DNA from: [Flavobacterium] thermophilum | GTDB taxonomy: Bacteria > Bacillota > Bacilli > Bacillales > Anoxybacillaceae | Length of the DNA stretch: 64,000 nucleotides | Direction: 5' to 3' | NCBI GenBank assembly: GCA_900450595.1 | Contig: UGGS01000001.1 | Span: 2,294,001 to 2,358,000 of the forward strand | In this document: positions 1-64,000 of the stretch, one piece after another | How the letters are laid out: every line of letters starts with the position of its first letter | Position numbering within the stretch: the stretch's first letter is position 1 | Position numbers and translations under genes: made by a program | The notes under the pieces: generated by a model | What the model was told of the DNA's origin: nothing | The model's input: the letters and a program-made list of their open reading frames with translations, nothing else | The model's database searches: none

Positions 1-145
1 TGCCGGCGATCAGAAGAACGTCCACTCCCTCTTTCGCTCCCCAACGCAAAAACGCCTGATGCATTTCATACGGCCGCAGCTTTGACCCGCTGTTTCGTTC
101 CGCGGCGAGTGAAAACGGGTAATAAATCAATACGGTTTTCATCAT
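1..145 (-). CDS. Start of a possible glycosyltransferase gene (runs off the window)
   Basis: Only the first 48 codons are present; the reading frame continues past base 1. Two ATG codons in tandem (145-143 and 142-140) directly follow the stop of the polymerase gene, and GAGGGATGA lies just upstream, so translation is probably coupled. The peptide starts MMKTVLIYYPFSLAAE and continues with a hydrophobic strand followed by a polar stretch, as in the first Rossmann unit of GT-B glycosyltransferases. Position at the end of a polysaccharide operon supports that reading, but the fragment is too short for a family assignment. Confidence 0.5.
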   Translation of the reverse strand, partial: MMKTVLIYYPFSLAAERNSGSKLRPYEMHQAFLRWGAKEGVDVLLIAG

Positions 146-1534
146 TCATCCCTCATCCGTGATTCGCCTTTTCGTTGCAAACCATGCCCGTAAATCCCCC
201 TGCACCCGCAGCCATAACGCCATTCCGCCAAACAACGCCACGATCAGCAACCAGGTCGGATTGAACAAAAAATCGGTGAACCCACCGACGAGCGTGCGGG
301 GGATGTTAACGGAAAAATAAACGAACAAACTTAAAAACAAAGGATTTTTTGGCAGCCGTAGAAACCCAATGTACAACAGCTGCGTCACGACACCGACATA
401 CAGCGTGCCGATGACGATTCCAACGTAGCCAAAGTTCGCATACGCCTCAGCGACAAAGAGCGTATTGAGCACCCCTCCCGTTCCATCCTCGATCCGCTCC
501 GGGAACACGTGCGCCATCACGAGGCGGGCGGAGCGGACGTTCTCGACGTCAAACAACCCTGTTAAAATCGAGGGCAAGCTTTTTCCATAAAGAAATGGCA
601 GCGCTTCGCCGAACAAATTCAAATGAAGAAACGTCGGCGCGATTTGCGCCAAAATCATGCGGCCGATCGGGCCCTTGTTGTAAGACAAAAAGGTCGTGGC
701 ATCTTGCACCCCTTGAATGACGATGTACATGCCGACGAGCACCGCCGCCCCCACTCCCCCATACAGCGCCAGTTTCACCGCCGACAGCCTTGTTTTTCCA
801 ATGTAAATGCGAATGAGGAAAAACATCATCACATAAAAGAAAATCGGCGATTTGGCCAAATCATACACATTGACGAACACCGCCCCGACAAACAGACAGA
901 TAAACAGTAGCTTCCACCGCCACTCGTGCGTCAGCTCGGCAAACAAATAAGCGATAAACGACAAAAGCGGCGTGAGCGTAATGGCAAAAATATTGCGAAC
1001 GAGCACGTTTCCGGCAAAATGGCGCGACGCCTCAATGCGCAACGCAGCCAAGCTCTCATCCGTCCCTGTCAAGAGCGCAAACACCGGAATCGTCGGCGTT
1101 TTCCAAATCATATACGCAATGGCGGCAAAACTGAGCAGCGACAGCGCCAAAAACGCATAAAACACTTGGCTGCCCGTCGCTCCGGCCAACGGGGAAAGCG
1201 GCTTTTGCAAATAGGCGCGAAACTCCTGCCTGGCTTCAAATCCGCACAGCCTTGAAACGACCACCATCGACAGCGGGAACACGATCATAACGAAGCTGAC
1301 GACGAAAAACCCGATCTGCCGGTATTCCTCGGGCCGAAACAACTTGCGAATCATGTAGTAATCGTCCATCCCCAAGGCGATCAGCAGCGCGCCGATGAAG
1401 CTCGACAGAAGGAACGAGTAATAGTACACAATCGACACGAGATTCGGCGCCTTCCATGAAAGCGTCCCCGCTGCATAGCGAAACATCAAGGTGGAGGCGA
1501 CAAGAACAATCAACCCAATCAACACGTCCAACAT
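146..1534 (-). CDS. Wzy-like oligosaccharide repeat-unit polymerase
   Basis: A 462-residue integral membrane protein with about 10-12 hydrophobic segments and almost no soluble domains except a loop around residues 290-350. Length, topology and position between a Wzx flippase, a Wzz regulator and a 2-epimerase fit an O-antigen-polymerase-type enzyme that joins lipid-linked repeat units at the outer face of the membrane. Wzy proteins share little sequence, so the call rests on topology and context. ATG start with AAGGGTG eight bases upstream; the epimerase gene ends 12 bases before it, so both lie in one operon. An O-antigen ligase would look similar. Confidence 0.65.
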   Translation of the reverse strand: MLDVLIGLIVLVASTLMFRYAAGTLSWKAPNLVSIVYYYSFLLSSFIGALLIALGMDDYYMIRKLFRPEEYRQIGFFVVSFVMIVFPLSMVVVSRLCGFEARQEFRAYLQKPLSPLAGATGSQVFYAFLALSLLSFAAIAYMIWKTPTIPVFALLTGTDESLAALRIEASRHFAGNVLVRNIFAITLTPLLSFIAYLFAELTHEWRWKLLFICLFVGAVFVNVYDLAKSPIFFYVMMFFLIRIYIGKTRLSAVKLALYGGVGAAVLVGMYIVIQGVQDATTFLSYNKGPIGRMILAQIAPTFLHLNLFGEALPFLYGKSLPSILTGLFDVENVRSARLVMAHVFPERIEDGTGGVLNTLFVAEAYANFGYVGIVIGTLYVGVVTQLLYIGFLRLPKNPLFLSLFVYFSVNIPRTLVGGFTDFLFNPTWLLIVALFGGMALWLRVQGDLRAWFATKRRITDEG

Positions 1535-1546
1535 GCCGACGCACCC

Positions 1547-2605
1547 TTATCGCTGTCCGATCGCCGCCACGATTTTCTCCGCCGCATGCCCATCGCCAAA
1601 GACGTCCGCATAAACAGGGGCGACTTCCTTGTGGACCGCCGCGACGATCTTCTCGCGGTCCGTGCCGGTTAAGATGTTCGCCCCGCCTTCGAGCGTTTCC
1701 ACCCATTCGGTTTGTTCGCGCACCGTCACGCAAGGCACACGAAGGAAATACGCTTCCTTTTGTACGCCTCCTGAATCGGTGATGATTTTTTTCGCGCCGC
1801 TCTCTAACCGAAGCATGTCCAAATAACCGACCGGATCGATCAGCCGAAGCCCTGGAATCGCCGAAGCGTCCAAGCCGTACTCTTCAAGCTTATGCCGCGT
1901 CCGGGGATGAATCGGCCACACTTTCGTTCCGTCAATATCCCGAAAAGCAGCCAAAATGGCTTTCAATTTGTCGGGGTCATCGGTATTTTCCGCTCGGTGA
2001 ATGGTAATCAAGTAGTAGGATTGTTCCGCCAGCGACAAATCAGCCAAAATCGTCGATTGGCGCTGTGCGAGCTCCTTGTTGTACAAAATGGCGTCATACA
2101 TGACGTCGCCGACATTCCAGACGTTTCGCGTAATATTTTCTTTTCGTAAATTTTCCACGGCCGTCTCCGTTGGACAAAATAAGAGCTCGGAAACATGATC
2201 GGTCATGATGCGGTTGATTTCTTCCGGCATCTGCTTGTTGAAGCTGCGCAGTCCGGCTTCGACGTGGATGACGGGAATATGGAGCTTCGCTGCGACAAGA
2301 GCGCCCGCGAGCGTCGAGTTCGTATCGCCATAGACGAGCACATAATCCGGTTTTTCCTGCATGACAATTTCTTCAATTTTCATCAGCATTTCGCCCGTTT
2401 GCTTTCCATGGCTGCCTGAACCCACCCCAAGATAGTAGTCAGGCGTCGGAATGTTCAACTCCTCAAAAAAAATGGCCGACATATTCGGGTCATAGTGCTG
2501 CCCGGTATGGATCAGCACTTCGGTATATTGTTTTCGCAAGACGCGCGAGACGGGGGCAGCCTTGATAAACTGCGGTCTGGCGCCTAACACGGTGGCGATT
2601 TTCAT
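1547..2605 (-). CDS. Non-hydrolysing UDP-GlcNAc 2-epimerase family (WecB/WbpI type)
   Basis: 352 residues from the ATG at 2605, chosen because AGGAGGTG lies eight bases upstream; an earlier in-frame codon at 2614 lacks such a site. The N-terminus MKIATVLGARPQFIKAAP is the classic start of this family. Residues that are catalytic in E. coli WecB are present in their motifs: Asp in YGDTNS, Glu in HVEAGLRS and in MPEEINRIM, His in TIHRAEN. WecB makes UDP-ManNAc from UDP-GlcNAc. With dehydrogenase, oxidase, aminotransferase and acetyltransferase genes in the same operon, the WbpI role (2-epimerisation of UDP-2,3-diacetamido-glucuronic acid) is more likely. Substrate choice cannot be read from the sequence. 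Confidence 0.9.
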   Translation of the reverse strand: MKIATVLGARPQFIKAAPVSRVLRKQYTEVLIHTGQHYDPNMSAIFFEELNIPTPDYYLGVGSGSHGKQTGEMLMKIEEIVMQEKPDYVLVYGDTNSTLAGALVAAKLHIPVIHVEAGLRSFNKQMPEEINRIMTDHVSELLFCPTETAVENLRKENITRNVWNVGDVMYDAILYNKELAQRQSTILADLSLAEQSYYLITIHRAENTDDPDKLKAILAAFRDIDGTKVWPIHPRTRHKLEEYGLDASAIPGLRLIDPVGYLDMLRLESGAKKIITDSGGVQKEAYFLRVPCVTVREQTEWVETLEGGANILTGTDREKIVAAVHKEVAPVYADVFGDGHAAEKIVAAIGQR

Positions 2606-2637
2606 CCGAAACACCTCCTAGATCAGATGAGCGGTTA

Positions 2638-4086
2638 TCAAGTATTTTGCGCATTTTCGCCCTCGATCGTGCGCACCGGACGGCGCAAATCACGATCAAC
2701 CCGGCTGGCAAAGAGCGTGGCGGCAAACAAGCCCCAACCAGCGAGCACCCAGCCGTCAGCAAGCGGCGCCTGCTGAACGTAGACGATGACGATGAGGGCG
2801 AGCAATGTGCCGACCAAAACCAAAGCCATCTTTTTCCATGACACTGGCACAGGATACACTTGCTGGCTTTTGCGAAAAATGAAAGCCACGGCGACCATAT
2901 ACGTCATGAGGCTGGCCGCGATCGCCCCCCAGCTGAGCCAAAGCGGCACCAACACGGCGTTCAACGCAAGATGAAGAAGCGCCGCTAGCGTGAACACCCG
3001 TGAAATATAGCCGGTTTCCTTTGTCAAAAACAAGCCGGTGGAAACAATCAGATAATAAAAGTTCAAAAACGTGACGGCCGATAAAAACGGAATATAGGAC
3101 GCTGCATCGCGATATTCCGGTTTGAAAAAGGTTCCCACAAGCCACGGGCTCGCCGTGGCGATCAAAAGCAGCCCAAACGCTCCAATGAGCAAAAGCGCCA
3201 TATACACTTTCGCAAACAACGCACGGCTTTCCGGCCGGTCTTTCATCGACATCGAATACGGACGCCACGCCATCTGCACGCCGCTCGTGATGAGCGTGAT
3301 CACGGTCGCGAGACGCAAGGCAACCCCAAACACCCCGACTTCCTCCAACGATGCAAACCGTTGGATGAAAAACGTGCTGACGTTGGCGATCACCCAAAAG
3401 GCGAGCGAAGTCGGCACGAGCGGGGCGGCGTAGGCAAGCAGCTCCTTTAACACGTCAAAGCGCACGCGCCACACCATATACTTTACGGTCAAATGCAGCA
3501 TCAACAAAAACACGAGCGCGCTGCTCACGAGCCGGCCGATGAGCAGCCCTTCCGGCGTCGCCGCGAACCACCGGAGCGCCGCATACGACAGCACAGCGAC
3601 AAGCAGCATTTTCACGAGCGTCCAAATCACGACTTTTTTCGTCTGAAATTCAAACCGCAGCACCGTCGTCGCCATGACGAAAATCGTATCGAGCAGCAAC
3701 GTCGCGATACTGATGTACAGCAAATCGACATAGCGAGGTTCTTGAAACAGCGCGCCTGCGATCCACGGACCGGCCAAAACGACAGCCAAAAATAAGATGG
3801 CGACGACAAACAGCCGGAAGTACATGACGTTGCGCACATACAAAAGGCGCTTCTCTTTGTCGTCCGTGTCGTAATAGTAAAAAGAGAGCGCCGAATCCGT
3901 ACCGAAAATGACGAGAAATGTCAGCATCGACGTCCATTGGTCGATCAAGTAGACCGCCCCGTACTGCGCCTTTGACAAATAGCTTGTATAAATCGGCAGC
4001 ATCAAAAAGGCAATCAGCTTCGTGCCGACGTTCATAAACGCGTAAAGGAGCGAATCCGCTCCTAAACGCTTGAATGCCGAGAACAA
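2638..4086 (-). CDS. Wzx-type polysaccharide flippase (MATE/PST superfamily)
   Basis: 482 residues with 12-14 hydrophobic segments, beginning MFSAFKRLGADSLLYAFMNV, the typical start of polysaccharide-transport proteins. It should move the undecaprenyl-linked repeat unit across the cytoplasmic membrane before Wzy polymerisation. The start is a TTG at 4086, one base after the acetyltransferase stop codon, with GGGAG about 11 bases upstream inside the previous gene, so translation is probably coupled. The basic C-terminal tail is cytoplasmic in related proteins. Confidence 0.88.
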   Translation of the reverse strand: MFSAFKRLGADSLLYAFMNVGTKLIAFLMLPIYTSYLSKAQYGAVYLIDQWTSMLTFLVIFGTDSALSFYYYDTDDKEKRLLYVRNVMYFRLFVVAILFLAVVLAGPWIAGALFQEPRYVDLLYISIATLLLDTIFVMATTVLRFEFQTKKVVIWTLVKMLLVAVLSYAALRWFAATPEGLLIGRLVSSALVFLLMLHLTVKYMVWRVRFDVLKELLAYAAPLVPTSLAFWVIANVSTFFIQRFASLEEVGVFGVALRLATVITLITSGVQMAWRPYSMSMKDRPESRALFAKVYMALLLIGAFGLLLIATASPWLVGTFFKPEYRDAASYIPFLSAVTFLNFYYLIVSTGLFLTKETGYISRVFTLAALLHLALNAVLVPLWLSWGAIAASLMTYMVAVAFIFRKSQQVYPVPVSWKKMALVLVGTLLALIVIVYVQQAPLADGWVLAGWGLFAATLFASRVDRDLRRPVRTIEGENAQNT

Positions 4087-4087
4087 T

Positions 4088-4819
4088 TTATAACAACTCC
4101 CGCTCGTCGACCATTTTGCTGAAGCGCGCCGGGAATCCTTTCACGACCGTCCTCGGTTCCGTATCTTTTGTGACGAGCGCCCCAGCGGCGACAAACGTCT
4201 CTTCCGCCACCGTCACGCCCGGCAGCAAAATCGCTCCGCCTCCGACGCGCGCCCCGCGCTTGACGGTCGCCCCTTTGATTTTGGCGAACCGTTCTTCCGT
4301 CCGCCCCATGTAGTTGTCATTGGTCGTCGTGACGCACGGGGCGATGAACACATGGTCTTCGAGCGTCGTGTAGGCCGTGATGTAGGAGTTTGACTGGATT
4401 TTCGTCCGATCGCCGATTTGGACGTGGTTTTCGACGCACACCCCGCGCCCGACGATCACATATTGGCCGATGTGCACGTTTTCGCGCACGCTCGCCAAAT
4501 CAGCGATCAATGTGTAGGCGCCGATCACTGCTCCTCGATAGATGACGGCGTTGGCGCCGATCGTGCAATGGTCGCCGATGACAAGCGGCGGCAGCTCGCC
4601 CGACAGCTTGACGGTGCTCGTTTTCGCCGGCTTCGGCGGTTTGCCGAGCACCGCTCCGTCGGCGATCGTCACGCCGTCGCCGATGACGGTTCCTTCGTGA
4701 ATCGTGACGCGATGTCCGATTTTAACGTCGTTTCCGATTTTTACATTCGCCTCGATGACCGTGAAATGGCCCATTTCGACACGTTCACCGCAAACAACAG
4801 AGGGATCGACAACGTTCAT
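4088..4819 (-). CDS. Left-handed beta-helix N-acetyltransferase (WbpD/WlbB type)
   Basis: 243 residues made almost entirely of hexapeptide repeats ([IV]-G-x-x-[VT]-x), for example KIGNDVKIGHRVTI and the run after residue 75. Such trimeric beta-helix proteins move an acetyl group from acetyl-CoA to a sugar amine. In the WbpA/B/E/D/I pathway WbpD acetylates the 3-amino group placed by the aminotransferase. The protein is about 50 residues longer than a typical WbpD, with extra N-terminal repeats. ATG with GAAGGAG eight bases upstream. It sits between the dehydrogenase gene and the flippase, which fits this step better than serine or maltose acetylation. Confidence 0.8.
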   Translation of the reverse strand: MNVVDPSVVCGERVEMGHFTVIEANVKIGNDVKIGHRVTIHEGTVIGDGVTIADGAVLGKPPKPAKTSTVKLSGELPPLVIGDHCTIGANAVIYRGAVIGAYTLIADLASVRENVHIGQYVIVGRGVCVENHVQIGDRTKIQSNSYITAYTTLEDHVFIAPCVTTTNDNYMGRTEERFAKIKGATVKRGARVGGGAILLPGVTVAEETFVAAGALVTKDTEPRTVVKGFPARFSKMVDERELL

Positions 4820-4836
4820 GGTTTCGTCTCCTTCGC

Positions 4837-6150
4837 TTACAATTTGACGTATTTTGCCGGTTTCGACACATCTTTCATAGCATTGCGTGTGTCAAACACG
4901 ACCCGGCTGTGACGAGCGACCATTTCATAGTCGATGTTGGAATGATCCGTCGTAATCAAGACAAGATCTGACTGTGCAAGCAGTTCCGGCGTCAGCTCGA
5001 CCGTCTCAATCACCCGGTTGCACGCCCGGAACGACGGAACATACGGGTCGACGACCGCAAATTCCGCTCCGTATTGCTCGAGCAGCTCGACGATTTTCAA
5101 CACTGGCGATTCGCGCACATCATCAATGTCTTTTTTGTAGGCGACGCCGAGCACCGTCACTTTCGAACCGCGCAGCGCCTTCCCTTCTTCGTTCAAAATG
5201 AGCATCGCGCGGTTGACGACATATTCCGGCATTGCGTTGTTGATTTCTCCGGCCAGCTCGATCAAGCGCGTATGGTAGTTGTATTCGCGCGCTTTCCATG
5301 TCAAATAAAACGGGTCGATTGGAATGCAATGGCCGCCAAGCCCCGGGCCCGGGTAAAACGCCATAAATCCGTACGGCTTCGTTTTCGCCGCCTCGATCAC
5401 TTCCCAAACGTCAATGCCCATCCGCTCGCACAAAATGGCCATTTCGTTCGCTAACGCAATGTTGATATGGCGAAACGTGTTTTCAAAAATTTTCTCCATT
5501 TCCGCCACCGCCGGGCTCGACACTTCGTGCACATCGCCTTCAAGCACGGCTCGATACATGGCCGCTGCCACTTTCGTGCACGTCTTTGTCACGCCGCCGA
5601 CGACTTTCGGTGTATTTTTCGTCTTAAACTGCTTGTTGCCCGGGTCAACCCGCTCCGGCGAATAGGCGACGAACACCGTCTCCCCGACGACGAGCCCCTT
5701 TTTCTCCAGCGCCGGTTTCACGATTTCTTCCGTCGTACCTGGATAGGTGGTCGATTCCAACACGACAAGCATCCCTTCATGGGCGTATTTAGCGATTTCC
5801 TTCGCCGAGTTTTCGACGTAGGACGTATCCGGCTGATGATGCTCATCGAGCGGGGTCGGCACCGCGATCGCCACGGCATCGACTTCCGCGATCCGGGCGT
5901 AATCGGTCGTCGCCACAAGCCGCCCTTGTTTGACCATCTCATGCAAATCTTCATCGACGACATCGCCGATGTAGTTGATCCCATTGTTCACTTGATCGAC
6001 GCGGCTTTGTTGGATGTCAAAGCCAATGACATGAAACCCTGCTTTTGCTTTTTCGACTGCCAGCGGCAACCCGACGTAGCCAAGCCCGACCACGCCGATG
6101 ACCGCGTCGCGTTTCTCAAATTTTTGCAACAGCCGTTCCGCGTAGTTCAT
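4837..6150 (-). CDS. UDP-N-acetylglucosamine 6-dehydrogenase (WbpA type)
   Basis: 437 residues from the ATG at 6150 (AAAGGA nine bases upstream; the codon at 6159 has none). The N-terminal NAD site is GVVGLGYVGLPLAV. The active-site cysteine lies in GGHCIPIDPFYL, the form seen in UDP-HexNAc dehydrogenases, where plain UDP-glucose dehydrogenases have GGxCxPKD. The C-terminal third carries the UDP-binding domain (VTVLGVAYKKDIDDVRESP). It oxidises C6 of UDP-GlcNAc to the uronic acid in two NAD-dependent steps, the entry to UDP-2,3-diacetamido-uronic acids. It starts 15 bases after the Gfo/Idh gene. Confidence 0.88.
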   Translation of the reverse strand: MNYAERLLQKFEKRDAVIGVVGLGYVGLPLAVEKAKAGFHVIGFDIQQSRVDQVNNGINYIGDVVDEDLHEMVKQGRLVATTDYARIAEVDAVAIAVPTPLDEHHQPDTSYVENSAKEIAKYAHEGMLVVLESTTYPGTTEEIVKPALEKKGLVVGETVFVAYSPERVDPGNKQFKTKNTPKVVGGVTKTCTKVAAAMYRAVLEGDVHEVSSPAVAEMEKIFENTFRHINIALANEMAILCERMGIDVWEVIEAAKTKPYGFMAFYPGPGLGGHCIPIDPFYLTWKAREYNYHTRLIELAGEINNAMPEYVVNRAMLILNEEGKALRGSKVTVLGVAYKKDIDDVRESPVLKIVELLEQYGAEFAVVDPYVPSFRACNRVIETVELTPELLAQSDLVLITTDHSNIDYEMVARHSRVVFDTRNAMKDVSKPAKYVKL

Positions 6151-6165
6151 TCCTCTCATTCCTTT

Positions 6166-7179
6166 CTACTCAGATAGTTGCACTCTTGTCCCCGTTTCCG
6201 CCGAACGCAAAATCGCTTCGATCAGCCGAACAGGAGCCAATCCGTCCAAACCCGTGACGATCGGCTCGCGGTCTTCGCGAATCGCTTGCACCATATCTTC
6301 AATGATCCATTGGTGCCCCGGCTTGCCAAACGGGTCGGCGTTGATCTCATCGATGAGCTTTGCCCGTTCTTCCTCGCTGACGCCTTCCGCTTCCCACGTT
6401 TCGATAAAGTTGGCCGTCCGGCCGCCGATTTTCACCGATGCCGTTTCACCGAAAATGGCGATCGATTCCTCCAAGTTTTGCGGATAAATCGTCGTCGCTG
6501 CCTCAATGACGCCAAGCGCCCCGCTTTCAAACTCGACGACCGCCGCCGCGACGTCTTCCGTCTCAATCTTGCGCAGCCTTGTCGCCGCCATCGCTTGCAC
6601 CGCCTTGACCGGCCCCATCAGCCAAAGCAGCAAATCCAAATTGTGAATGGCTTGATTCATCAGGACGCCGCCGTCAAACTCTTTCGTCCCCCGCCACGCC
6701 GCCTGGTCATAATAGGCTTGATTTCGATTCCAGCGCACCGTGGCGTTCGCATGGCTCAGTTTTCCGAACATCCCGCGCTCCATCGCCTCTTTCAGCTTCC
6801 GAATAGCCGGACGAAAGCGGTTCGGATGAACGACCGCGAGCTTCACGTCGTATTCTTTCGCCGCGCGGATCATCTCTTCGGCGTCGCTCACACGGAGCGC
6901 CATCGGCTTTTCCACAATGATATGACGGCGATAGCGGGCCGCCAGCTTGGCCAGCCGCGCGTGCAATCCAGACGGAACACAAATGTTGACGACATCGATC
7001 TGTTCGTTCTCCTTCAACATCGTCTCCATATCAGTGTAAACAGGAACGTCCGACACGTCGCGCAAACGTTCCGGATTCGTGTCGCACACTGCCGCCAGCT
7101 CGGCGCCGTCCGCCTTTTCAATGGCATCGATATGTTTTTTGGCGATATGCCCCATGCCGACAATGGCAAAACGGATCAT
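6166..7179 (-). CDS. Gfo/Idh/MocA sugar oxidoreductase (WbpB/WlbA type)
   Basis: 337 residues. The start is taken at 7179 because GAGGAGGT lies 11 bases upstream and the ATG overlaps the stop of the Wzz gene (ATGA). The Rossmann signature is IRFAIVGMGHIAKKH, followed by the family motif EKPMAL (about residues 90-95) and a C-terminal alpha/beta domain with RWNRNQAYYDQAAWRG. WbpB oxidises the 3-hydroxyl of UDP-GlcNAcA so the partner aminotransferase can aminate it. Presence of dehydrogenase, aminotransferase and acetyltransferase in the same operon supports this over inositol or glucose-fructose oxidation. Confidence 0.85.
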   Translation of the reverse strand: MIRFAIVGMGHIAKKHIDAIEKADGAELAAVCDTNPERLRDVSDVPVYTDMETMLKENEQIDVVNICVPSGLHARLAKLAARYRRHIIVEKPMALRVSDAEEMIRAAKEYDVKLAVVHPNRFRPAIRKLKEAMERGMFGKLSHANATVRWNRNQAYYDQAAWRGTKEFDGGVLMNQAIHNLDLLLWLMGPVKAVQAMAATRLRKIETEDVAAAVVEFESGALGVIEAATTIYPQNLEESIAIFGETASVKIGGRTANFIETWEAEGVSEEERAKLIDEINADPFGKPGHQWIIEDMVQAIREDREPIVTGLDGLAPVRLIEAILRSAETGTRVQLSE

Positions 7180-7925
7180 GAAGAATAGTACCTCCTCGCG
7201 TCCAATATATACTTCCAAAGCACGAGCCAAACGATCGTCAAAAACAGGCCGAGGACAAGGCCGACGGCCATCAGCTGCCCCGTATACGTTTTCGATTTCG
7301 CCACCGTTTCCGACAACACGGCCGGTTTTTCGTAAAAGACAAGATTGCCGCGGATGCGATTGACGCGCTCCATCACTTCGGTCAAGTTGTTTTCCGACTC
7401 GACCAACAAGTCGCTGATGTCATTGAGCTGTTCTGGATTCAAGCGGCCCGACTGTATTTGTTCGCTATAATAATCGACTTTTTGCTGCAATGCGCGCTCC
7501 CGTTCTTCCAGCGCATGCAAGTATTTCGTGGTGACATCAATCCGCTCTTGCGAATGGCGCTTGAGCTCCTGACTGTATTCCGACACAACAAGCTTCAATT
7601 CTCGACTCACGTCTTGTTCATCGTCGCCTTTGACAGTGATTTGCACGTACTGTTCCTCAGGAACGACGACATCCAAGTTTTTCACCTCAGGAAACTTCGC
7701 TTCTATATTTTTCGGATCCGTCAACTCTTTTACGTCAATCGATCCGGTAAACACGACAGCTTTCCCCGTATACTTCTCCCCCTGCAGCAAAAACCGCCCT
7801 GCGATGACGGTCAACACGATCGTCGCAAGCGGAACGAGAAGAAACCACCATTTTCGCTGCCAAAAAAAGCGCAAATATTCGTATAGCACAAACGGTCGTT
7901 TTTCCGCCGTCAATCCGGCCACCAT
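7176..7925 (-). CDS. Wzz-type chain-length regulator
   Basis: 249 residues with the Wzz layout: cytoplasmic N-terminus, a first membrane segment at about 28-47, a large outside loop rich in charged helix (about 105-185) and a second membrane segment near 218-240. A proline-containing sequence before the second segment fits the family. No tyrosine-kinase domain is attached and no Walker A motif is seen. It would set the length of the Wzy product. Its stop overlaps the start of the Gfo/Idh gene. Start codon choice is uncertain: the ATG at 7925 has AAGGG touching it, and a GTG follows immediately. Confidence 0.8.
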   Translation of the reverse strand: MVAGLTAEKRPFVLYEYLRFFWQRKWWFLLVPLATIVLTVIAGRFLLQGEKYTGKAVVFTGSIDVKELTDPKNIEAKFPEVKNLDVVVPEEQYVQITVKGDDEQDVSRELKLVVSEYSQELKRHSQERIDVTTKYLHALEERERALQQKVDYYSEQIQSGRLNPEQLNDISDLLVESENNLTEVMERVNRIRGNLVFYEKPAVLSETVAKSKTYTGQLMAVGLVLGLFLTIVWLVLWKYILDARRYYSS

Positions 7926-7975
7926 CCCTTATCATAAAATAACAAAGTGTTGTGAACAAAACAAATGATCCAACG

Positions 7976-8019
7976 CCAAAGAAAACGCCATTGCTGTGCG
8001 CAAGTGACGTTTCCTTTGG
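7976..8019 (-). promoter_or_regulatory. Hairpin between the aminotransferase and wzz genes
   Basis: In the 106-base gap between two otherwise tightly packed operon genes, CCAAAGAAAACG (7976-7987) is almost exactly inverted by CGTTTCCTTTGG (8008-8019). The minus-strand RNA can form a stem of about 12 pairs with one mismatch. No long U-run follows, so it may act as a partial terminator or a processing/stability element lowering expression downstream of the first gene. Confidence 0.4.
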
Positions 8020-8031
8020 CCGGTTGGACGA

Positions 8032-9150
8032 TCAAGCGAAATGACGGTAAAACTCTGCGATTTTCTCGACGACGTACTGTTGCTGCTCCTCTTTCAGCTC
8101 TGGGAACATCGGCAGCGACAGCGCTTCTTTCGCCGCTTTTTCCGCCTCCGGCAGCTGCCCTTCCTTGTATCCGAGCGAAGCAAACACCGGCTGCAAATGC
8201 AGCGGCAGCGGATAGTACACCATCGTCGCGATCCCCTGTTCTTTCAAAAACGCTTGCAGCTCGTCGCGCTTCGGCGCTCGAATCGTGTATTGATGGAACA
8301 CATGATAGCGCCCGTCGACTTCTTTCGGCGTCACAACAAGGTCGCCGACCGCCTCCTCGAGCAGGCGCGTATACGTCGCCGCATGCTTGCGCCGCTGTTC
8401 CGTCCACCGATCCAGATGCGGGAATTTGACGCTTAAAATCGCCGCTTGCATCTCATCGAGGCGGCTGTTGTAGCCAAGTACATGATGGTAATATTTCGGC
8501 TTGCTGCCATGAACGCGGATGACCCGGCATTTTTCCGCCAGTTCGTCATCGTTCGTAATGATCATGCCGCCATCCCCGTAGGCGCCCAAGTTTTTCGTCG
8601 GGAAGAAACTGTACGTCGCCGCCGTCCCAAGCTCGCCGACGCATTTCCCGTTGTATTTCGCACCGATCGCCTGGGCGGCGTCCTCGATGACAACCAATCC
8701 ATGCCGCTTGGCAATCGCGGCGATCGCCTCCATATCCGCCATTTGCCCGTACAAATGCACCGGGATGATGGCTTTCGTTTTCTCCGTCACCGCCGCTTCA
8801 ATTTGCGCCGGATCGATGTTGAACGTCACCGGATCGATATCGACAAACACCGGTTTGGCGCCGGCCCGCGCAATCGATCCTGCCGTCGCGAAAAAGGTGA
8901 ACGCCGTTGTGATGACTTCATCGCCCGGCCCGACGCCGGCCGCTTGCAAAGCAATATGTATCGCATCGCTTCCGTTGCCGCAGCCGATTCCGTGTTTCGC
9001 CCGGCTGTAGGCAGCAATATCTGCTTCTAGCTTTTTGACATAATCTCCTAAAATAAAGCGAGAGGAGCGCATCACTTCATCCAATACGCGCATGATCTCC
9101 GGCTTCAATTGTTCATACTGTTCGCTTAAATCCAACATTGGCACGTTCAT
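8032..9150 (-). CDS. PLP-dependent sugar aminotransferase, DegT/DnrJ/EryC1 family (WbpE/WlbC type)
   Basis: 372 residues from the ATG at 9150 with GGAGGA eight bases upstream. The start MNVPMLDLSEQYEQLKPEI is typical of sugar 3-aminotransferases. The PLP lysine is in FFPTKNLGAYGDGG, with the Asp/Gln site VIEDAAQAIGA before it. WbpE uses glutamate to convert the 3-keto-UDP sugar to the 3-amino sugar and works as a pair with WbpB. This is the first gene of the operon. The region 9151-9338 upstream contains A/T-rich promoter-like DNA but no clear consensus pair. Confidence 0.88.
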   Translation of the reverse strand: MNVPMLDLSEQYEQLKPEIMRVLDEVMRSSRFILGDYVKKLEADIAAYSRAKHGIGCGNGSDAIHIALQAAGVGPGDEVITTAFTFFATAGSIARAGAKPVFVDIDPVTFNIDPAQIEAAVTEKTKAIIPVHLYGQMADMEAIAAIAKRHGLVVIEDAAQAIGAKYNGKCVGELGTAATYSFFPTKNLGAYGDGGMIITNDDELAEKCRVIRVHGSKPKYYHHVLGYNSRLDEMQAAILSVKFPHLDRWTEQRRKHAATYTRLLEEAVGDLVVTPKEVDGRYHVFHQYTIRAPKRDELQAFLKEQGIATMVYYPLPLHLQPVFASLGYKEGQLPEAEKAAKEALSLPMFPELKEEQQQYVVEKIAEFYRHFA

Positions 9151-9338
9151 CGCAAGTTCCTCCAAATCCAAAAAATATATAGAATAAACATGTTTAGTTT
9201 ATCACATTTGCGTCAATATATAATGACAGTTTTGTGGCAATCTTGGCCTTGCCGCAAAAAAAATCAGCGAAGGAACGGCAGAAGCTGCATAAACAACGAA
9301 AAAGAAGGGTATAATTTTCCAAAGAAGGGCAATTCCTG

Positions 9339-9374
9339 AAAAAAGCCGTTTGTCCCTTTCATGACACAAACGGC
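9339..9374 (-). terminator. Rho-independent terminator of the wecA/tagO-like gene
   Basis: GCCGTTTGT (9345-9353) and ACAAACGGC (9366-9374) form a perfect 9-pair stem; read on the minus strand it is followed by a run of six U (bases 9344-9339). It lies 11 bases after the stop codon and separates the initiating transferase gene from the polysaccharide operon. Confidence 0.88.
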
Positions 9375-9385
9375 CCATTTGCTAT

Positions 9386-10468
9386 TTATCGGTCATTTCC
9401 GTATACTTTTCGGCTTCCCCGAAGCAGCTTGCGAATAAAGGTCATAAACGGCTTGTACTGATCATTGACCAAGCCGATCAGTTCAGCAAGCAGTTCCCCG
9501 AAGACGATCAAGGCAAAGACGATGAGAATGGACTGCCATAACGTCGAGGCGGAGAACAAAATCGCGCTGATGGCAAACATCAGGCCAAACGCATAAATGA
9601 GCAAGACCGTGTTGCGATGCGAAAAGCCGAGAGCCAGCAGTCGATGATGAAGATGCGACTTATCCGGCGCCGAGATCGGCCTTTTATTCACAATGCGGCG
9701 AATAATAGCAAATGTCGTATCGAAAATCGGCACGCCCAAAATGATCACCGGAACGACGAAGCTGAAGAGCGTCACGCTTTTGTAAAGCCCTAGCACCGAC
9801 AGGACGGAAATGGCATAACCTAAAAACAACGCGCCGGTATCCCCCATGAAAATTTTCGCCGGGTGGAAGTTGTAAAACAAGAAAGCGATGACGCTGCCCA
9901 AGATGATCAAGCAGAGCGTGAAAATGAGCATTTTGCCCGCCATGCCCGCCATGACGGCAATGGCCGCAATTCCAATGGCGGAAATGCCTGCGGACAATCC
10001 GTCCAACCCGTCGATCAAGTTGATGGCGTTCGTAATCGCGATAATCCAAAATATGGTGATCGGGTAGCTCCACAGCCCCAACTCAAACGTGCCGACAAAC
10101 GGGACAGTCAAAAGATCGACCTTCAGCCCGGAAGCGACAACGACGAACGCCGCCAGCAGCTGGCCGGCCAGCTTCACTTTTGGCGACAGCTCGTACAAAT
10201 CGTCGAGCATCCCGACGAGCACGATGATGATGGCGCCGACCGTCATCCCCGTCACTTGCTCTTTATACACCCCGCCGACAAAATAGCCGACGGCGACACC
10301 GATAAAAATGGCCAATCCGCCAAGCCTTGGCATGACTTTTGTATGCACTTTTCTCCCGTTCGGCCGATCGACCGCGCCAATTTTGACCGCGAGTTTGATC
10401 ACAAACGGGGTGATGACCAATACTGTAATAAACGAAGCCAAACATGCGGCAAATGCTTCCATATTCAT
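9386..10468 (-). CDS. tagO: Undecaprenyl-phosphate GlcNAc-1-phosphate transferase (WecA/TagO type)
   Basis: 360 residues with about 11 membrane segments. Family signatures are present in order: the cytoplasmic LVGMLDDLYELSPK, NAINLIDGLDGLSAG, FMGDTGALFLG and the histidine motif KSHLHHRLLALG. The enzyme attaches a sugar-1-phosphate (GlcNAc in TagO) to undecaprenyl phosphate at the inner membrane face and starts assembly of wall teichoic acid or other wall polymers. The ATG at 10468 has AAGGTGA six bases upstream; the upstream in-frame TTG at 10474 is less likely. It has its own terminator and is divergent from secA2. Here it probably primes the SCWP made by the downstream operon. Confidence 0.9.
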   Translation of the reverse strand: MNMEAFAACLASFITVLVITPFVIKLAVKIGAVDRPNGRKVHTKVMPRLGGLAIFIGVAVGYFVGGVYKEQVTGMTVGAIIIVLVGMLDDLYELSPKVKLAGQLLAAFVVVASGLKVDLLTVPFVGTFELGLWSYPITIFWIIAITNAINLIDGLDGLSAGISAIGIAAIAVMAGMAGKMLIFTLCLIILGSVIAFLFYNFHPAKIFMGDTGALFLGYAISVLSVLGLYKSVTLFSFVVPVIILGVPIFDTTFAIIRRIVNKRPISAPDKSHLHHRLLALGFSHRNTVLLIYAFGLMFAISAILFSASTLWQSILIVFALIVFGELLAELIGLVNDQYKPFMTFIRKLLRGSRKVYGNDR

Positions 10469-10672
10469 GTGCAATCACCTTGGCCTTATAAAATCGCGGA
10501 AACACACATCATCTTTATGTTACCATATACGATGAGTAAATCAATCTTTTTTTACACCCCTTTTTTGTCCCCAAGGATGGAAAATTTCTTTTTCCCTTGC
10601 CGCGAGAAGCTCGAGCGCCAATCCGGCGAACGATTCCACATTTTACATCCTCCCTCCACAGGAAACATCTTG

Positions 10673-10681
10673 TGCTATAAT
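10673..10681 (+). promoter_or_regulatory. Extended -10 promoter of secA2-slaP
   Basis: TGCTATAAT has a perfect TATAAT hexamer preceded by the TG of an extended -10 element. No good -35 box is seen 17 bases upstream. The distance to the secA2 start (10736) leaves a leader of about 48 bases. Confidence 0.6.
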
Positions 10682-10735
10682 TAGGTTTTAGAGCACTTGG
10701 TGTAAATCATGCCTGTCTAGGAGAGGAATGGACAT

Positions 10736-13129
10736 ATGTTTGCAAAAGTAAAGCAACTATTTGACGAAAGCGCGCGAGACGTGCAGCGTCTTGCCAAGCT
10801 GGCGGCGCAAATCAATGAATGGGAACCAACCATTTCTTCGCTGAGCGATGAACAACTGCGCCAAAAAACGGTTGTCTTCAAAGAACGGCTCGAACGCGGC
10901 GAGACGCTCGATGACATCAAAACCGAGGCGTTTGCCGTCGTCCGGGAGGCGGCGCGGCGCGTGCTCGGTCTGCGCCATTACGACGTGCAACTGATGGGCG
11001 GATTGGCGATGCATGAAGGAAACATCGCCGAAATGCAGACCGGGGAAGGAAAGACGTTGGCGGCCACTTTGCCAAGCTACTTGCACGCCCTCCTTGGAAA
11101 AGGCGTCCACATTATTACGGCCAACGAATATTTGGCGCGCCGGGACTGCGAACAAATGGGCCGTGTGTTCCGCTTTCTCGGCTTAACCGTCGGCCTGAAT
11201 GTGTCGCAAATGACGGCCAGCGAGAAAAAAGAAGCGTACGCGGCCGACATCACGTACGGCACCGGCACCGAGTTCGGCTTTGATTATTTGCGCGACAACA
11301 TGGTGTACCGCCTCGAAGATAAAGTGCAGCGCCCGCTGTATTACGCCATCATCGATGAAATCGACAGCATTTTAATCGACGAAGCGCGCACCCCGCTCAT
11401 CATCGCCAATAAATCGGGAATCGGAGCCGAATTGTTCCCGATTATGGCACGCATCGTCCGCACCTTCGAAGAAGGAAAAGAGTATGAACGGTCTTTGGAG
11501 ACGAAACAAATTTTCCTCACCGAAGAAGGGGCGCAAAAAATCGAGCGGGCGTTTGGCATCGATAACCTATACGACTGGGAGCATCACGTGCTGCTCCATC
11601 ATGCGATGCAGTCGCTGCGCGCTTGGTTTATCATGCGGCGGGATGTCGATTACATCGTCAAAAACGGCAAAGTGATGATCGTTGACCCGTTCACCGGCCG
11701 GGTGATGGAAGGACGCTCGTTCAGCGACGGCCTGCATCAAGCGATTGAAGCGAAAGAAGGTGTGGAAATCACCGAAGAAAACGACATCCAAGCAACGATT
11801 ACGATCCAAAACTATTTTCGCATGTATGAGAAGCTAGCCGGGATGACCGGCAGCGCTACGCCGTCGAAAGAAGAATTTTGGCAAACGTACCGGCTGCGCG
11901 TTATTACGATTCCGACAAACCGGCCATCCCGCCGCACCGACTGGGACGACCTCGTCTACCAGACGTACGAGGCGAAAGTACGGAAAATTATCGACGAAGT
12001 GAAAAAAATGAATGCCATCGGCCGTCCCGTTCTCATCGGCACGACATCGGTCGCACAGTCGGAACAGTTGTCAGCGGCGTTTTCGAAAGCAGGCATCCCT
12101 CACCACCTGCTCAATGCCAAAACGGAGGAAGAAGAAGCGCGCATCATCGCGACCGCCGGGCAAAAAGGGCAAGTGATGATCGCGACCAATATGGCCGGGC
12201 GCGGGACCGACATTTTGCTTGGAGAAGGCGTCAAGGAACTTGGCGGGCTGCACATCATCGGCACAGAGCGGCATGAAAGCCATCGCATTGATATGCAGCT
12301 GCGCGGCCGGGCAGGACGCCAAGGGGATCCGGGGTCTTCCCAGTTTATCATTTCGCTCGACGACGATTTATTCCGCTTGTATGATCAAGATGAATTGAAA
12401 AAATGGAAAAGCAAAGTCGAGACGGATGAAACCGGGCGCATCGTATCGCCCGACCCGATCAAGTTCGTCCAAAAAGTGCAAACAACGATCGAAAACGCCC
12501 ATTATTCGGCGCGATTGCATTTATTGAAATTGGACACCGTGATCGACCAACAAAGCAAAGTCATCTACCATATGCGCGATCGCGTCTTGGCGCTGAAGCA
12601 AGCAGAGGTGCTGTCCGAGCTCCTTCGGCACATCCATCGCCATATCACGCAAACGATCGACCGTTATTGTCCGGAAAACGTCTTTTTTGAAGAGTGGAAC
12701 ATCGAAGGACTGCACAACGAGCTGCGCCGTGCCTTTTTCCGGTTTGCCTATCCGATTGATGATCTTCGCCATAAGCAAAAAGAAGAAATCGCCCAGCTTG
12801 TTTGGGACGAATACAAATCGCTTGAAGCGGCGCTCGCCGATCTTCCGTGCGACGAAGAACAAACGATGCGGCTTAAGCATTTGATGGTTGAAACAATCGA
12901 CGCCCACTGGATTCGCCACTTAAATCAACTGAATTTATTAAAAGAGGGGATTCATTTGCGCAGCTACGGCCAAGAGGATCCGTACCGCGCCTTTGAAATG
13001 GACGCCTACCGCGAATTCGTCGCGCTGCAGCAAGCGATCGACGCCGGCATTTGCACGACAGCCATGAACTATTTGAAAAGCCAGTTTGTCATCGATGACG
13101 AAGCGGCCGCCGCCGCGAACAAACCATAA
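10736..13129 (+). CDS. secA2: Accessory preprotein translocase ATPase SecA2
   Basis: 797 residues. SecA motor motifs are complete: [17 protein letters not shown] (Walker A), [16 protein letters not shown] (Walker B region), [24 protein letters not shown] and [12 protein letters not shown]. It lacks the C-terminal linker with the zinc-binding cysteines and ends in EAAAAANKP, so it is the accessory paralogue and not housekeeping SecA (about 840 residues). In Bacillus anthracis SecA2 with SlaP exports S-layer proteins; here slaP follows 38 bases downstream. ATG start with AGGAGAGGA upstream. Confidence 0.93.
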
Positions 13130-13167
13130 CCGCGGCGCAGCACGCCGCCTCGTAAAGGAGGTTCCCT

Positions 13168-14061
13168 ATGATTTTCCGACGAAAACAACGCACGCAACCG
13201 GAAGCCGAGCTGCCGGCGCAACATGTCAAACAGCCGGAGGTCGGAACGAAAACGACGCTGTCGTTTCATCCGGACTGGCAGCTGTCTCCGGAAGAAACGT
13301 ACGTCTATCGCTTTTACCACGAACAGCTGCCGCCGCTTCAGCCAAACCAAATTTCCATTTCCGGCGTCAAGCTGGTCGAATACAACGATGGGTTTGTCGC
13401 TGTCGCCATTTTGCGCAACACGCTGCCGAAGCCGGTTCGCTTTGAACGAATCCGCCTGTTGCTGCTTGACGAGGATGGCACGGCGATCGCCCGCAAAGAG
13501 TTTGATATGAGCCCTTTCGGCGAACTGCCGCCGATGACGGCCCGCCCGTGGCGGTTTTTGTTCGCCGCCGAGGACAAGCTCGTCGATCAGTTGCCTGCAG
13601 ATGGATGGAAGATCGCCTTTGAACTGACACCGCGGCATCGGCTCGACCTAGAGGAAAGCTGGGAGCAGGCGCTGTCGGCCAAGCAGCGCCAACATCTGCA
13701 AGCCCTCGTTGACTCGGTTCCGCCTCCCGCTCCCGGAGAGGTGAACTTCATGGTCATTGAAGCGAAACAGCTGCCTTCCGGTGAACTAGGCGTCACGTTG
13801 CTCATTCGCAACGGCAGCGACAAACATATCCATTTTGAACAAATCCCGCTTGAAGTGCGGGATCATGCTGGCGACATCGTCGCCCGCGGATTATTTCCCT
13901 GCCATCTGGAAGTGAAAGCTCACACCAGCAAACCATGGACGTTCCTCTTCCCACCGGAATTGCTGCACAAAGCAGAACCGGATTGGACGTCCTGGAAGGT
14001 GACAATCCCATCCTCCCCGGCACAGAGCGAAAAGCAAGAAACGCCGTCAAGCGACGAGTAA
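13168..14061 (+). CDS. slaP: Accessory Sec S-layer assembly protein SlaP
   Basis: 297 residues, no signal peptide, so probably cytoplasmic. It contains two copies of one domain of about 120 residues (roughly 30-160 and 180-285); compare ISISGVKLVEYNDGFVAVA with NFMVIEAKQLPSGELGVTL, and the ends ARPWRFLFAAE and SKPWTFLFPPE. This duplicated SLAP-type architecture next to secA2 is that of SlaP, which in B. anthracis supports SecA2-dependent S-layer secretion. AAAGGAGG lies seven bases before the ATG and a terminator follows, giving a two-gene operon. Confidence 0.88.
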   Translation: MIFRRKQRTQPEAELPAQHVKQPEVGTKTTLSFHPDWQLSPEETYVYRFYHEQLPPLQPNQISISGVKLVEYNDGFVAVAILRNTLPKPVRFERIRLLLLDEDGTAIARKEFDMSPFGELPPMTARPWRFLFAAEDKLVDQLPADGWKIAFELTPRHRLDLEESWEQALSAKQRQHLQALVDSVPPPAPGEVNFMVIEAKQLPSGELGVTLLIRNGSDKHIHFEQIPLEVRDHAGDIVARGLFPCHLEVKAHTSKPWTFLFPPELLHKAEPDWTSWKVTIPSSPAQSEKQETPSSDE

Positions 14062-14067
14062 CCGGCA

Positions 14068-14117
14068 AAAAGCTGGCCCCCATGGTCGCCAAACGACCGA
14101 TGGAGGCCAGCTTTCTT
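14068..14117. terminator. Bidirectional terminator between slaP and the S41 protease gene
   Basis: AAAGCTGGCC (14068-14077) and GGCCAGCTTT (14105-14114) form a perfect 10-pair stem with an inner GGTCG/CGACC stem. T-rich sequence follows on the plus side and the A-rich start gives U residues on the minus side. It lies between convergent genes. Confidence 0.82.
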
Positions 14118-14234
14118 TGCATCGTTCCGTTCAAAACGACCGCGCTCCCGCTGTCGGCCGCGCCTTAATCGAAGCAGCCGAACTTTGCACCATCAAGAGC
14201 AGACGGCTATCCAACGCATCTCGATGGGAGAGCC

Positions 14235-15647
14235 TTATTTCGTAGAAGCAGCGGTTTGAATCTCCATGTAAGCGCCTTTTTTCATCGCTACGCCGTCTTT
14301 GCTTTTTAACACCGGCGGAATGACCAACAAATAGCTCTGCCCTTTGGCCAGCTTCGCTGCCGGTTTGATCAAAAGCTCCGTCCCCCGGCGGATTTGCGCC
14401 GTCACCGCTACTTCCTGTCCACCTAATTGATACAATTTTACTCCGCTTACCGCGGTATTGGCGAGCGGACGAGAGAAACGGACGACAAACGTCTTATCGA
14501 CCGGCGCATTGCGCAGCTTGCCGAGCGACTGATACCCTTTCAGCTGCCCAATCAGCAAATCGCGGTGAGCGGCATACAGCTCTTTCCCAACGACCGTCGG
14601 CACATCCGGCTTCACCCCAACGTTATGAATCGGCGTCCCTTTTGGCGAGAAAAAGTGGGCGACGGTCAACTTCAACATGCTGCCGTCCGACAGCTCAAAC
14701 ATTTCCTGCATCGATCCTTTGCCAAACGTCCGTTGCCCATACAAAACGGCCGCCTTTTGCTCCTTCACCGCCGCCGCCAACATTTCCGACGCACTCGCGC
14801 TCGACGCGTTGACAAGCAGCCGGATCGGTCCCGTCATTTGCACCGGCTGTTTGACAGCGGCATACACTTCTGGGTGATTCGAACGGTCGCGCAACTGAAA
14901 CGCCTGTTTCACATTCGGGAAAAAGCCGGCGATTTTCTGCGCCGTTTCCACATATCCCCCCGGATTGTCGCGGAGGTCAAAAATCCACCCTTTCACCCCG
15001 CTTAACGAGCGGATGGCGCGTTCGATCTCACCGGGCGCTGTCTCATCAAAACTATATAGCTGAATATAGCCGATATTCCCTGCCAGCCGTTTGAACTCAA
15101 CGTTCGGCCAGTCGATTTTTTCCCGCTTGATGGTGACACTGACGGTTTCCTCGGTCGACGGCCGCCAAACGGTTACGGCCACCGTCGTTCCTTCTTCCCC
15201 TGCGATCAAGCTCAATACTTTTTCCATAGTCTCATTTGTTACCGGCTGCCCGTCAACCGCCCGAATCACATCGCCCGGCTGCAGCCCGGCGCGGGCGGCT
15301 GGTCCATTGTCCAAGACAGACAGGATGTGGACGCCGTCCTCATCTTCCTCAACCATCACGCCGATGCCGACAGACTCCATGTCAATCCACTTCAAAAATT
15401 CCTCGTATTCTTGTTTTGTCATATAGGCAGAATACGGGTCAAGCTGTTTGACAATATCTTGCGGGGTGCTGGCTTTCAGCACTCGATCGCTTACGGGTTC
15501 AACATAATACTGACGAACCAACTCCCTCACTTCTTCGAGCACCTTCGTTGACGCCGGAGCCGCCGCCGCCTCCGCCGGCGGACTCCAAACCGAAAATGAA
15601 GCCGCAAGCAACATAAGAGCCGCCGCCCATCGCTGAATCACATTCAT
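14235..15647 (-). CDS. S41 carboxyl-terminal processing protease (CtpA/CtpB type), exported
   Basis: 470 residues from the ATG at 15647 (GGAGAGG upstream). Signal peptide at 1-28 ending PAEAAAAPAS. A PDZ domain lies at about 90-175 (VGIGVMVEEDEDGVHILSVL). The S41 catalytic part has the nucleophile serine in NASSASASEMLAAA and the lysine in GQRTFGKGSMQE. The final ~90 residues (FVVRFSRPLANTAVSGVKLY onward) look like an Ig-like Big_5 domain, unusual for CtpA. It follows the SbsC-type anchor gene by 31 bases and probably shares its transcript, so it may process surface proteins. Confidence 0.87.
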   Translation of the reverse strand: MNVIQRWAAALMLLAASFSVWSPPAEAAAAPASTKVLEEVRELVRQYYVEPVSDRVLKASTPQDIVKQLDPYSAYMTKQEYEEFLKWIDMESVGIGVMVEEDEDGVHILSVLDNGPAARAGLQPGDVIRAVDGQPVTNETMEKVLSLIAGEEGTTVAVTVWRPSTEETVSVTIKREKIDWPNVEFKRLAGNIGYIQLYSFDETAPGEIERAIRSLSGVKGWIFDLRDNPGGYVETAQKIAGFFPNVKQAFQLRDRSNHPEVYAAVKQPVQMTGPIRLLVNASSASASEMLAAAVKEQKAAVLYGQRTFGKGSMQEMFELSDGSMLKLTVAHFFSPKGTPIHNVGVKPDVPTVVGKELYAAHRDLLIGQLKGYQSLGKLRNAPVDKTFVVRFSRPLANTAVSGVKLYQLGGQEVAVTAQIRRGTELLIKPAAKLAKGQSYLLVIPPVLKSKDGVAMKKGAYMEIQTAASTK

Positions 15648-15678
15648 ATCCGTCTCTCCTCTCCCGACATGCGCCGGT

Positions 15679-16419
15679 TTATTCGATATCGACATCTAAG
15701 ACAACCGGCGCTTTAAAATCATCGATATACACCGCCAGCTGCTTGCGCGTCGCCGCATCCACCACATTTGGCAGCCACCGGTCGCAAAGCGACAGCAACC
15801 GCTCCGCCCGCGCGATATCCCCTTCATCATACGCATCAAGCAGCTTGTCCATGGCTTGCATAATATTGATGGGATCATACGCACGCTGCTTGACAGCCAA
15901 AGCCGGGCGTTGAAACCATCCTTCCATCTTTTCGCGCAGCGACACTCCCGGAACGCGGCCAATGAGAATCGCCGTTTTGCGAATTTGGTATTGCAACGGG
16001 GCATAGGAATCGTACACGACATCCACATCCCCCGTCCGCAGCGCCCGGTCGACGTTGGCCGTCAAGGCGCGCAATCGCTCCCCGCTTTCGACAGCGCTGA
16101 TGTAGGCGGAAGCCTTTTTCATCGTCTGTTCTCCGGCAGCGATCCGTTTTTCCAACTGCGCCCTTGCCGTTTGCGGACGCACGCGCGCCACTTCTTTTTT
16201 TGCCGCCTCATAATCGCGTTTGACTTGGTTGAAGAGACGGTACGGCTTGGACCATTGATTGGCTTTCATCGCCCGCTCAAGCTGGGCGGCATGCTGTTCA
16301 AGCCTCTCCACATTCGGGAACGAGGCCGCTTCCGCCTGAACAGCCAACAGCGAAAACGACAACCAAAACACCGCCAGCCATCCGATGATGGAAAATGCTT
16401 TTCTCCGTTTTCTCCTCAC
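15679..16419 (-). CDS. Exported protein consisting of an SbsC-type wall-anchor domain
   Basis: 246 residues with a signal peptide (1-32, cleavage after VQAEAA). The rest is predicted helix rich in Ala, Arg, Lys and Glu. It matches in pattern the N-terminal ~250 residues of SbsC-type S-layer proteins: VDRALRTGDVDVVYDSYAPL recalls KAVEAKDLKKAEELYHKI in the S-layer gene of this window, and both have a second [AL]DEGDIARAER / KAGNLDKAKAA repeat. In SbsC this part binds secondary cell-wall polymer. No effector domain is present. GTG start with AGGTGA upstream. Confidence 0.7.
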   Translation of the reverse strand: MRRKRRKAFSIIGWLAVFWLSFSLLAVQAEAASFPNVERLEQHAAQLERAMKANQWSKPYRLFNQVKRDYEAAKKEVARVRPQTARAQLEKRIAAGEQTMKKASAYISAVESGERLRALTANVDRALRTGDVDVVYDSYAPLQYQIRKTAILIGRVPGVSLREKMEGWFQRPALAVKQRAYDPINIMQAMDKLLDAYDEGDIARAERLLSLCDRWLPNVVDAATRKQLAVYIDDFKAPVVLDVDIE

Positions 16420-16494
16420 ACTTTCACCTGCTATCTACAAAAATATAAAACATGTATTTCAATTTTACTGGAAAAGACACAAAATGAAAATATG

Positions 16495-16647
16495 GGTTCA
16501 TCACCAAAAGATGTACTTGACTTTTAAAGACAAACATGATAGCAATGTTGCTCAAAGAGATGTGTGGTATAAAAAGGAAAAATGCTGTTTTGATTTTCTC
16601 TATCATAATCGTCTTTCTTTGTCAAGTACACTTTGTGGTGAAGAGCC
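16495..16647. mobile_element. MITE with ISL3-type ends, flanked by an 8-bp target duplication
   Basis: A 153-bp non-coding element. The left end GGTTCATCACCAAAAG and the complement of the right end GGCTCTTCACCACAAAG are imperfect inverted repeats that extend to about 25 bp (both then read GTACTTGAC after a short mismatch). AAAATATG is repeated exactly at 16487-16494 and 16648-16655. Terminal GGCTCTT and 8-bp duplications are typical of the ISL3 family. No transposase is inside. It sits in the 324-base gap upstream of the anchor-domain gene and may alter its promoter. Confidence 0.88.
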
Positions 16648-16743
16648 AAAATATGTTCTGAAAAAAATCGAACTTAAGCCCTTCAAAGCGTGAAATAAGG
16701 CCGACTCTTCAGCCACCTTTTTGACTGTCAGAGCCAGCCTTGA

Positions 16744-17145
16744 TCAACGAAAGTCCGGCCAGTTCGTTTGCTGCTGATCCCCGTCGATTTTGCTCAGCGT
16801 CCGGTAGCGAAACGGAATGATGGCCTGTTCTGGCTTTCCAAGAAACTCTTTCGCCCATTCGAACGGAATCAAATCGAACTGTTCCTTGTTTTCGGCAATG
16901 AAATAGACGCCGACGACTCTTCCTTGTTGATGGAGGTCAATTGTCAAAAAAGCCGGGTAATACGTGCCGTCTTGCGCCCGCAGCACCGCTTTGGCCGTCA
17001 CCCGACCGTCCCCTTCGTCTTCCACATCCGGATTGGCGATTCGCTCCAACACTTTGATCGCCCATCCTTGTTTTTTATATCCTCCGACCAGCTTCGGCGG
17101 ATTTTTCCGCAACTGCTCCAACAACGTTTGTTCGTCCATCGCCAA
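16744..17145 (-). CDS. Small conserved-looking protein of unknown function
   Basis: 133 residues, no signal peptide or membrane segment, acidic in the middle (NPDVEDEGDG). Several regular beta-strand/turn motifs (YYPAFLTIDLHQQGRVVGVYFI) suggest a compact cytoplasmic alpha/beta fold. I do not recognise a family. The frame opens with TTG at 17145, seven bases after GGGAGG; an ATG two codons later is the alternative. It is transcribed in the same direction as its neighbours but separated by more than 150 bases on each side. Confidence 0.6.
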   Translation of the reverse strand: MAMDEQTLLEQLRKNPPKLVGGYKKQGWAIKVLERIANPDVEDEGDGRVTAKAVLRAQDGTYYPAFLTIDLHQQGRVVGVYFIAENKEQFDLIPFEWAKEFLGKPEQAIIPFRYRTLSKIDGDQQQTNWPDFR

Positions 17146-17318
17146 GCTTTTGCCTCCCTTGCGGTTTGCCTATCCACATATATACAATACTTTTCAGAGA
17201 AATGCAAATGCCCAGAAGAACAGCATGCAAGGACTTTCTCGATTTCGGAACCCCTATCGATGAGCAACATCCCTTGTTCATTCACCATCCTTCTAGGCAA
17301 GCAGGGGAGGCGAGCGCA

Positions 17319-19277
17319 TCAGCGGAAGATGGCGCGAAGGCCGTCGATATAAATCGCTCCGGCGTTTTTCCGTCCGATATCCGTTTCCATATAACGAACC
17401 GGCATCTCCAGCATGAGCGGAAGCGCGACATCGCTAGGCACAGCGGCTTGCACATATTTCCAACCGGTCCAATTGACATGGCGGGCAAAATCGATCCAGA
17501 TGCGGCGCCCGCTTCCATCCCGCAGCTGGGCGCGCAGCCAATGGCCGCTTCCGTCTCCATACACCCACATGCCAATCGCTTGCGGCCGTTTCGAAATCCA
17601 AATCGCTTCCTCCCGACTAGCATAGACGCCGGATGTCCCTGGCATCCCGCGAAAATCATATGAAATTTTCAGCGCCTGCTTTCCTTCTCTCACCTTTTCT
17701 GTCGTCCGCTCGACCGCAGCCCCCACATAGTTGACGCCCGATGCATTCCACTTCGACTCCGTTTCAAAGTCATCAAGCACTTCTTCGCTTTCCCCGTTCT
17801 CTTGCGTCTCTTTGTACACAACAAGAAGCGCATTCGCCACCGGACGCGCAAATCCATCAGACGGTTTGTTTTCGACTTTGAGCTGCCCATTTGGCTGGCG
17901 GACGACAAATGTCGAAGAACCGCCGCCATCGAGCGTCATCGCATCGACGGCGCCAAGCTCATGCATCAGCTTGGCCAGCTCATTCAATGTCATTCCTTGG
18001 CTATGGGCAGGCTGGCGGCCATCGACAACGACGAGCATGACATTTCCGTTCTTGTCAATGCCGACGGCTGTACGCGGATGGACTCCTTTAATCGAAAACG
18101 GCTGCACTTTTCCATCCGCCACCAACCGGTATCGGCCGCCGAGCGCTTCTTTCACCCCACTCCATTCGGGCTGGTCATACTGAAGGGAAATTTCCACCGC
18201 ATCCCCTTCTTTCGCCTGCCGCAAATAGTCACTCGCCCGGCCATGGCCCGACAACACGAGCTCTCCAGGCTGGAGCGGTTCATTGCCTTGACCGACTACA
18301 ACTTTCTTCACCGTTCCGGTGACCGTTCCATTTCCGTTCAACACCCCTTGTACATTCGTCAGCACGACTTCCGTCCCAAGAGCGTTCGTTTTCGTGGAAG
18401 CAGCGAAATACGGGGTGTACAAAATCAACTGATGAGCGCGCCGCGGCTTGTTGATGCCATCGACGGGATATGAGCTTCCTTGTCCAATTCGAACGCCAAT
18501 TTGAACATCTGGGTTTCCAATCATCGGCTTCCCATCAGCGCTGATGCCAAAAATCGTCCGTTCCGCCGCCGGCGTCGTATTTGTTATCACAATTTCCCCA
18601 CGGTGCACCATCAAATCGGTCGGCGAACCATCCTGTTTGAAATAATCGCCGTTCACCGCCGCCAGCACGGTTCCGTCGCGGCCATCGTACCGTTTTGCCT
18701 GCTCAAGCACCGGTTCAATGCCAAGCACTTGATCATTGGACAGCGCCGTCTCAATGACCAGCCTCTCATTCGACGTATCGATGTCAAGCTTGTACACGTG
18801 CTGCTTGCCGCGCGTTCCGACGATTTCCATTTCCTCTTTTTCCACCCCAGAGGCGATGCGCGTCGACACTTCCTTTACCACTGTGCCGACCGCCAGCTGC
18901 CTTGCCCCATACTTCCCCGGATTGACAAGCTTCAGCTTCTCCCTCGACGGCGTTTTATACACAACATGCCCTTTGATATTGGTGACGTAATATCCACCGC
19001 CAACCCCGTATTGGCCGCCAAACGCCTCGTCATACGAATACACCCGGTACTGTTCTCCAGGCTGCAACACGCGGACAAACGTCAGCGCCCCGTTTTCCCG
19101 TTTCCATAGGTTAATCGGTTTCACGATCTCCAATTTTCCAATTTGCCCCTGCACAAGGCGCATGCCTTCCCAGTAAACGACATTCGCTCCGGCATCCGCT
19201 TCTGGCGCTTGCAGCGCCGTCCATGCGGCCAACACCGCCCCGACCCCAATGCGGATGATGTTCTTCGCTTTTCCCAC
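17319..19277 (-). CDS. Exported phosphodiester glycosidase (NAGPA) with N-terminal wall-associated module
   Basis: 652 residues, GTG start. Signal peptide at 1-30. Residues 33-120 hold the module shared by five genes of this window (WEGMRLVQGQIGKLEIV to KTPSREKLKLVN). The NAGPA/phosphodiester glycosidase domain covers about 165-490: AAVNGDYFKQDGSPTDLMVH, HPRTAVGIDKNGNVMLVVVD and DAMTLDGGGSSTFVV are its conserved blocks. Residues 500-652 form a beta-rich region resembling a carbohydrate-binding jelly roll (DDFETESKWN to AIYIDGLRAIFR). Enzymes of this family act on sugar-phosphodiester bonds, and teichoic acid or SCWP remodelling is a likely role. Confidence 0.8.
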   Translation of the reverse strand: MGKAKNIIRIGVGAVLAAWTALQAPEADAGANVVYWEGMRLVQGQIGKLEIVKPINLWKRENGALTFVRVLQPGEQYRVYSYDEAFGGQYGVGGGYYVTNIKGHVVYKTPSREKLKLVNPGKYGARQLAVGTVVKEVSTRIASGVEKEEMEIVGTRGKQHVYKLDIDTSNERLVIETALSNDQVLGIEPVLEQAKRYDGRDGTVLAAVNGDYFKQDGSPTDLMVHRGEIVITNTTPAAERTIFGISADGKPMIGNPDVQIGVRIGQGSSYPVDGINKPRRAHQLILYTPYFAASTKTNALGTEVVLTNVQGVLNGNGTVTGTVKKVVVGQGNEPLQPGELVLSGHGRASDYLRQAKEGDAVEISLQYDQPEWSGVKEALGGRYRLVADGKVQPFSIKGVHPRTAVGIDKNGNVMLVVVDGRQPAHSQGMTLNELAKLMHELGAVDAMTLDGGGSSTFVVRQPNGQLKVENKPSDGFARPVANALLVVYKETQENGESEEVLDDFETESKWNASGVNYVGAAVERTTEKVREGKQALKISYDFRGMPGTSGVYASREEAIWISKRPQAIGMWVYGDGSGHWLRAQLRDGSGRRIWIDFARHVNWTGWKYVQAAVPSDVALPLMLEMPVRYMETDIGRKNAGAIYIDGLRAIFR

Positions 19278-19374
19278 TGGTCCCCTTTTCCTCTCTTTCT
19301 ATCATTTTGTTGCAATCGATTCTATTATACGACAAACTTCTACAAAATGGGGGATCTTTTTCCATTTATCTGGT

Positions 19375-19404
19375 CAAAAAAAAATGTCCCAGCACTGCTG
19401 GGAC
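19375..19404 (-). terminator. Terminator of the CAP protein gene
   Basis: GTCCCAGCA / TGCTGGGAC (19386-19404) form a 9-pair stem with a single-base loop region; on the minus strand it is followed by a run of U (complement of the A-run 19376-19384). It lies about 30 bases after the stop codon at 19435. Confidence 0.88.
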
Positions 19405-19434
19405 GCTCTTGAGAAGCGAAAGGATCATCCGCGG

Positions 19435-20667
19435 TCACGGAGCATAAAACTCTTGAGAGTAGTAGGGTTGATGGAATGAATTGAACGCGACCCCGACGCC
19501 AAGGCGGGTAAAGTCCGGGTATAAAAGATTTTGCCGATGCCCGAGCGAGTGCATCCACGCTTCATGGACAAAAATCGCATCGTATTGTCCGTAGGCGATG
19601 TTCTCGCCCGCCACGCGATAAGCGATGCCATGGCGCTTCAGACGGTCAAACGGCGACAGGCCTTGCAAGTTCGTATGAGAGAAGTAGTGATGGACCGCCA
19701 TATCTTCGCTATGTTCACGGGCGGCCGCCGCCGCCTTCGCATCCCACGCGAGCGCCGGAAGCCCGTGCAAGCGGCGCGCCGCGTTTGCTAAATCAAAAAT
19801 TTGATATTCATAGGCCGTGCGCAGCTCCTCCGTCGTCGTTCCGTAAAACCCGGGCTTTTCATCCTCGAGCGCCCGATTGACGACAAGCACGCCATCCACC
19901 CGGTTGTTGTTGTACCGGTCATAAAAGAAGGTGACGTAGCGGCCGTTGACAAGATAGGTCCCGTATTCGTCATTTTGAATGTCGTAGACGGCATCCTTTT
20001 TTTGGATGAAGGCGAGCGGCCGGCCGTAGCGCGCTTCCACCACCGTTTTCGCCGTTCCGATGCCCGTTCCTTTTTTCGTTTGGACAATCGGCTGATTCGT
20101 GTACATCGCCGCCACCCGATCACGGTCATAGCTCACCATCAAAAAGTTTTTGTAACCGCCCTGATCATACGCCTCCCAATATAGGCCGTAGGCGTTTTTC
20201 GTCTTGCGCTTCGCCTTGCCGTACATCGCTTCGACCTTCGCGCGCGAGTCGCCGATCGCCACCCCGTTCATCGTGACATCCGCCATGCTTGTTTTCGCCT
20301 GCTGCACGCATAAAGCAGCGGCCAACTTCTCTCTTGACGGCGTTTCATAGCGGACGCGGGCATCGTTCTTGATCCCATATCCTCGGCCGACACCAAAATA
20401 GCCGCCGCCTAGCGCGTACACGCGATACACCGCACCGCTTGGCAGCGTCTTCACTGCTTTGTTCGACAACCATAGCTCTGTCGGCGCCACCACCGTCACC
20501 CGGCCGATTTGCCCGGGCTTCAGTTCAGCACCGTCCCACCACACTTTTTCCGTGCCGACACGTTCTCCGCATCCCCCCGCCTTGACCATGGATGAACTCG
20601 GCATCCAAAGCCATCCGGCCGCCGCCAACAGCATTCCAATTGCCACGGCCTGCACCCATTTCCTCAC
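19435..20667 (-). CDS. Exported CAP-family protein with N-terminal wall-associated module
   Basis: 410 residues, GTG start with AAGGAG nine bases upstream. Signal peptide 1-31. Residues 42-118 are the shared module (WWDGAELKPGQIGRVTVV to YETPSREKLAAAL). Residues 130-260 resemble the CAP-associated N-terminal domain (MNGVAIGDSRAKVEAMYGKA, IQNDEYGTYLVNGRYVTFFY). The C-terminal CAP/SCP domain at about 285-408 contains HSEDMAVHHYFSHTN, FDRLKRHGI, AGENIAYGQ, HSLGHRQNLL and FTRLGVGVAF. Bacillus CAP proteins (YkwD-like) are secreted and poorly understood; some bind wall components. It has its own terminator. Confidence 0.85.
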   Translation of the reverse strand: MRKWVQAVAIGMLLAAAGWLWMPSSSMVKAGGCGERVGTEKVWWDGAELKPGQIGRVTVVAPTELWLSNKAVKTLPSGAVYRVYALGGGYFGVGRGYGIKNDARVRYETPSREKLAAALCVQQAKTSMADVTMNGVAIGDSRAKVEAMYGKAKRKTKNAYGLYWEAYDQGGYKNFLMVSYDRDRVAAMYTNQPIVQTKKGTGIGTAKTVVEARYGRPLAFIQKKDAVYDIQNDEYGTYLVNGRYVTFFYDRYNNNRVDGVLVVNRALEDEKPGFYGTTTEELRTAYEYQIFDLANAARRLHGLPALAWDAKAAAAAREHSEDMAVHHYFSHTNLQGLSPFDRLKRHGIAYRVAGENIAYGQYDAIFVHEAWMHSLGHRQNLLYPDFTRLGVGVAFNSFHQPYYSQEFYAP

Positions 20668-20829
20668 TTCCGCCCGCTCCTTCCTTTCTCTTTTTCTTTC
20701 ATCATAGAGGTCTTTCCGTCAAAAGAAAAGAGAAAAAAGAATGATTTCGAAGAAAAAGAGGGGGCTTTGGTGGCGCAAAGGTCAACATTTCGTCAAACAA
20801 GCTTCTCAGTGTGAGTAAAATATTTGTGG
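20668..20829. other. Gap between the CAP gene and the ISLre2-type element
   Basis: The first bases are the ribosome binding site and probable promoter of the minus-strand CAP gene. I see no coding frame, repeat or clear promoter pair in the remainder. Confidence 0.5.
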
Positions 20830-20848
20830 GTGACATTCAGGAATGATT

Positions 20849-20892
20849 CCCCGACGAGGGTTGCGAACTTTTGTTCGCGACGCTCGTCGGGG
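20849..20892. terminator. Hairpin at the 5' end of the ISLre2-type element
   Basis: CCCCGACGAG (20849-20858) and CTCGTCGGGG (20883-20892) form a 10-pair GC-rich stem, with a second inner stem TTGCGAAC / GTTCGCGA. Such hairpins at IS ends reduce read-through transcription and translation of the transposase from outside promoters. Confidence 0.55.
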
Positions 20893-20998
20893 CCACCAAG
20901 CGAAGCGCGGTAGAAAAAAGCAAATGTCATGCAAAAAGGACTCTCTCCCTGCTATGATGGTGATGACCAACATCCATAAAACAGGAGGGAGAGAGTCC

Positions 20999-22366
20999 AT
21001 GAAACATCTTACCACAGAATGGCCTTTATTAAAAGAGCTGGAGGAACAATTAGTCAGAACTCTTCAAAAGGTGTTCGCTGTCTTGTTGGCGGCCCTTTTG
21101 GAGGAGATTGATCAACAACTGGCGGAAGCGCGGGACAAGCGCCGGTATCAGCTGAAAGACAAACGGCCGACCACGATCCAAACGCTGTTTGGAGAAGTGA
21201 CGTTTCGACGGAACTACTACTATGATCGGCAGGCGGGGGCGTATACCTTCTTGCTGGATGCCGAACTGGGCTTTGATGGAGCGCAGTCGATCAGCCCTTG
21301 CCTCGAGGAAACGGCGGTCGAGTTGGCCGTAGAGTGCTCTTCCTACCGCAAAGCAGCCCGTACGTTGGAGTCGATCGTGGGGTATGCGGTCCTAAGCCAC
21401 GAGGCGATTCGCCAACTGGTGCTGGAGGCCCCTGTCTCGCTGCACCACCCTGTTTCCCAACGGCACGGCCGAGTGCTGTTTGTGGAGGCGGATGGGCTGT
21501 TCATTTCCCGCCAGGGGAAAGGGAAACGGGCGAAAGAAGAGAAAATCCTGGCGGTTCACGAGGGATGGAAACGAAACGGTTCGCAGCTCGAGCTCGTGAA
21601 CCGGCGCCACTACCTCCATGAAGGGGCGGGAGACGTGTGGGAACGGTTTGAAGAGTGGCTGATGAACGAATATGCCTATGACCCGTGCCGGGACCTTTTG
21701 ATCATCAACGGCGACGCGGCGTCGTGGATCACGGCCTGCCGGGAGTATTTTGGGAAGCGGGCGTGCTTTCAGCTGGATCGATTTCATGTGGCGCGGGAGC
21801 TGCGTCAGTGTCTGTCCGGCCATCCGCGTTGGCGGGAGGTGCGGAAGAAGCTGGCGAAACAAGACGAAGAAGGACTTTTGGTCGAGCTGAACAGCGCGGT
21901 CGGCACGTTGGAGGACGAAGGCAAAGAACAACAGCTGGCCGCCTTGATTCGCCGGATCGAGTCGATGCCGGGATGCATCCGGGACTATCGGGAGTGGCTG
22001 TCGGAGCAAGGGGTGGAGACGACCGGCATGCGTCCGATGGGCCACGCCGAGAGCGTGATGAGCCGGTTTGCGCATCGGGTGAAATCCCGCCGCAGCTGGA
22101 AAGACCAAGGGCTTCGGGCGTTTCTGAGGGCGATGGCAGCCCGAATCGACGGGATTTGGCGGAGAAATGGGCAGTTGGTGGAGGAAGAAGAGACCCGAAC
22201 GGCGGCCTCGGCCTCAACAAAGTCCAAGCGGATCGAACAGGCCAAACGGAAGGCCGGACGGTTATGGGCAGATGTGGTGCGTCAGAATCTACCGTGTCTG
22301 CAGCGGTCATCCGGGACGCCGATCCATCAAGCGTTGTCGGCGCTCCGGGATGGTGGTTGGGTGTAA
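20999..22366 (+). CDS. ISLre2 family transposase
   Basis: 455 residues from the ATG at 20999, chosen because AGGAGGGAGAG lies just upstream; the open frame runs further 5' without another good site. Sequence features are those of the ISLre2/UPF0236 family: LFGEVTFRRNYYYDRQAG near the N-terminus, VEADGLFISRQGKGKRAKEEK, then LLIINGDAASWI, CFQLDRFHVAREL and GMRPMGHAESVMSRFAHRVK. The Asp residues in VEADG and INGDAA and the Glu in GHAESV are plausible DDE residues. The gene appears intact and the element may be active. Confidence 0.88.
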   Translation: MKHLTTEWPLLKELEEQLVRTLQKVFAVLLAALLEEIDQQLAEARDKRRYQLKDKRPTTIQTLFGEVTFRRNYYYDRQAGAYTFLLDAELGFDGAQSISPCLEETAVELAVECSSYRKAARTLESIVGYAVLSHEAIRQLVLEAPVSLHHPVSQRHGRVLFVEADGLFISRQGKGKRAKEEKILAVHEGWKRNGSQLELVNRRHYLHEGAGDVWERFEEWLMNEYAYDPCRDLLIINGDAASWITACREYFGKRACFQLDRFHVARELRQCLSGHPRWREVRKKLAKQDEEGLLVELNSAVGTLEDEGKEQQLAALIRRIESMPGCIRDYREWLSEQGVETTGMRPMGHAESVMSRFAHRVKSRRSWKDQGLRAFLRAMAARIDGIWRRNGQLVEEEETRTAASASTKSKRIEQAKRKAGRLWADVVRQNLPCLQRSSGTPIHQALSALRDGGWV

Positions 22367-22445
22367 AAAAATGGAATACAATATCATCACCTCAAGATGA
22401 GGGATGAGGGTCCGAAAGCGCTTACGATATGAATTCCTGAAAATG

Positions 22446-22607
22446 GTTCGCTAACTAGTGATTGACAACGCCCGTAGTGAACCGAAAAAATGTTCTCCAC
22501 AAAGTCTTGACTGACTCAGCTTCTCACCGGACTTGGCTAAGGGGCGAAATATAGGTTAAAATGGATCATATTATTCTTCCATTTTCGTGAGAGAGGAGCA
22601 TACTTTA
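22446..22607. other. Non-coding gap between the ISLre2-type element and MITE 2
   Basis: No coding frame, promoter pair or repeat was recognised. A GAGAGGAGCA sequence at about 22590 looks like a ribosome binding site but the MITE follows directly, so a small gene start may have been cut here. Confidence 0.3.
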
Positions 22608-22751
22608 GGCTCTTCACCAAAAGTTGTACTTGATTTTTTCTGAACATACCCTATTTACGCTTGTGAGGGAAAATCAACAAATCAGTGATTTTTGCACATC
22701 TTTGTGCAGGAAACCGTATTGCTTGTCAAATACATGTTGTGGTGAAGAGCC
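22608..22751. mobile_element. Second MITE with ISL3-type ends
   Basis: A 144-bp element. Left end GGCTCTTCACCAAAAGT and complement of the right end GGCTCTTCACCACAACAT are inverted repeats matching the copy at 16495-16647; both then read GTACTTGA / GTATTTGACA. The interior has a perfect TGCACA / TGTGCA hairpin. The flanking octamers (ATACTTTA and AAAAAACC) do not match, so this copy has either lost its target duplication or been rearranged. No transposase inside. Confidence 0.82.
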
Positions 22752-22997
22752 AAAAAACCAACAATAATGAAATAATTTTCCTCATATAGGTCCCTCCTGG
22801 ATTTTTTACCAATAAATTGTACCATGGGAGTGCTTTATTGTAAATAATTATTTTCATTTTCTGACAATAAATAACTCAAACTTTGCAAACTGAAATCGTT
22901 GGCTCCTTGGTAGGAATTAGGGCTTAATACTATTTATCTAGCTTCTATTTTATATTAACTGTCTCAAAAGTTATTTGAAACGGATTTTATGTTTCTA
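22752..22997. other. AT-rich non-coding gap downstream of the nuclease gene
   Basis: No coding frame or recognisable element was seen. The base composition is clearly more AT-rich than the flanking Geobacillus genes and continues the AT-rich character of the nuclease and 5'-nucleotidase genes. Confidence 0.35.
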
Positions 22998-25900
22998 CTA
23001 AAGTACAAAAAGAAAAGACCTGCAGAGATTTATCTCCGCAGAGCCTTTCGACAAACTTGGGAGCGTGACAGGCGATATTACTTCTCCCTTTGAATCCTTA
23101 AATATGATATTAGAGGTATCAACTCCGTTCGTTACCGTCCATAATTGAACATTTTCTGCGCCTTTAATCTCTTTTACATTGGCATTGTCGATTAATACTT
23201 CTTTTACTTCTGCACCGCTTAAGTCAATGACAGCATCTTTTGAAGTTGGGCTGATCACAATTTTTGTATTTTTTAAACCTTCCCCTTTAACAGTAGCTGA
23301 GTTCTTTAGCCAGATTCCCTCTCTAATTACTGAAGTGCCGTCCATGTTGATCAGAGAGTTGGCAGCTTGAATCGTTAGTTTTTTGGTTGAGAATCCAACA
23401 AGATTATATACCTTGTCATATTTCGGCTGTGTAGCACCTAATTGTATCTGAATTAGTACCGGATCATGGTCGCTTGCACGTCCGTGCACTTCCATAAAAG
23501 ATGAGTTGATATGGACAATATCGACTATTGTTGATTGTGCCAAGTTATTAGATACTAAAATGTGATCAAGTACTTGGGAGTTCCCTTGATGCGTATACGA
23601 ATAGCGCTCTTCTGCCGGAACTTTCTCGATCATATTTGTTAATTCGTTTCCTTTTAGTGTTTTTAAAGGATTTGAAAATTCGAAATCATTAAAGTCCCCT
23701 AATACCACAATATTTGCATTCGGATCTTTTGATTGAACATCTTTTACAAAATTGTTAACGATTCTTGCCATTTCAAGGCGTTTAGCCTCGCTTTTGAATT
23801 CTGGAGGCTGAACTTTCCCGAATAAAGGAAAGTCTCCGCTTTTAGAGTTGAAATGGTTTGCTATTACGATCACACTTTTTCCATTAAATTTAAACTGTGC
23901 TGCCAGCGGCTTACGGCTGGAATCAAACGCCGGGTTTGTTGGGTCAATGCGGCCTGGGTTTAATGTCAGTTTTCCATTTTCAAAACCAACTGCTTGTGTG
24001 GCAGTACCTTTTGTTCCTTCTACAAGAGATACCCGGTCTTGGTTATAAAGAAAGCCAACGCGAATATTTCCACCAGGAGCACCGCCGTCCCTATTATTTT
24101 CCGGATCGATATCCGTATAAGCGTATTCTGGACCTCCAAGTTCTTTAATTTTGTTGATTAATCTCGCAAAACTTTGATCAGCATTGGTATTTCCGCTGTC
24201 TGTTTCCCCGTCATTATCCTGCATTTCTACTAAACCGATAATATCCGGCTGCTTCAAATTTTGGACAATTGCCTGTGCTAGCTTTGTTACCTTTGCGTCA
24301 TCTGTTTTTGCTGAGAAATTCTCTACATTGTAAGAAGCAATTGTCAGTTTCTCTGGGTCTGGAGTAATCGTTGTTGTTTCACGAACGGTTGTTCCTTCAA
24401 TAAGCTTTGGTAAATCACTTTTATTGCTTAACACTTTATAGTTGCTGAAACTATAACTTACAACTCCCTTGATTGAGCCATCAAAATAATCTCCCGTTTT
24501 TGCCACATAGTTTTCATCATTAATATCAATCATGATTCTTTCAGGGTTGTAGTCTGTTTCTGAAATTTTTAATCCACCAGCTATTGTATTCGTTGGAATT
24601 GATTCAGGGACAACGATGATCTCACCATATTTTTGCGGTGCAACAACCTTTGGATTATCTACCTGCACAAGCATTCCTTCTAAGCTTTCAAAGAAGTCGA
24701 TTCCGTCTTCTTCCGGATCAAATTTAGTGAAACTGTCATTATCAATAACTTCAGTCGGAAGGGCTCGGTCTTTTCCAATCACAACTGGTGCAGGAAGCGG
24801 TTGTCCTCTTGAAATCACTTTTATTGATCCAGATGACGCATTTATTCCTGTAACAGTCAAATCTGTTTGTGCTTTTTCAGAGTATCCTTCCAGTAACCAT
24901 TCTTTTACCTGTCCTGTTACTTGAACAACGTCACCAACATTTACGCCATGAAGTTTTTTATAAACTAATATTCCTTCTGATGTCTTATCATCATTATCTG
25001 GCTGTAAATCTTGCATATAAAAGTTATTATCATCAACTACATAAGTTACGATACCTTCAACATCTGTTACATTTGATCCATTTAATGGTGAAATATGCCC
25101 AGCGCCCTGAATATCACGGATACGAATTTCTCCAGCTTGAACGATGTAATTAAAGGTAGCTACTTCACTGTTCGTTAAACCATCTTTAACACCAAAAGCC
25201 TTGATCGTAGTATTTTTAGTTATAGTAATTGGTTCACGATAGACGAGGCTGTTTGTCGTAGGTTCGCTGTTGTCTGTTGTGTAGTAGATTGTCGCGCCTT
25301 CTGTGGCTGTTGATAATGTTATCTTATCTCCTCTCTTCACTAGTCCCGAACCAGGAGTCGCTGTAATAGGTTGCACTTTACTTAAATCAGTAATAATATC
25401 AGCTGCATCACGAGGAATTAACTGGTATGTCCCATCAAATGCACCTAAGACGCCGGTAATAGATTCATAGGTTTTATTAACAGAAAGTAAGTTTACATCT
25501 TCCGGACGAATTACAAACGTATTTCCGTTGCCATCTTTGGCAATATAATTGCCGTTGGATAAAGATTCAACGGTTACATTGTGAACAGCTACAAGCATAC
25601 CTTCTTTATCTTCGTTAAGTTGGTCTGCTGTTAACACTTGCGGCTGTGGAACAGTCTCGGATCCGATTACTTGTACATCACTTGCTTGAACATTGATTTC
25701 CAATAACGTTCTGTATTCTGCTAAAGTTCCTTTTACACGAACTTTATCTCCGCGTTGAACATTCAGTCCTGAACCGTATAGGACGATTCCAGCCGTTTCA
25801 TCCTGGATATAGACGGTATTTTTTAATACAGCCGTCACGATTCCTGTAGTCCTCACCTGTGTGCCGACTGCTTGTTTTCTTACATCCGCAATCGATTGCT

Positions 25901-26600
25901 CTTGCAAAACTTTATAGACAAAAGTCTGAACTTCACTTTTTTCAAGCCCATTTGCTACAGCGATTGCTTTAATCGTTACATCTCCGTCAATGGTTATTGA
26001 ACCTGTATACTTTGTACTTGTTTCGGTTGGATCTGTTCCGTCCGTTGTATAATAGATTTTTGCACCTGGTGTTGCTGTTGATAGCGTTACTACTGTTCCC
26101 TTTTCAACCGCTCCGGCTGCAGGGGAAGCGGTGACTGGTTGGACTTTTGCTGGGTTAGTATCTTCAACAAATGCATAAGATGTTGGAGACTTAAGACCAG
26201 GGACATTAAAATAAGCTTCTAGGCTTCCAGTAATTTGAACTTTTTTCCCTAAATTCGCTGCATTAGTCTTTAAGTTAAGGGCTGTTCTAATCGGTCCGCT
26301 TGGCAACTGTACCGGGATTATTTTTGATTTGTCTGTTTCATTTGGATTATCTGCTAGTGCAAGGTTCGTATCGACAGTAAATGGCCCTGTATGTGAATAC
26401 GTAATGCTTGCGCCATTTCCTGATTTTACAACTCCAACTATATAACCTTCTACTGTTGCGTTTCCAGAATTATTGGCAATTGCTTCAGCAACTGTCATAA
26501 CTTCAGCTGCTTTTGATACTTTAACAGGGGCAAACAGACTTATGACCATAGCCCAAATGAGCACTATGTTAAAAGTCTTCTTCCAACTTTTTATCTTCAT
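22998..26600 (-). CDS. Large secreted endonuclease/exonuclease/phosphatase-domain nuclease (YhcR/ExeM type)
   Basis: 1200 residues from the ATG at 26600 (GAGAGGAT upstream). Signal peptide 1-31. In order: YhcR-type OB-fold (about 35-140, EGYIVGVVKSGNGAS), chitobiase-C-like Ig domain (about 143-225, IYYTTDGTDPTETS), OB domains (about 240-400), a second Ig-like copy (IYYTTDNSEPTTNS), another OB fold, then the EEP nuclease domain (about 755-1080) with IASYNVENFS, GLVEMQDNDGE, VLGDFNDFEF and ASDHDPVLI. The last ~100 residues are beta-rich. The final 15 codons read through a terminator-like hairpin, so the natural stop seems lost. It lacks the YhcR phosphoesterase half, which is encoded by the gene upstream. 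Confidence 0.85.
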   Translation of the reverse strand: MKIKSWKKTFNIVLIWAMVISLFAPVKVSKAAEVMTVAEAIANNSGNATVEGYIVGVVKSGNGASITYSHTGPFTVDTNLALADNPNETDKSKIIPVQLPSGPIRTALNLKTNAANLGKKVQITGSLEAYFNVPGLKSPTSYAFVEDTNPAKVQPVTASPAAGAVEKGTVVTLSTATPGAKIYYTTDGTDPTETSTKYTGSITIDGDVTIKAIAVANGLEKSEVQTFVYKVLQEQSIADVRKQAVGTQVRTTGIVTAVLKNTVYIQDETAGIVLYGSGLNVQRGDKVRVKGTLAEYRTLLEINVQASDVQVIGSETVPQPQVLTADQLNEDKEGMLVAVHNVTVESLSNGNYIAKDGNGNTFVIRPEDVNLLSVNKTYESITGVLGAFDGTYQLIPRDAADIITDLSKVQPITATPGSGLVKRGDKITLSTATEGATIYYTTDNSEPTTNSLVYREPITITKNTTIKAFGVKDGLTNSEVATFNYIVQAGEIRIRDIQGAGHISPLNGSNVTDVEGIVTYVVDDNNFYMQDLQPDNDDKTSEGILVYKKLHGVNVGDVVQVTGQVKEWLLEGYSEKAQTDLTVTGINASSGSIKVISRGQPLPAPVVIGKDRALPTEVIDNDSFTKFDPEEDGIDFFESLEGMLVQVDNPKVVAPQKYGEIIVVPESIPTNTIAGGLKISETDYNPERIMIDINDENYVAKTGDYFDGSIKGVVSYSFSNYKVLSNKSDLPKLIEGTTVRETTTITPDPEKLTIASYNVENFSAKTDDAKVTKLAQAIVQNLKQPDIIGLVEMQDNDGETDSGNTNADQSFARLINKIKELGGPEYAYTDIDPENNRDGGAPGGNIRVGFLYNQDRVSLVEGTKGTATQAVGFENGKLTLNPGRIDPTNPAFDSSRKPLAAQFKFNGKSVIVIANHFNSKSGDFPLFGKVQPPEFKSEAKRLEMARIVNNFVKDVQSKDPNANIVVLGDFNDFEFSNPLKTLKGNELTNMIEKVPAEERYSYTHQGNSQVLDHILVSNNLAQSTIVDIVHINSSFMEVHGRASDHDPVLIQIQLGATQPKYDKVYNLVGFSTKKLTIQAANSLINMDGTSVIREGIWLKNSATVKGEGLKNTKIVISPTSKDAVIDLSGAEVKEVLIDNANVKEIKGAENVQLWTVTNGVDTSNIIFKDSKGEVISPVTLPSLSKGSAEINLCRSFLFVL
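23011..23048 (-). terminator. Terminator-like hairpin inside the 3' end of the nuclease gene
   Basis: On the minus strand CTGCGGAGAT and ATCTCTGCAG pair (with a G-U) around a two-base loop and are followed by TCTTTTC and more U. The same hairpin, with small changes, ends the S-layer gene at 53191-53230. Here it is read as codons just before the stop. Confidence 0.65.
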
Positions 26601-26636
26601 TTTATCCTCTCCATGTTCATATTTTCCTTCATACAT

Positions 26637-26663
26637 AGCCCCTGGCAATTTTGCCCAGGGGCT
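26637..26663. terminator. Hairpin between the 5'-nucleotidase and nuclease genes
   Basis: AGCCCCTGGCAA and TTGCCCAGGGGCT form a strong stem of about 12 pairs. It lies 13 bases after the 5'-nucleotidase stop codon. On the minus strand no U-run follows, so it may only attenuate or stabilise the mRNA of a two-gene operon. Confidence 0.55.
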
Positions 26664-26675
26664 TGTTTAATTTTT

Positions 26676-29600
26676 TTAGTCAAGGAAATATGTTTCGCCT
26701 TCTACCGTAACATGGTTTAAAACGATCGCTGTGTTTCCTCTTAAATAAAGGTCACCTTTTACAATTGCATACTCTAATTTGTCAACTCCCGTTACATCAA
26801 CAGAAACGTTGCCGTTGTAAACTTTAGGAGATTGTGCCGTTCCGCTGAAATCAGCTGCGTTTATAGAGGTTATAGCAGTCGCTACATCAATGATACGTCC
26901 TTCCACCGATGGATTTACCGTTTGATTTGGTTGGGCGGCGATATAATCTCTGAACATTTCCCAATCGACAAATCCCGGTTCGCTAACGCGTCCTTCTGCG
27001 TAAGCCTTAGCGAACATGGTGTAGCCATCTCCACCTTTTGCGGTAAAGGTATTTGTGGCTACTACGTATGTTTTATTAGGATCTAACGGAACATAATTGT
27101 CTCCTTCTTTCACTTCCACTGTTAACACTTTTTCACCTAATGGTTTTCTGCTGTCATAAGTGAACCTCAGTCCAGAGACTTGCAAGAACCCTCCAAAAGG
27201 TTTTGGAGCGTCTTTTACACTGAATTCAAGCGCCTCTTTGATTTCGGCACCGGTCAGTTTCATTATTGCTAATGAGTTTCCAAAAGGCATTACTTCCATT
27301 ATTTTTGCTAATGTAATGTTTCCAGCCGGGATGGTAGCACGGATTCCACCCCCGTTTTGGAGAGCAATGACTGTATCTGGATTAATAGTTTTTGCCTTTG
27401 CCAGCATGCTGGCAGTAATCAAATTTCCTAAGTTTGTTTCGCCAACACGTGCAGGCGGATTTCCTCCAATTAAATCAACGGCTGCTTGTCCAATAATAGT
27501 ATTTTGCTTTTCTACAACTTTTGGTTTGTATTTTGTTGCTAAAATTTGAGCAGCTTCCGGATCATCTTGTAGCACATAAACCTCTTTATCTCCTACTTTT
27601 ACTTTTTGATCAATGTCGATCAGCTTGCCGGCATAGCCAACCACTTTCCCATTCTCATCAAACTCGACATCTAGCGTACCAAGGTACTTGCTATATTCAT
27701 TCGCTTGAACAATAACAGTCGGCTCTTCTCCTGTTTTATCAACAACAGGTTCAACAAGCTTATCGTGAGAATGTCCGCCAACAATAACGTCTATTCCTTC
27801 AACTTCCTTTGCCAACGTAAGGTCATTATCTCCACCGCCGTCGTTAAATCCTATATGGGTTAATGCGATAATTTTATTGACTCCTTGGGCTTCGAATGCT
27901 TCAACTGCTTTTTCCGCCTCTTCAATGTAGTCTTCAAAGACTACGTCTTCACCTGGACTTGAAATATTTTTCGTTTCAGCTGTTGTTAGGCCGAAGATAC
28001 CGATCTTTTCTCCATTTACTTCTTTGATAATTCCATTATAAATTTTTCCATTTTCTGGATTTGAAGATATTTCATTACGGAAACTTACTTTTAGATTTTC
28101 ATCTTTGGAGAAATCGACATTGGCGCTGACAAATGGGAACTTCGCCCCCTTCACAAAGTTAGCTAAAATTGCAGTTCCTTTGTCAAACTCATGATTTCCA
28201 AATGTCATGGCGTCATAGCCCGCAAGATTCATAAACTCTAAATCTGCTAATCCATTAAATTCATTAAAATACAATGTTCCAGAGAACACGTCTCCTGCAT
28301 CTAATAACAACGAATTAGGTTTTTCTTGTCTCACCTGTTTAATTGCAGTGATACGTCTTGCAATATTGTCTAAATGAGCATGTGTATCATTTGTGTGCAT
28401 TACTGTTAATTTAAATGGGTTTCTCGTTCCACCTGATCCTGTATTACCTGTTGAACCAGTTTGACCACCAGGATTGTTCTTTACTGTAACACCGGTAGCC
28501 GTTTGCACCGTACCGTTATTTATTACTTCAATAGAACCCGTGACGGATGAATCTTTCTTAATCTCTTTAATTACAGAATCTTTAGCTACTTCAATTTTTG
28601 CATTAGCATTTTTAACAGTGACCGTAGCTTCTTTTAAGTCCCCTTTTAATTCGATTTTTTGTCCTGATTTTTCGGCAGCTAAGTTCACGGCTTGTACTTT
28701 CGCGCCCTGTTCCGCTTCCAATTTCGCTTCTGTCTTCACTTCGATTTCTTTCACTACAGCGTCTTTCGCTACCTTGACTTGTGAACCTTCTCCCGTTACC
28801 TCTACCTTCGTATTAGAGAAGTCGCCTCTCAATTCCACCCCTTTACTCGATTCGCTTCCTTTCGTGCCAACGGAAACGACTTCGTACGCGCCTTTTTCTT
28901 TAGAATCAAGAATAATCGTTCCTGTCGCTCCCGCCTTTTCTGTAAGAGATAATGTCTTAATCTTTGTTCCTTCTTCCGCCACGATGTTGGCGCCATTCGC
29001 ATCGTTGATTTTCAATTCTTCCGCTGTAACGTTTTTCTGACGCAAACTGTGATCAGCCACATCATCAACAATAATGACACCGCCTTGGTTGTTTACCTTG
29101 TTCACTTTCACATTTTCAAGGTAAACCGTTCCAGCGCCTGTTTTATTCCCTTTAATAATAATATTTCCATTGACCTCTGCATTTGCCAGTTTAATATATT
29201 GATCTTTTCCCGCAATGACGATAACGGATTGGTCGTATTTTTTCACTTCCGCTGCCGTTCCGCCAAAAGTGGTTGGCTTGTCCGCTATAGTAGAATCTGC
29301 ATTAAAAATTGCAAATCGCTTTTCCAAATCTGCCTTAACCGGATTTACGTAAGCCATTACGCTTTTGAATAGATTGCTATTTTCTTTTAAAACTCCAAGT
29401 TTTAAACCTTCGCTCACAAATTTTTCAATACGGTTTTTATGGTAAATCGCTTGATCAATCTTATTTTCTTTTAGCGCCGCGTTCAAACGGTCTGTCTCTA
29501 TTTTAATGGAAACTGGATATAACGCCGCATCTTTCACTTGTTGTGCAGGTTTGAGATATGTTTGAACCAATGCTGTACGAGTAGAAGCACCATATACTTT

Positions 29601-30110
29601 ATAAAAAGCAGGGGACTTTGTACGAATTTCTTTTGTTAAATCATGATACGCTTTTTCTGTGGAGTCATTTACAATATGGTTAGAAATGAATTTCTTTAAT
29701 ATATTCGCTTTCGCTTCAATTTTTTTACCTGCTGAAACGGCATCAATATAGAAGGTAGCGCGATCAACGTATACTTGAACATTTTGCGTGAGACGAGCCT
29801 CCAAAATTTCTTTCTCTTTTCCTTTTAGCTTCTTTACTTCTTCCCGAGCAGCTTTCAACGCAGATTTTGTCTCATTAAACAGCTTCATATCTGGATAATC
29901 TAACACATTTTTAGGATAAACCTTTTTCCGGTAATCGTAAGAAACTTGCCATTTTAATGCGCCAGCAAGTTTTTCCGCTTTGACAACCAACTTCTCAGCA
30001 TTGGTCGTTATTGCGGCTTGAGCCGGATTGGAAACCACCACTGCACTAGCGGCGAACGCAGACATAGCAGCAATAGATATTGCTAACTTTTTAGTTTTTT
30101 TCTTTCTCAT
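26676..30110 (-). CDS. SbsC-type wall-anchored 5'-nucleotidase
   Basis: 1144 residues, ATG with AAAGGAG upstream. Signal peptide 1-33. Residues 34-270 are helical and repeat-like (AEKLAGALKWQVSYDYRKKV, ALKENKIDQAIYHKNRIEKF), matching the SbsC polymer-binding domain pattern. Residues 270-545 form short beta repeats typical of a beta-solenoid (VVKEIEVKTEAKLEAEQG). A Gly/Ser/Thr linker leads to the metallophosphatase domain (about 570-800: MHTNDTHAHLDNI, DAGDVFSG, FGNHEFDKG, GGHSHDK) and the 5'-nucleotidase C-terminal domain (LQNGGGIRATI, TNTFTAKGGDGYTMF). It should hydrolyse nucleotides at the cell surface, working with the secreted nuclease encoded next to it to recover phosphate and nucleosides from DNA. 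Confidence 0.88.
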   Translation of the reverse strand: MRKKKTKKLAISIAAMSAFAASAVVVSNPAQAAITTNAEKLVVKAEKLAGALKWQVSYDYRKKVYPKNVLDYPDMKLFNETKSALKAAREEVKKLKGKEKEILEARLTQNVQVYVDRATFYIDAVSAGKKIEAKANILKKFISNHIVNDSTEKAYHDLTKEIRTKSPAFYKVYGASTRTALVQTYLKPAQQVKDAALYPVSIKIETDRLNAALKENKIDQAIYHKNRIEKFVSEGLKLGVLKENSNLFKSVMAYVNPVKADLEKRFAIFNADSTIADKPTTFGGTAAEVKKYDQSVIVIAGKDQYIKLANAEVNGNIIIKGNKTGAGTVYLENVKVNKVNNQGGVIIVDDVADHSLRQKNVTAEELKINDANGANIVAEEGTKIKTLSLTEKAGATGTIILDSKEKGAYEVVSVGTKGSESSKGVELRGDFSNTKVEVTGEGSQVKVAKDAVVKEIEVKTEAKLEAEQGAKVQAVNLAAEKSGQKIELKGDLKEATVTVKNANAKIEVAKDSVIKEIKKDSSVTGSIEVINNGTVQTATGVTVKNNPGGQTGSTGNTGSGGTRNPFKLTVMHTNDTHAHLDNIARRITAIKQVRQEKPNSLLLDAGDVFSGTLYFNEFNGLADLEFMNLAGYDAMTFGNHEFDKGTAILANFVKGAKFPFVSANVDFSKDENLKVSFRNEISSNPENGKIYNGIIKEVNGEKIGIFGLTTAETKNISSPGEDVVFEDYIEEAEKAVEAFEAQGVNKIIALTHIGFNDGGGDNDLTLAKEVEGIDVIVGGHSHDKLVEPVVDKTGEEPTVIVQANEYSKYLGTLDVEFDENGKVVGYAGKLIDIDQKVKVGDKEVYVLQDDPEAAQILATKYKPKVVEKQNTIIGQAAVDLIGGNPPARVGETNLGNLITASMLAKAKTINPDTVIALQNGGGIRATIPAGNITLAKIMEVMPFGNSLAIMKLTGAEIKEALEFSVKDAPKPFGGFLQVSGLRFTYDSRKPLGEKVLTVEVKEGDNYVPLDPNKTYVVATNTFTAKGGDGYTMFAKAYAEGRVSEPGFVDWEMFRDYIAAQPNQTVNPSVEGRIIDVATAITSINAADFSGTAQSPKVYNGNVSVDVTGVDKLEYAIVKGDLYLRGNTAIVLNHVTVEGETYFLD

Positions 30111-30326
30111 TCTTCTTTCTCCTTTACTAAAAATATTGATTCCGAAAATAAGTATAAATTATTTTTCATATTAGTACAAGATATGTAACGTAAATAAATT
30201 ATTAATTTTTTATTAATTATATATTATTTGAATATTATACTTTTAAATAAAAAAGAATAGATAAAGGTTTTCTCCCGTTCCACGGCGAATAAATACAAAG
30301 AGAAAATAGGGGAACGGAGAGAAAAT
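30111..30326. other. AT-rich gap upstream of the anchored 5'-nucleotidase
   Basis: Contains the AAAGGAG ribosome binding site of the minus-strand 5'-nucleotidase gene and AT-rich DNA that should carry its promoter; no certain -35/-10 pair could be picked. The left end of the IS630 relic probably begins near 30240. Confidence 0.35.
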
Positions 30327-31361
30327 ATGATGCCAAATCACAAAGACGAGATCGAAAAGTTGTCCACTGCCATGAAAGAAGCAAAAAGTAAACGAGCATA
30401 TGAACGCTACCAAGCGATTTATCTTCATTTGCAGGGATATACCAAAGGAGAAATCGCAACGATTATTGGTCGATCCAAGAAAACTATATTCATGCCTACG
30501 CCCAGCGCGGTCTTGATGGACTGGAGATGAAATACTCACCTGGCGCCCCACGTCGATTGACCCCTGAGCAGGAAAAAGAGCTGGCTTTGATCATTGAACA
30601 TCAGCTCCCCGTAGATGTGGGATTCAAAGCAAAATATAATTGGACGCTTGCGATAATCGCTGAACTCATTCAACAAAAGTGGGGGCCAACATACACGCTT
30701 CGCGGAACAAGTGACATTCTGCATCGGTTAGGGCTAAGCTATACGAAACCGACCTATACACTAGCCAATGCCGATGAAGAGAAACAAAAAGAATTCGTCG
30801 AAATCACCTTCCCTGAAGTAAAAAAAACTGGTAGATGGGAACATCGCCCATGTCCTCTTTCAAGATGAGTCGATGACTCGTGATTACCAAGCGATTCAAA
30901 AAACATGGTTTGTCAAAGGAAAACAACGAATCATTCCGACGTTTGGAAAACATCAAGGGCTGAAGCTGATTGGCACATTGAACTACGAAACAGGGGAAGT
31001 GTTTTGCATCGAAGAAGAACGCTATGACGCGGAAACATTTCTTCGATTTCTTCAACTTGTGTTAGAACGCTATCCTACAGGCAAAATAGTGATGATTTTA
31101 GATAACGCTCGAATTCACCATGCCAAACTCATTCAGCCATTTTTAAAAGAACACGAAGATCGGTTAGAGCTCGTCTTTTTGCCACCATACAGTCCGCAAT
31201 TGAACTTGATTGAAGGGCTATGGAAATGGCTGAAATCAGACGTGATTTACAACGTGTTCTATTCGAGTGTGCAAGAAATTAGAAAGAATGTCCAAGCCTT
31301 TATTCAGCGAATCAACCAGAAACCAGAACAAACGATCGATCGTTTGTGTGTTCAGTTGTAA
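30327..31361 (+). pseudogene. IS630 family transposase, broken by two frameshifts
   Basis: Three frames together give one IS630/Tc1-type transposase: an N-terminal helix-turn-helix (GYTKGEIATIIGRSKKT), a second HTH (LTPEQEKELALIIEHQLPVD, WTLAIIAELIQQKWG) and the DDE domain (LFQDESM, MILDNARIHHAKLIQPF, LPPYSPQLNLIEGLWKWLK). The first break is near 30485, where bases are missing after KKT. The second is an extra A in a run of eight A at about 30820-30827. The catalytic residues are otherwise retained. Element ends could not be fixed. Confidence 0.88.
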
Positions 31362-31453
31362 ATCTTTAATTCAACTTATATAGACGGCGGCCAAATGACT
31401 ATTTTCGACCTCTGAACCATTTCATATATGTCTCAAACATTCCTGGGTTACCA

Positions 31454-31885
31454 TTAAATCCCTAGTTGAAATTCGTGTACAGTATATTTGCTTTTTGTCA
31501 CAACTCCCGGGTGCCGCAATGTTTCATGCACGTTCTCATGATACAACCGAACGTTTTCATTCATGACCTTCCACTCAACCGATCGTTGATGGCAAAACCC
31601 ATCGATATCATTGTCGAGATGTTTCACATAGCGATAGGGGCTAATGATCCCAATGCTGAGCCATGCTCCATTGCGAACCAACACGATATCCCCTTGTTCC
31701 ATCGTATGGACAAACGCCCAGATTGCGCCAAGAGCGTTGCCAAGCTTCGCCCCCGAATAATGGTACACGTTGCGCAATCGCTCTTTCCGTTCATCTTTGC
31801 TTATGCCGTCCAAATTGCCAATCAGCGGCCAGCCAATCCCAATGACCTGGTCGCGAATGAATTCGTCGTACCGCTGAAAAAAAGC
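31454..31885 (-). pseudogene. 5'-truncated copy of the PUA/EVE-like protein gene
   Basis: This is a second copy of the gene at 51488-51952. The 430 bases 31450-31879 align to 51484-51913 without gaps and with few differences. The first ~15 codons are missing; similarity begins at FQRYDEFIRDQVIGIGWPL. An internal in-frame ATG would give 119 residues, but without the N-terminal part of the domain. The break lies in a perfect inverted repeat, GTACCGCT / AGCGGTAC (31869-31891). Confidence 0.7.
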
Positions 31886-32019
31886 GGTACACGTTGATCG
31901 CCGTCAGCCAGTTTTTCTTGTCTAATTTTTGTCAGGCTCTCAGATATTACTGCTCCATTCATTTCGTCTACCCTATGCTTTTCTAATTTTTGAGCTGTTG
32001 TCTTCTTCGTTACTCCCAT
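31885..32019 (-). pseudogene. Truncated third gene of the AbiE operon
   Basis: The ATG at 32019 overlaps the last codons of the AbiEii gene. About 45 codons follow (MGVTKKTTAQKLEKHRVDEM, then SESLTKIRQEKLADGDQRV), basic and helical. The frame then runs into the truncated PUA-like copy and is lost. The rest of the gene was probably removed by the recombination that brought in that fragment. No family recognised. Confidence 0.45.
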
Positions 32020-32922
32020 TTAAGAGTCCGGCTATTCCACATTTTCCAATATTCATTTTCTTTTAAAATTGAGTCATATACAGGAAAAAGAAAATCTCGA
32101 ATTTTCTCCATGACGAAGGGAAACTGTAGATCTTCTTTTATACCCGTTCTTTGCAAAAATGCCTTCCACTGTTTGTTTCGGCTCTCATCTTCTGCAAAAG
32201 AAGATGAAAACACAGGATGTTCTTTTTCTAAATTCGTTCGACGTCTTTGAAAGGTTTCAAATATGGCTTCCCATAAGACGCGTCCATCAAAATTCTCGGT
32301 TGATAAAAGTGTGAAAACATCATAAAAATCCTTCATTCTACATGTTGACAACAGATAGTGAGATCATCGCCTCAAACTTTTCAGCTATTACTGAATAAGT
32401 TGAGTAGACTCGAATCTCCGGGGGCTTCATATTTAATAAAGTAGGATACTGCATCTCTTGTGGTTTTGGGATCACGACATCACCAAACCCAATATCCAGT
32501 TGCAATTGCTTTTTTATTTTGCCAAGTGCTGCCGGAATTTTCATACGAATCCCTTCATAATCAGCACCCTCTTTAATTCGTTCAGCCGTAATGCCCTTTA
32601 CATCAAATTCGACTCCATCTTCTTCAGTGGCTAACGCACAAATGGACTCAAACGCAGCTTTGATATATTGAATATCATTCGAAATTTGTCTGGCTAAAAA
32701 GTCAATATCTTTGGTTGGCCTAGATTGAAATTGTGTTAAGGAAAATAAAAAGAGACCGCCTTTTAGAACAAATTGATCCCGATAATGAGAAATGGAAAGT
32801 CGATATAGCAACCTTTCTTGAAAATACAACAGTAAAATGAAATCAAAGGTTTTTCCGCTTTGTTTGGCAAGATTCTTTAGTCTTTCTCCAACTGAAGCAG
32901 GTATATTTTTAACATTTCCCAT
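32010..32922 (-). pseudogene. AbiEii/AbiGii-type nucleotidyltransferase toxin, frameshifted
   Basis: The N-terminal part (32922 to about 32341) has the nucleotidyltransferase core of type IV toxins: VLKGGLFLFSLTQF and RPTKDIDFLARQ (catalytic Asp pair), then LQLDIGFGDVVIP and YSVIAEKFEAMISL. The C-terminal part follows in another frame (RMKDFYDVFTLLS). Deleting one T in AACATGTAGAATG gives NSRMKDFYDVF and restores a full-length protein of about 300 residues. The frameshift cuts off the conserved RxKDxxD helix, so the toxin is probably inactive. The antitoxin gene overlaps it by one base. Confidence 0.85.
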
Positions 32923-33530
32923 TATAAAAGCACCTCTAAGTATTTTAATAAAACCGTCTTGATGCGCATTTTCTCAGCACATTCCACCAGTTTATTTATG
33001 TTTTTTTCAGGACTTTGCAAATAATTTCGCAAACCTTCTTTCATTAAATCGATTCCTATTTTTTCTCTGTATCGAATAATATCACAAATCGTTTTTTCAC
33101 GATTATAAATGCTTATTTTATGGCCACCTACCTCCACTTCTTCAATTCCATATTCAAACTGTTTTTTTGAAAAATAGAAAATTTTAATTGGCGGATAATC
33201 GGGCAAACGGGGTTTCCTTGATTTTCTTTCAATAGCAATTTGGTACTCCCACGGGTTATAAGTTGTTAACTCATAAAAAGACAATGCCGACAAAAGACAA
33301 AGAACACCATTCGGGATCACTTTTGATACTTCAACCACTTCTTCATTTTGATCATTTTCAAATGCAGCATAACGGTACAGCCCACGTTTTATCCTAATGA
33401 TGTCTCCATTTTGCTCGAACTTTCGAATATAATATTTGCTCACTCCTTCTCTGGTTAAGTCTTCTGTCTTCGCAAATCCTTTTTGACGCACAAAAATATC
33501 TTTTATGATTTTGCTTACTTCTTTATTCAT
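32922..33530 (-). CDS. AbiEi-type antitoxin of a type IV toxin-antitoxin system
   Basis: 202 residues with an N-terminal winged helix ([31 protein letters not shown]) followed by the AbiEi C-terminal domain (LCLLSALSFYELTTYNPWEYQIAI, REKTICDIIRYREKIG). AbiEi proteins repress their own operon and counter the AbiEii nucleotidyltransferase. The gene is intact although its toxin is frameshifted. Stop and toxin start overlap as TAATG. It is AT-rich, consistent with transfer. Confidence 0.87.
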   Translation of the reverse strand: MNKEVSKIIKDIFVRQKGFAKTEDLTREGVSKYYIRKFEQNGDIIRIKRGLYRYAAFENDQNEEVVEVSKVIPNGVLCLLSALSFYELTTYNPWEYQIAIERKSRKPRLPDYPPIKIFYFSKKQFEYGIEEVEVGGHKISIYNREKTICDIIRYREKIGIDLMKEGLRNYLQSPEKNINKLVECAEKMRIKTVLLKYLEVLL

Positions 33531-33558
33531 TCATGATCACCACTCTTTTCACCTAAAA

Positions 33559-33664
33559 GTCGGCATTTATCATTCATTGCAAACATTTCATATACTTATT
33601 CTCCATTATTCACAATATCCCTCTTTTTTCACCTTAATGCATTCACTTATTATTATATGCCGAC
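33559..33664. promoter_or_regulatory. Inverted repeats upstream of the AbiE operon
   Basis: GTCGGCAT (33559-33566) is inverted as ATGCCGAC (33657-33664), the second nested between ACTTATT and AATAAGT. AbiEi antitoxins autoregulate by binding inverted repeats in front of their operon, so these are candidate operators. The intervening AT-rich DNA should hold the promoter. A MITE-like origin of this ~106-bp segment is also possible. Confidence 0.4.
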
Positions 33665-33699
33665 AATAAGTAAAATTCCTGCCGTTATTTTCACATATA

Positions 33700-33738
33700 A
33701 AAGCGAGGCTGCCCTATTGATTCGGACAGCCTCGCTTT
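33700..33738 (-). terminator. Terminator downstream of the amylopullulanase region
   Basis: AAAGCGAGGCTG (33700-33711) and CAGCCTCGCTTT (33727-33738) form a perfect 12-pair stem. It lies five bases after the stop codon of the detached C-terminal module, showing that this module is the natural 3' end of the transcript. Confidence 0.85.
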
Positions 33739-33743
33739 CTTGC

Positions 33744-34079
33744 TTACTCCCCATTCACCAACTTCAACTTCTCCTTTGACGGCGTTTCGTAGCGGATGTG
33801 CGTGTCGATGTCGGTCACGTAATACCCGCCGCCGACCGCGTACTGCCCGCCGAAGCGCGCGTCATACCCGTAGACGCGGTATACTTCCCCAGGCTTTAAG
33901 ATGCGGACGAACACAAGGCGCCCATCCTTCGTCCGTTTCCATAGATTGATCGGCTTTTGCACCGTCAAGCGGCCGATTTGCCCTTTTTTCAACTCCACGC
34001 CATCCCAGTAGACTTTTTTCACTTGGCCTGGAGGAGTGGTTGGCTTTCTCGGTTTCTCTTTTGGTTTCGATGGAGACGA
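33744..34079 (-). pseudogene. C-terminal wall-associated module of amylopullulanase, out of frame
   Basis: Translated from 34079 this gives SPSKPKEKPRKPTTPPGQV followed by the ~85-residue shared module (VYWDGVELKKGQIGRLTVQ to YETPSKEKLKLVNGE). The same linker and module end the nucleotidase gene at 40793. The amylopullulanase frame is shifted here by one missing base near 34080, so it ends in an unrelated basic tail. An ATG at 34022 could in theory start the module alone, but without a signal peptide. Confidence 0.8.
33762..34046. repeat. 285-bp direct repeat, copy 1 (module-coding DNA)
   Basis: Aligns base for base, without gaps and with only scattered changes, to 40811-41095. Both copies are in the same orientation and encode the linker end and the wall-associated module. 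They flank the amylopullulanase-amylase pair about 7 kb apart. Confidence 0.88.
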
Positions 34080-37000
34080 GGCGCTTCGTTTCCCGGTGGA
34101 GCTGTGCCGCCCGGCGGAACGCTCCCCCCAGGGGATGCGCCATCCGATGGACCACCGCTGCCCGGAGAGGTGCCGTTGCCTGGCGTTGCCCCTCCGTCAT
34201 GGGACGGCGTTTCGCTTCCTGGAGAATCGCCGTTGCTTGGCGGCGTTGTCAACTTCCCTTCACGCAATTGCTTCGTCTCCAAATTTAGCACGTAATCTTT
34301 CGTATTTTTCGCAATGGCTCCACCGTCGTTTTTGAACACGGCTGCTTTGCTTTCCGCTGACGGTTCGATATGGATCGCCACTTCTTTTTGCTGCGGAGCC
34401 GGCGTAAAGGTGTAGACAAATGCCATCTGATCATTGATCGGCACCCGCTCGCCATTGATCGTCAACACGCCGTTTTTAATGGCATTGCCCTTGATCGTCA
34501 CTTGACTCCCTTGTTTTTGCACCTCTTCGATGACAACCGGCATATCGATCCAGCGCAAAATGCGGTCTTCCACAACCATCGTATTGTTTCCTTCATTGTG
34601 AACGGTCACTTTCAACTCCGTGCCGATCGAGCCGTATCCATAATAACTGACATCATCATCCCCATTGTCTGCAGGCGTATGATCAGCCAGTCCTTCCTGA
34701 TCCCACGACCCGCCTTTCACATACTTATACGTGATCGTTTCCCCTTCTTGCACTTCAGTTGTAAATTGCCAATCAGGCGTCACCGCTCCATTGCGCGACA
34801 TTTCCCATGCCCCTGTGTTCCAGCCATTCAAACTGTTCGGAATCGTAATTCGGGCATCTAACGGCGTATAGTCTGGGGCTTTGACTTTAAAAATGACTTT
34901 CACCATCACAATGTCCGGCTTCACTTTGACCGTGTTGGACGCGGTGACATTTCCAGCGCGGTCATACAGCTTGACAACGTACGCATACTCGGTGCCGTTT
35001 TCGACCCCGTAATCAACGAACGATGTGCTGATGGATGTCGTCATATGAATGACTGTTCCATTGCGTTCGATGACTAGCAAGTATGCATCCGCATCATCTT
35101 TTCCTACAAACTGCCATGACAAATGAACTTGCCCTGACTCAACAGGCGGCGGCGTCAGCTCAATCGCCTCGGCCGGCGCTTTTTGGTCGCTGGAGTCGGC
35201 CGCAAACGTCACTTGTTTGGCTTCCGTATACACCCAATTCTTACCAAGGTTGGTCGTCAGCGCGTAGCGATACGTATACGTCCCTGCCACAAGCGGGGTG
35301 AAGGCGGCACGGAACACATTAGCGTCGCCATCTTGCCCTTGGTAAACCGCTCTATATTCTTTCCATGCTTCGTCATGCGGCCCTTTCACTTGCAGCACCG
35401 CTTGCAACCCATCGGCTGCTCCTTTGCTTGTCACACCGTCGATGTTCACTTTGACATCGATTGGTTGGGGCTGGGACAAGTCGAGTGTGGCATCGCTTAA
35501 CGTGGTCACGAACTGGACATTGTCGCTCGTCAGCGGATAATGAGGAACGACGCGATTCGTTTCCACCTTTGGCGACTCATTCCCGTTCTCATCGACGGCG
35601 GTAACGGCAAAGTAATACGCAGTCCCGTTCGCCAACGAATCGATCGTCACGGAAGTCTCGTTCGTTTCCACCGCTAACGTATAACCAGCCCCTTGAATGG
35701 TTGATTGGTACACCCGATACTTCGACGCTTGCCCTTCCCAAGTAAGCGTCACGCGACCAACCGCGGCGCTTGCCTGCAAATTTCTGACCGCGGCAGGCAT
35801 TTCTGCCGTCACCGTCCCAAACATCATCCGTCCATCCATCGCCGGAACAGTGACCTTCAATGTTCCGCCGGCGACTGCGGCCGTTACGCCGTCATGCAAC
35901 TCATCCGTGAGTACGGTGCCATTCGGAAGCAAAGAAGCGACATCCAATGTCACCGTTTTGTCCGCATCACCGCGGTTGACGGCAATGAGCGCCACGTCAC
36001 GACCGTATTGGCGGGCAAAGACGTATACATCCCCTTGCGCATACACGGTCTTGATGTCGCCATGGGCCAGCAATGACGAATGATGTTGACGAATTTGGCC
36101 GACTTTTCGATAGTGCGCCAACAAGTTTTGGTCTTCGCTGCCCCACGGATAGGTGCGGCGGTTGTCCGGATCTTTTGAGCCTGTTACTCCCGCTTCATCG
36201 CCGTAATAAATCGTCGGCGCTCCCGGGTATCCCATCTGCAAAATCACCGCCAGCTTGAGCCGCTTTTTCCCTAGCTCCTCACGATAATTCGGATCCAGCT
36301 CCGCCCGCTCGGATGAATCCGTTCCGTTCCCAAGCAGAAAGACCGCCCGCGCCGTGTCATGGGAACCAATTAAGTTCATCAGCGCATAAAACGCTTCACT
36401 TGGGTAGTCTTCTCTTATGGCCGTCAGCCGTTTGTCCGCCTCTTCCGCATTTCCGTTTTTCAAAAAGTCAAGCACCGCCCCGCGGAACCGGTAGTTCATC
36501 ACGGAATCGTACTGGTCGCCTAGAAAATATTTCGATGCGTCATCCCAAATTTCCCCTAAAATGAGCGGCTGCTCCCCTTCTTTTAACGTCGGACCGCGGT
36601 CGTACGACCCTTGAAGCAATTCTTGGCGGAACTCGCGCCAAAACGCCGGATCCACCTCATTGGCCACATCGAGCCGCCAGCCGGAGGCGCCGCGGGCAAT
36701 CCAGCTTTTCGCCACCGAATCCGGTTCGCGGAAAATGTAGTTCGCGAGCGCATCGTTGTTCAATTCACTCGGATGCGGCACTTTTTCCCCCGTCACCGAC
36801 TTAAACTCCGGCAAGCTGTCATAGCCCCACCATGACTGATACTTATAACGACCATCGACTTTTTCGTTTTCAATATTGAACCAAAGGTGAAACCCATACG
36901 GGCTGAACGTCTGTCCCTCTTGTTTGAACTTCTCTTCCACTTGTTTCCGCGCTTCTTCCTCGCTCAATCCTTTTTCATTCATCAAATCGTAAACCGCTTC

Positions 37001-38674
37001 CCAATATTCATACGCGCCGACGGTCGGATAGCGGTGGTAACGGTCGAAGTAAATCGAATCATCGGATACGTGGTTGAACACGCCGTCTAAGATGAGATGC
37101 ATCCCCCGTTTCGCCAGTTCCTGAACAAATGCCTGAAACTCTTCCGGCGACCCAAACATCGGATCGAGTTCTTTGTAATTGCTTGCGTCGTATTTATGGT
37201 TCGAGGGCGCCGTGGCGATCGGGTTTAAGTAAATCGTGTTCACCCCAAGCGACTGCAAATAATCCAACTTCTGTCTAATTCCGGCGATGTCGCCGCCGAA
37301 AAAGTCGTTCGACCATTCGCCGTCGCCATCATAGCCGCTCGTCCCTTTCAAGCGCGGATTATCGGGCAACTCCGACCAATCGCGATGCTCAATCGGCTGC
37401 GCCCCGCGTGCCTGCTTCTTGCTGTTATCATTTGAAGGGTTGCCATTAAAGAACCGATCCGGGAAAATTTGATACACAACCGCTTCTTTCATCCAGTCGG
37501 GCGTCCTGTAATCCGGATCATACACCGTCAGTTGAAACAGCTCCGCGCGGCTGTCCACCGCTTTCCCCCATTGCCCTTCTTGCGTATCTTCGCCGTATTC
37601 CACTTTCGTTCCGGCATCTTGCGCTATAAATTTATACCCGTACACCCCGGGCGTCGAAGGGGTGAACGCCACCTCCCAATATTCATCGTCCCCGAGCACG
37701 CCGACTTTTTCCATCGTGTAGACGTTGGCCGTGCCGGTCGTCGTATTTTTCACATACACATCCGCTTTCGTCAAATCGCCTTTTTTCGCCGCTAAGCGAA
37801 GCGTCACCTTCGTTCCCGCTTTCACCGCCCCAAACGGCTGGCGGTACAGCGCATCCCATGTGTTATGCTTGAGCCGCTCTTTTTGAACGATTCCATCTGA
37901 ACCTTGCGGGCGATAATCGGTATAGACCTCTTTCGTCTTCGCATTGAAAAAGAACGTGATAGTGGAAGGCTCCAACACGTTTAACCGTGCATTGTCTTGC
38001 GGATAGTTTTCATCCCAATTGGTTCCAAGCACGATTTTGTATTCATAAGATCCTTTCGGCACCTGCGCCGTCAACGCATAAACGGAGTCAAAATCGTCAT
38101 CCTTGAGAAAGGCCGTCGATGTGGCTGGAGTCCAACCATTATTGTCTGTCTCACGACCGATGGCCGGCAATACGGTTCCGACCAAACACGGCTGTTTTTC
38201 CTTTGGAATCGGCGCATACCAAGTCGAGTCAGCGATGGCATGAGTGCGATCATGGTAGTAAAACGTTACCTTTGTCGGCTCGTTCAATGTCAATGTAAGA
38301 TTTCCGCCGTTGCGCCCACCAGCACCGTAGTTTTCATCCCAGCTGCCGTTGATGGCGATTTTGTACTCATACGTCCCCGCCGGCAGCGCCCCCGTCAACG
38401 TATAAAGCCCATCGCCTTCATGATGCATCACGGTCGCTGTAGCCGACGGATCCCATTCCTTCGTATGGCCCAACTCATCTTGCAAATTGCCGACTAGCGT
38501 GATCGTCCGTGGCTGCGAGGCCGTGGATTCGGCCGTCCACCGATGCGCTCCATTCCCTAGAGCGCTAGAACTTCCTGCCTCGTTCGCAGCGGCAACCGCC
38601 TGGAAAGGAGTCAATGCCAGCAACAACACCGATGCCAAAACCAATGATAGCATTCTCCTTGCCCTCTTGATCAT
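34019..38674 (-). CDS. Secreted amylopullulanase-type GH13 enzyme (frameshifted near its 3' end)
   Basis: 1551 residues from the ATG at 38674. Signal peptide 1-31. Two X25-type modules (about 45-150 and 155-255: YEYKIAINGSWDENYG, YEYKIVLGTNWDENYP), an N-domain, then the GH13 barrel (about 395-850) with DGVFNHVSDDS, GWRLDVANEV (nucleophile Asp), LILGEIWDDA (acid/base Glu) and LIGSHDTAR. After it come FN3-like domains (about 980-1300), a starch-binding-like domain (TIPNSLNGWNTGAWEMS) and a Gly/Pro/Ser linker. The true C-terminus, a wall-associated module, lies in another frame (see 33744). With one base restored the protein would have about 1643 residues, close to known Geobacillus amylopullulanases. 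Expressed divergently from amyS under shared sugar control. Confidence 0.9.
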   Translation of the reverse strand: MIKRARRMLSLVLASVLLLALTPFQAVAAANEAGSSSALGNGAHRWTAESTASQPRTITLVGNLQDELGHTKEWDPSATATVMHHEGDGLYTLTGALPAGTYEYKIAINGSWDENYGAGGRNGGNLTLTLNEPTKVTFYYHDRTHAIADSTWYAPIPKEKQPCLVGTVLPAIGRETDNNGWTPATSTAFLKDDDFDSVYALTAQVPKGSYEYKIVLGTNWDENYPQDNARLNVLEPSTITFFFNAKTKEVYTDYRPQGSDGIVQKERLKHNTWDALYRQPFGAVKAGTKVTLRLAAKKGDLTKADVYVKNTTTGTANVYTMEKVGVLGDDEYWEVAFTPSTPGVYGYKFIAQDAGTKVEYGEDTQEGQWGKAVDSRAELFQLTVYDPDYRTPDWMKEAVVYQIFPDRFFNGNPSNDNSKKQARGAQPIEHRDWSELPDNPRLKGTSGYDGDGEWSNDFFGGDIAGIRQKLDYLQSLGVNTIYLNPIATAPSNHKYDASNYKELDPMFGSPEEFQAFVQELAKRGMHLILDGVFNHVSDDSIYFDRYHRYPTVGAYEYWEAVYDLMNEKGLSEEEARKQVEEKFKQEGQTFSPYGFHLWFNIENEKVDGRYKYQSWWGYDSLPEFKSVTGEKVPHPSELNNDALANYIFREPDSVAKSWIARGASGWRLDVANEVDPAFWREFRQELLQGSYDRGPTLKEGEQPLILGEIWDDASKYFLGDQYDSVMNYRFRGAVLDFLKNGNAEEADKRLTAIREDYPSEAFYALMNLIGSHDTARAVFLLGNGTDSSERAELDPNYREELGKKRLKLAVILQMGYPGAPTIYYGDEAGVTGSKDPDNRRTYPWGSEDQNLLAHYRKVGQIRQHHSSLLAHGDIKTVYAQGDVYVFARQYGRDVALIAVNRGDADKTVTLDVASLLPNGTVLTDELHDGVTAAVAGGTLKVTVPAMDGRMMFGTVTAEMPAAVRNLQASAAVGRVTLTWEGQASKYRVYQSTIQGAGYTLAVETNETSVTIDSLANGTAYYFAVTAVDENGNESPKVETNRVVPHYPLTSDNVQFVTTLSDATLDLSQPQPIDVKVNIDGVTSKGAADGLQAVLQVKGPHDEAWKEYRAVYQGQDGDANVFRAAFTPLVAGTYTYRYALTTNLGKNWVYTEAKQVTFAADSSDQKAPAEAIELTPPPVESGQVHLSWQFVGKDDADAYLLVIERNGTVIHMTTSISTSFVDYGVENGTEYAYVVKLYDRAGNVTASNTVKVKPDIVMVKVIFKVKAPDYTPLDARITIPNSLNGWNTGAWEMSRNGAVTPDWQFTTEVQEGETITYKYVKGGSWDQEGLADHTPADNGDDDVSYYGYGSIGTELKVTVHNEGNNTMVVEDRILRWIDMPVVIEEVQKQGSQVTIKGNAIKNGVLTINGERVPINDQMAFVYTFTPAPQQKEVAIHIEPSAESKAAVFKNDGGAIAKNTKDYVLNLETKQLREGKLTTPPSNGDSPGSETPSHDGGATPGNGTSPGSGGPSDGASPGGSVPPGGTAPPGNEAPRLHRNQKRNRESQPLLQAK

Positions 38675-38733
38675 CCCCCGCTCCCTTCTCCTTTGTTTGG
38701 CCAACTTCCTTCTCTCCTTTCCTTTTTATATTC

Positions 38734-38755
38734 TTTGTGCAATCGTTTGCACAAA
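38734..38755. promoter_or_regulatory. Perfect palindromic LacI-family-type operator upstream of amylopullulanase
   Basis: Arms TTTGTGCAA and TTGCACAAA are exact inverses around TCGT. The core resembles GCAAACGTTTGC sites of maltose regulators of the LacI family (MalR). It lies downstream of the proposed start point of the minus-strand gene, where a bound repressor would block transcription. Confidence 0.65.
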
Positions 38756-38762
38756 ATGGTTG

Positions 38763-38777
38763 ATGCAAACGATTTCA
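38763..38777. promoter_or_regulatory. Catabolite-responsive element (cre) for amylopullulanase
   Basis: ATGCAAACGATTTCA fits the Bacillus cre consensus WTGNAANCGNWNNCW at every position. It lies just downstream of the proposed promoter, the usual place for CcpA roadblock repression by glucose. Confidence 0.75.
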
Positions 38778-38786
38778 TCAATCTTT

Positions 38787-38815
38787 ATCTTATACGAATA
38801 AACAGAATATTTCAA
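38787..38815 (-). promoter_or_regulatory. Putative promoter of amylopullulanase
   Basis: On the minus strand TTGAAA (38815-38810), a 17-base spacer and TAAGAT (38792-38787). The -35 matches five of six, the -10 four of six. Start of transcription would be near 38780, directly before the cre. Confidence 0.5.
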
Positions 38816-38900
38816 CTGTATTTTCCCCATGTTGAAAAACGAATCGTTCCGTTGTTCTATTTTCCATTCGTGTCAAACTCAAAATTGTTTAAATTCGATA

Positions 38901-38930
38901 TTGAAAACGATTACAAATAAAAATTATAAT
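38901..38930 (+). promoter_or_regulatory. amyS promoter with a cre across the -35 box
   Basis: TTGAAA (38901-38906), an 18-base spacer and a perfect TATAAT (38925-38930). The bases 38901-38915, TTGAAAACGATTACA, also fit the full cre consensus, so CcpA bound here would cover the -35 box. Confidence 0.8.
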
Positions 38931-38972
38931 AGACGTAAACGTTCGAGGGTTTGCTCCCTTTTTACTCTTTTT

Positions 38973-38987
38973 ATGCAATCGTTTCCC
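38973..38987 (+). promoter_or_regulatory. Second cre downstream of the amyS start point
   Basis: ATGCAATCGTTTCCC matches the cre consensus except at the last base. It lies about 36 bases after the predicted start point, between promoter and ribosome binding site. Confidence 0.6.
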
Positions 38988-39027
38988 TTAATTTTTTGGA
39001 AGCCAAACCGTCGAATGCAACATTTGA

Positions 39028-40695
<1,668 letters not shown>

Positions 40696-40740
40696 TGCCT
40701 GCGATCGCGTTGTAAAGACATTCCGCTCTATCATTGAGGC

Positions 40741-40790
40741 AAAAAACACGGCCTTGCCCGCCATGAATGGCGGCACAAGGCCGTGTTTGA
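40741..40790. terminator. Strong terminator between the convergent amyS and nucleotidase genes
   Basis: AACACGGCCTTG (40745-40756) and CAAGGCCGTGTT (40776-40787) form a perfect 12-pair stem with a further CGCCAT / ATGGCG inner stem. On the minus strand it is followed by a U-run (A-run 40739-40746); on the plus strand by a weaker T-rich tail. Confidence 0.88.
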
Positions 40791-40792
40791 TG

Positions 40793-43120
40793 TTACCATC
40801 CATTTGCTTGCTTCAACTTCTCCTTTGACGGCGTTTCATAGCGGATGTGCGTGTCAATGTCTGTTACGTAATACCCGCCGCCGACTGCGTACTGCCCGCC
40901 GAAGCGCGCATCATACCCGTAGACGCGGTACACTTCCCCAGGCTGTAAGATGCGGACGAACACAAGGCGCCCATCCTTCGTCCGTTTCCATAGATTGATC
41001 GGCTTTTGCACCGTCAAGCGGCCGATTTGCCCTTTTTTCAGCTCCACGCCATCCCAGTACACTTTTTTCACTTGGCCTGGAGGAGTGGTTGGCTTCTCCG
41101 ACTGCTTTGGCGGGTTGGGCTTTTCTTCCTTCCAAAGCGGCAAGGCAAATTCATATTGAGCAAATCCGCTCGGCAAGGCGGTGACATAGCGGATGCTGCC
41201 GTCTTGCGGCAAGTATTTTTGCGCTTCCGGCGACGATTCAAACGTGACGGTCACCGGCGCTTTCCCTTTCACTGGCGCAAACCGCCAGTTGCCGTCCGCC
41301 GATGGGTTAATCGTTCCGTTTTCCCGAATGTAATCGATGATCACTTGCCGGTTTTCATCCGGCGCGGCCAAAATCGTGTTTTTCCCGCCCGGATTGATGA
41401 TCCGGTTCGTCGTCGCCCGATAGTTGTTCGTTGCGACAACAAACTCCATGGTCGGCGTCACTGGCTTGCCTTCGAATCTCAAGTTTTTAATCCGATTCGC
41501 TTTCGGGTTGATCACATTTTGGTTTTTGTCGTATTTCGCCGGCTCGGTAACATCGATCTCATACGTCACGCCATCAATAATGTCGAAGTTGTACGTCGGG
41601 AAGTCGTTGTTGACAAGCGGCTGAACGTCTGTCTTGTTCGGGTCGATTTGGTTGAATTGCCCCGCCGACCACTCAAGCCATTCTTTCAACTCGGCTCCCG
41701 TAATTTTCAACGCATACACCGTGTTCGGATACAAGTACAAATCGGCGACGTTTTTAATGGCGATTTCCCCTGCCGGGATGTCGGTATAATAGCTCGCCCC
41801 GCCGCGTCCGCCGGCTTTGAACGGAGCACCGGCCGACAGCACCGGAAGGCCTTCATACTGCGTCCCTTTTAACATTTTTTCCACATACCACTTTTGGGCG
41901 TTCGTGACGATTTGCACGGACGGATCGTCTTTGATAAGCGCAAAATAGCTGTTGATCGGGCTCGTTGTTTTTCCAACCGGGCTGCGGACGTACTGAATCG
42001 TCGCTTCATGTTCCGCTTGGATCGCCTGCTCCACGGCCGGGTCGCTGTCAACCAACGGCGTTTTCGTCGCCTTGTCGTACACCGGGCGAAGCTGGGCTTT
42101 CGCTTGTGTCACTTTCCATTTTCCATCGATTTGCTCAACCGTCAAATCAATAACCCCAAGCGTATCGCCCCACGCCCCCGGCATCGTCACCGGAACACCG
42201 TTGATCGTGCCTGTTTCATTGTTGATACCGTTCCCATCCGGAAAATCGGGCGTCGTTCCCGGAAGCGCCGGAAATTTTTTATGCTGGTGGCCGGTCAACA
42301 CGGCGTCGACCCCCGGAATTTGCGTCAAATAATAGGAGGCGTTTTCCATATTCGGGCTGTTTCCGCCGGTCTCAATGCCCGAGTGCGATAGCACAACGAT
42401 CAAATCGGCCCCTTCCGCTTTCATTTTTGGAATATACTTTTGCGCCGACTGCACAATGTCTTTCGCAATCACTTTCCCTTGCAAATTCGCTTTGTCCCAA
42501 TCCATAATTTGCGGCGGCACAAAGCCGATGACGCCGATCTTCAGCGTATGCTTCTCCCCGTCTTCATCAACGACTTCTTTCGCTAAAATTTGATACGGCG
42601 TGAAATAGTTGACATCGTTATCCGGATTTTGGTCATGATCGTCACGGTACACGTTCGCATTCACGATCGGCAGCTTGGCATCGTCATACACTTCATTGAG
42701 GAAATCCAAGCCATAGTTGAACTCATGGTTCCCAACCGTCGCCGCATCGTACTTCAACAAATGCAACAGTTTCACCGCTGGATGCACTTCGCCGTCTTGC
42801 AGCGGCTTCACTTTCGCCACATAGTCGCCAAGCGGCGTTCCTTGAATCAAATCCCCGTTGTCAAACAGAAGCGTATTCGGCTGCTCAGCGCGCGCCTGCT
42901 CGATCAAACGCGCCGTCTTCGACAACCCAAACTCATTCGTCGGACTATCTTTGAAATAATCGTAGTTGACGAGATTCATATGTACGTCCGTCGTCTCTAA
43001 AATGCGCAGCTTGACGACATCTCGGTCTTCCGCGCCCGCTGCGGTCGGCAACACAGCCGGAGCAAGCAGCCCCAACGCCAACACCACGCTCGCCGCCGCG
43101 TATTTCTTCCGTTTTTTCAA
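40793..43120 (-). CDS. Exported 2',3'-cyclic-nucleotide 2'-phosphodiesterase/3'-nucleotidase with C-terminal wall module
   Basis: 775 residues. Start is a TTG at 43120, five bases after GAGGGGGATGGGCA; the nearby ATG is out of frame. Signal peptide 1-31. Metallophosphatase domain (about 35-340): ILETTDVHMNLVNYDYF, FDNGDLIQGTPLGDY, VGNHEFNYGLDF, GHQHKKFPALPG. 5'-nucleotidase C-terminal domain (about 370-600) with GGRGGASYYTDIPAGEIA. The linker KPTTPPGQV and the ~85-residue shared module close the protein (residues 690-775). CpdB-type enzymes release nucleosides from RNA breakdown products at the cell surface. An IS1634 element sits in its promoter. Confidence 0.9.
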   Translation of the reverse strand: MKKRKKYAAASVVLALGLLAPAVLPTAAGAEDRDVVKLRILETTDVHMNLVNYDYFKDSPTNEFGLSKTARLIEQARAEQPNTLLFDNGDLIQGTPLGDYVAKVKPLQDGEVHPAVKLLHLLKYDAATVGNHEFNYGLDFLNEVYDDAKLPIVNANVYRDDHDQNPDNDVNYFTPYQILAKEVVDEDGEKHTLKIGVIGFVPPQIMDWDKANLQGKVIAKDIVQSAQKYIPKMKAEGADLIVVLSHSGIETGGNSPNMENASYYLTQIPGVDAVLTGHQHKKFPALPGTTPDFPDGNGINNETGTINGVPVTMPGAWGDTLGVIDLTVEQIDGKWKVTQAKAQLRPVYDKATKTPLVDSDPAVEQAIQAEHEATIQYVRSPVGKTTSPINSYFALIKDDPSVQIVTNAQKWYVEKMLKGTQYEGLPVLSAGAPFKAGGRGGASYYTDIPAGEIAIKNVADLYLYPNTVYALKITGAELKEWLEWSAGQFNQIDPNKTDVQPLVNNDFPTYNFDIIDGVTYEIDVTEPAKYDKNQNVINPKANRIKNLRFEGKPVTPTMEFVVATNNYRATTNRIINPGGKNTILAAPDENRQVIIDYIRENGTINPSADGNWRFAPVKGKAPVTVTFESSPEAQKYLPQDGSIRYVTALPSGFAQYEFALPLWKEEKPNPPKQSEKPTTPPGQVKKVYWDGVELKKGQIGRLTVQKPINLWKRTKDGRLVFVRILQPGEVYRVYGYDARFGGQYAVGGGYYVTDIDTHIRYETPSKEKLKQANGW
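40811..41095. repeat. 285-bp direct repeat, copy 2 (module-coding DNA)
   Basis: Partner of 33762-34046, same orientation, no gaps. Here it is in frame with the nucleotidase gene. Confidence 0.88.
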
Positions 43121-43164
43121 TGCCCATCCCCCTCACTCAGATCAAATCATTGTCATCTCTATAC

Positions 43165-43193
43165 ATATTACCTCACATTTCGCACCCTGACAA
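43165..43193 (-). promoter_or_regulatory. Possible hybrid promoter at the IS1634 junction
   Basis: On the minus strand TTGTCA (43193-43188, inside the IS end), a 17-base spacer and TAATAT (43170-43165, in the target flank) point toward the nucleotidase gene. The -35 matches five of six and the -10 four of six. Confidence 0.4.
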
Positions 43194-45058
43194 GGTCAAA
43201 ACAAAGGATTTTTTATTTAGTTTTTCAGAATAACTTTTTGACCAACACAACGAGCGATGGCAATCCTTTTTTTACCATCGCTGGTCGTTCCGTATCACGT
43301 TACACGTAGATGCTCTCATCCATGCCCAATCCCTGCAGAATCCTTCGCTGATCAGGGGTAAGGGAGCGATCCAGTGAGCGTTGGATGCGCCCATCCGGCA
43401 GCTTGAACAGGACGACGTTCACATATTGAAACAGCTGAAAAATCGCCTGTCCCGTCGGCCGGGTCAGCTTGCGGCCTCCAGGACCCTTCAACGGGTGTTC
43501 TGGAGTAATAAACTGACGCACTCGGCGCTGAAAAACGCGGTAAATAGCCAAGGCCAACAGAAACAAATAGCCTAATACTGCGACCCGTTCTGGTTTTTTG
43601 ACGTAAATCTCATCCGTGAAAAACGGATCTTTCAAAAAAGCGAAGTTCATTTCCACCGAGATCTGCCCTTTATACAGCTTCAAGATCTCTTGGGCATCCA
43701 TGGGTTGGCCCTTCCATTCCTTCGGAACGGTCGTGACAAGGACAAACCGGGACGCTTTCCGTCTCGCCTGTTCCCACGCGTCTTGGTCGAATTCGACGTC
43801 AAGGTGCAAGAAATACAGCGTCTCCACCTCGGGTTTCGCCCCTTTTTTCGGCCGTCCGCGCCGTTTTTTCGGGCGTACGATCTCTTCGACCGCGGCCTTG
43901 ACCTGATGAAACCGGGGGCGAAGGGACGCCTTGAGGGACGCCAAGGCTTGTTCAGCGTCTTCCCGGCAGGAGAAGGGGTGACGCTCCCAACGGGCTTGTT
44001 CCTCGCGAAGAAGCTCCGCTTCTTTGGTTCGTTCTTTTTCGAGCGTCTTTCCTTTTCGCTGGTCGAGCGCACTCGATTCGACGACGATCAGCCGAACGGG
44101 GTGGCCTTCATAGGTGGAGGATGTTTCCCATACCCGGTACGTGGCGCCGTTTCTCTCCGCCAGCGTAAAGGGGTCGCTCCACGGGATGTGGGCCGAATCG
44201 GCCTCCGCGAATGCCCGTTTCACGATCCGAAGCGACGAAGGGCCTCGGGTGATCAAAAAGGCGTTGGCCGCTTTGGTTTGCGCCAGAGTGTCTTTTGTCA
44301 TCGCGGCGGAATCGGCCACGTAAATCCATTCGTCTTCCATCTTGGCTTGTTTGAGCTGTTCGTGGACACGGGACAGCACCTCCGGATTCCACGTTTTGTC
44401 AGGCAGGTTGCCGTCGTGCACATCGCCGTAAAACGGGATGCCGTCCTCGTTGCCGACCAGTCCGAAGCCGATCTGTTTTTGCCAACGATGATGGCGGTTG
44501 TAGCCATGTGTGATTTGTAAGGCCTCTAACGAGGCCGATTCATACGCGCCGTAAACCGTCTTGTCCGTCGTATCGGCGTGAAAGGCTCGGAGGGAAAGGC
44601 CTTCTTTGCGATAAATGTGAATCAAGCAAGTGCTGATGACGTTGTGAATGCCAGCCTCATACAGGCGATCGAGATGACGGGCCAACGCATCGTCGTTCAA
44701 CCAGGAAGGATGGAGACCGGGACGGATGAGTTTCTCTAGATCGATCTCCTGAGCCCATCGTTCCAAGTGAACAAGGGCTTGCCGGCCGTCAAACATATTG
44801 TAGATGATGGCCTGAACGGCATCGCTGACTCGAGTCTGGCACTGTGGATCAACGGGAACGAGATGGTCAATCAATTGGGGCAGGCCCAGTTTCTTGAATA
44901 GGGCACTTATTATATTCAAATAATCATTACGATAGACCTTTTTGACTTGAACGTTCATGAGAGAAAAACTCCTTCACTTTCCTTGTGTGTCAAGGATTCA
45001 TTCGACATCGGAACGAAAAAATCCTCCCGATTTTCGTTGGGAGGGTGCGAAATGTGAG
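43172..45058 (-). mobile_element. IS1634 family insertion sequence, 1887 bp, with 6-bp target duplication
   Basis: The end CTCACATTTCGCACCCT (43172-43188) is exactly inverted at 45042-45058. TATTAC is repeated at 43166-43171 and 45059-45064. The one transposase gene is intact, and a GCGATGG / CCATCGC hairpin (about 43253-43285) lies after its stop. Complete ends, duplication and gene suggest a recent insertion. Confidence 0.93.
43300..44958 (-). CDS. IS1634 family transposase
   Basis: 552 residues, ATG start. The N-terminal part (about 1-110) has the DUF4277-like sequence of this family (LGLPQLIDHLVPVDPQCQTR, IIYNMFDGRQALVHLERWAQ). The DDE core includes FHADTTDKTVYG (Asp), WIYVADSAAMTKDTL (Asp) and the Glu region around YKGQISVEMNFAFLKDP. 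A basic stretch PKKRRGRPKKG occurs near residue 360. The gene shows no interruption. Confidence 0.92.
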   Translation of the reverse strand: MNVQVKKVYRNDYLNIISALFKKLGLPQLIDHLVPVDPQCQTRVSDAVQAIIYNMFDGRQALVHLERWAQEIDLEKLIRPGLHPSWLNDDALARHLDRLYEAGIHNVISTCLIHIYRKEGLSLRAFHADTTDKTVYGAYESASLEALQITHGYNRHHRWQKQIGFGLVGNEDGIPFYGDVHDGNLPDKTWNPEVLSRVHEQLKQAKMEDEWIYVADSAAMTKDTLAQTKAANAFLITRGPSSLRIVKRAFAEADSAHIPWSDPFTLAERNGATYRVWETSSTYEGHPVRLIVVESSALDQRKGKTLEKERTKEAELLREEQARWERHPFSCREDAEQALASLKASLRPRFHQVKAAVEEIVRPKKRRGRPKKGAKPEVETLYFLHLDVEFDQDAWEQARRKASRFVLVTTVPKEWKGQPMDAQEILKLYKGQISVEMNFAFLKDPFFTDEIYVKKPERVAVLGYLFLLALAIYRVFQRRVRQFITPEHPLKGPGGRKLTRPTGQAIFQLFQYVNVVLFKLPDGRIQRSLDRSLTPDQRRILQGLGMDESIYV

Positions 45059-45153
45059 TATTACCATAAAAGTAACAAAATTTTGATAGAAAAAACAAAC
45101 AAAAAAATAGAGGAAATAAACAGACAATATCGAAAGAGATAGAGGAAAGCACA

Positions 45154-45294
45154 ATGTCCTATTCTTGGGGATGGTTGATCTTTTCAATCTTCTTTTTTAC
45201 ATTCATGCTGTATATTATCATTGAAACCGCCGTCCGACGAGCGATTGACAGCTCAACATTAGCAAGAACGCATCAAAAAACCGTTGGAAGATAG
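45154..45294 (+). CDS. Small single-pass membrane protein of 46 residues
   Basis: ATG with AGAGGAAAG five bases upstream. The peptide is MSYSWGWLIFSIFFFTFMLY and continues with III, ETAVRRAIDSS and a basic tail ending VGR. One hydrophobic helix (about 6-26) with a positive C-terminus suggests an N-out/C-in membrane peptide. Before the IS1634 insertion it was divergent from the nucleotidase gene. No family recognised. Confidence 0.55.
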   Translation: MSYSWGWLIFSIFFFTFMLYIIIETAVRRAIDSSTLARTHQKTVGR

Positions 45295-45480
45295 AAAAAG
45301 AAGGAATGACAGCCGACATTAAAGGAGTGACACGCATCGTTAAGAGGAGTAGATAAGGAAGCAGAAAAGCTGTTCAAATAATCCATTATTCGCAGAGAGA
45401 ATATGCCTTGAAGGAATGTCTTTTCTAAAAGAGCAGGAAAAGAAGCAACCCAAGCAAAAATAGAAGGTCACCATTGCAAC
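45295..45480. other. Non-coding stretch after the small membrane protein
   Basis: Only very short frames are seen, including a 16-codon frame starting at about 45312 with no support. No repeat or promoter pair recognised. Confidence 0.3.
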
Positions 45481-45490
45481 ACAACGAAGA

Positions 45491-45507
45491 GCGCCCTCCA
45501 CTGGCGC
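45491..45507 (-). terminator. Short GC-rich hairpin after the coiled-coil fragment
   Basis: GCGCC and GGCGC pair around a seven-base loop, 13 bases after the stop codon at 45520. No clear U-run follows, so it is a weak candidate. Confidence 0.3.
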
Positions 45508-45516
45508 CCTTCCTCA

Positions 45517-45642
45517 TTTCTATAGCAAATTGAGCAACGCCTTTTTGTTCGCTTGCACTTGGTTGTTCAACGCCTTGACTTTTTCTTTTACCTTCTGAAT
45601 GTTTGCGTTGTTGGCGCCGACTTTCTTTTCAAGGGCGCGAAT
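45517..45642. repeat. 126-bp direct repeat, copy 1
   Basis: Matches 51351-51476 without gaps and with about five changes. On the minus strand it encodes a helical C-terminus (ALEKKVGANNANIQKVKEKV) ending in a TAG stop at the same place in both copies. Confidence 0.8.
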
Positions 45643-45717
45643 GTCATTCGTCACCGCCCGCAGCGGGTTGGACAGCGCGATGAGCTGGCCGATGAGGCCA
45701 TCAGCGACAAACACCAA
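45520..45717 (-). pseudogene. Fragment: C-terminus of a coiled-coil protein fused out of frame behind a TnpB remnant
   Basis: The open frame of 65 codons starts only because a TTG occurs in the upstream tnpB remnant. Its body (LIGQLIALSNPLRAVTNDIR, then a Lys/Asn/Gln-rich heptad region) looks like the end of a longer helical protein. A second copy of the last 40 codons lies at 51351-51476. Parent protein unknown. Confidence 0.5.
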
Positions 45718-45784
45718 TCGTTTTGTTTATTTTGATCGCTTGTTCAGTTGTCGGTTTGATTTCAACAAAATAAGCTTTTTTCAT
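45715..45784 (-). pseudogene. Remnant of an IS200/IS605-type tnpB start
   Basis: From the ATG at 45784 the minus strand reads MKKAYFVEIKPTTEQAIKIN then KTIGVC, a characteristic TnpB N-terminus (the family starts with a basic strand and EIxPTxEQ). AAGGA lies upstream. After 23 codons the sequence joins unrelated DNA, so only the first strand of the gene remains. Confidence 0.65.
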
Positions 45785-45857
45785 AACGGATCTTCCTTGC
45801 GGCTCTCTGCCTCTATCGAGCTTTCGCAACTTTTGAGAAGCAACGGATGCCCCTCCG

Positions 45858-45952
45858 TTAAAAGGAAATCTCTATTTTTCCTTCTTCAATCCATTTTGCC
45901 AAATTGGCATTTTTAATTTCTGTATGGAATGACTGTCCATCTAACGAATAAA
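45858..45952 (-). pseudogene. PIN-domain gene, 3' part (downstream of the IS66 element)
   Basis: After removing one copy of the 8-bp duplication the frame continues from 45944 as LDGQSFHTEIKNAKLAKWIE then EGKIEISF and a TAA stop at 45858-45860. It joins VIYS of the middle part exactly in frame. These 28 residues complete a protein of 298 residues (see 49212). Confidence 0.75.
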
Positions 45953-46043
45953 GTAACTATTCAGCCACATCATAAAGTGAGCTGAATATTTTCTTCTTTC
46001 CTTGTCTATGATGTGAATATTGATAGACAAGGAGGTGAATCAC

Positions 46044-47518
46044 ATGTTGACGGTACAACAAGCTGTATTTACAGTTGAGGGCTTAATCGGCAAAGTTCAA
46101 CAACAAAAACAGCTCATTCATCAACTCATTCAAGAAAATGAACATTTGCGTCACGAAAACAAACAACTACGCAAAGAAAATGAACAACTGAAGTACCGTG
46201 TTCAAGAGCTGGAAGCACGCACGAAAAAAAACAGCTCCAATAGCCATTTGCCCCCATCTTCTGACCGTTTTGAGAAAAAGCGTTCCTCCCGCGAGCCGTC
46301 TGGCAAAAAGCCTGGTGGGCAAGAGGGACATGAGGGGAAGACGCTCCGTCAAGTGGAACATCCACATCATCGTGTCGTCCACCGTGTGCATACGTGTCAA
46401 GGATGTGGAGCTTCTTTGCGTGAAGTCAAACCGTTCAAAGTCGATATCCGTCAAGTGTTTGATGTCCCTCCTGCGGCGATCGAGGTGACACAACATGAAC
46501 GTGAAGTGAAATCGTGTCCACATTGTCGATGCGTGCAACAAGCCGAATTCCCATCCCATGTCACGAATCATGTGCAATACGGTCCACGGCTCACGGCGCT
46601 CGTTGTTTATTTACATCATATCCAATTGATCCCGTACAAGCGTTTAAGTGATACAATCGAAGCGTTAGTTTAAGTGATACAATCGAAGCGTTATATCAAC
46701 ACTCGATTAGTACGGGAACTCTTGCCAATATGGTGAAACGAGGACGCGAAGCGCTGGAATCAAATATGGACATCATCGAAGACGCCTTACTTGAATCCAA
46801 CATCCTGCATGTCGATGAAACGAGTTTGCGCATCAATGGGAAACTCGCATGGGTGCATGTCGCGTGTACATCGGGATATACATACTTGGCTCCTCACGCT
46901 TCTCGTGGAAAAAAAGCGACCGATGATATTGGGATTCTTCCCCGATATGAAGGGACGATGATGCACGATGCGTTCGGTACGTATCCGAGATACACGAAAG
47001 CCACCCATGCCCTTTGTCATGCCCACCATTTGCGTGAGTTAAAAGGATTCATCGAACAGGGGCATACGTGGGCGATGCGCATGACCACGTTTCTGTTAGC
47101 CGCCAAGCAAGCCGTCGAAGCCCATCACGGTGCACTTTCCGAAGAAGAAGCGAGACGGTGGGAACGAGTGTATGATCGCATCCTAGAAAGAGCACAACAC
47201 CGATTAGAAACGATGACGCCTCTTCCGAAAAAAGCACTCGCTTTTGTTCGACGCCTTCAAAAACGAAAGGAAGAAGCGCTGCGTTTCTTACGTGAAGTAC
47301 ATGTTCCCTTTGACAACAACCAAGCCGAACGCGATCTTCGCATGGTTAAAGTCAAAGAGAACATTTCGGGTACGTTTCGCGAAGAAACATTCGCGCAGTC
47401 GTTTTGCATCGCAAGAAGCATCGTTTCCACACTGACGAAACACGAAAAAAACGTGTGGGATTCGTTATGTCTTCTGTTGGCAGGCGAAACGATCGATCGA
47501 GTTCTTTCCGCTACCTAG
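46044..47518 (+). pseudogene. IS66 family transposase (TnpC), inactivated by a 26-bp tandem duplication
   Basis: From the ATG at 46044 (AAGGAGGTGA four bases upstream) the N-terminal part has a leucine-zipper-like helix (QENEHLRHENKQLRKENEQL), a basic KKPGGQEGHEGKTL region and a zinc-finger-like CQGCGASL / CPHCRC. The frame stops at 46673 because of the duplication. The second part holds the DDE domain: HVDETSLRINGKLAWVHVA, MHDAFGTYPRY, CHAHHLRELKG and VPFDNNQAERDLRMVKVKEN. Without the duplication the frames join as DTIEALYQHSISTGT, giving 482 residues. Confidence 0.92.
46642..46693. repeat. 26-bp perfect tandem duplication in the IS66 transposase
   Basis: Bases 46642-46667 are repeated exactly at 46668-46693; each begins GTTTAAGTGATAC and ends GAAGCGTTA. 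Since 26 is not a multiple of three, the reading frame is lost and a stop appears. Confidence 0.95.
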
Positions 47519-47591
47519 GGCATTTTCTATGACCGAAATGCCCTATTTGTGCTGGGCTTTTTTATACACTAGCACTGGGGTGAATAGTTAC

Positions 47592-47761
47592 CGAATAAAT
47601 GACCTTCCTCGACTCGTTTCGACCGCTGCTGTGCACAAAAGCATAGATTTCTTCGGAGCTTAATTTCGTATTTTGAATGGATAATTGTAGAATACGGTCA
47701 TAAGACAGCAGGATGTATTGCTGTTTAAATCCTAAAAAATCATCGATACCTAATATTCCAA
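47592..47761 (-). pseudogene. PIN-domain gene, middle part (between the two mobile elements)
   Basis: Reads GILGIDDFLGFKQQYILLSY, then DRILQLSIQNTKLSSEEIYA and ends ESRKVIYS at the IS66 insertion. The first codon is completed by the last base of the 5' part (T + TT). The apparent start seen further upstream lies inside the tnpB element's right end and is not real. Confidence 0.75.
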
Positions 47762-47769
47762 GTGAACTA

Positions 47770-47807
47770 CCCCCACTTAATTTTCTAGCGAAAATTTGAA
47801 GTGGGGG
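47770..47807 (-). ncRNA. Right-end hairpin, probable 3' scaffold of the TnpB guide RNA (omega RNA)
   Basis: In IS200/IS605 elements the guide RNA is made from the 3' end of tnpB through the right end and its last ~16-20 bases come from flanking DNA. Here the hairpin lies 22 bases after the tnpB stop, and the guide would begin at 47761 as TTGGAATATTAGGTAT. The match to the broken PIN gene follows from the insertion itself. Confidence 0.5.
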
Positions 47808-47829
47808 CTTCCAAAGAAGTTTGACTGCT

Positions 47830-49077
47830 TCAAGCAATCCTTATTCTTTGAGGCGTGTCCACTTCGCCGCTAGAGCATAAGACACTCAGGTCTACAGCTT
47901 TACTTTTCTTTAAGATGTTTAATGCGCCATTGACATCAGCATTAATTAGTTTGCCAGACTTTGTTCGATACAAGCCGCGCTTAATACGTTTGCCGCTGAA
48001 CTTATATTCTTTTGGATTGTCGGCATTATATTCAGGAATCTCATCGCCGTCAAAAAAGCTGGCTTGAGACGTATAGGATTCTTCCTGTTTCAAGAATTCA
48101 ATGCCGTAAAATTCACAAAGATATTCTAGTTTTTCTTTTATGTTACCGAGAGGAATATTGACAAAGTTTTGATTTGTCTTTTTTCCTAGATTCATATTGC
48201 GTTGCCATGTTTCCGCATAGCCAATGACAAGTTTGCCAATTTGATTTTCAATACAGTAGTTAATGATGTAACGGCAAGTCTTGTTGATATAATCATTCAC
48301 TTTATTATTGCGATTCATAGCAAGCAAAGCCTGTTTACGAGTGGTGCCTTTGATTTTTTGCTTATCTTTTATGCTTTGAAGTCTGGCATTTTCTTTGTTA
48401 AACCATTGATTTATACTTTTTAATCTCCGCCCATCAATGATGAATGATCTGCCGTCTGATGTGACACAAGTGGCAAGATTGTTTAATCCTAAATCAATTG
48501 CCAGTGCTTTTTGGTCATTTAATTCTCTTTGATCTTCAGGCATTTCATATTTGTACTGAATCTCAAAGAACCTGGCATGATGCTTAGGAATGATTTCAAT
48601 CTGCTTAATCTTTTTGTCCAGTAACACAGGCGGAATCGTTATCGTGATAGGCTTGTGAGTCTTTTTAAATAGGCGAGAATACGGTATCGTGAATTTGTTG
48701 CCGTCTATACGAATCTGGCCAATGATCAGTGAATGAAAGCCATCTTTTTTAAGATATTTTGGAATACTGATAGCCTTGTAGTCATATTTTCCTTGTTTGG
48801 CAAGACTGATCAAACCAAAGAAAGATTTAAAGGCTTCATTAACCTTTTTTAAAATTTGCTGTGCCATGTTGCTGTTTAACAGCTTATAGTTTTCGTTAGT
48901 TTTTGCAAGATGATAATTTTTCTCATAATTAAGAAATTCCTTGTGTTCAAAATAGTATTGTCTGACATTGTACAATCCGACGTTGTACATGTTCTTGGCA
49001 ATATGGCACAGTTCTCGAAGAGTCAAGTATTCTTCTTTGGTCAAACCATTTAGCTGTTGTTTGATACAAAAATACAT
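47830..49077 (-). CDS. tnpB: TnpB, RNA-guided nuclease-type protein of an IS605-family element
   Basis: 415 residues from the ATG at 49077 (GGAGGTGA four bases upstream). RuvC parts: [15 protein letters not shown] (first Asp), then [17 protein letters not shown] without the usual Glu-Asp-Leu motif, [19 protein letters not shown] and [16 protein letters not shown] (last Asp). The CxxC zinc finger of many TnpBs is absent. This belongs to the group in which an alternative glutamate, in the EESYTS motif, completes the active site. Gene uninterrupted. Confidence 0.9.
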
Positions 49078-49161
49078 TTTTTCACCTCCCATCTAACTAT
49101 ATGATACTATATTTTACTGAATCTATCCTATTTTCAGCAAAATATAGTTAAGGCGATTCAT

Positions 49162-49198
49162 CTCCCACTTACTCCGCTTCGCTTCGTTGAAGTGGGAG
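49162..49198 (-). repeat. Left-end hairpin of the tnpB element
   Basis: CTCCCACTT (49162-49170) and AAGTGGGAG (49190-49198) form a 9-pair stem with a purine-rich loop. Imperfect palindromes of this kind are the recognition structures of Y1 transposases. Confidence 0.75.
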
Positions 49199-49211
49199 TC
49201 TTCTCGCCTAA

Positions 49212-49856
49212 TTAAGATAAACTTTCGTTATTTACAAAAGTATTATACATCGTATATACACCTTTGCCGTCATCACTACATATATAGGCAGGACCGTAGT
49301 ACTGATGAACAAGCAATAATGAGAAAAAACAAATAAAGCGCTCTCCTGCATTATTTCCGTTATGTAAAATGATTTGTCTCAATTTTGGAAGATCCGAAAT
49401 GGAGGATAATTCACATCGTTCCAGGTTATGAATAATATCTCTATTGACTCTGAAAGCTTGCAAAGCTAGTTGTTTCATCACATCCAATATGCGTTGCTTT
49501 TTCGTCATTCCTTTCTCTAATAAGTGATAAATGGTTTGCATCGATAGAATATACAGCTGTTTCTTCTCCGATAATTGTTTGAAAAGCTCAAAGTAATAAT
49601 CATTATACCGTTCCTTTGTGGGTATATTCCTACAAGACTCTTCTAACACTGCATCAGGAATAAGAAAAATCGGAGACTGATGAAATGCCTGCAGCAAAAG
49701 CGGCAAATTTGATATTTGTTTTCTGAATTTCGTTAAGATCATATTATCTAACATATAAAATGCTTGATGTTCATTTAGTGACTGGTACAGTTGGACCGTA
49801 TTATCTGAAATAAACGGGCGAACGGATTCTAAAACAGGGGAATCGAGGACCTTCAT
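49212..49856 (-). CDS. PIN-domain protein, 5' part of a gene split by two mobile elements
   Basis: The open part encodes 214 residues; the last four (LS and stop) come from the inserted tnpB element. PIN-type acidic residues appear in order: Asp37 in FYMLDNMIL, Glu72/73 in DAVLEES, Glu172 in NAGERFICFF and Asp195/196 in ICSDDGKGVY. PIN proteins are usually RNases. Joined with 47592-47761 and 45858-45944 the gene gives a 298-residue protein. The start overlaps the stop of the ImmA/IrrE gene as ATGA. It looks like the effector of a three-gene operon with XRE and ImmA/IrrE proteins. Truncation leaves the four acidic positions but removes the last ~88 residues. Confidence 0.7.
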   Translation of the reverse strand: MKVLDSPVLESVRPFISDNTVQLYQSLNEHQAFYMLDNMILTKFRKQISNLPLLLQAFHQSPIFLIPDAVLEESCRNIPTKERYNDYYFELFKQLSEKKQLYILSMQTIYHLLEKGMTKKQRILDVMKQLALQAFRVNRDIIHNLERCELSSISDLPKLRQIILHNGNNAGERFICFFSLLLVHQYYGPAYICSDDGKGVYTMYNTFVNNESLS

Positions 49857-50647
49857 CCTTTCGTCCCCCTTTGATCATGCACTGACGCCAACACTTGTTC
49901 ATATAGCTTATCATAAAATTTTTTAATCGATTGAAGATCCTCCTCATACATCAATCCTTTTGCCTTTTCATATAATTCATCAAACCCGCTGATGTTTATC
50001 GTATAACTAGGCTCGAACAATGATTTGTCTATATCATGGGGAATACGATTTCTATAATCATAGTCCAATGCATCTTTTGCTTCGTTAATCGTGATCAATT
50101 CGTTTTGAGCAAGTTTCACAACTAACGCTTTGTACGGGATCTGGAAGACACTGATTAATCGCATAATTTTTTGGGAGAGAGATTGTTTCATGTGAGCGGT
50201 CTCCAAAAATCGAAAACTTCTTTCCAACACAAAATCATTAATTAAAAATTCGGCAGCAAAGAGATTAGGAAGCCGCTCTTTTTCATCATAAATATGATCA
50301 ATCATGATAAAATTTTGGTCAGGGTTCTTAATTTTCTCCTTGTCAAAAAAGAAATGATAAAACTCGTGCGCCCACATGAAATTTTCATATATTCTCGGCT
50401 GTGCGGTATTAATATGGACATAATAATCACCGTTATAGTAATACACAAGCCCACCATAGTCAGCATGTTGAATCGGAAACTGCAATACATTTGCATGCTC
50501 GTAAAGATAAGTTTTTATAAAATCAAGCGGCTTTACATGAGCAAGAGGATCTCCGAGGGAGTAAATACGGTCCATTGCCCTTTTCATTTTCGGCAAATGT
50601 GTTTTGTTATGCTCTAGAATCATTTCAAGATTGTCTTTTGCAATCAA
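49853..50647 (-). CDS. ImmA/IrrE family metallo-endopeptidase
   Basis: 264 residues. Zinc protease motif HEFYH at residues 94-98 (FMWAHEFYHFFFD), with the downstream Glu-rich ERLPNLFAAEFLI block typical for the third ligand. The N-terminal ~40 residues are helical; the C-terminal half is also helical and may hold a recognition domain. ImmA of ICEBs1 and IrrE of Deinococcus cleave XRE-type repressors to switch on target genes. The XRE gene is four bases upstream and the PIN gene overlaps its stop. TTG start at 50647 with AAGGGGG upstream. Confidence 0.87.
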   Translation of the reverse strand: MIAKDNLEMILEHNKTHLPKMKRAMDRIYSLGDPLAHVKPLDFIKTYLYEHANVLQFPIQHADYGGLVYYYNGDYYVHINTAQPRIYENFMWAHEFYHFFFDKEKIKNPDQNFIMIDHIYDEKERLPNLFAAEFLINDFVLERSFRFLETAHMKQSLSQKIMRLISVFQIPYKALVVKLAQNELITINEAKDALDYDYRNRIPHDIDKSLFEPSYTINISGFDELYEKAKGLMYEEDLQSIKKFYDKLYEQVLASVHDQRGTKG

Positions 50648-50651
50648 TGGA

Positions 50652-51044
50652 CTACCCCCTTGGATGTTCGGAATTTGTCACTGATTTTAACACATCGATC
50701 AGTTCAACAAATTCGCTGAAAAGATGCATGCCCTTTTTGAATTCTTCGTCCTCTGCACCGTGAAACGAAAGGGCCACATAATTCATAAATGAATCAGATC
50801 GGCTGCGGCCAAACGTTTTTCCATTTAACTCCATATCTGCCTTGTAAAAAAAGAACGGATCGTTAATGCGGAACAGCTTATTGATCTTTGCAACATACTC
50901 CTCCACATTTCCTTCGCCTTTCAAGAAATTATAATAAGCTGTCTTCTTAATACCAGTGCGTTCCATCACCCATGAATGTTTAATGCCTTTCCCTTCTATA
51001 TATTTTTTGACATTCTGACCTACAATTTTGTTTGTATTTACCAT
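50652..51044 (-). CDS. XRE-type helix-turn-helix regulator of the ImmA/PIN operon
   Basis: 130 residues from the ATG at 51044, chosen because GGGAGGTGA lies five bases upstream; the frame is open further 5' but without such a site. HTH at about 8-60: NVKKYIEGKGIKHSWVMERT and GIKKTAYYNFLKGEGNVEEY. The second half (about 70-130) is helical and may be the part recognised by the protease. A palindrome overlapping the -10 box (51159-51187) suggests autoregulation. Confidence 0.82.
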   Translation of the reverse strand: MVNTNKIVGQNVKKYIEGKGIKHSWVMERTGIKKTAYYNFLKGEGNVEEYVAKINKLFRINDPFFFYKADMELNGKTFGRSRSDSFMNYVALSFHGAEDEEFKKGMHLFSEFVELIDVLKSVTNSEHPRG

Positions 51045-51158
51045 ACACTTCACCTCCCGTATATCTAAAATGACGAATCCAACCTTGAACATCCCTGCGA
51101 TGCTCAATGGGATGATCCGTGTGGAGTTTTCATCAAACTTTTGACCTTTTGCTTCTAC

Positions 51159-51187
51159 AATCAATTATAAACTGAGAACAATTGATT
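51159..51187 (-). promoter_or_regulatory. Palindromic operator over the promoter of the XRE/ImmA/PIN operon
   Basis: AATCAATT (51159-51166) is exactly inverted as AATTGATT (51180-51187). On the minus strand the far arm overlaps TATAAT (51169-51164), a perfect -10 hexamer. The leader to the first start codon is about 115 bases. A repressor bound here would block RNA polymerase. Confidence 0.6.
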
Positions 51188-51311
51188 TTCCATGTATTTT
51201 TCCTCAAAAAGCGGAATATATGATTAGTTTATGTCAAAAATCATGCAAAAGTTCTTGATTAAATTCATTTTTTCCTTAAAAACGGGAATAAGGACGTCCT
51301 TCCGTTAATGC

Positions 51312-51341
51312 AAAAAGGCGCCCCAACGTTTGGGACGCCTT
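51312..51341 (-). terminator. Terminator in front of the second coiled-coil fragment
   Basis: AAGGCGCCCCAA and TTTGGGACGCCTT form a stem of about 11 pairs with one mismatch; on the minus strand the A-run 51312-51316 gives a U-run. It ends transcription coming from the PUA-like gene side. Confidence 0.8.
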
Positions 51342-51350
51342 CTCCCTTGA

Positions 51351-51476
51351 TTTCTACAGCAACTGAAGCAACGCCTTTTTGTTCGCTTGCACTTGGTCGT
51401 TCAACGCCTTGACTTTTTCTTTTACCTTCTGAATGTTTGCGTTGTTGGCGCCGACTTTCTTTTCAAGGGCGCGAAT
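51351..51476. repeat. 126-bp direct repeat, copy 2 (coiled-coil gene end)
   Basis: Partner of 45517-45642. Encodes the same ~40-residue C-terminus and TAG stop on the minus strand, with its own terminator. Upstream it meets the PUA-like gene repeat after only seven bases, so the coiled-coil gene was cut here by recombination. Confidence 0.8.
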
Positions 51477-51483
51477 CTAGTTC

Positions 51484-51913
51484 ACCATTAAATCCCTAGT
51501 TGAAGTTCGTGTACAGTATATTTGCTTTTTGTCACAACTCCCGGGCTCCGCAATGTTTCATGCACCTTCTCATTATACAACCGAACGTTTTCATTGATGA
51601 TCTTCCACTCCACCGATCGCTGGTGGCAAAACCCATCGATATCATTGTCGAGATGTTTCACATAGCGATAGGGGCCAATGATGCCGATGCTGAGCCATGC
51701 GCCATGGCGAACCAACACGACATCCCCTTGTTCCATCGTATGGACAAACGCCCAGATTGCGCCAAGAGCGTTGCCAAGCTTCGCCCCCGAATAATGGTAC
51801 ACGTTGCGCAATCGCTCTCTCAGCTCATCTTTGCTTATGCCGTCTAAATTGCCGATCAGCGGCCAGCCAATCCCTATGACTTGATCGCGAATGAATTCGT
51901 CGTACCGCTGAAA
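51484..51913. repeat. 430-bp direct repeat, copy 2 (PUA-like gene)
   Basis: Aligns to 31450-31879 without gaps and with few substitutions. Both copies are in the same orientation, about 20 kb apart. Confidence 0.88.
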
Positions 51914-51952
51914 CCCATGCGGTTTCGTTTTCATTTGAAATACATGCGCCAT
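51488..51952 (-). CDS. Small PUA/EVE-like domain protein
   Basis: 154 residues from the ATG at 51952 (GGGGGATTGGAA upstream; an in-frame TTG two codons earlier is the alternative). The pattern GIGWPLIGNLDG, AIWAFVHTMEQGDVVLVRHG, IGIIGPYRYVKHLD and HQRSVEWKIIN is that of PUA-like domains found at the N-terminus of Mrr-type restriction enzymes and in EVE-family readers of modified bases. No nuclease domain is attached. Function unknown; a nucleic-acid-binding role is a guess. The gene exists as a truncated second copy at 31454. Confidence 0.6.
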   Translation of the reverse strand: MAHVFQMKTKPHGFQRYDEFIRDQVIGIGWPLIGNLDGISKDELRERLRNVYHYSGAKLGNALGAIWAFVHTMEQGDVVLVRHGAWLSIGIIGPYRYVKHLDNDIDGFCHQRSVEWKIINENVRLYNEKVHETLRSPGVVTKSKYTVHELQLGI

Positions 51953-52033
51953 TTCCAATCCCCCGTTTCCCTTTCAACCTCCGCCTTAGCCACACCGTCC
52001 CATCCATCAAAAAGCGACAGGCGCGTAACCACT

Positions 52034-52450
52034 TCAACTTCTTGCATGCTTCTTAAGAACGGCGGTAATCGCCTCAATCGTTTCTTTGGCGCCATCCGTC
52101 AACGCTTCAAACTTAAAGGCAATCGACTGAGCGTTTGGATTGATGGACGGGCCTGCGTTTCGATCTCTGCGAAACGCTGTGATCGCCTCCAAGTCTCGTT
52201 TGAGGCCATCCGGAAGCAGCGCTCGCTCGAACCTCCAGCTGACAATGTAAGGCTCTTTCATTGCGTAATCGTTGCTTCCTTCATATTGTATAGCCCCGAT
52301 GCGCTTCTTCCCTTTCTCGGAAGCGGCATCATTCATAAACAACTGCACGGTTTGCTTTGCATGGCCATCACATACATGCAAGCCTGCTTCCATCGATTTG
52401 TTTGCGATGAAATGGAAAATGGGTGCAATGGCAAAGCGGTACTCAAACAT
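52034..52450 (-). CDS. Protein of unknown function next to a radC relic
   Basis: 138 residues from the ATG at 52450 (AAAAGGTG upstream); the frame is open further 5' but lacks a ribosome binding site. Soluble, mixed alpha/beta (FAIAPIFHFIANKSMEAGLH, YIVSWRFERALLPDGLKRDL). Three genes (radC relic, this gene, PUA-like gene) run in one direction with short gaps and may form one operon. No family recognised. Confidence 0.5.
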   Translation of the reverse strand: MFEYRFAIAPIFHFIANKSMEAGLHVCDGHAKQTVQLFMNDAASEKGKKRIGAIQYEGSNDYAMKEPYIVSWRFERALLPDGLKRDLEAITAFRRDRNAGPSINPNAQSIAFKFEALTDGAKETIEAITAVLKKHARS

Positions 52451-52551
52451 CTTCACCTTTTCTCCCCCCTTTTTTGTCATATTTGCAACAGGCTCATCTG
52501 CCCCCAACAAAATGACGAGCAATCTCCGTTCATGCATCATTAAGGATTCTT

Positions 52552-53070
52552 TCAACAAAAACAAGCAAACTCCTGCATATGAATGAAAAAAAATAGAGGC
52601 CCAACCAATGTTTCTCTGTTTCGATTAATCCTCGAGTGGATCCTTCCTGCCTCCACGAGCCTTTTTGTCACTTCAATGTCTTCCCTCGACGGCTCGCAAT
52701 GACCGCTCGGATGGTTATGGGCAACGATGATGGAAGCCGAATTGGAGAGAATGGCAGCCTTCATCACCTCCCTCGGATGCACGATACTAGCGTTCAGGCT
52801 TCCGACATGGCAAACGTTGATGGCAGTCGGCTGGTTTTTCGTGTCAAGGCAGACAACGACAAACTTCTCACGGTCTGCTTCCACAAGAAACGGCTTCAAC
52901 AGCCTGTACGCATCTTCCGGAGATTTGATTTGACGCTCCTTGTACAGCACGCTAGACTCACGAACAAGCTTCAGGCTGACAATGTTGACACGCTTCGCTG
53001 GCTACTTGGAAGACACCTCCCTTTCTAGCAACTCTAGCTGTTGGTGATTGATGGTTTGATACTTGCTCAT
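52552..53070 (-). pseudogene. radC: radC-like JAB/MPN-domain gene with an amber stop and a lost C-terminus
   Basis: The ATG at 53070 follows GGAGGGAAAAGG. Codon 23 is TAG; the frame then continues without break as PAKRVNIVSLKLVRESSVLY and into the MPN domain: VCLDTKNQPTAINVCHVGSL, NASIVHPREVMKAAIL and the metal site AHNHPSGHCEPSREDIEV. The usual end (about 20 residues after LVEAG) is replaced by an unrelated tail, RIHSRINRNRETLVG onward. An internal GTG at 52950 would leave only the MPN part. RadC-like proteins of this short type are common on mobile elements. Confidence 0.88.
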
Positions 53071-53190
53071 CCTTTTCCCTCCTAAAACAAAAATAGCCCC
53101 AATTCCCCGAAAGGAATTGAGGCACCATGACTGTAGGTTCAAAATCATAATATATATTTGAAATCAAGCTTAATACAGATTCGGGCAAAA

Positions 53191-53230
53191 AGAAAAGCCC
53201 CGCAGAGATTTCTCTCCGCAGAGCTTTTCA
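53191..53230 (-). terminator. Terminator of the S-layer gene
   Basis: On the minus strand GAAAAGCTCTGCGGAGA and TCTCTGCGGGGCTTTTC pair along about 16 positions around GAAA, followed by U-rich sequence. Lies 36 bases after the stop codon. The nuclease gene at 22998 carries a variant of the same hairpin. Confidence 0.9.
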
Positions 53231-53265
53231 ACATTTCAAATGGTGACAAAGGCACCAGTTCTTAA

Positions 53266-56037
53266 TTAGTTAGTAGTAAAGTTAGTTACAGGAATTGGTG
53301 TAGTGATTTCTGTCAAAGGATTATCTGCTTTATCTGTTGTCGAGTCAAGGTTCGTTTGTGCGTCAGTATCTAATGTAAACCCAAGAGTACGGTCCGCATT
53401 ACCAAGGCTAGTTACAGGAATTTCAGCAGAAAGTCCGTCTGCAGAAAGCACAGCAGTTCCTAAAGTAATTCCTGTTGCAGCAGTAGATGCATTTGCTTTA
53501 CCTGCAAGGACAAAGTCTGCTGCATTAACAACTTTCATAGCTTCAGAGAACTTCACAATAAGTTTGTAACCATTTGTAGCATTACCAGTAATATACGCTT
53601 CTTTAACGACAGGCTTAGTAGCATCTACAACGGCAACTGGAAGGCTAGTTAATGGTAAAATAGCCCCGGCAGCGTTTTTAACACCGCCAACAGAAATTGT
53701 TGCAGTACCACCATTACCGAATGCTGCATATGGACCAACTAAGTCCTTAGCATCAACTTCTGAAAGGTCAATTGTAACTGTATCTACAACAACTGTGTCT
53801 GACTTATCTCCATCTTTGTTTAAGTCAGCACCAACTGTTGCTTCGGAGACAGATTGGTCATTGTTGAATGTAACTTTTGCCTTAGCTGGAAGAGCAGCTC
53901 CATTGATTGAGTAAAGTGCCTTATTGTCTGCACCATCAACGTATAGGTTACCTGTAGCACGGTTGACTCCAGCTAGAACATCATTCTTATCGAAAGTTAC
54001 AGTAACTGTCCTAGCTGCAGAAGTTACACCAGCAGATTGGATATATGCTGAAAGTGGTGCAACTGGAGTAACAACTTCTTTATCATTAGTGATAGTTAAG
54101 ACTTGTGCATCATTAGTGTTAGATGAATCATCAGAAACTCCATTAACTTTCAATACTAAGCTATAGCTTCCATTTTTCAATGAGCCTGCAAGAGCAAGCT
54201 TATATTTATTCGTTCCAGCAACAGGAGTTACACCAGAAACTGTTGTCGCAGATGTACCATCTTGTTTGTTTACAAAGAAGTCTCCAGCTTCAACACCTGT
54301 TACAGCTTCTGAGAATTCTACCTCGATTTCATTAGCAGCTGTAAATTTAGCTTCTTTGATAGCTGGTTTCACAGTGTCACGAACAAGTGTTACTTGTGAA
54401 GTTTTAGTGTCAACCACATTACCAAGTTTATCTTGAAGAGCTTGTACAGTAACATCAAGTGTTGCAGAGTTTACAGTAGCATCTGCAAATGGAAGTGCAG
54501 CAAGCTCAACAACAAGTGTACGTTTATCATCTTTGAATGATGGAAGAGCTTTAAGTGCTACAGCATTACCTTTAGCATCTTTAACTTTGATTGAATCAAC
54601 TGCTACAGCAGTGTTCATTTCTTTATCAAACTTGATTTCGAATGTCTTAGGACCAACTGCGTTAATAACGAAGTTTGGTTTTACAGCATCTTTCGTAACT
54701 ACGATAGAAGCACGTTCTGGTGTTCCACCTTTGTTACCAGCAAGGTCAGTTAATCCGTAAACTTCAACTTCATATGATTTACCAACTTCAAGTTCTTTAC
54801 CAGAAACAGTGTAAGTGAAATCGTCAACTTTAGCAGCACCTAGGATAGAATCTCCAACTTTAATAGTTGTGAATGAAACTGGCTCTGAGAATTTAAGTGT
54901 AAATGAATTAACTTTATCATCTTTTGTTACTGCAGATGCAGAAACAATCTTAGGAGCTACTGTATCTTCAACTGTAACATCTTTAAGGAATGAAGGAACT
55001 TTTTCACCGTTTACAGTTTCTAATTTAACACCTGTTACACGGTATTCTGCTTTTTGCTCAAGAGCAGATGAAAGTGTAATAATTACAGTTTTTCCATCTT
55101 CTGAAAGCCCTACTGAAGTGATTGTAGCGTCAGCATCTGTTGCAGATTTTGTAACTTTAAAGTTAGCTGCAACTACAGTATCTTTTTTAAGAGCTTTGTT
55201 AAATTTTACTTCAACTTGTTTAAGGTTAATCGCACTTACACTCTCAACCTTCGGCGTCAATGCTGCTTCATACGCCGCCTTGGCGTCTTGTGCTGCTTTT
55301 TGCAGTTCAGCTTTGAACGCATCGGTTACTTTCGATACGTATTGGTTGACTTTGTCAAGCGCGGCTTTCGCTTTGTCCAAGTTGCCGGCTTTGACAGCGT
55401 CTTGCGCTTCACGAGCTTTCATGGCAACGGTGATGTCGTAGATCAAGCTGTCGCGCAGTTTTTGCGCTTCGTCTTTGAATTGCGAGCGAAGCAGTTCGCG
55501 CGTCGTTTGGCCGTAGACGCGATCCAGGATGACCGTGCGCGTTCTGAGCTCGTACGAAATTTTGTGGTAGAGCTCTTCTGCCTTTTTCAAGTCTTTTGCT
55601 TCGACAGCTTTCGCCAGATCTTGACGCAGACCGTCAAGCTTGACTGCGTAGTTGTAAGCGTCGATGTACGTAGCCACGCGCGCTTCGCCCGATTTCGGGT
55701 TGGCTTTGAATACATACGTTTCGTATGTAGCTTGCAAATCAGCCAAATACGCGTCTTTTTTCGCGCCGCCGGCTTTGTTCACGACAGCAACCGCGTTTGC
55801 ATACGCTTTTTTCGCTTTGTTGTAGGCGTCGTATACGTCGTTGATGTTCGGGAGTTTGCCCGTTTCCGTTACCGTGTGGCTGTACGCATAATACGCTGCT
55901 TTAAATTGCGCTTTCGCTTGGCTGACGACCGTCGCCACGTCCGTTGCTGCTTGGGAAGTGTGCGGGTTGGCTGCGACGAAAGCGCTCGCTGCTACAGCGC
56001 TGGCTGTGGCGAGTTTGACTGCTTTCTTTTTGTCCAT
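53266..56037 (-). CDS. S-layer protein, SbsC type
   Basis: 923 residues from the ATG at 56037 (GAAGGGGG 12 bases upstream), which gives MDKKKAVKLATASAVAASAF, the start of SbsC-type proteins. Signal peptide 1-30, mature ATDVATVVSQAK. Residues 31-262 are the helical polymer-binding domain, nearly the same as in SbsC (YIDAYNYAVKLDGLRQDLAK, KAGNLDKAKAALDKVNQYVS). The remaining ~660 residues are Ig-like beta domains (for example DVTVEDTVAPKIVSASAV) that should form the lattice. There are no SLH motifs. The coding DNA is GC-rich for the first 262 codons and AT-rich after, a sign of domain exchange. Probable client of SecA2/SlaP. Confidence 0.93.
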   Translation of the reverse strand: MDKKKAVKLATASAVAASAFVAANPHTSQAATDVATVVSQAKAQFKAAYYAYSHTVTETGKLPNINDVYDAYNKAKKAYANAVAVVNKAGGAKKDAYLADLQATYETYVFKANPKSGEARVATYIDAYNYAVKLDGLRQDLAKAVEAKDLKKAEELYHKISYELRTRTVILDRVYGQTTRELLRSQFKDEAQKLRDSLIYDITVAMKAREAQDAVKAGNLDKAKAALDKVNQYVSKVTDAFKAELQKAAQDAKAAYEAALTPKVESVSAINLKQVEVKFNKALKKDTVVAANFKVTKSATDADATITSVGLSEDGKTVIITLSSALEQKAEYRVTGVKLETVNGEKVPSFLKDVTVEDTVAPKIVSASAVTKDDKVNSFTLKFSEPVSFTTIKVGDSILGAAKVDDFTYTVSGKELEVGKSYEVEVYGLTDLAGNKGGTPERASIVVTKDAVKPNFVINAVGPKTFEIKFDKEMNTAVAVDSIKVKDAKGNAVALKALPSFKDDKRTLVVELAALPFADATVNSATLDVTVQALQDKLGNVVDTKTSQVTLVRDTVKPAIKEAKFTAANEIEVEFSEAVTGVEAGDFFVNKQDGTSATTVSGVTPVAGTNKYKLALAGSLKNGSYSLVLKVNGVSDDSSNTNDAQVLTITNDKEVVTPVAPLSAYIQSAGVTSAARTVTVTFDKNDVLAGVNRATGNLYVDGADNKALYSINGAALPAKAKVTFNNDQSVSEATVGADLNKDGDKSDTVVVDTVTIDLSEVDAKDLVGPYAAFGNGGTATISVGGVKNAAGAILPLTSLPVAVVDATKPVVKEAYITGNATNGYKLIVKFSEAMKVVNAADFVLAGKANASTAATGITLGTAVLSADGLSAEIPVTSLGNADRTLGFTLDTDAQTNLDSTTDKADNPLTEITTPIPVTNFTTN

Positions 56038-56046
56038 AAAGCCCAA

Positions 56047-56409
56047 AATCCCCCTTCATTTTTATGAAACTTTAAGACAATGATCCTAAACGGCTGCCGT
56101 TTAGTAGATTCATTGCCTAAAAGGTGCTAACATCAACCAATATCATCCTTGACGGCTAGATGCTGGGCTGATTAGAAAGCCTAGCATCTGTTGCTAGCAC
56201 TTGAGCATAATTCCTCAATGCTCCACGTCTCCTATAGTAATACATTTTTTTTCTAAATTCTAGTCCTAAATACAAATTTTTTAGAGAATATGCCTTTGAA
56301 ATTATTGCCATCGATGGCGACATTGATATGAATATGCCTGTAACAGAAATTTAGAACGATATTTTGGCAGTTTGATGGTTTTGGTTGGCAAACATTTTGT
56401 GCAAAAACA
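56047..56409 (-). promoter_or_regulatory. Long 5' leader and promoter region of the S-layer gene
   Basis: A 363-base region without coding frames. The minus-strand RNA can form an outer stem (GTGCTAACA 56124-56132 with TGCTAGCAC 56192-56200, one G-U) enclosing a strong inner hairpin (AGATGCTGGGCT 56158-56169 with AGCCTAGCATCT 56178-56189). Further upstream an A/T-rich stretch with TACTAT near 56233-56240 may be a -10 box, but no -35 partner is clear. Long structured leaders are common on highly expressed S-layer genes and stabilise the mRNA. Confidence 0.6.
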
Positions 56410-57189
56410 TCAATCGTTTTTCTTCACCGTGACGTCCATCGGTTGGCCAAGCGTCATTTTGACGACGTCATAGCGGTCATTCAAGTACAAATCGAGAAAG
56501 CGGAACTGTCCTGCGAATTGTTCCGGACTGTTCGTGATGGAAAATTGCAGCTGCATTGCGTAATCGCCGCTGTTGGCGAGCTGTTCGGCGATTTTTTCGA
56601 TCTCTTCCTTCGGCACGTTGTACGCTTTTAAGTAAGAGATCGAGTCGGCGATCGCTTCGGCGTTGTCGTTGAAGAAAATGGAGAGCGTCACCGTTGCGCC
56701 GTCGATGCGGCCTTCAAGCGGCAATGACATATTTTGGCCGTATAAATACCAGCCGAACAGACGATTTCCTTTTTGCCGCTCAATGACGAACGGAACGGAT
56801 TCATTTCCTGCCTGAAGAATGTATTGCCCTTTCAATGAGCGGGCGACAAGGGCGAGAAGTTCGTCTTTTGTGAACGGCACGTATTGGATGGCGTCCCCTT
56901 GTTTGGCATACAGTCCGCCGCCGAGGCTGTAATAGACGGCGCCGCCTGCCCGTTTTTGGCTGTAGACGCGATACTCGCGCCCTTGTTTCGCCGTCATGGC
57001 GGTCTGCCATGCCGCTCCGTTCAGGCGGTATAGAGGCGTGTCGCGCAAAATGACGACTTTGCCGATCATGCCTTGTTTCCATTGGACTTGCCCCCATTGG
57101 ACGGCGGCGTCAACTGTTTGTCCATTTCCTCCGAGGGCGATGGCGGCGGCGAGGCAGATGGCAGCTGCCATTTGGAATGCATGTTTCAT
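56410..57189 (-). CDS. Exported protein with a divergent wall-associated module and unknown C-terminal domain
   Basis: 259 residues from the ATG at 57189, nine bases after AGGAGG. Signal peptide 1-28. Residues 30-112 are a divergent copy of the shared module (VQWKQGMIGKVVILRDTPLY, EYRVYSQK, GGGLYAKQG, PFTKDELLAL). Residues 113-259 have no recognised fold: beta-rich, with RLFGWYLYGQNMSLPLEGRI and a helical segment (NVPKEEIEKIAEQLANSG). It lies between the NlpC/P60 hydrolase and the S-layer gene, so a wall or S-layer role is likely. Confidence 0.6.
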   Translation of the reverse strand: MKHAFQMAAAICLAAAIALGGNGQTVDAAVQWGQVQWKQGMIGKVVILRDTPLYRLNGAAWQTAMTAKQGREYRVYSQKRAGGAVYYSLGGGLYAKQGDAIQYVPFTKDELLALVARSLKGQYILQAGNESVPFVIERQKGNRLFGWYLYGQNMSLPLEGRIDGATVTLSIFFNDNAEAIADSISYLKAYNVPKEEIEKIAEQLANSGDYAMQLQFSITNSPEQFAGQFRFLDLYLNDRYDVVKMTLGQPMDVTVKKND

Positions 57190-57234
57190 CTTCGTTTTCC
57201 TCCTCATTTTGGTCATCGTTGTCGTTCCAGCATG

Positions 57235-58590
57235 CTAAAATAACCGCTTCGCCCCCAAGTACCGCTGTTTCCAATACGATTGGTCGAGGCGGCTGATCGT
57301 CACGCCGGTCGAAGCGCCGCTATGGATGAACTGGCCGTTGCCGATATAGATGCCGGCGTGCGATGGGCCGTTGGTGGTCGTGGCGAAAAAGACGATGTCG
57401 CCGACTTCCGGGGCGGAAACCGATGCGCCTGCATTCCACATCAAGGCGACGGTGCGCGGGATGGGGACGCCTTGTTGCTGGAACAGGTAGAAAATGAAGC
57501 CGCTGCAGTCAAATCCCTCTTCCGGTGTCTCGCCGCCCCAAACGTATGGGGTTCCGAGCAGCTCAGCCGCATCGGCGACAAGTTCGATGACATCCACCTT
57601 CGTCGGGGGAGCTTGTCCAAGCAGACGCTCGTATGTTTCGCTGTCAACAATGCCGGTCGCTGGGAGTTTGGCCGCTTGTTGGAAACGGCGGACGGCATCG
57701 GCGGTGGCAGTGCCGTAGTAGCCGGTGATGTCCGTCCAGAAGTAGCCGAGCTCTTTGAGCTTCGTCTGAATGCGCTTGACGTCTTCGCCGAGCGCGCCGA
57801 TTGAGAGGCGAACCGCCAGGCGCTCGCGCTCGATCGGTGCAGGGGAGGTCGTTTTCGCTTTTACTGCGCTCGCGAGGCGGGCAGCGGTTTGGTTGTCGAC
57901 CGCGCCGGTCACTGGCAGGCCGTTGTCGCGTTGAAAGCGGCGGATGGCGTCGGCGGTCAGCACCCCATAGTAGCCGGTGATGTCCGAATACGTAAAGTAG
58001 CCGAGTTGTTTGAGCTGTTGCTGCAGCTCGCGGACGTCGTCGCCGCGATCACCGATTGTCAACACGTCAGACGACTCCACTGGCTGGCTTGTTGCTTTTT
58101 GCTTCAGCCGCTCAAGCGTCGCCCGGTCCGCCCGCCCGGTGGCGGGAAGCCCGTTCGCCCGTTGAAACTGCTTCACGGCATCGGCCGTCACCGCGCCGTA
58201 GTAGCCGGTGATTTGCGGATAGCGAAAATAGCCGAGCTGTTTCAGCCGGCGTTGCAAATCACTGACGGCCGCGCCGCGGGAACCGATGGCGAGCGTGTCG
58301 TTTGACGCAGGCGCGTTTTTGAGCTTCGCGTAGGTGGCGTCATCGACGATGCCGGTGGCTGGCAAGTTCATCGCCCGTTGGAACGCTTTGACCGCTTCTT
58401 CGGTAATGGCGCCAAAGTAGCCGGTCGCTTGCGGATACGTGAAAAAGCCTTTTTCTTTCAAGCGCTGCTGGAGCTGTTTGATTTCAGGAGAACTCATGCC
58501 TTTCTTCCATTCCGCCGCTTGGCTCTCGTCCGGCGCGAGAAAAAAGGCAGAAGCCATGGCAGCGGCGAAAACAACGTGATTCGGTTTCAC
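57235..58590 (-). CDS. Secreted NlpC/P60 peptidoglycan hydrolase with four peptidoglycan-binding repeats
   Basis: 451 residues, GTG start nine bases after GGGAGAGGG. Signal peptide 1-25. Four PG_binding_1 repeats of about 70 residues at 27-92, 100-165, 174-240 and 250-318, each with the pattern ELQQxLKxLGYFxYxxITGYYG and AVxxFQRxxGLPATG. The NlpC/P60 domain (about 335-450) has the catalytic Cys in EGFDCSGFIFYLF and the His in GPSHAGIYIGNGQFIHSG. It should cut peptide cross-links in peptidoglycan (DL-endopeptidase) during growth or wall turnover. Confidence 0.93.
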   Translation of the reverse strand: MKPNHVVFAAAMASAFFLAPDESQAAEWKKGMSSPEIKQLQQRLKEKGFFTYPQATGYFGAITEEAVKAFQRAMNLPATGIVDDATYAKLKNAPASNDTLAIGSRGAAVSDLQRRLKQLGYFRYPQITGYYGAVTADAVKQFQRANGLPATGRADRATLERLKQKATSQPVESSDVLTIGDRGDDVRELQQQLKQLGYFTYSDITGYYGVLTADAIRRFQRDNGLPVTGAVDNQTAARLASAVKAKTTSPAPIERERLAVRLSIGALGEDVKRIQTKLKELGYFWTDITGYYGTATADAVRRFQQAAKLPATGIVDSETYERLLGQAPPTKVDVIELVADAAELLGTPYVWGGETPEEGFDCSGFIFYLFQQQGVPIPRTVALMWNAGASVSAPEVGDIVFFATTTNGPSHAGIYIGNGQFIHSGASTGVTISRLDQSYWKQRYLGAKRLF

Positions 58591-58772
58591 GGATGCGCCC
58601 TCTCCCTTCGCCGTCTGTTTCGTTTTTCATCTTTCATCGAGGCCTCATGCGGGATAGTTCCTCAGGCCGGCTTGACATCCCGCAGCCAAAAATAGTAATG
58701 TTCTATATTTTCAGTATAACGGACGAAAGCCATGAAAGGAAACGATTTTTTTTATTGGAAGAAGGAAGAAGT

Positions 58773-59282
58773 TTATGCGCCGGAACGGGGCATGCTTCGC
58801 TTCGGAGGCGACGGATACGTGAACAAATACGACACGCATCGATCGTCGACAAGGTAAATCGACTGCAGCACTTCATAAATGAGCTGTTTTTCCATCGCCA
58901 GCCATTCATCTGCGCGGATCGGGATGTATTTTTGCCTCGGTTCGTTCCACTCATAAAGGGCGACGGTAAACTTTTTTTGGCGAAGATCGAGCTTGACGAT
59001 AAACATGTAAAGCTGGCTCGTGCATTTAAATACAAAATAGAGCTGGGCTTCCTTTGAGCAGGTGATCGTGCGGAACAGCGCCTCGCCTTCCGATGCAAAA
59101 CGCATCCGTCCACCTTCGTTTTTCAGCGAGCGCAGCGAATCGGTAAAACTGGCCGGGGCGATCGTTTTCAGCCGCACGGAAAACGGATTTTTCATTTCCT
59201 TAATATAGATGTGGTACATTTTCTGGGCGTGTTTCTCCCCGTTTCGTTCACAAATGACAAAATCGGCAAGATAGATGTTCAC
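58773..59282 (-). CDS. Protein of unknown function
   Basis: 169 residues, GTG start after GAGGGGG. No signal peptide. Alternating hydrophobic strands (QLYFVFKCTSQLYMFIVKL, KFTVALYEWNEPRQKYIPIR) suggest a beta-sandwich or beta-barrel in the cytoplasm. The C-terminus is basic and proline-rich. No family recognised. It is transcribed away from the XRE regulator that follows. Confidence 0.6.
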   Translation of the reverse strand: MNIYLADFVICERNGEKHAQKMYHIYIKEMKNPFSVRLKTIAPASFTDSLRSLKNEGGRMRFASEGEALFRTITCSKEAQLYFVFKCTSQLYMFIVKLDLRQKKFTVALYEWNEPRQKYIPIRADEWLAMEKQLIYEVLQSIYLVDDRCVSYLFTYPSPPKRSMPRSGA

Positions 59283-59490
59283 CTTGACCCCCTCTTTTTG
59301 GTTCGTAATTTCCTATTTTTAACTAATTGTACTATGTCCTTCCTGGACAAAAAAGATGCCGAACGACGAAATCACGGACAAATCTGTTCTGATTTAGAAA
59401 CAAAGATAGAAATGAGCGAAAAAGGAACAACCATTGACTCCATGCTTTTCTATCTTTAAAGAGTAATGATGAAAAGCGTGGTGACGAACG

Positions 59491-59898
59491 ATGACAAACT
59501 TGGGGGAGACGCTCAAACAACTGCGAAAACAACGGCGCTGGACACAGGAAGAGCTGGCCGAGCAGCTGAACGTGTCGCGTTCGCAAATCAGCAAATGGGA
59601 AAACGGCAGCTTGCTTCCGGATGTGCAGTCGCTTGAGAAGCTCTGCCAGTTGTTTGACGTCAGCGCCGATTTTTTGCTTGGCGGCGAAACGCGCCAACGC
59701 GAGCTGTTGCGCGAAGTGACAGACATATACGGAACGGCGGACGTGCACGAAACGGTGCTCGCGGCGTTGGACTACTTGCTTCATAACCAAGAGATGAGCG
59801 AAGCGGTGTACGCGCTCGCGAAGCTGCCGGATAAAAAGCGAAAACATGTCGAAACGATGATCATGACAATCGTAAAAGAGTGCTCCGAGCTCATGTAG
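59491..59898 (+). CDS. XRE family transcriptional regulator
   Basis: 135 residues. A clear N-terminal helix-turn-helix at about 5-60 (LKQLRKQRRWTQEELAEQLN, VSRSQISKWENGSLLPD). The second half (75-135) is helical and may bind a partner, as in SinR or phage-type regulators. Its targets are not evident; the divergent unknown gene at 58773 is the nearest candidate. Confidence 0.85.
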   Translation: MTNLGETLKQLRKQRRWTQEELAEQLNVSRSQISKWENGSLLPDVQSLEKLCQLFDVSADFLLGGETRQRELLREVTDIYGTADVHETVLAALDYLLHNQEMSEAVYALAKLPDKKRKHVETMIMTIVKECSELM

Positions 59899-60018
59899 CT
59901 CCCCTCATGCTGAAAAAAAGCGCTAACAACGACGTGCTAGCGCCATCCGTTGGGGAGTGTTTGGGGACACGTTCTTTCTCTTGGGGATTCGCTTTGAAAG
60001 GCATGTATGGGGAAACGA

Positions 60019-60366
60019 CTATACGTGCTCCGGCCATTCTGGTTTCTTTCCGGAGTGGAGAAATTGGACGGACTCCGCGACGACTTCGGTGACATAGACG
60101 CGTTGACCGTCTTTTTTATCGTAGCGGCGCGTTTGGATTCTCCCCGTCACCGCCACCATCGATCCTTTTCGGCAATAATTGGCGGTATGTTCCGCTGTTT
60201 TCCGCCATAAAACGCATGGAACGAAATCGGCGTCAATCCCCCCTTCCGCGTTGCGGAAATTTCTCGCCACCGCCAGCGTGACAGTCGCGACGGCAGCCCC
60301 TTCGGCCGTGTAGCGAAGCTCGGGATCTTTCGTCAACCGGCCGACCAACACGACTTGGTTGATCAT
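60019..60366 (-). CDS. ssbB: Single-stranded DNA-binding protein SsbB (competence type)
   Basis: 115 residues from the ATG at 60366 (AAAGGGGG 12 bases upstream). The OB fold is typical: [40 protein letters not shown] and [20 protein letters not shown]. It lacks the long glycine/glutamine tail and acidic tip of essential SsbA, so it is the short paralogue. In Bacillus subtilis ssbB protects incoming DNA during transformation. As in B. subtilis, ywpF lies next to it. Confidence 0.9.
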
Positions 60367-60430
60367 GTGTTGGCGCATCCCCCCTTTCCTCCACCGCACC
60401 TTTATGATAACGAATCTCGTTTTGGGTCGT

Positions 60431-60444
60431 AAAATCGCGATTTT
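60431..60444. promoter_or_regulatory. 14-bp perfect palindrome upstream of ssbB
   Basis: AAAATCGCGATTTT lies 64 bases before the ssbB start, within its promoter region. The A4/T4 flanks recall ComK boxes (AAAA-N5-TTTT) although the spacing is six, so another regulator is equally possible. Confidence 0.35.
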
Positions 60445-60605
60445 TGCATTTTTTGGCGCACTCTATGGATACAATTCAGCGAAAAAGGCGAAATCTTCGT
60501 CGACAATGGCGGGGCAAAATGGCGTTTTTGCCATCCGACGGAAAATATGCAGATCGTTTTTCAGCAGGAAGGGCGGCATCCCGTTTTTCTTCCCTCGTCC
60601 GCCTG

Positions 60606-60614
60606 TGCTATAAT
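60606..60614 (+). promoter_or_regulatory. Extended -10 promoter of ywpF
   Basis: TGCTATAAT carries a perfect TATAAT with the TG extension. The start codon at 60648 is 33 bases downstream, with GAGGTG as ribosome binding site. No clear -35. Confidence 0.6.
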
Positions 60615-60647
60615 CTTGGATAAGACAACGGTAACGAGGTGGACGAG

Positions 60648-61088
60648 ATGAAAACGTTCAAGCTTGTCGGGCTCTCGGTCATCGACGACGACATGCACCG
60701 CCAAGACATCCCGTTTATTGACGGGTTGATCATCAACAAAGAAGACGGGCAAAACCGCTGGCTCGTGGAGGCGTATTTGGATGACGACTATGAGCCAATG
60801 TTTGTGAGCTTGCAGCGGCGTCCAGAGTTTCAACTGCAAGTGACGATCACCCACACGAGCAACGACCCGGCGAACATGCTTGTTGCCGTCCGTTCGATCA
60901 CGAAAATGAACGGCCACATTAGCGTCTTGATGGAAGGGCTGATGATCCCGCGGCGCACCCATTTGGCGGAAGTCGTGCTGGCCGGCCTTGTCAAGAAAGG
61001 GCTGCAAGGCGAGGCGCTGCTCAAAGAATTCCGCCAGCAAATGGATGAGCGAATCGATGCCAAGGCGCCGCAGGAACGGAAAAGGTAA
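60648..61088 (+). CDS. ywpF: YwpF-like protein
   Basis: 146 residues from the ATG at 60648 (GAGGTG six bases upstream; a GTG three codons earlier lacks spacing). Begins MKTFKLVGLSVIDDD, as in the YwpF family of Bacillaceae. Soluble, with a C-terminal helix rich in charged residues (LLKEFRQQMDERIDAKAP). Function unknown. Divergent from ssbB, an arrangement conserved with B. subtilis ywpF-ywpH. A strong terminator follows. Confidence 0.85.
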   Translation: MKTFKLVGLSVIDDDMHRQDIPFIDGLIINKEDGQNRWLVEAYLDDDYEPMFVSLQRRPEFQLQVTITHTSNDPANMLVAVRSITKMNGHISVLMEGLMIPRRTHLAEVVLAGLVKKGLQGEALLKEFRQQMDERIDAKAPQERKR

Positions 61089-61123
61089 AAGGCTGGAGAG
61101 CGCACTTTCCAGCCTTTTTGTTT
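61087..61123 (+). terminator. Terminator of ywpF
   Basis: AAAAGGCTGGA (61087-61097) and TCCAGCCTTTTT (61108-61119) form an 11-pair stem with a T-run, directly after the stop codon. Confidence 0.92.
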
Positions 61124-61144
61124 GCCTTCCTGCAGGCAAGTGGA

Positions 61145-61774
61145 TCATCCTCTTGGAAACGCCAAGGCATCAACCCGAACCGGGCGGGCGGTGACGATGT
61201 AGCGCTTCGGAGCGCGGCCGATGAGGCGAAACGGGTAGCACGTTGTCACCGTCAGCGTTGGGCGCGCTTTCTCGACCAAAACGGTCCGGTCGTCGTCATC
61301 GACGATGCGGATGTTGACGATGCGGTAATGGATGGCGGCGCGATCCGTCCGAATGATAAGCGCATCGCCGATCTCAAGCTCGCCAAAGCGGCGGAACACA
61401 GTATCGCGGTGCCCGGATAGCACGACATGCCCTCGTCCCCCCGGCCAATCGCTCGCTGGATAATGGCCGACACCTCGGCGCAATTCTTGTTCGCCGACGC
61501 CTTCATACACGGGAATCGCCGCCCCGAGCTTTGGGATGGCGAGCTCACCAAGGTAGACGCCAAGCGGTGCGTCTTTTTGCGCCGAACGTTCCGCTGGAAG
61601 GCTTGCGGCCGGCGGTGAGGAAGGCGCAGGAGCATCCCGCTTGACCGCCATCCAGCCGACGGTGTACCAATAGCCGTTCCAACCGGCCATCGCCGCTCCG
61701 ATGACGATCGCCGCCAGCGCCGCCCATTGGGCGGCCCGGCGCCCCCACGAAACCCGCGCGGGCTTGCCGTTCAC
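61145..61774 (-). CDS. srtD: Class D sortase
   Basis: 209 residues, GTG start. One N-terminal membrane segment (about 15-40) and a short linker, then the sortase barrel: GELAIPKLGAAIPVYEG, the His in LSGHRDTVFRRFGEL, the Cys in TLTVTTCYPF and the Arg in RAPKRYIV. The TLTVTTCYPF form and size fit class D. It joins the cut sorting signal of substrate proteins to peptidoglycan. Its gene starts seven bases after the gene for an LPXTA substrate, so both are made together. Confidence 0.92.
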   Translation of the reverse strand: MNGKPARVSWGRRAAQWAALAAIVIGAAMAGWNGYWYTVGWMAVKRDAPAPSSPPAASLPAERSAQKDAPLGVYLGELAIPKLGAAIPVYEGVGEQELRRGVGHYPASDWPGGRGHVVLSGHRDTVFRRFGELEIGDALIIRTDRAAIHYRIVNIRIVDDDDRTVLVEKARPTLTVTTCYPFRLIGRAPKRYIVTARPVRVDALAFPRG

Positions 61775-61780
61775 GTTCCT

Positions 61781-62680
61781 TCACCCTTTCAGCCGCCTGA
61801 CCCGCCGGTAAAGAAGGAACCCGGCGGAAGCGAGCATCAGTCCGGCCAACGTATAGGTCAAATACGGCGACGCCGTCTCCGGCAGTTTTTCCCCATACAT
61901 CTTTCCTTTCATCTCTACAGCGAGTAGCCCCGCGTCAATGCCTTTCTCCCCCGCGCGGACGATGTAGCCCGATGTCAACATCTCCCGCGTTATGGCGATA
62001 TCGGCGACCTCCTCGCCTTGGCGGTTGTACAATCGAATGCGGATCGGCTCCGCGCCGGCCGCCTTTATGTCCGGCTCGTCCGCCTCAAGTTCAAGCAAGC
62101 GAAGCCCCTCTTCCCACATCGCCCGCAGTTTGCGGCGCTCTGTTTCCGTCCACGGCCCTTCCGTCTCCGCAAACGGACGCAGCCGTTCGCGAAGCGCCGC
62201 CAGCCGCCCAGCCAATTGCGGGTCGTCAATCGAGGCGATATGGCGGGTGAAGGCGCGCACTTCTTGTTCCGTCATCCCGAGCGCCCCAAGCAAGTCGTTG
62301 ATTTGCTGCATGGCGGCGTTATGCTGTGAGTAAAAGCGGACGGCCCGGTCTAAGTCTTCAACAAATGTGTAGTCTTGCACCGTTTCGCCAAACTGGCCGA
62401 GCAGCGCCTCGAGCTCCTCAACCGTCAGCCCGTGCCGGCGCAGAACGGCATGAAGCCGCTCGTCAGTGATGGGTGTGCCGAGCCATTGTTTCATCTCATC
62501 CATGGTGCGAAAATCGGCGGCTGTCAAGCCGTATTGATCCAAATAAGCCAACAGGTCGCTCACTGTCCAGCCGACGCTCTCAGCATACTGCTCAAGCTCG
62601 CTTCGGCTGATGGCCGCCGCCCCAGCCGGAAACGAAGCGAAAACGGCGACAAGCACAGCCATTCCTAGCCATTGCCGCAT
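61781..62680 (-). CDS. Processed acidic surface protein with LPXTA sorting signal
   Basis: 299 residues from the ATG at 62680, after GGGAGGAAAAA. Signal peptide 1-24 (VFASFPAGAAA). The mature part is acidic and helical with repeated short motifs (YAESVGWTVSDLLAYLDQYG, HGLTVEELEALLGQFGETV). The C-terminus is a complete sorting signal: LPETA, a hydrophobic segment (SPYLTYTLAGLMLASAGFLL) and RRVRRLKG. The class D sortase encoded directly downstream is its likely enzyme. Family members are known only as sortase-D-linked acidic surface proteins. Confidence 0.87.
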   Translation of the reverse strand: MRQWLGMAVLVAVFASFPAGAAAISRSELEQYAESVGWTVSDLLAYLDQYGLTAADFRTMDEMKQWLGTPITDERLHAVLRRHGLTVEELEALLGQFGETVQDYTFVEDLDRAVRFYSQHNAAMQQINDLLGALGMTEQEVRAFTRHIASIDDPQLAGRLAALRERLRPFAETEGPWTETERRKLRAMWEEGLRLLELEADEPDIKAAGAEPIRIRLYNRQGEEVADIAITREMLTSGYIVRAGEKGIDAGLLAVEMKGKMYGEKLPETASPYLTYTLAGLMLASAGFLLYRRVRRLKG

Positions 62681-62783
62681 TCGTTTTTCCTCCCTTCCGC
62701 TTTCTTTGACGTACATTGGTAGTATTTTCCGAACATGCCGCTCTTATGTACGCCAACCAGCGAAAAAAAGAAGAAAGCTCGGC

Positions 62784-63020
62784 CTAGAGCGCTTGAACGT
62801 TCTCCCACCTACGCAAACGCTTAGAGATGGGAGATTCTCGGGGACACCTGCCATAAGGCAGACTGCCAGCCAGACCATTCCCGTCTGTCCCTGTGACTTG
62901 GCTGTTCCAACGAAGTCCTTCTTTCAAGATATTTTGAGCGGCGTTGGGGGACATCCATGATGGAAGACGCTGATTCATTCCCCCCTTCGGCTGATCGCGT
63001 GAAAGCGGGGGCTTCTCGGT
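62784..63020 (-). mobile_element. Decayed IS200/IS605-type remnant (tnpB end with hairpins)
   Basis: On the minus strand a frame reads NAAQNILKEGLRWNSQVTGT followed by DGNGLAGSLPYGRC, like the last RuvC motif (DVNAAxNIL) and tail of TnpB, but the rest of the gene is missing. A hairpin with CTCCCA / TGGGAG arms (about 62796-62835) resembles the right end of such elements, and a CCCCC / GGGGG hairpin lies at about 62980-63012. The remnant fills most of the 380-base gap between the surface-protein and aspartokinase genes. Confidence 0.5.
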
Positions 63021-63027
63021 ACATAAG

Positions 63028-63056
63028 AACAGGCGCCCGAGTTTCGGACGCCTGTT
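63028..63056 (-). terminator. Terminator of the aspartokinase gene
   Basis: AACAGGCG and CGCCTGTT with inner CCGA / TCGG form a stem of about 12 pairs with one mismatch, five bases after the stop codon. The minus-strand tail is only moderately U-rich. Confidence 0.75.
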
Positions 63057-63061
63057 TCGCG

Positions 63062-64000
63062 TTAGGAAAGGGGGCTTACGGTTGCCTGTTGGAAGTAGGC
63101 GTTGTACAAGGCGCGAACCGCCTCGTTGACGACTTCTTCTTTGACGCCGAACATCATGCTCACTTCGGACGAACCTTGGTTGATCATCTCCAAGTTGATG
63201 TTGGCGTCAGCGAGCGCAGTCGTGGCTTTCGCCGCCATCCCGATCGTTTTTTCCATCCCTTCGCCGACGACCATAATGAGCGCCAAGCCGTACTCAATCG
63301 TCACCTCATCGACGGCAAGCTCCTCGCGGATGCGGGCGAGGATGCGCTCCTCTTTTCCGTCCGCGAGCTGATCCGCCCGCAAGATGACCGACATGTTGTC
63401 GATGCCGGACGGCGTATGTTCGTAGGAGATGCCTTCGTCTTCTAAAATTTGCAGCACGCGCCGGCCAAAGCCAATCTCACGGTTCATTAAGTATTTGCTG
63501 ATGTTGATGCTGCAAAAGCCCGTGTCGCTCGCAATGCCGGCGACTGGTTCGTCGATATGATTGCGCTTGGCGACGATCCACGTGCCTGGAGCGGCCGGGT
63601 TGTTTGTGTTTTTTACGCAAACGGGGATGCCGGCGCGATAGACCGGCTCAAGCGCCTCGTCATGAAAGACGGAAAATCCGGAATACGACAGCTCACGCAT
63701 CTCGCGGTACGTGATTTCTTTCAACTTGCGGGCATCAGCGACGATCGACGGATTGACGCAATAAATCGAATCGACGTCGGTAAAGTTTTCGTACACGTCC
63801 GCTTTGACGCCCGCGGCGACGATCGAGCCCGTAATATCCGACCCGCCGCGCGGGAACGTGACGATATGGCCCGATCGGGAATAGCCGAAAAATCCCGGGA
63901 TGACCAAAACGCCGCGCCGTTCGCGCAGCTGCTTCAGTTTGTCGTACGACTCCGGCAGCACTTGGGCGTTGCCCGGCTCATCGGTGACGATGATGCCGGC
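63062..64000 (-). CDS. Aspartokinase, monofunctional ACT-domain type (5' end outside the window)
   Basis: The last 312 codons are present; the frame continues past base 64000 (GIIVTDEPGNAQVLPESYD is encoded at the edge). Kinase-domain motifs: FFGYSRSGHIVTFPRGGSD, VKADVYENFTDVDSIYCVNP, YREMRELSYSGFSVFHDEAL. Two ACT domains follow (about 150-220 and 235-305 of this fragment: SINISKYLMNREIGFGRRVL, VVGEGMEKTIGMAAKATTAL). The sequence is closest to B. subtilis YclM (aspartokinase III), regulated by lysine and threonine. It catalyses the first step from aspartate to lysine, threonine and methionine. Confidence 0.92.
   Translation of the reverse strand, partial: AGIIVTDEPGNAQVLPESYDKLKQLRERRGVLVIPGFFGYSRSGHIVTFPRGGSDITGSIVAAGVKADVYENFTDVDSIYCVNPSIVADARKLKEITYREMRELSYSGFSVFHDEALEPVYRAGIPVCVKNTNNPAAPGTWIVAKRNHIDEPVAGIASDTGFCSINISKYLMNREIGFGRRVLQILEDEGISYEHTPSGIDNMSVILRADQLADGKEERILARIREELAVDEVTIEYGLALIMVVGEGMEKTIGMAAKATTALADANINLEMINQGSSEVSMMFGVKEEVVNEAVRALYNAYFQQATVSPLS

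Follow-up and report, generated by a model that had tools for sequence, protein, structure and literature searches.

The ligand of SbsC is described in PMC8559796 as a negatively charged polymer of GlcNAc, glucose and diacetamido-mannosaminuronic acid, and that of the SLH proteins as a pyruvylated polymer (PMC8559796, PMC2571106). SlpA/SLAP (PF03217, IPR024968) is the teichoic-acid-binding domain of Lactobacillus S-layer proteins, where it occurs as two adjacent terminal repeats. A further type of wall-binding domain is the SH3b domain of phage lysins (LysPBC5 CBD [6ilu], PlyPy, Ly7917 and lysostaphin), which has the fold type predicted for the module described here.

Polymer and S-layer genes of the window

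The stretch of DNA analyzed here (the window) is 64,000 nt long. Polymer-type genes lie on the minus strand at 1550 to 10474 and encode a UDP-GlcNAc 2-epimerase (TIGR00236), a flippase-like protein (PF01943), a hexapeptide transferase, a nucleotide-sugar dehydrogenase (TIGR03026), a GFO/IDH/MocA oxidoreductase, a DegT-type aminotransferase and a family 4 glycosyltransferase. Within the first 10 kb, the epimerase, the dehydrogenase and a repeat-unit polymerase passed their NCBIfam cut-offs, while the oxidoreductase, the aminotransferase and the hexapeptide transferase scored under theirs. The gene set, which we take to resemble the Wbp/Wlb pathway, is compatible with the synthesis of diacetamido-dideoxy-mannuronic acid. 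It is followed by secA2 (TIGR04397) and the gene for the S-layer assembly protein SlaP (TIGR04399) on the plus strand (10736 to 14061), and an SbsC-type S-layer protein (PF18058, PF22360) is encoded at 53266 to 56046 on the minus strand. In the window, PF18058 and PF22360 were matched by this protein, by one nucleotidase and by one small protein; none of these is a module carrier, and a profile search found no module in the S-layer protein. SlaP (13156 to 14058) was also considered as a relative of the module, and no significant similarity was found (hhalign probability of 0.3, E value of 0.21). The name of TIGR04398, "SLAP domain-containing protein," is taken to share its abbreviation with SLAP by coincidence.

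One module in five window proteins

A module of about 85 residues was found five times in the window, each time on the minus strand. It is N-terminal in a phosphodiester glycosidase (17319 to 19277; PF09992, NAGPA, with a C-terminal CBM_11 match below cut-off), where it occupies residues 41 to 127 of the open frame (18918 to 19178); in a CAP protein (19435 to 20667; CAP_assoc_N, PF14504, and CAP, PF00188; module at 20308 to 20544); and in the 56410 protein (56410 to 57216; module at 56842 to 57102), whose relatives P0003 to P0006 lie near PF03217. It is C-terminal in a 2',3'-cyclic-nucleotide 2'-phosphodiesterase/3'-nucleotidase (40793 to 43120; NF006938, 899 bits against a cut-off of 486; module at 40796 to 41062) and C-terminal to an amylopullulanase (34019 to 38704; X25, alpha-amylase, fn3 and CBM_20). 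The amylopullulanase frame stops in the linker without the module, which follows in another frame (33750 to 34013). The module has an N-terminal xWDGxELKxGQIG strap and a C-terminal TPSKxKL helix. The CAP and 56410 copies are both divergent, being 45% and 29% identical to the NAGPA copy, respectively, and the 56410 copy is the most divergent of all.

A profile of the five copies was searched against the 3.73-Mb host genome. It recovered the same five copies with E values of 6.5e-47 to 5.5e-33, which are low by construction, and two further copies outside the profile at 1.480 and 1.491 Mb with E values of 6.7e-37 and 3.6e-31, far beyond chance, and nothing else. The five copies and their N- or C-terminal placement are thus as the sequence-only reading had proposed. 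That reading had also placed the module in a locus for wall polymer and S-layer, to which, given the two distant copies, it is not confined. The same reading held that all carriers are exported; hydrophobic N-terminal leaders, judged by eye from the translations, are present in all five window carriers, but the two other carriers in the host genome are phage-type. The amylopullulanase module was likewise correctly read as out of frame: compared with the relative G026, whose copy is in frame, the window has a 22-base gap in the Pro/Gly-rich linker that precedes the module. The gap either is natural or arose in assembly. In the named relatives P0007 to P0009 the module is in frame with the enzyme.

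Predicted fold and nearest named families

The fold prediction that had been suggested for the module gave an SH3-like beta-barrel with a pLDDT of 94, resembling wall-binding domains. Structure matches included the wall-binding domain of LysPBC5 (6ilu), the lipoteichoic acid (LTA)-binding domain of SlpA, and the SH3b domains of lysostaphin, ALE-1 and the phage lysins PlyPy and Ly7917. The sequence identity of the module to the SH3b lysin structures was only 11 to 19%, and Pfam SH3 families gave no match to the window modules at an E value of <1. SLH (PF00395) has a helical fold, in contrast to the barrel predicted for the module, and no similarity between the two sequences was found; PF00395 was matched neither in the window carriers nor anywhere else in the host genome (G000) at an E value of ≤0.001. 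Over the module there was also no match to PF18058 or PF22360 in Pfam, and the isolated module matched nothing in NCBIfam.

Among named sequence families SlpA/SLAP comes closest, with the module lying at its edge. PF03217 did not match the window copies even at an E value of <1 (gathering cut-off, 23 bits), but the relatives of the 56410 protein (P0003 to P0006) scored 18.0 to 23.0 bits, and in G015 and G016 the scores were 23.9 and 23.4 bits, over the cut-off. The earlier failure to recognize a named family needs correcting: the window modules fall under every Pfam cut-off, but relatives straddle that of PF03217, and the predicted fold is SH3b-like. The module differs from SlpA/SLAP in usually being present as one copy, N- or C-terminal, and in having the strap and the terminal helix in addition. 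Our verdict is that the module is a putative wall anchor of a known kind, SH3b- or SLAP-like, in an uncurated variant.

Several other candidates were set aside. The only PDB match of the five-row profile was a ribosomal protein (E value of 0.21, as expected by chance); a 53-residue piece of 7qeh aligned to the module alignment (A4) by hhalign with an E value of 0.0089 but a probability of 4.6, which is not significant; and cNMP-binding regulators among the Foldseek rows mostly had rmsd values of 6 to 12 and were absent from the 50 rows of VIA-align 2. A PF03217 search of 398 genomes of the phylum gave 0 matches and was uninformative, since the controls likewise gave 0.

The fold also raises the possibility that the module is an SH3b domain of the lysostaphin type, recognizing stem peptides or cross-bridges of the peptidoglycan, with the secondary polymer being irrelevant. 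Lysostaphin, ALE-1 and phage-lysin domains among the structure matches fit such a function, as do the 3 of 86 representative carriers that match SH3_3 in Pfam and some of the weakest profile matches, which look SH3_3-like by eye. Against it, the named family nearest in sequence, SlpA/SLAP, binds teichoic acids through its SlpA_III domain. We consider peptidoglycan binding of this kind unlikely, also in view of the comparisons between strains that follow.

Exchange with SLH on the same enzymes

The amylopullulanases of Geobacillus stearothermophilus ATCC 12980 (P0007) and G. lituanicus (P0012) are 89.6% identical over 1507 residues. Their divergence begins in the linker, after which P0007 continues into the module and P0012 into three SLH repeats. 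The amylopullulanases of G020 and G023 are 89 to 97% identical in the aligned parts and have P0012-like ends, with SLH matches in the same frames. The G023 gene is interrupted, its two frames being separated by about 1.7 kb. In the SLH-rich genomes G040 and G035, the NAGPA homologues likewise end in three C-terminal SLH repeats, whereas the module, where present, is N-terminal in NAGPA; on amylopullulanase both are C-terminal. By eye, the NAGPA homologue of G034 had neither. Among the best 120 of 953 NAGPA homologues, 63 had the module, 14 had SLH and none had both; the corresponding numbers among the best 120 of 195 amylopullulanase homologues were 4, 14 and 0, with SLH taken from a precomputed Pfam column and the entries being closest relatives only and not independent. 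The nucleotidases of G020 and G023, with bodies 96% and 94% identical, had neither module nor SLH. In these sequences, the module takes the place that SLH has on amylopullulanase and NAGPA in other strains, SLH serving the same two enzymes. For an SLH amylopullulanase, PMC3709733 reports activity in the cell-bound fraction, yet more in the extracellular one. This replacement is left unexplained by peptidoglycan binding, as close relatives should have the same peptidoglycan.

Module content and genome type

The suggested profile search of relatives found the module at an E value of ≤0.001 in 18 of 41 genomes of the host family (Anoxybacillaceae), in three of nine genera. Sixteen of the 41 have at least two modules and were compared with the other 25, using limits that were chosen after the tables had been seen and genomes that are related, with linked genes: SbsC_C was present in 16/16 versus 0/25 at an E value of <1e-20 (5/25 at ≤0.001), at least 10 SLH matches in 0/16 versus 21/25, CsaB at <1e-40 in 0/16 versus 22/25, and the oxidoreductase of the polymer cluster at ≤1e-40 in 16/16 versus 3/25 (G018, G021 and G037). 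Given how the limits were chosen and how the genomes and genes are connected, p-values for these contrasts should be discounted. The oxidoreductase match spans stop codons in G014 and G015. Within the host family, therefore, SLH goes with CsaB and the module goes with SbsC_C, an association that peptidoglycan binding also leaves unexplained.

When any module match was counted, 7 of the 18 module genomes had some SLH, and one exception, G011, combined a single module copy with 26 SLH matches. Four genomes (G018, G021, G037 and G038) had neither at least two modules nor at least 10 SLH matches. In an order-level sample of 397 genomes, the module was found at an E value of ≤1e-5 in at least 42 genomes and at least 22 of 135 genera among the matches listed. 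SLH-rich genomes, with SLH counted up to 17 per genome, made up 0 of the 20 with a best module E value of <1e-25 and 11 of the 22 with a weaker module. The link between the module and SbsC-type genomes is phylogenetically clustered and loosens outside the host family.

Charge and candidate ligand

The module is basic, with a pI above 8.5 in 36 of 38 rows of alignment A4. The median charge per 100 residues was +8.3 for the modules and -0.4 for the rest of the carriers, and the module was more basic than the remainder of its own carrier in 76 of 82 cases (4 of the 86 representatives, with a weak module or a short remainder, were left out). A basic module agrees with an acidic polymer as ligand, short of proof, and our best guess is an acidic diacetamido-uronic-acid polymer. 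The polymer-binding region of SbsC (PF18058/PF22360) is an unrelated domain that perhaps recognizes the same polymer.

Phages, plasmids and partner domains

The two host copies outside the window are separated by about 10 kb. One is in a tail tape-measure-type protein (phrog_4211; E value of 7.9e-155) and the other in an amidase endolysin (PF01510), an arrangement that suggests a prophage. In a phage collection searched by tblastn, the module was found in two records, Psychrobacillus phage PVJ1 and Perkons. One PVJ1 carrier is an annotated lysozyme adjoining a holin, with Amidase_2 and a C-terminal module, and the other is an annotated stress protein; the Perkons carrier is a tape measure. Three loci were found in viral contigs, two encoding amidase-type endolysins according to PHROGs matches (weak for L250) and the third a long protein whose counterpart in Perkons is the tape measure. 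In all, four amidase-type endolysins, from PVJ1, the host genome and two viral contigs, have the module as their C-terminal domain, the position that SH3b domains also occupy in endolysins. The L251, L252 and Perkons copies lack the N-terminal strap, since their matches begin at profile position 10 to 14. Ten plasmid records, from Priestia and Cytobacillus, also matched.

Named records with the module (33 loci) came from Geobacillus, Anoxybacillus, Bacillus, Cytobacillus, Neobacillus, Psychrobacillus and others. The retrieved stretches and the window together gave 156 open frames, fragments included, with 168 matched stretches, which formed 86 clusters at 70% identity. The representative carriers had one matched stretch in 76 cases and two or three in 10, and most copies lay either at the C terminus or no more than 100 residues from the N terminus. 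Partner domains of the representatives, counted from the 25 listed of 53 Pfam families, included PdaC (9), CAP (8), DUF3298 (7), CAP_assoc_N (6), NAGPA (5), NlpC/P60 (4), M23, YkuD and transglutaminase-like (3 each), LysM (2), GH18 (1) and S8 (1). The amylopullulanase, nucleotidase and NAGPA carriers are under-counted, because carriers of all three kinds were joined in the largest cluster (33).

This distribution bears on whether the module instead binds the S-layer protein lattice, the enzymes being held in the S-layer and not at the wall. The co-occurrence with SbsC_C in the host family would suit lattice binding; however, the module is also found in phage endolysins and tape-measure proteins and in genera beyond the genomes compared for SbsC_C, and its basic charge and wall-binding type of fold suit a polymer better, which makes the lattice a very unlikely target. 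That the module is a substrate-binding (CBM-like) or structural enzyme domain and no anchor, as its attachment to amylopullulanase, NAGPA and GH18 might suggest, is harder still to credit, given that the partners act on unrelated substrates (nucleotides, starch, peptidoglycan and others) and that SLH replaces it in the same enzymes.

A putative anchor for SbsC-type strains

We favor as probable the reading that the module is an SH3b-like (SLAP-like) wall-binding anchor that recognizes the acidic secondary polymer of SbsC-type strains. That it binds the cell wall is very likely; that its ligand is the SbsC-type secondary polymer rather than peptidoglycan is somewhat likely. The module would hold its partner protein at the wall non-covalently, through recognition of the acidic GlcNAc/glucose/diacetamido-dideoxy-mannosaminuronic acid polymer, and would act as a plug-in anchor for varied enzymes, as SLH does in strains with a pyruvylated polymer. 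The C-terminal modules of the window would be joined to their enzymes by Pro-rich linkers, and phages, including the one with proteins in the host genome, have the module at the C terminus of amidase-type endolysins, presumably for aiming. The earlier proposal of a portable wall- or polymer-binding unit gains support from the SLH exchange, the endolysin C termini, the SH3b-like fold, the basic charge and the SbsC linkage within the host family. Its companion idea, a third anchoring route, needs recasting, in that the module is better seen as the probable counterpart of SLH in non-SLH strains.

No publication on the module was found by title or start of abstract in text queries, most subscription journals being outside their coverage. 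According to its title, a 2009 paper reportedly describes the HMMA amylase of ATCC 12980 as binding cell-wall components by three regions. We assume a mass of 184 kDa for HMMA, which matches P0007, with a computed mass of 183.9 kDa. PMC4428132 reports a secreted amylopullulanase from strains described as being without HMMA, and its authors treat the two as different proteins. HMMA was therefore not equated with P0007, and its binding was excluded from the evidence for the module.

The new elements here are the association with SbsC-type genomes and the exchange between module and SLH. Whether these reflect an uncurated anchor family, equivalent to SLH in strains with a diacetamido-uronic-acid polymer, swapped along with polymer type, followed by phages and usable as a genomic readout of the polymer, we judge to be evenly balanced. 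The naturally swapped enzymes make it directly testable whether the polymer dictates the anchor, and the anchor reading predicts that the window strain, in which the module is lost from the frame, releases its amylopullulanase. If the reading is correct, the module might serve as a thermostable display tag and as a polymer probe. The S-layer protein of SbsC-type Geobacillus binds the polymer through a domain of its own, and how other surface enzymes are retained is less clear; a portable 85-residue anchor that is exchangeable with SLH and common to phage lysins would, if true, explain this retention.

Likeness of the module copies within and between genomes

The copies of the module, an SH3b-like domain of ~85 residues predicted to anchor proteins to the wall, were compared at the DNA level within each of four genomes. 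The amylopullulanase and nucleotidase copies of the same genome (33750-34013 and 40796-41062 in the window) shared 92 to 98% identity, and the NAGPA copy only 65 to 68% in the same comparison. The two copies in the genome G022 were 98.1% identical to each other, and the nucleotidase copy of this genome was 89.0 to 97.3% identical to the nucleotidase modules of other genomes. These identities suggest that the module was recently copied, or underwent gene conversion, between the amylopullulanase and nucleotidase genes. The amylopullulanase of Geobacillus sp. C56-T2 (P0010) has a strongly diverged module, scoring 53 bits versus 118 in the amylopullulanases of three relatives (P0007 to P0009).

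Further carriers of the module

Opposite the CAP gene, a further carrier of ~265 residues, with no match in a Pfam search, was found in eight of the genus's nine genomes of SbsC type, including G026 (locus L037, 7618-8424); in G029 its gene is split. The window represents the ninth genome, with a UPF0236 element (20834-22363) after the CAP gene in place of this carrier. In other genera, the module occurs as a tandem pair in proteins of four loci (L118, L120, L124, and L125), and three genomes of one genus (G188, G212, and G237) each have 10 to 11 matches. Phage tape-measure-type proteins (L252, L254, and L036 3642-8645) contain it within their last part.

S-layer-related genes in the window

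SecA2 and SlaP (10736-14061), both above the NCBIfam cut-offs, adjoin the SbsC-type S-layer locus; they are an accessory Sec pair of the kind known from Bacillus anthracis S-layer export. A 5'-nucleotidase (26676-30110) bears an SbsC_C domain, so one enzyme encoded here relies on the same type of domain as the S-layer protein itself.
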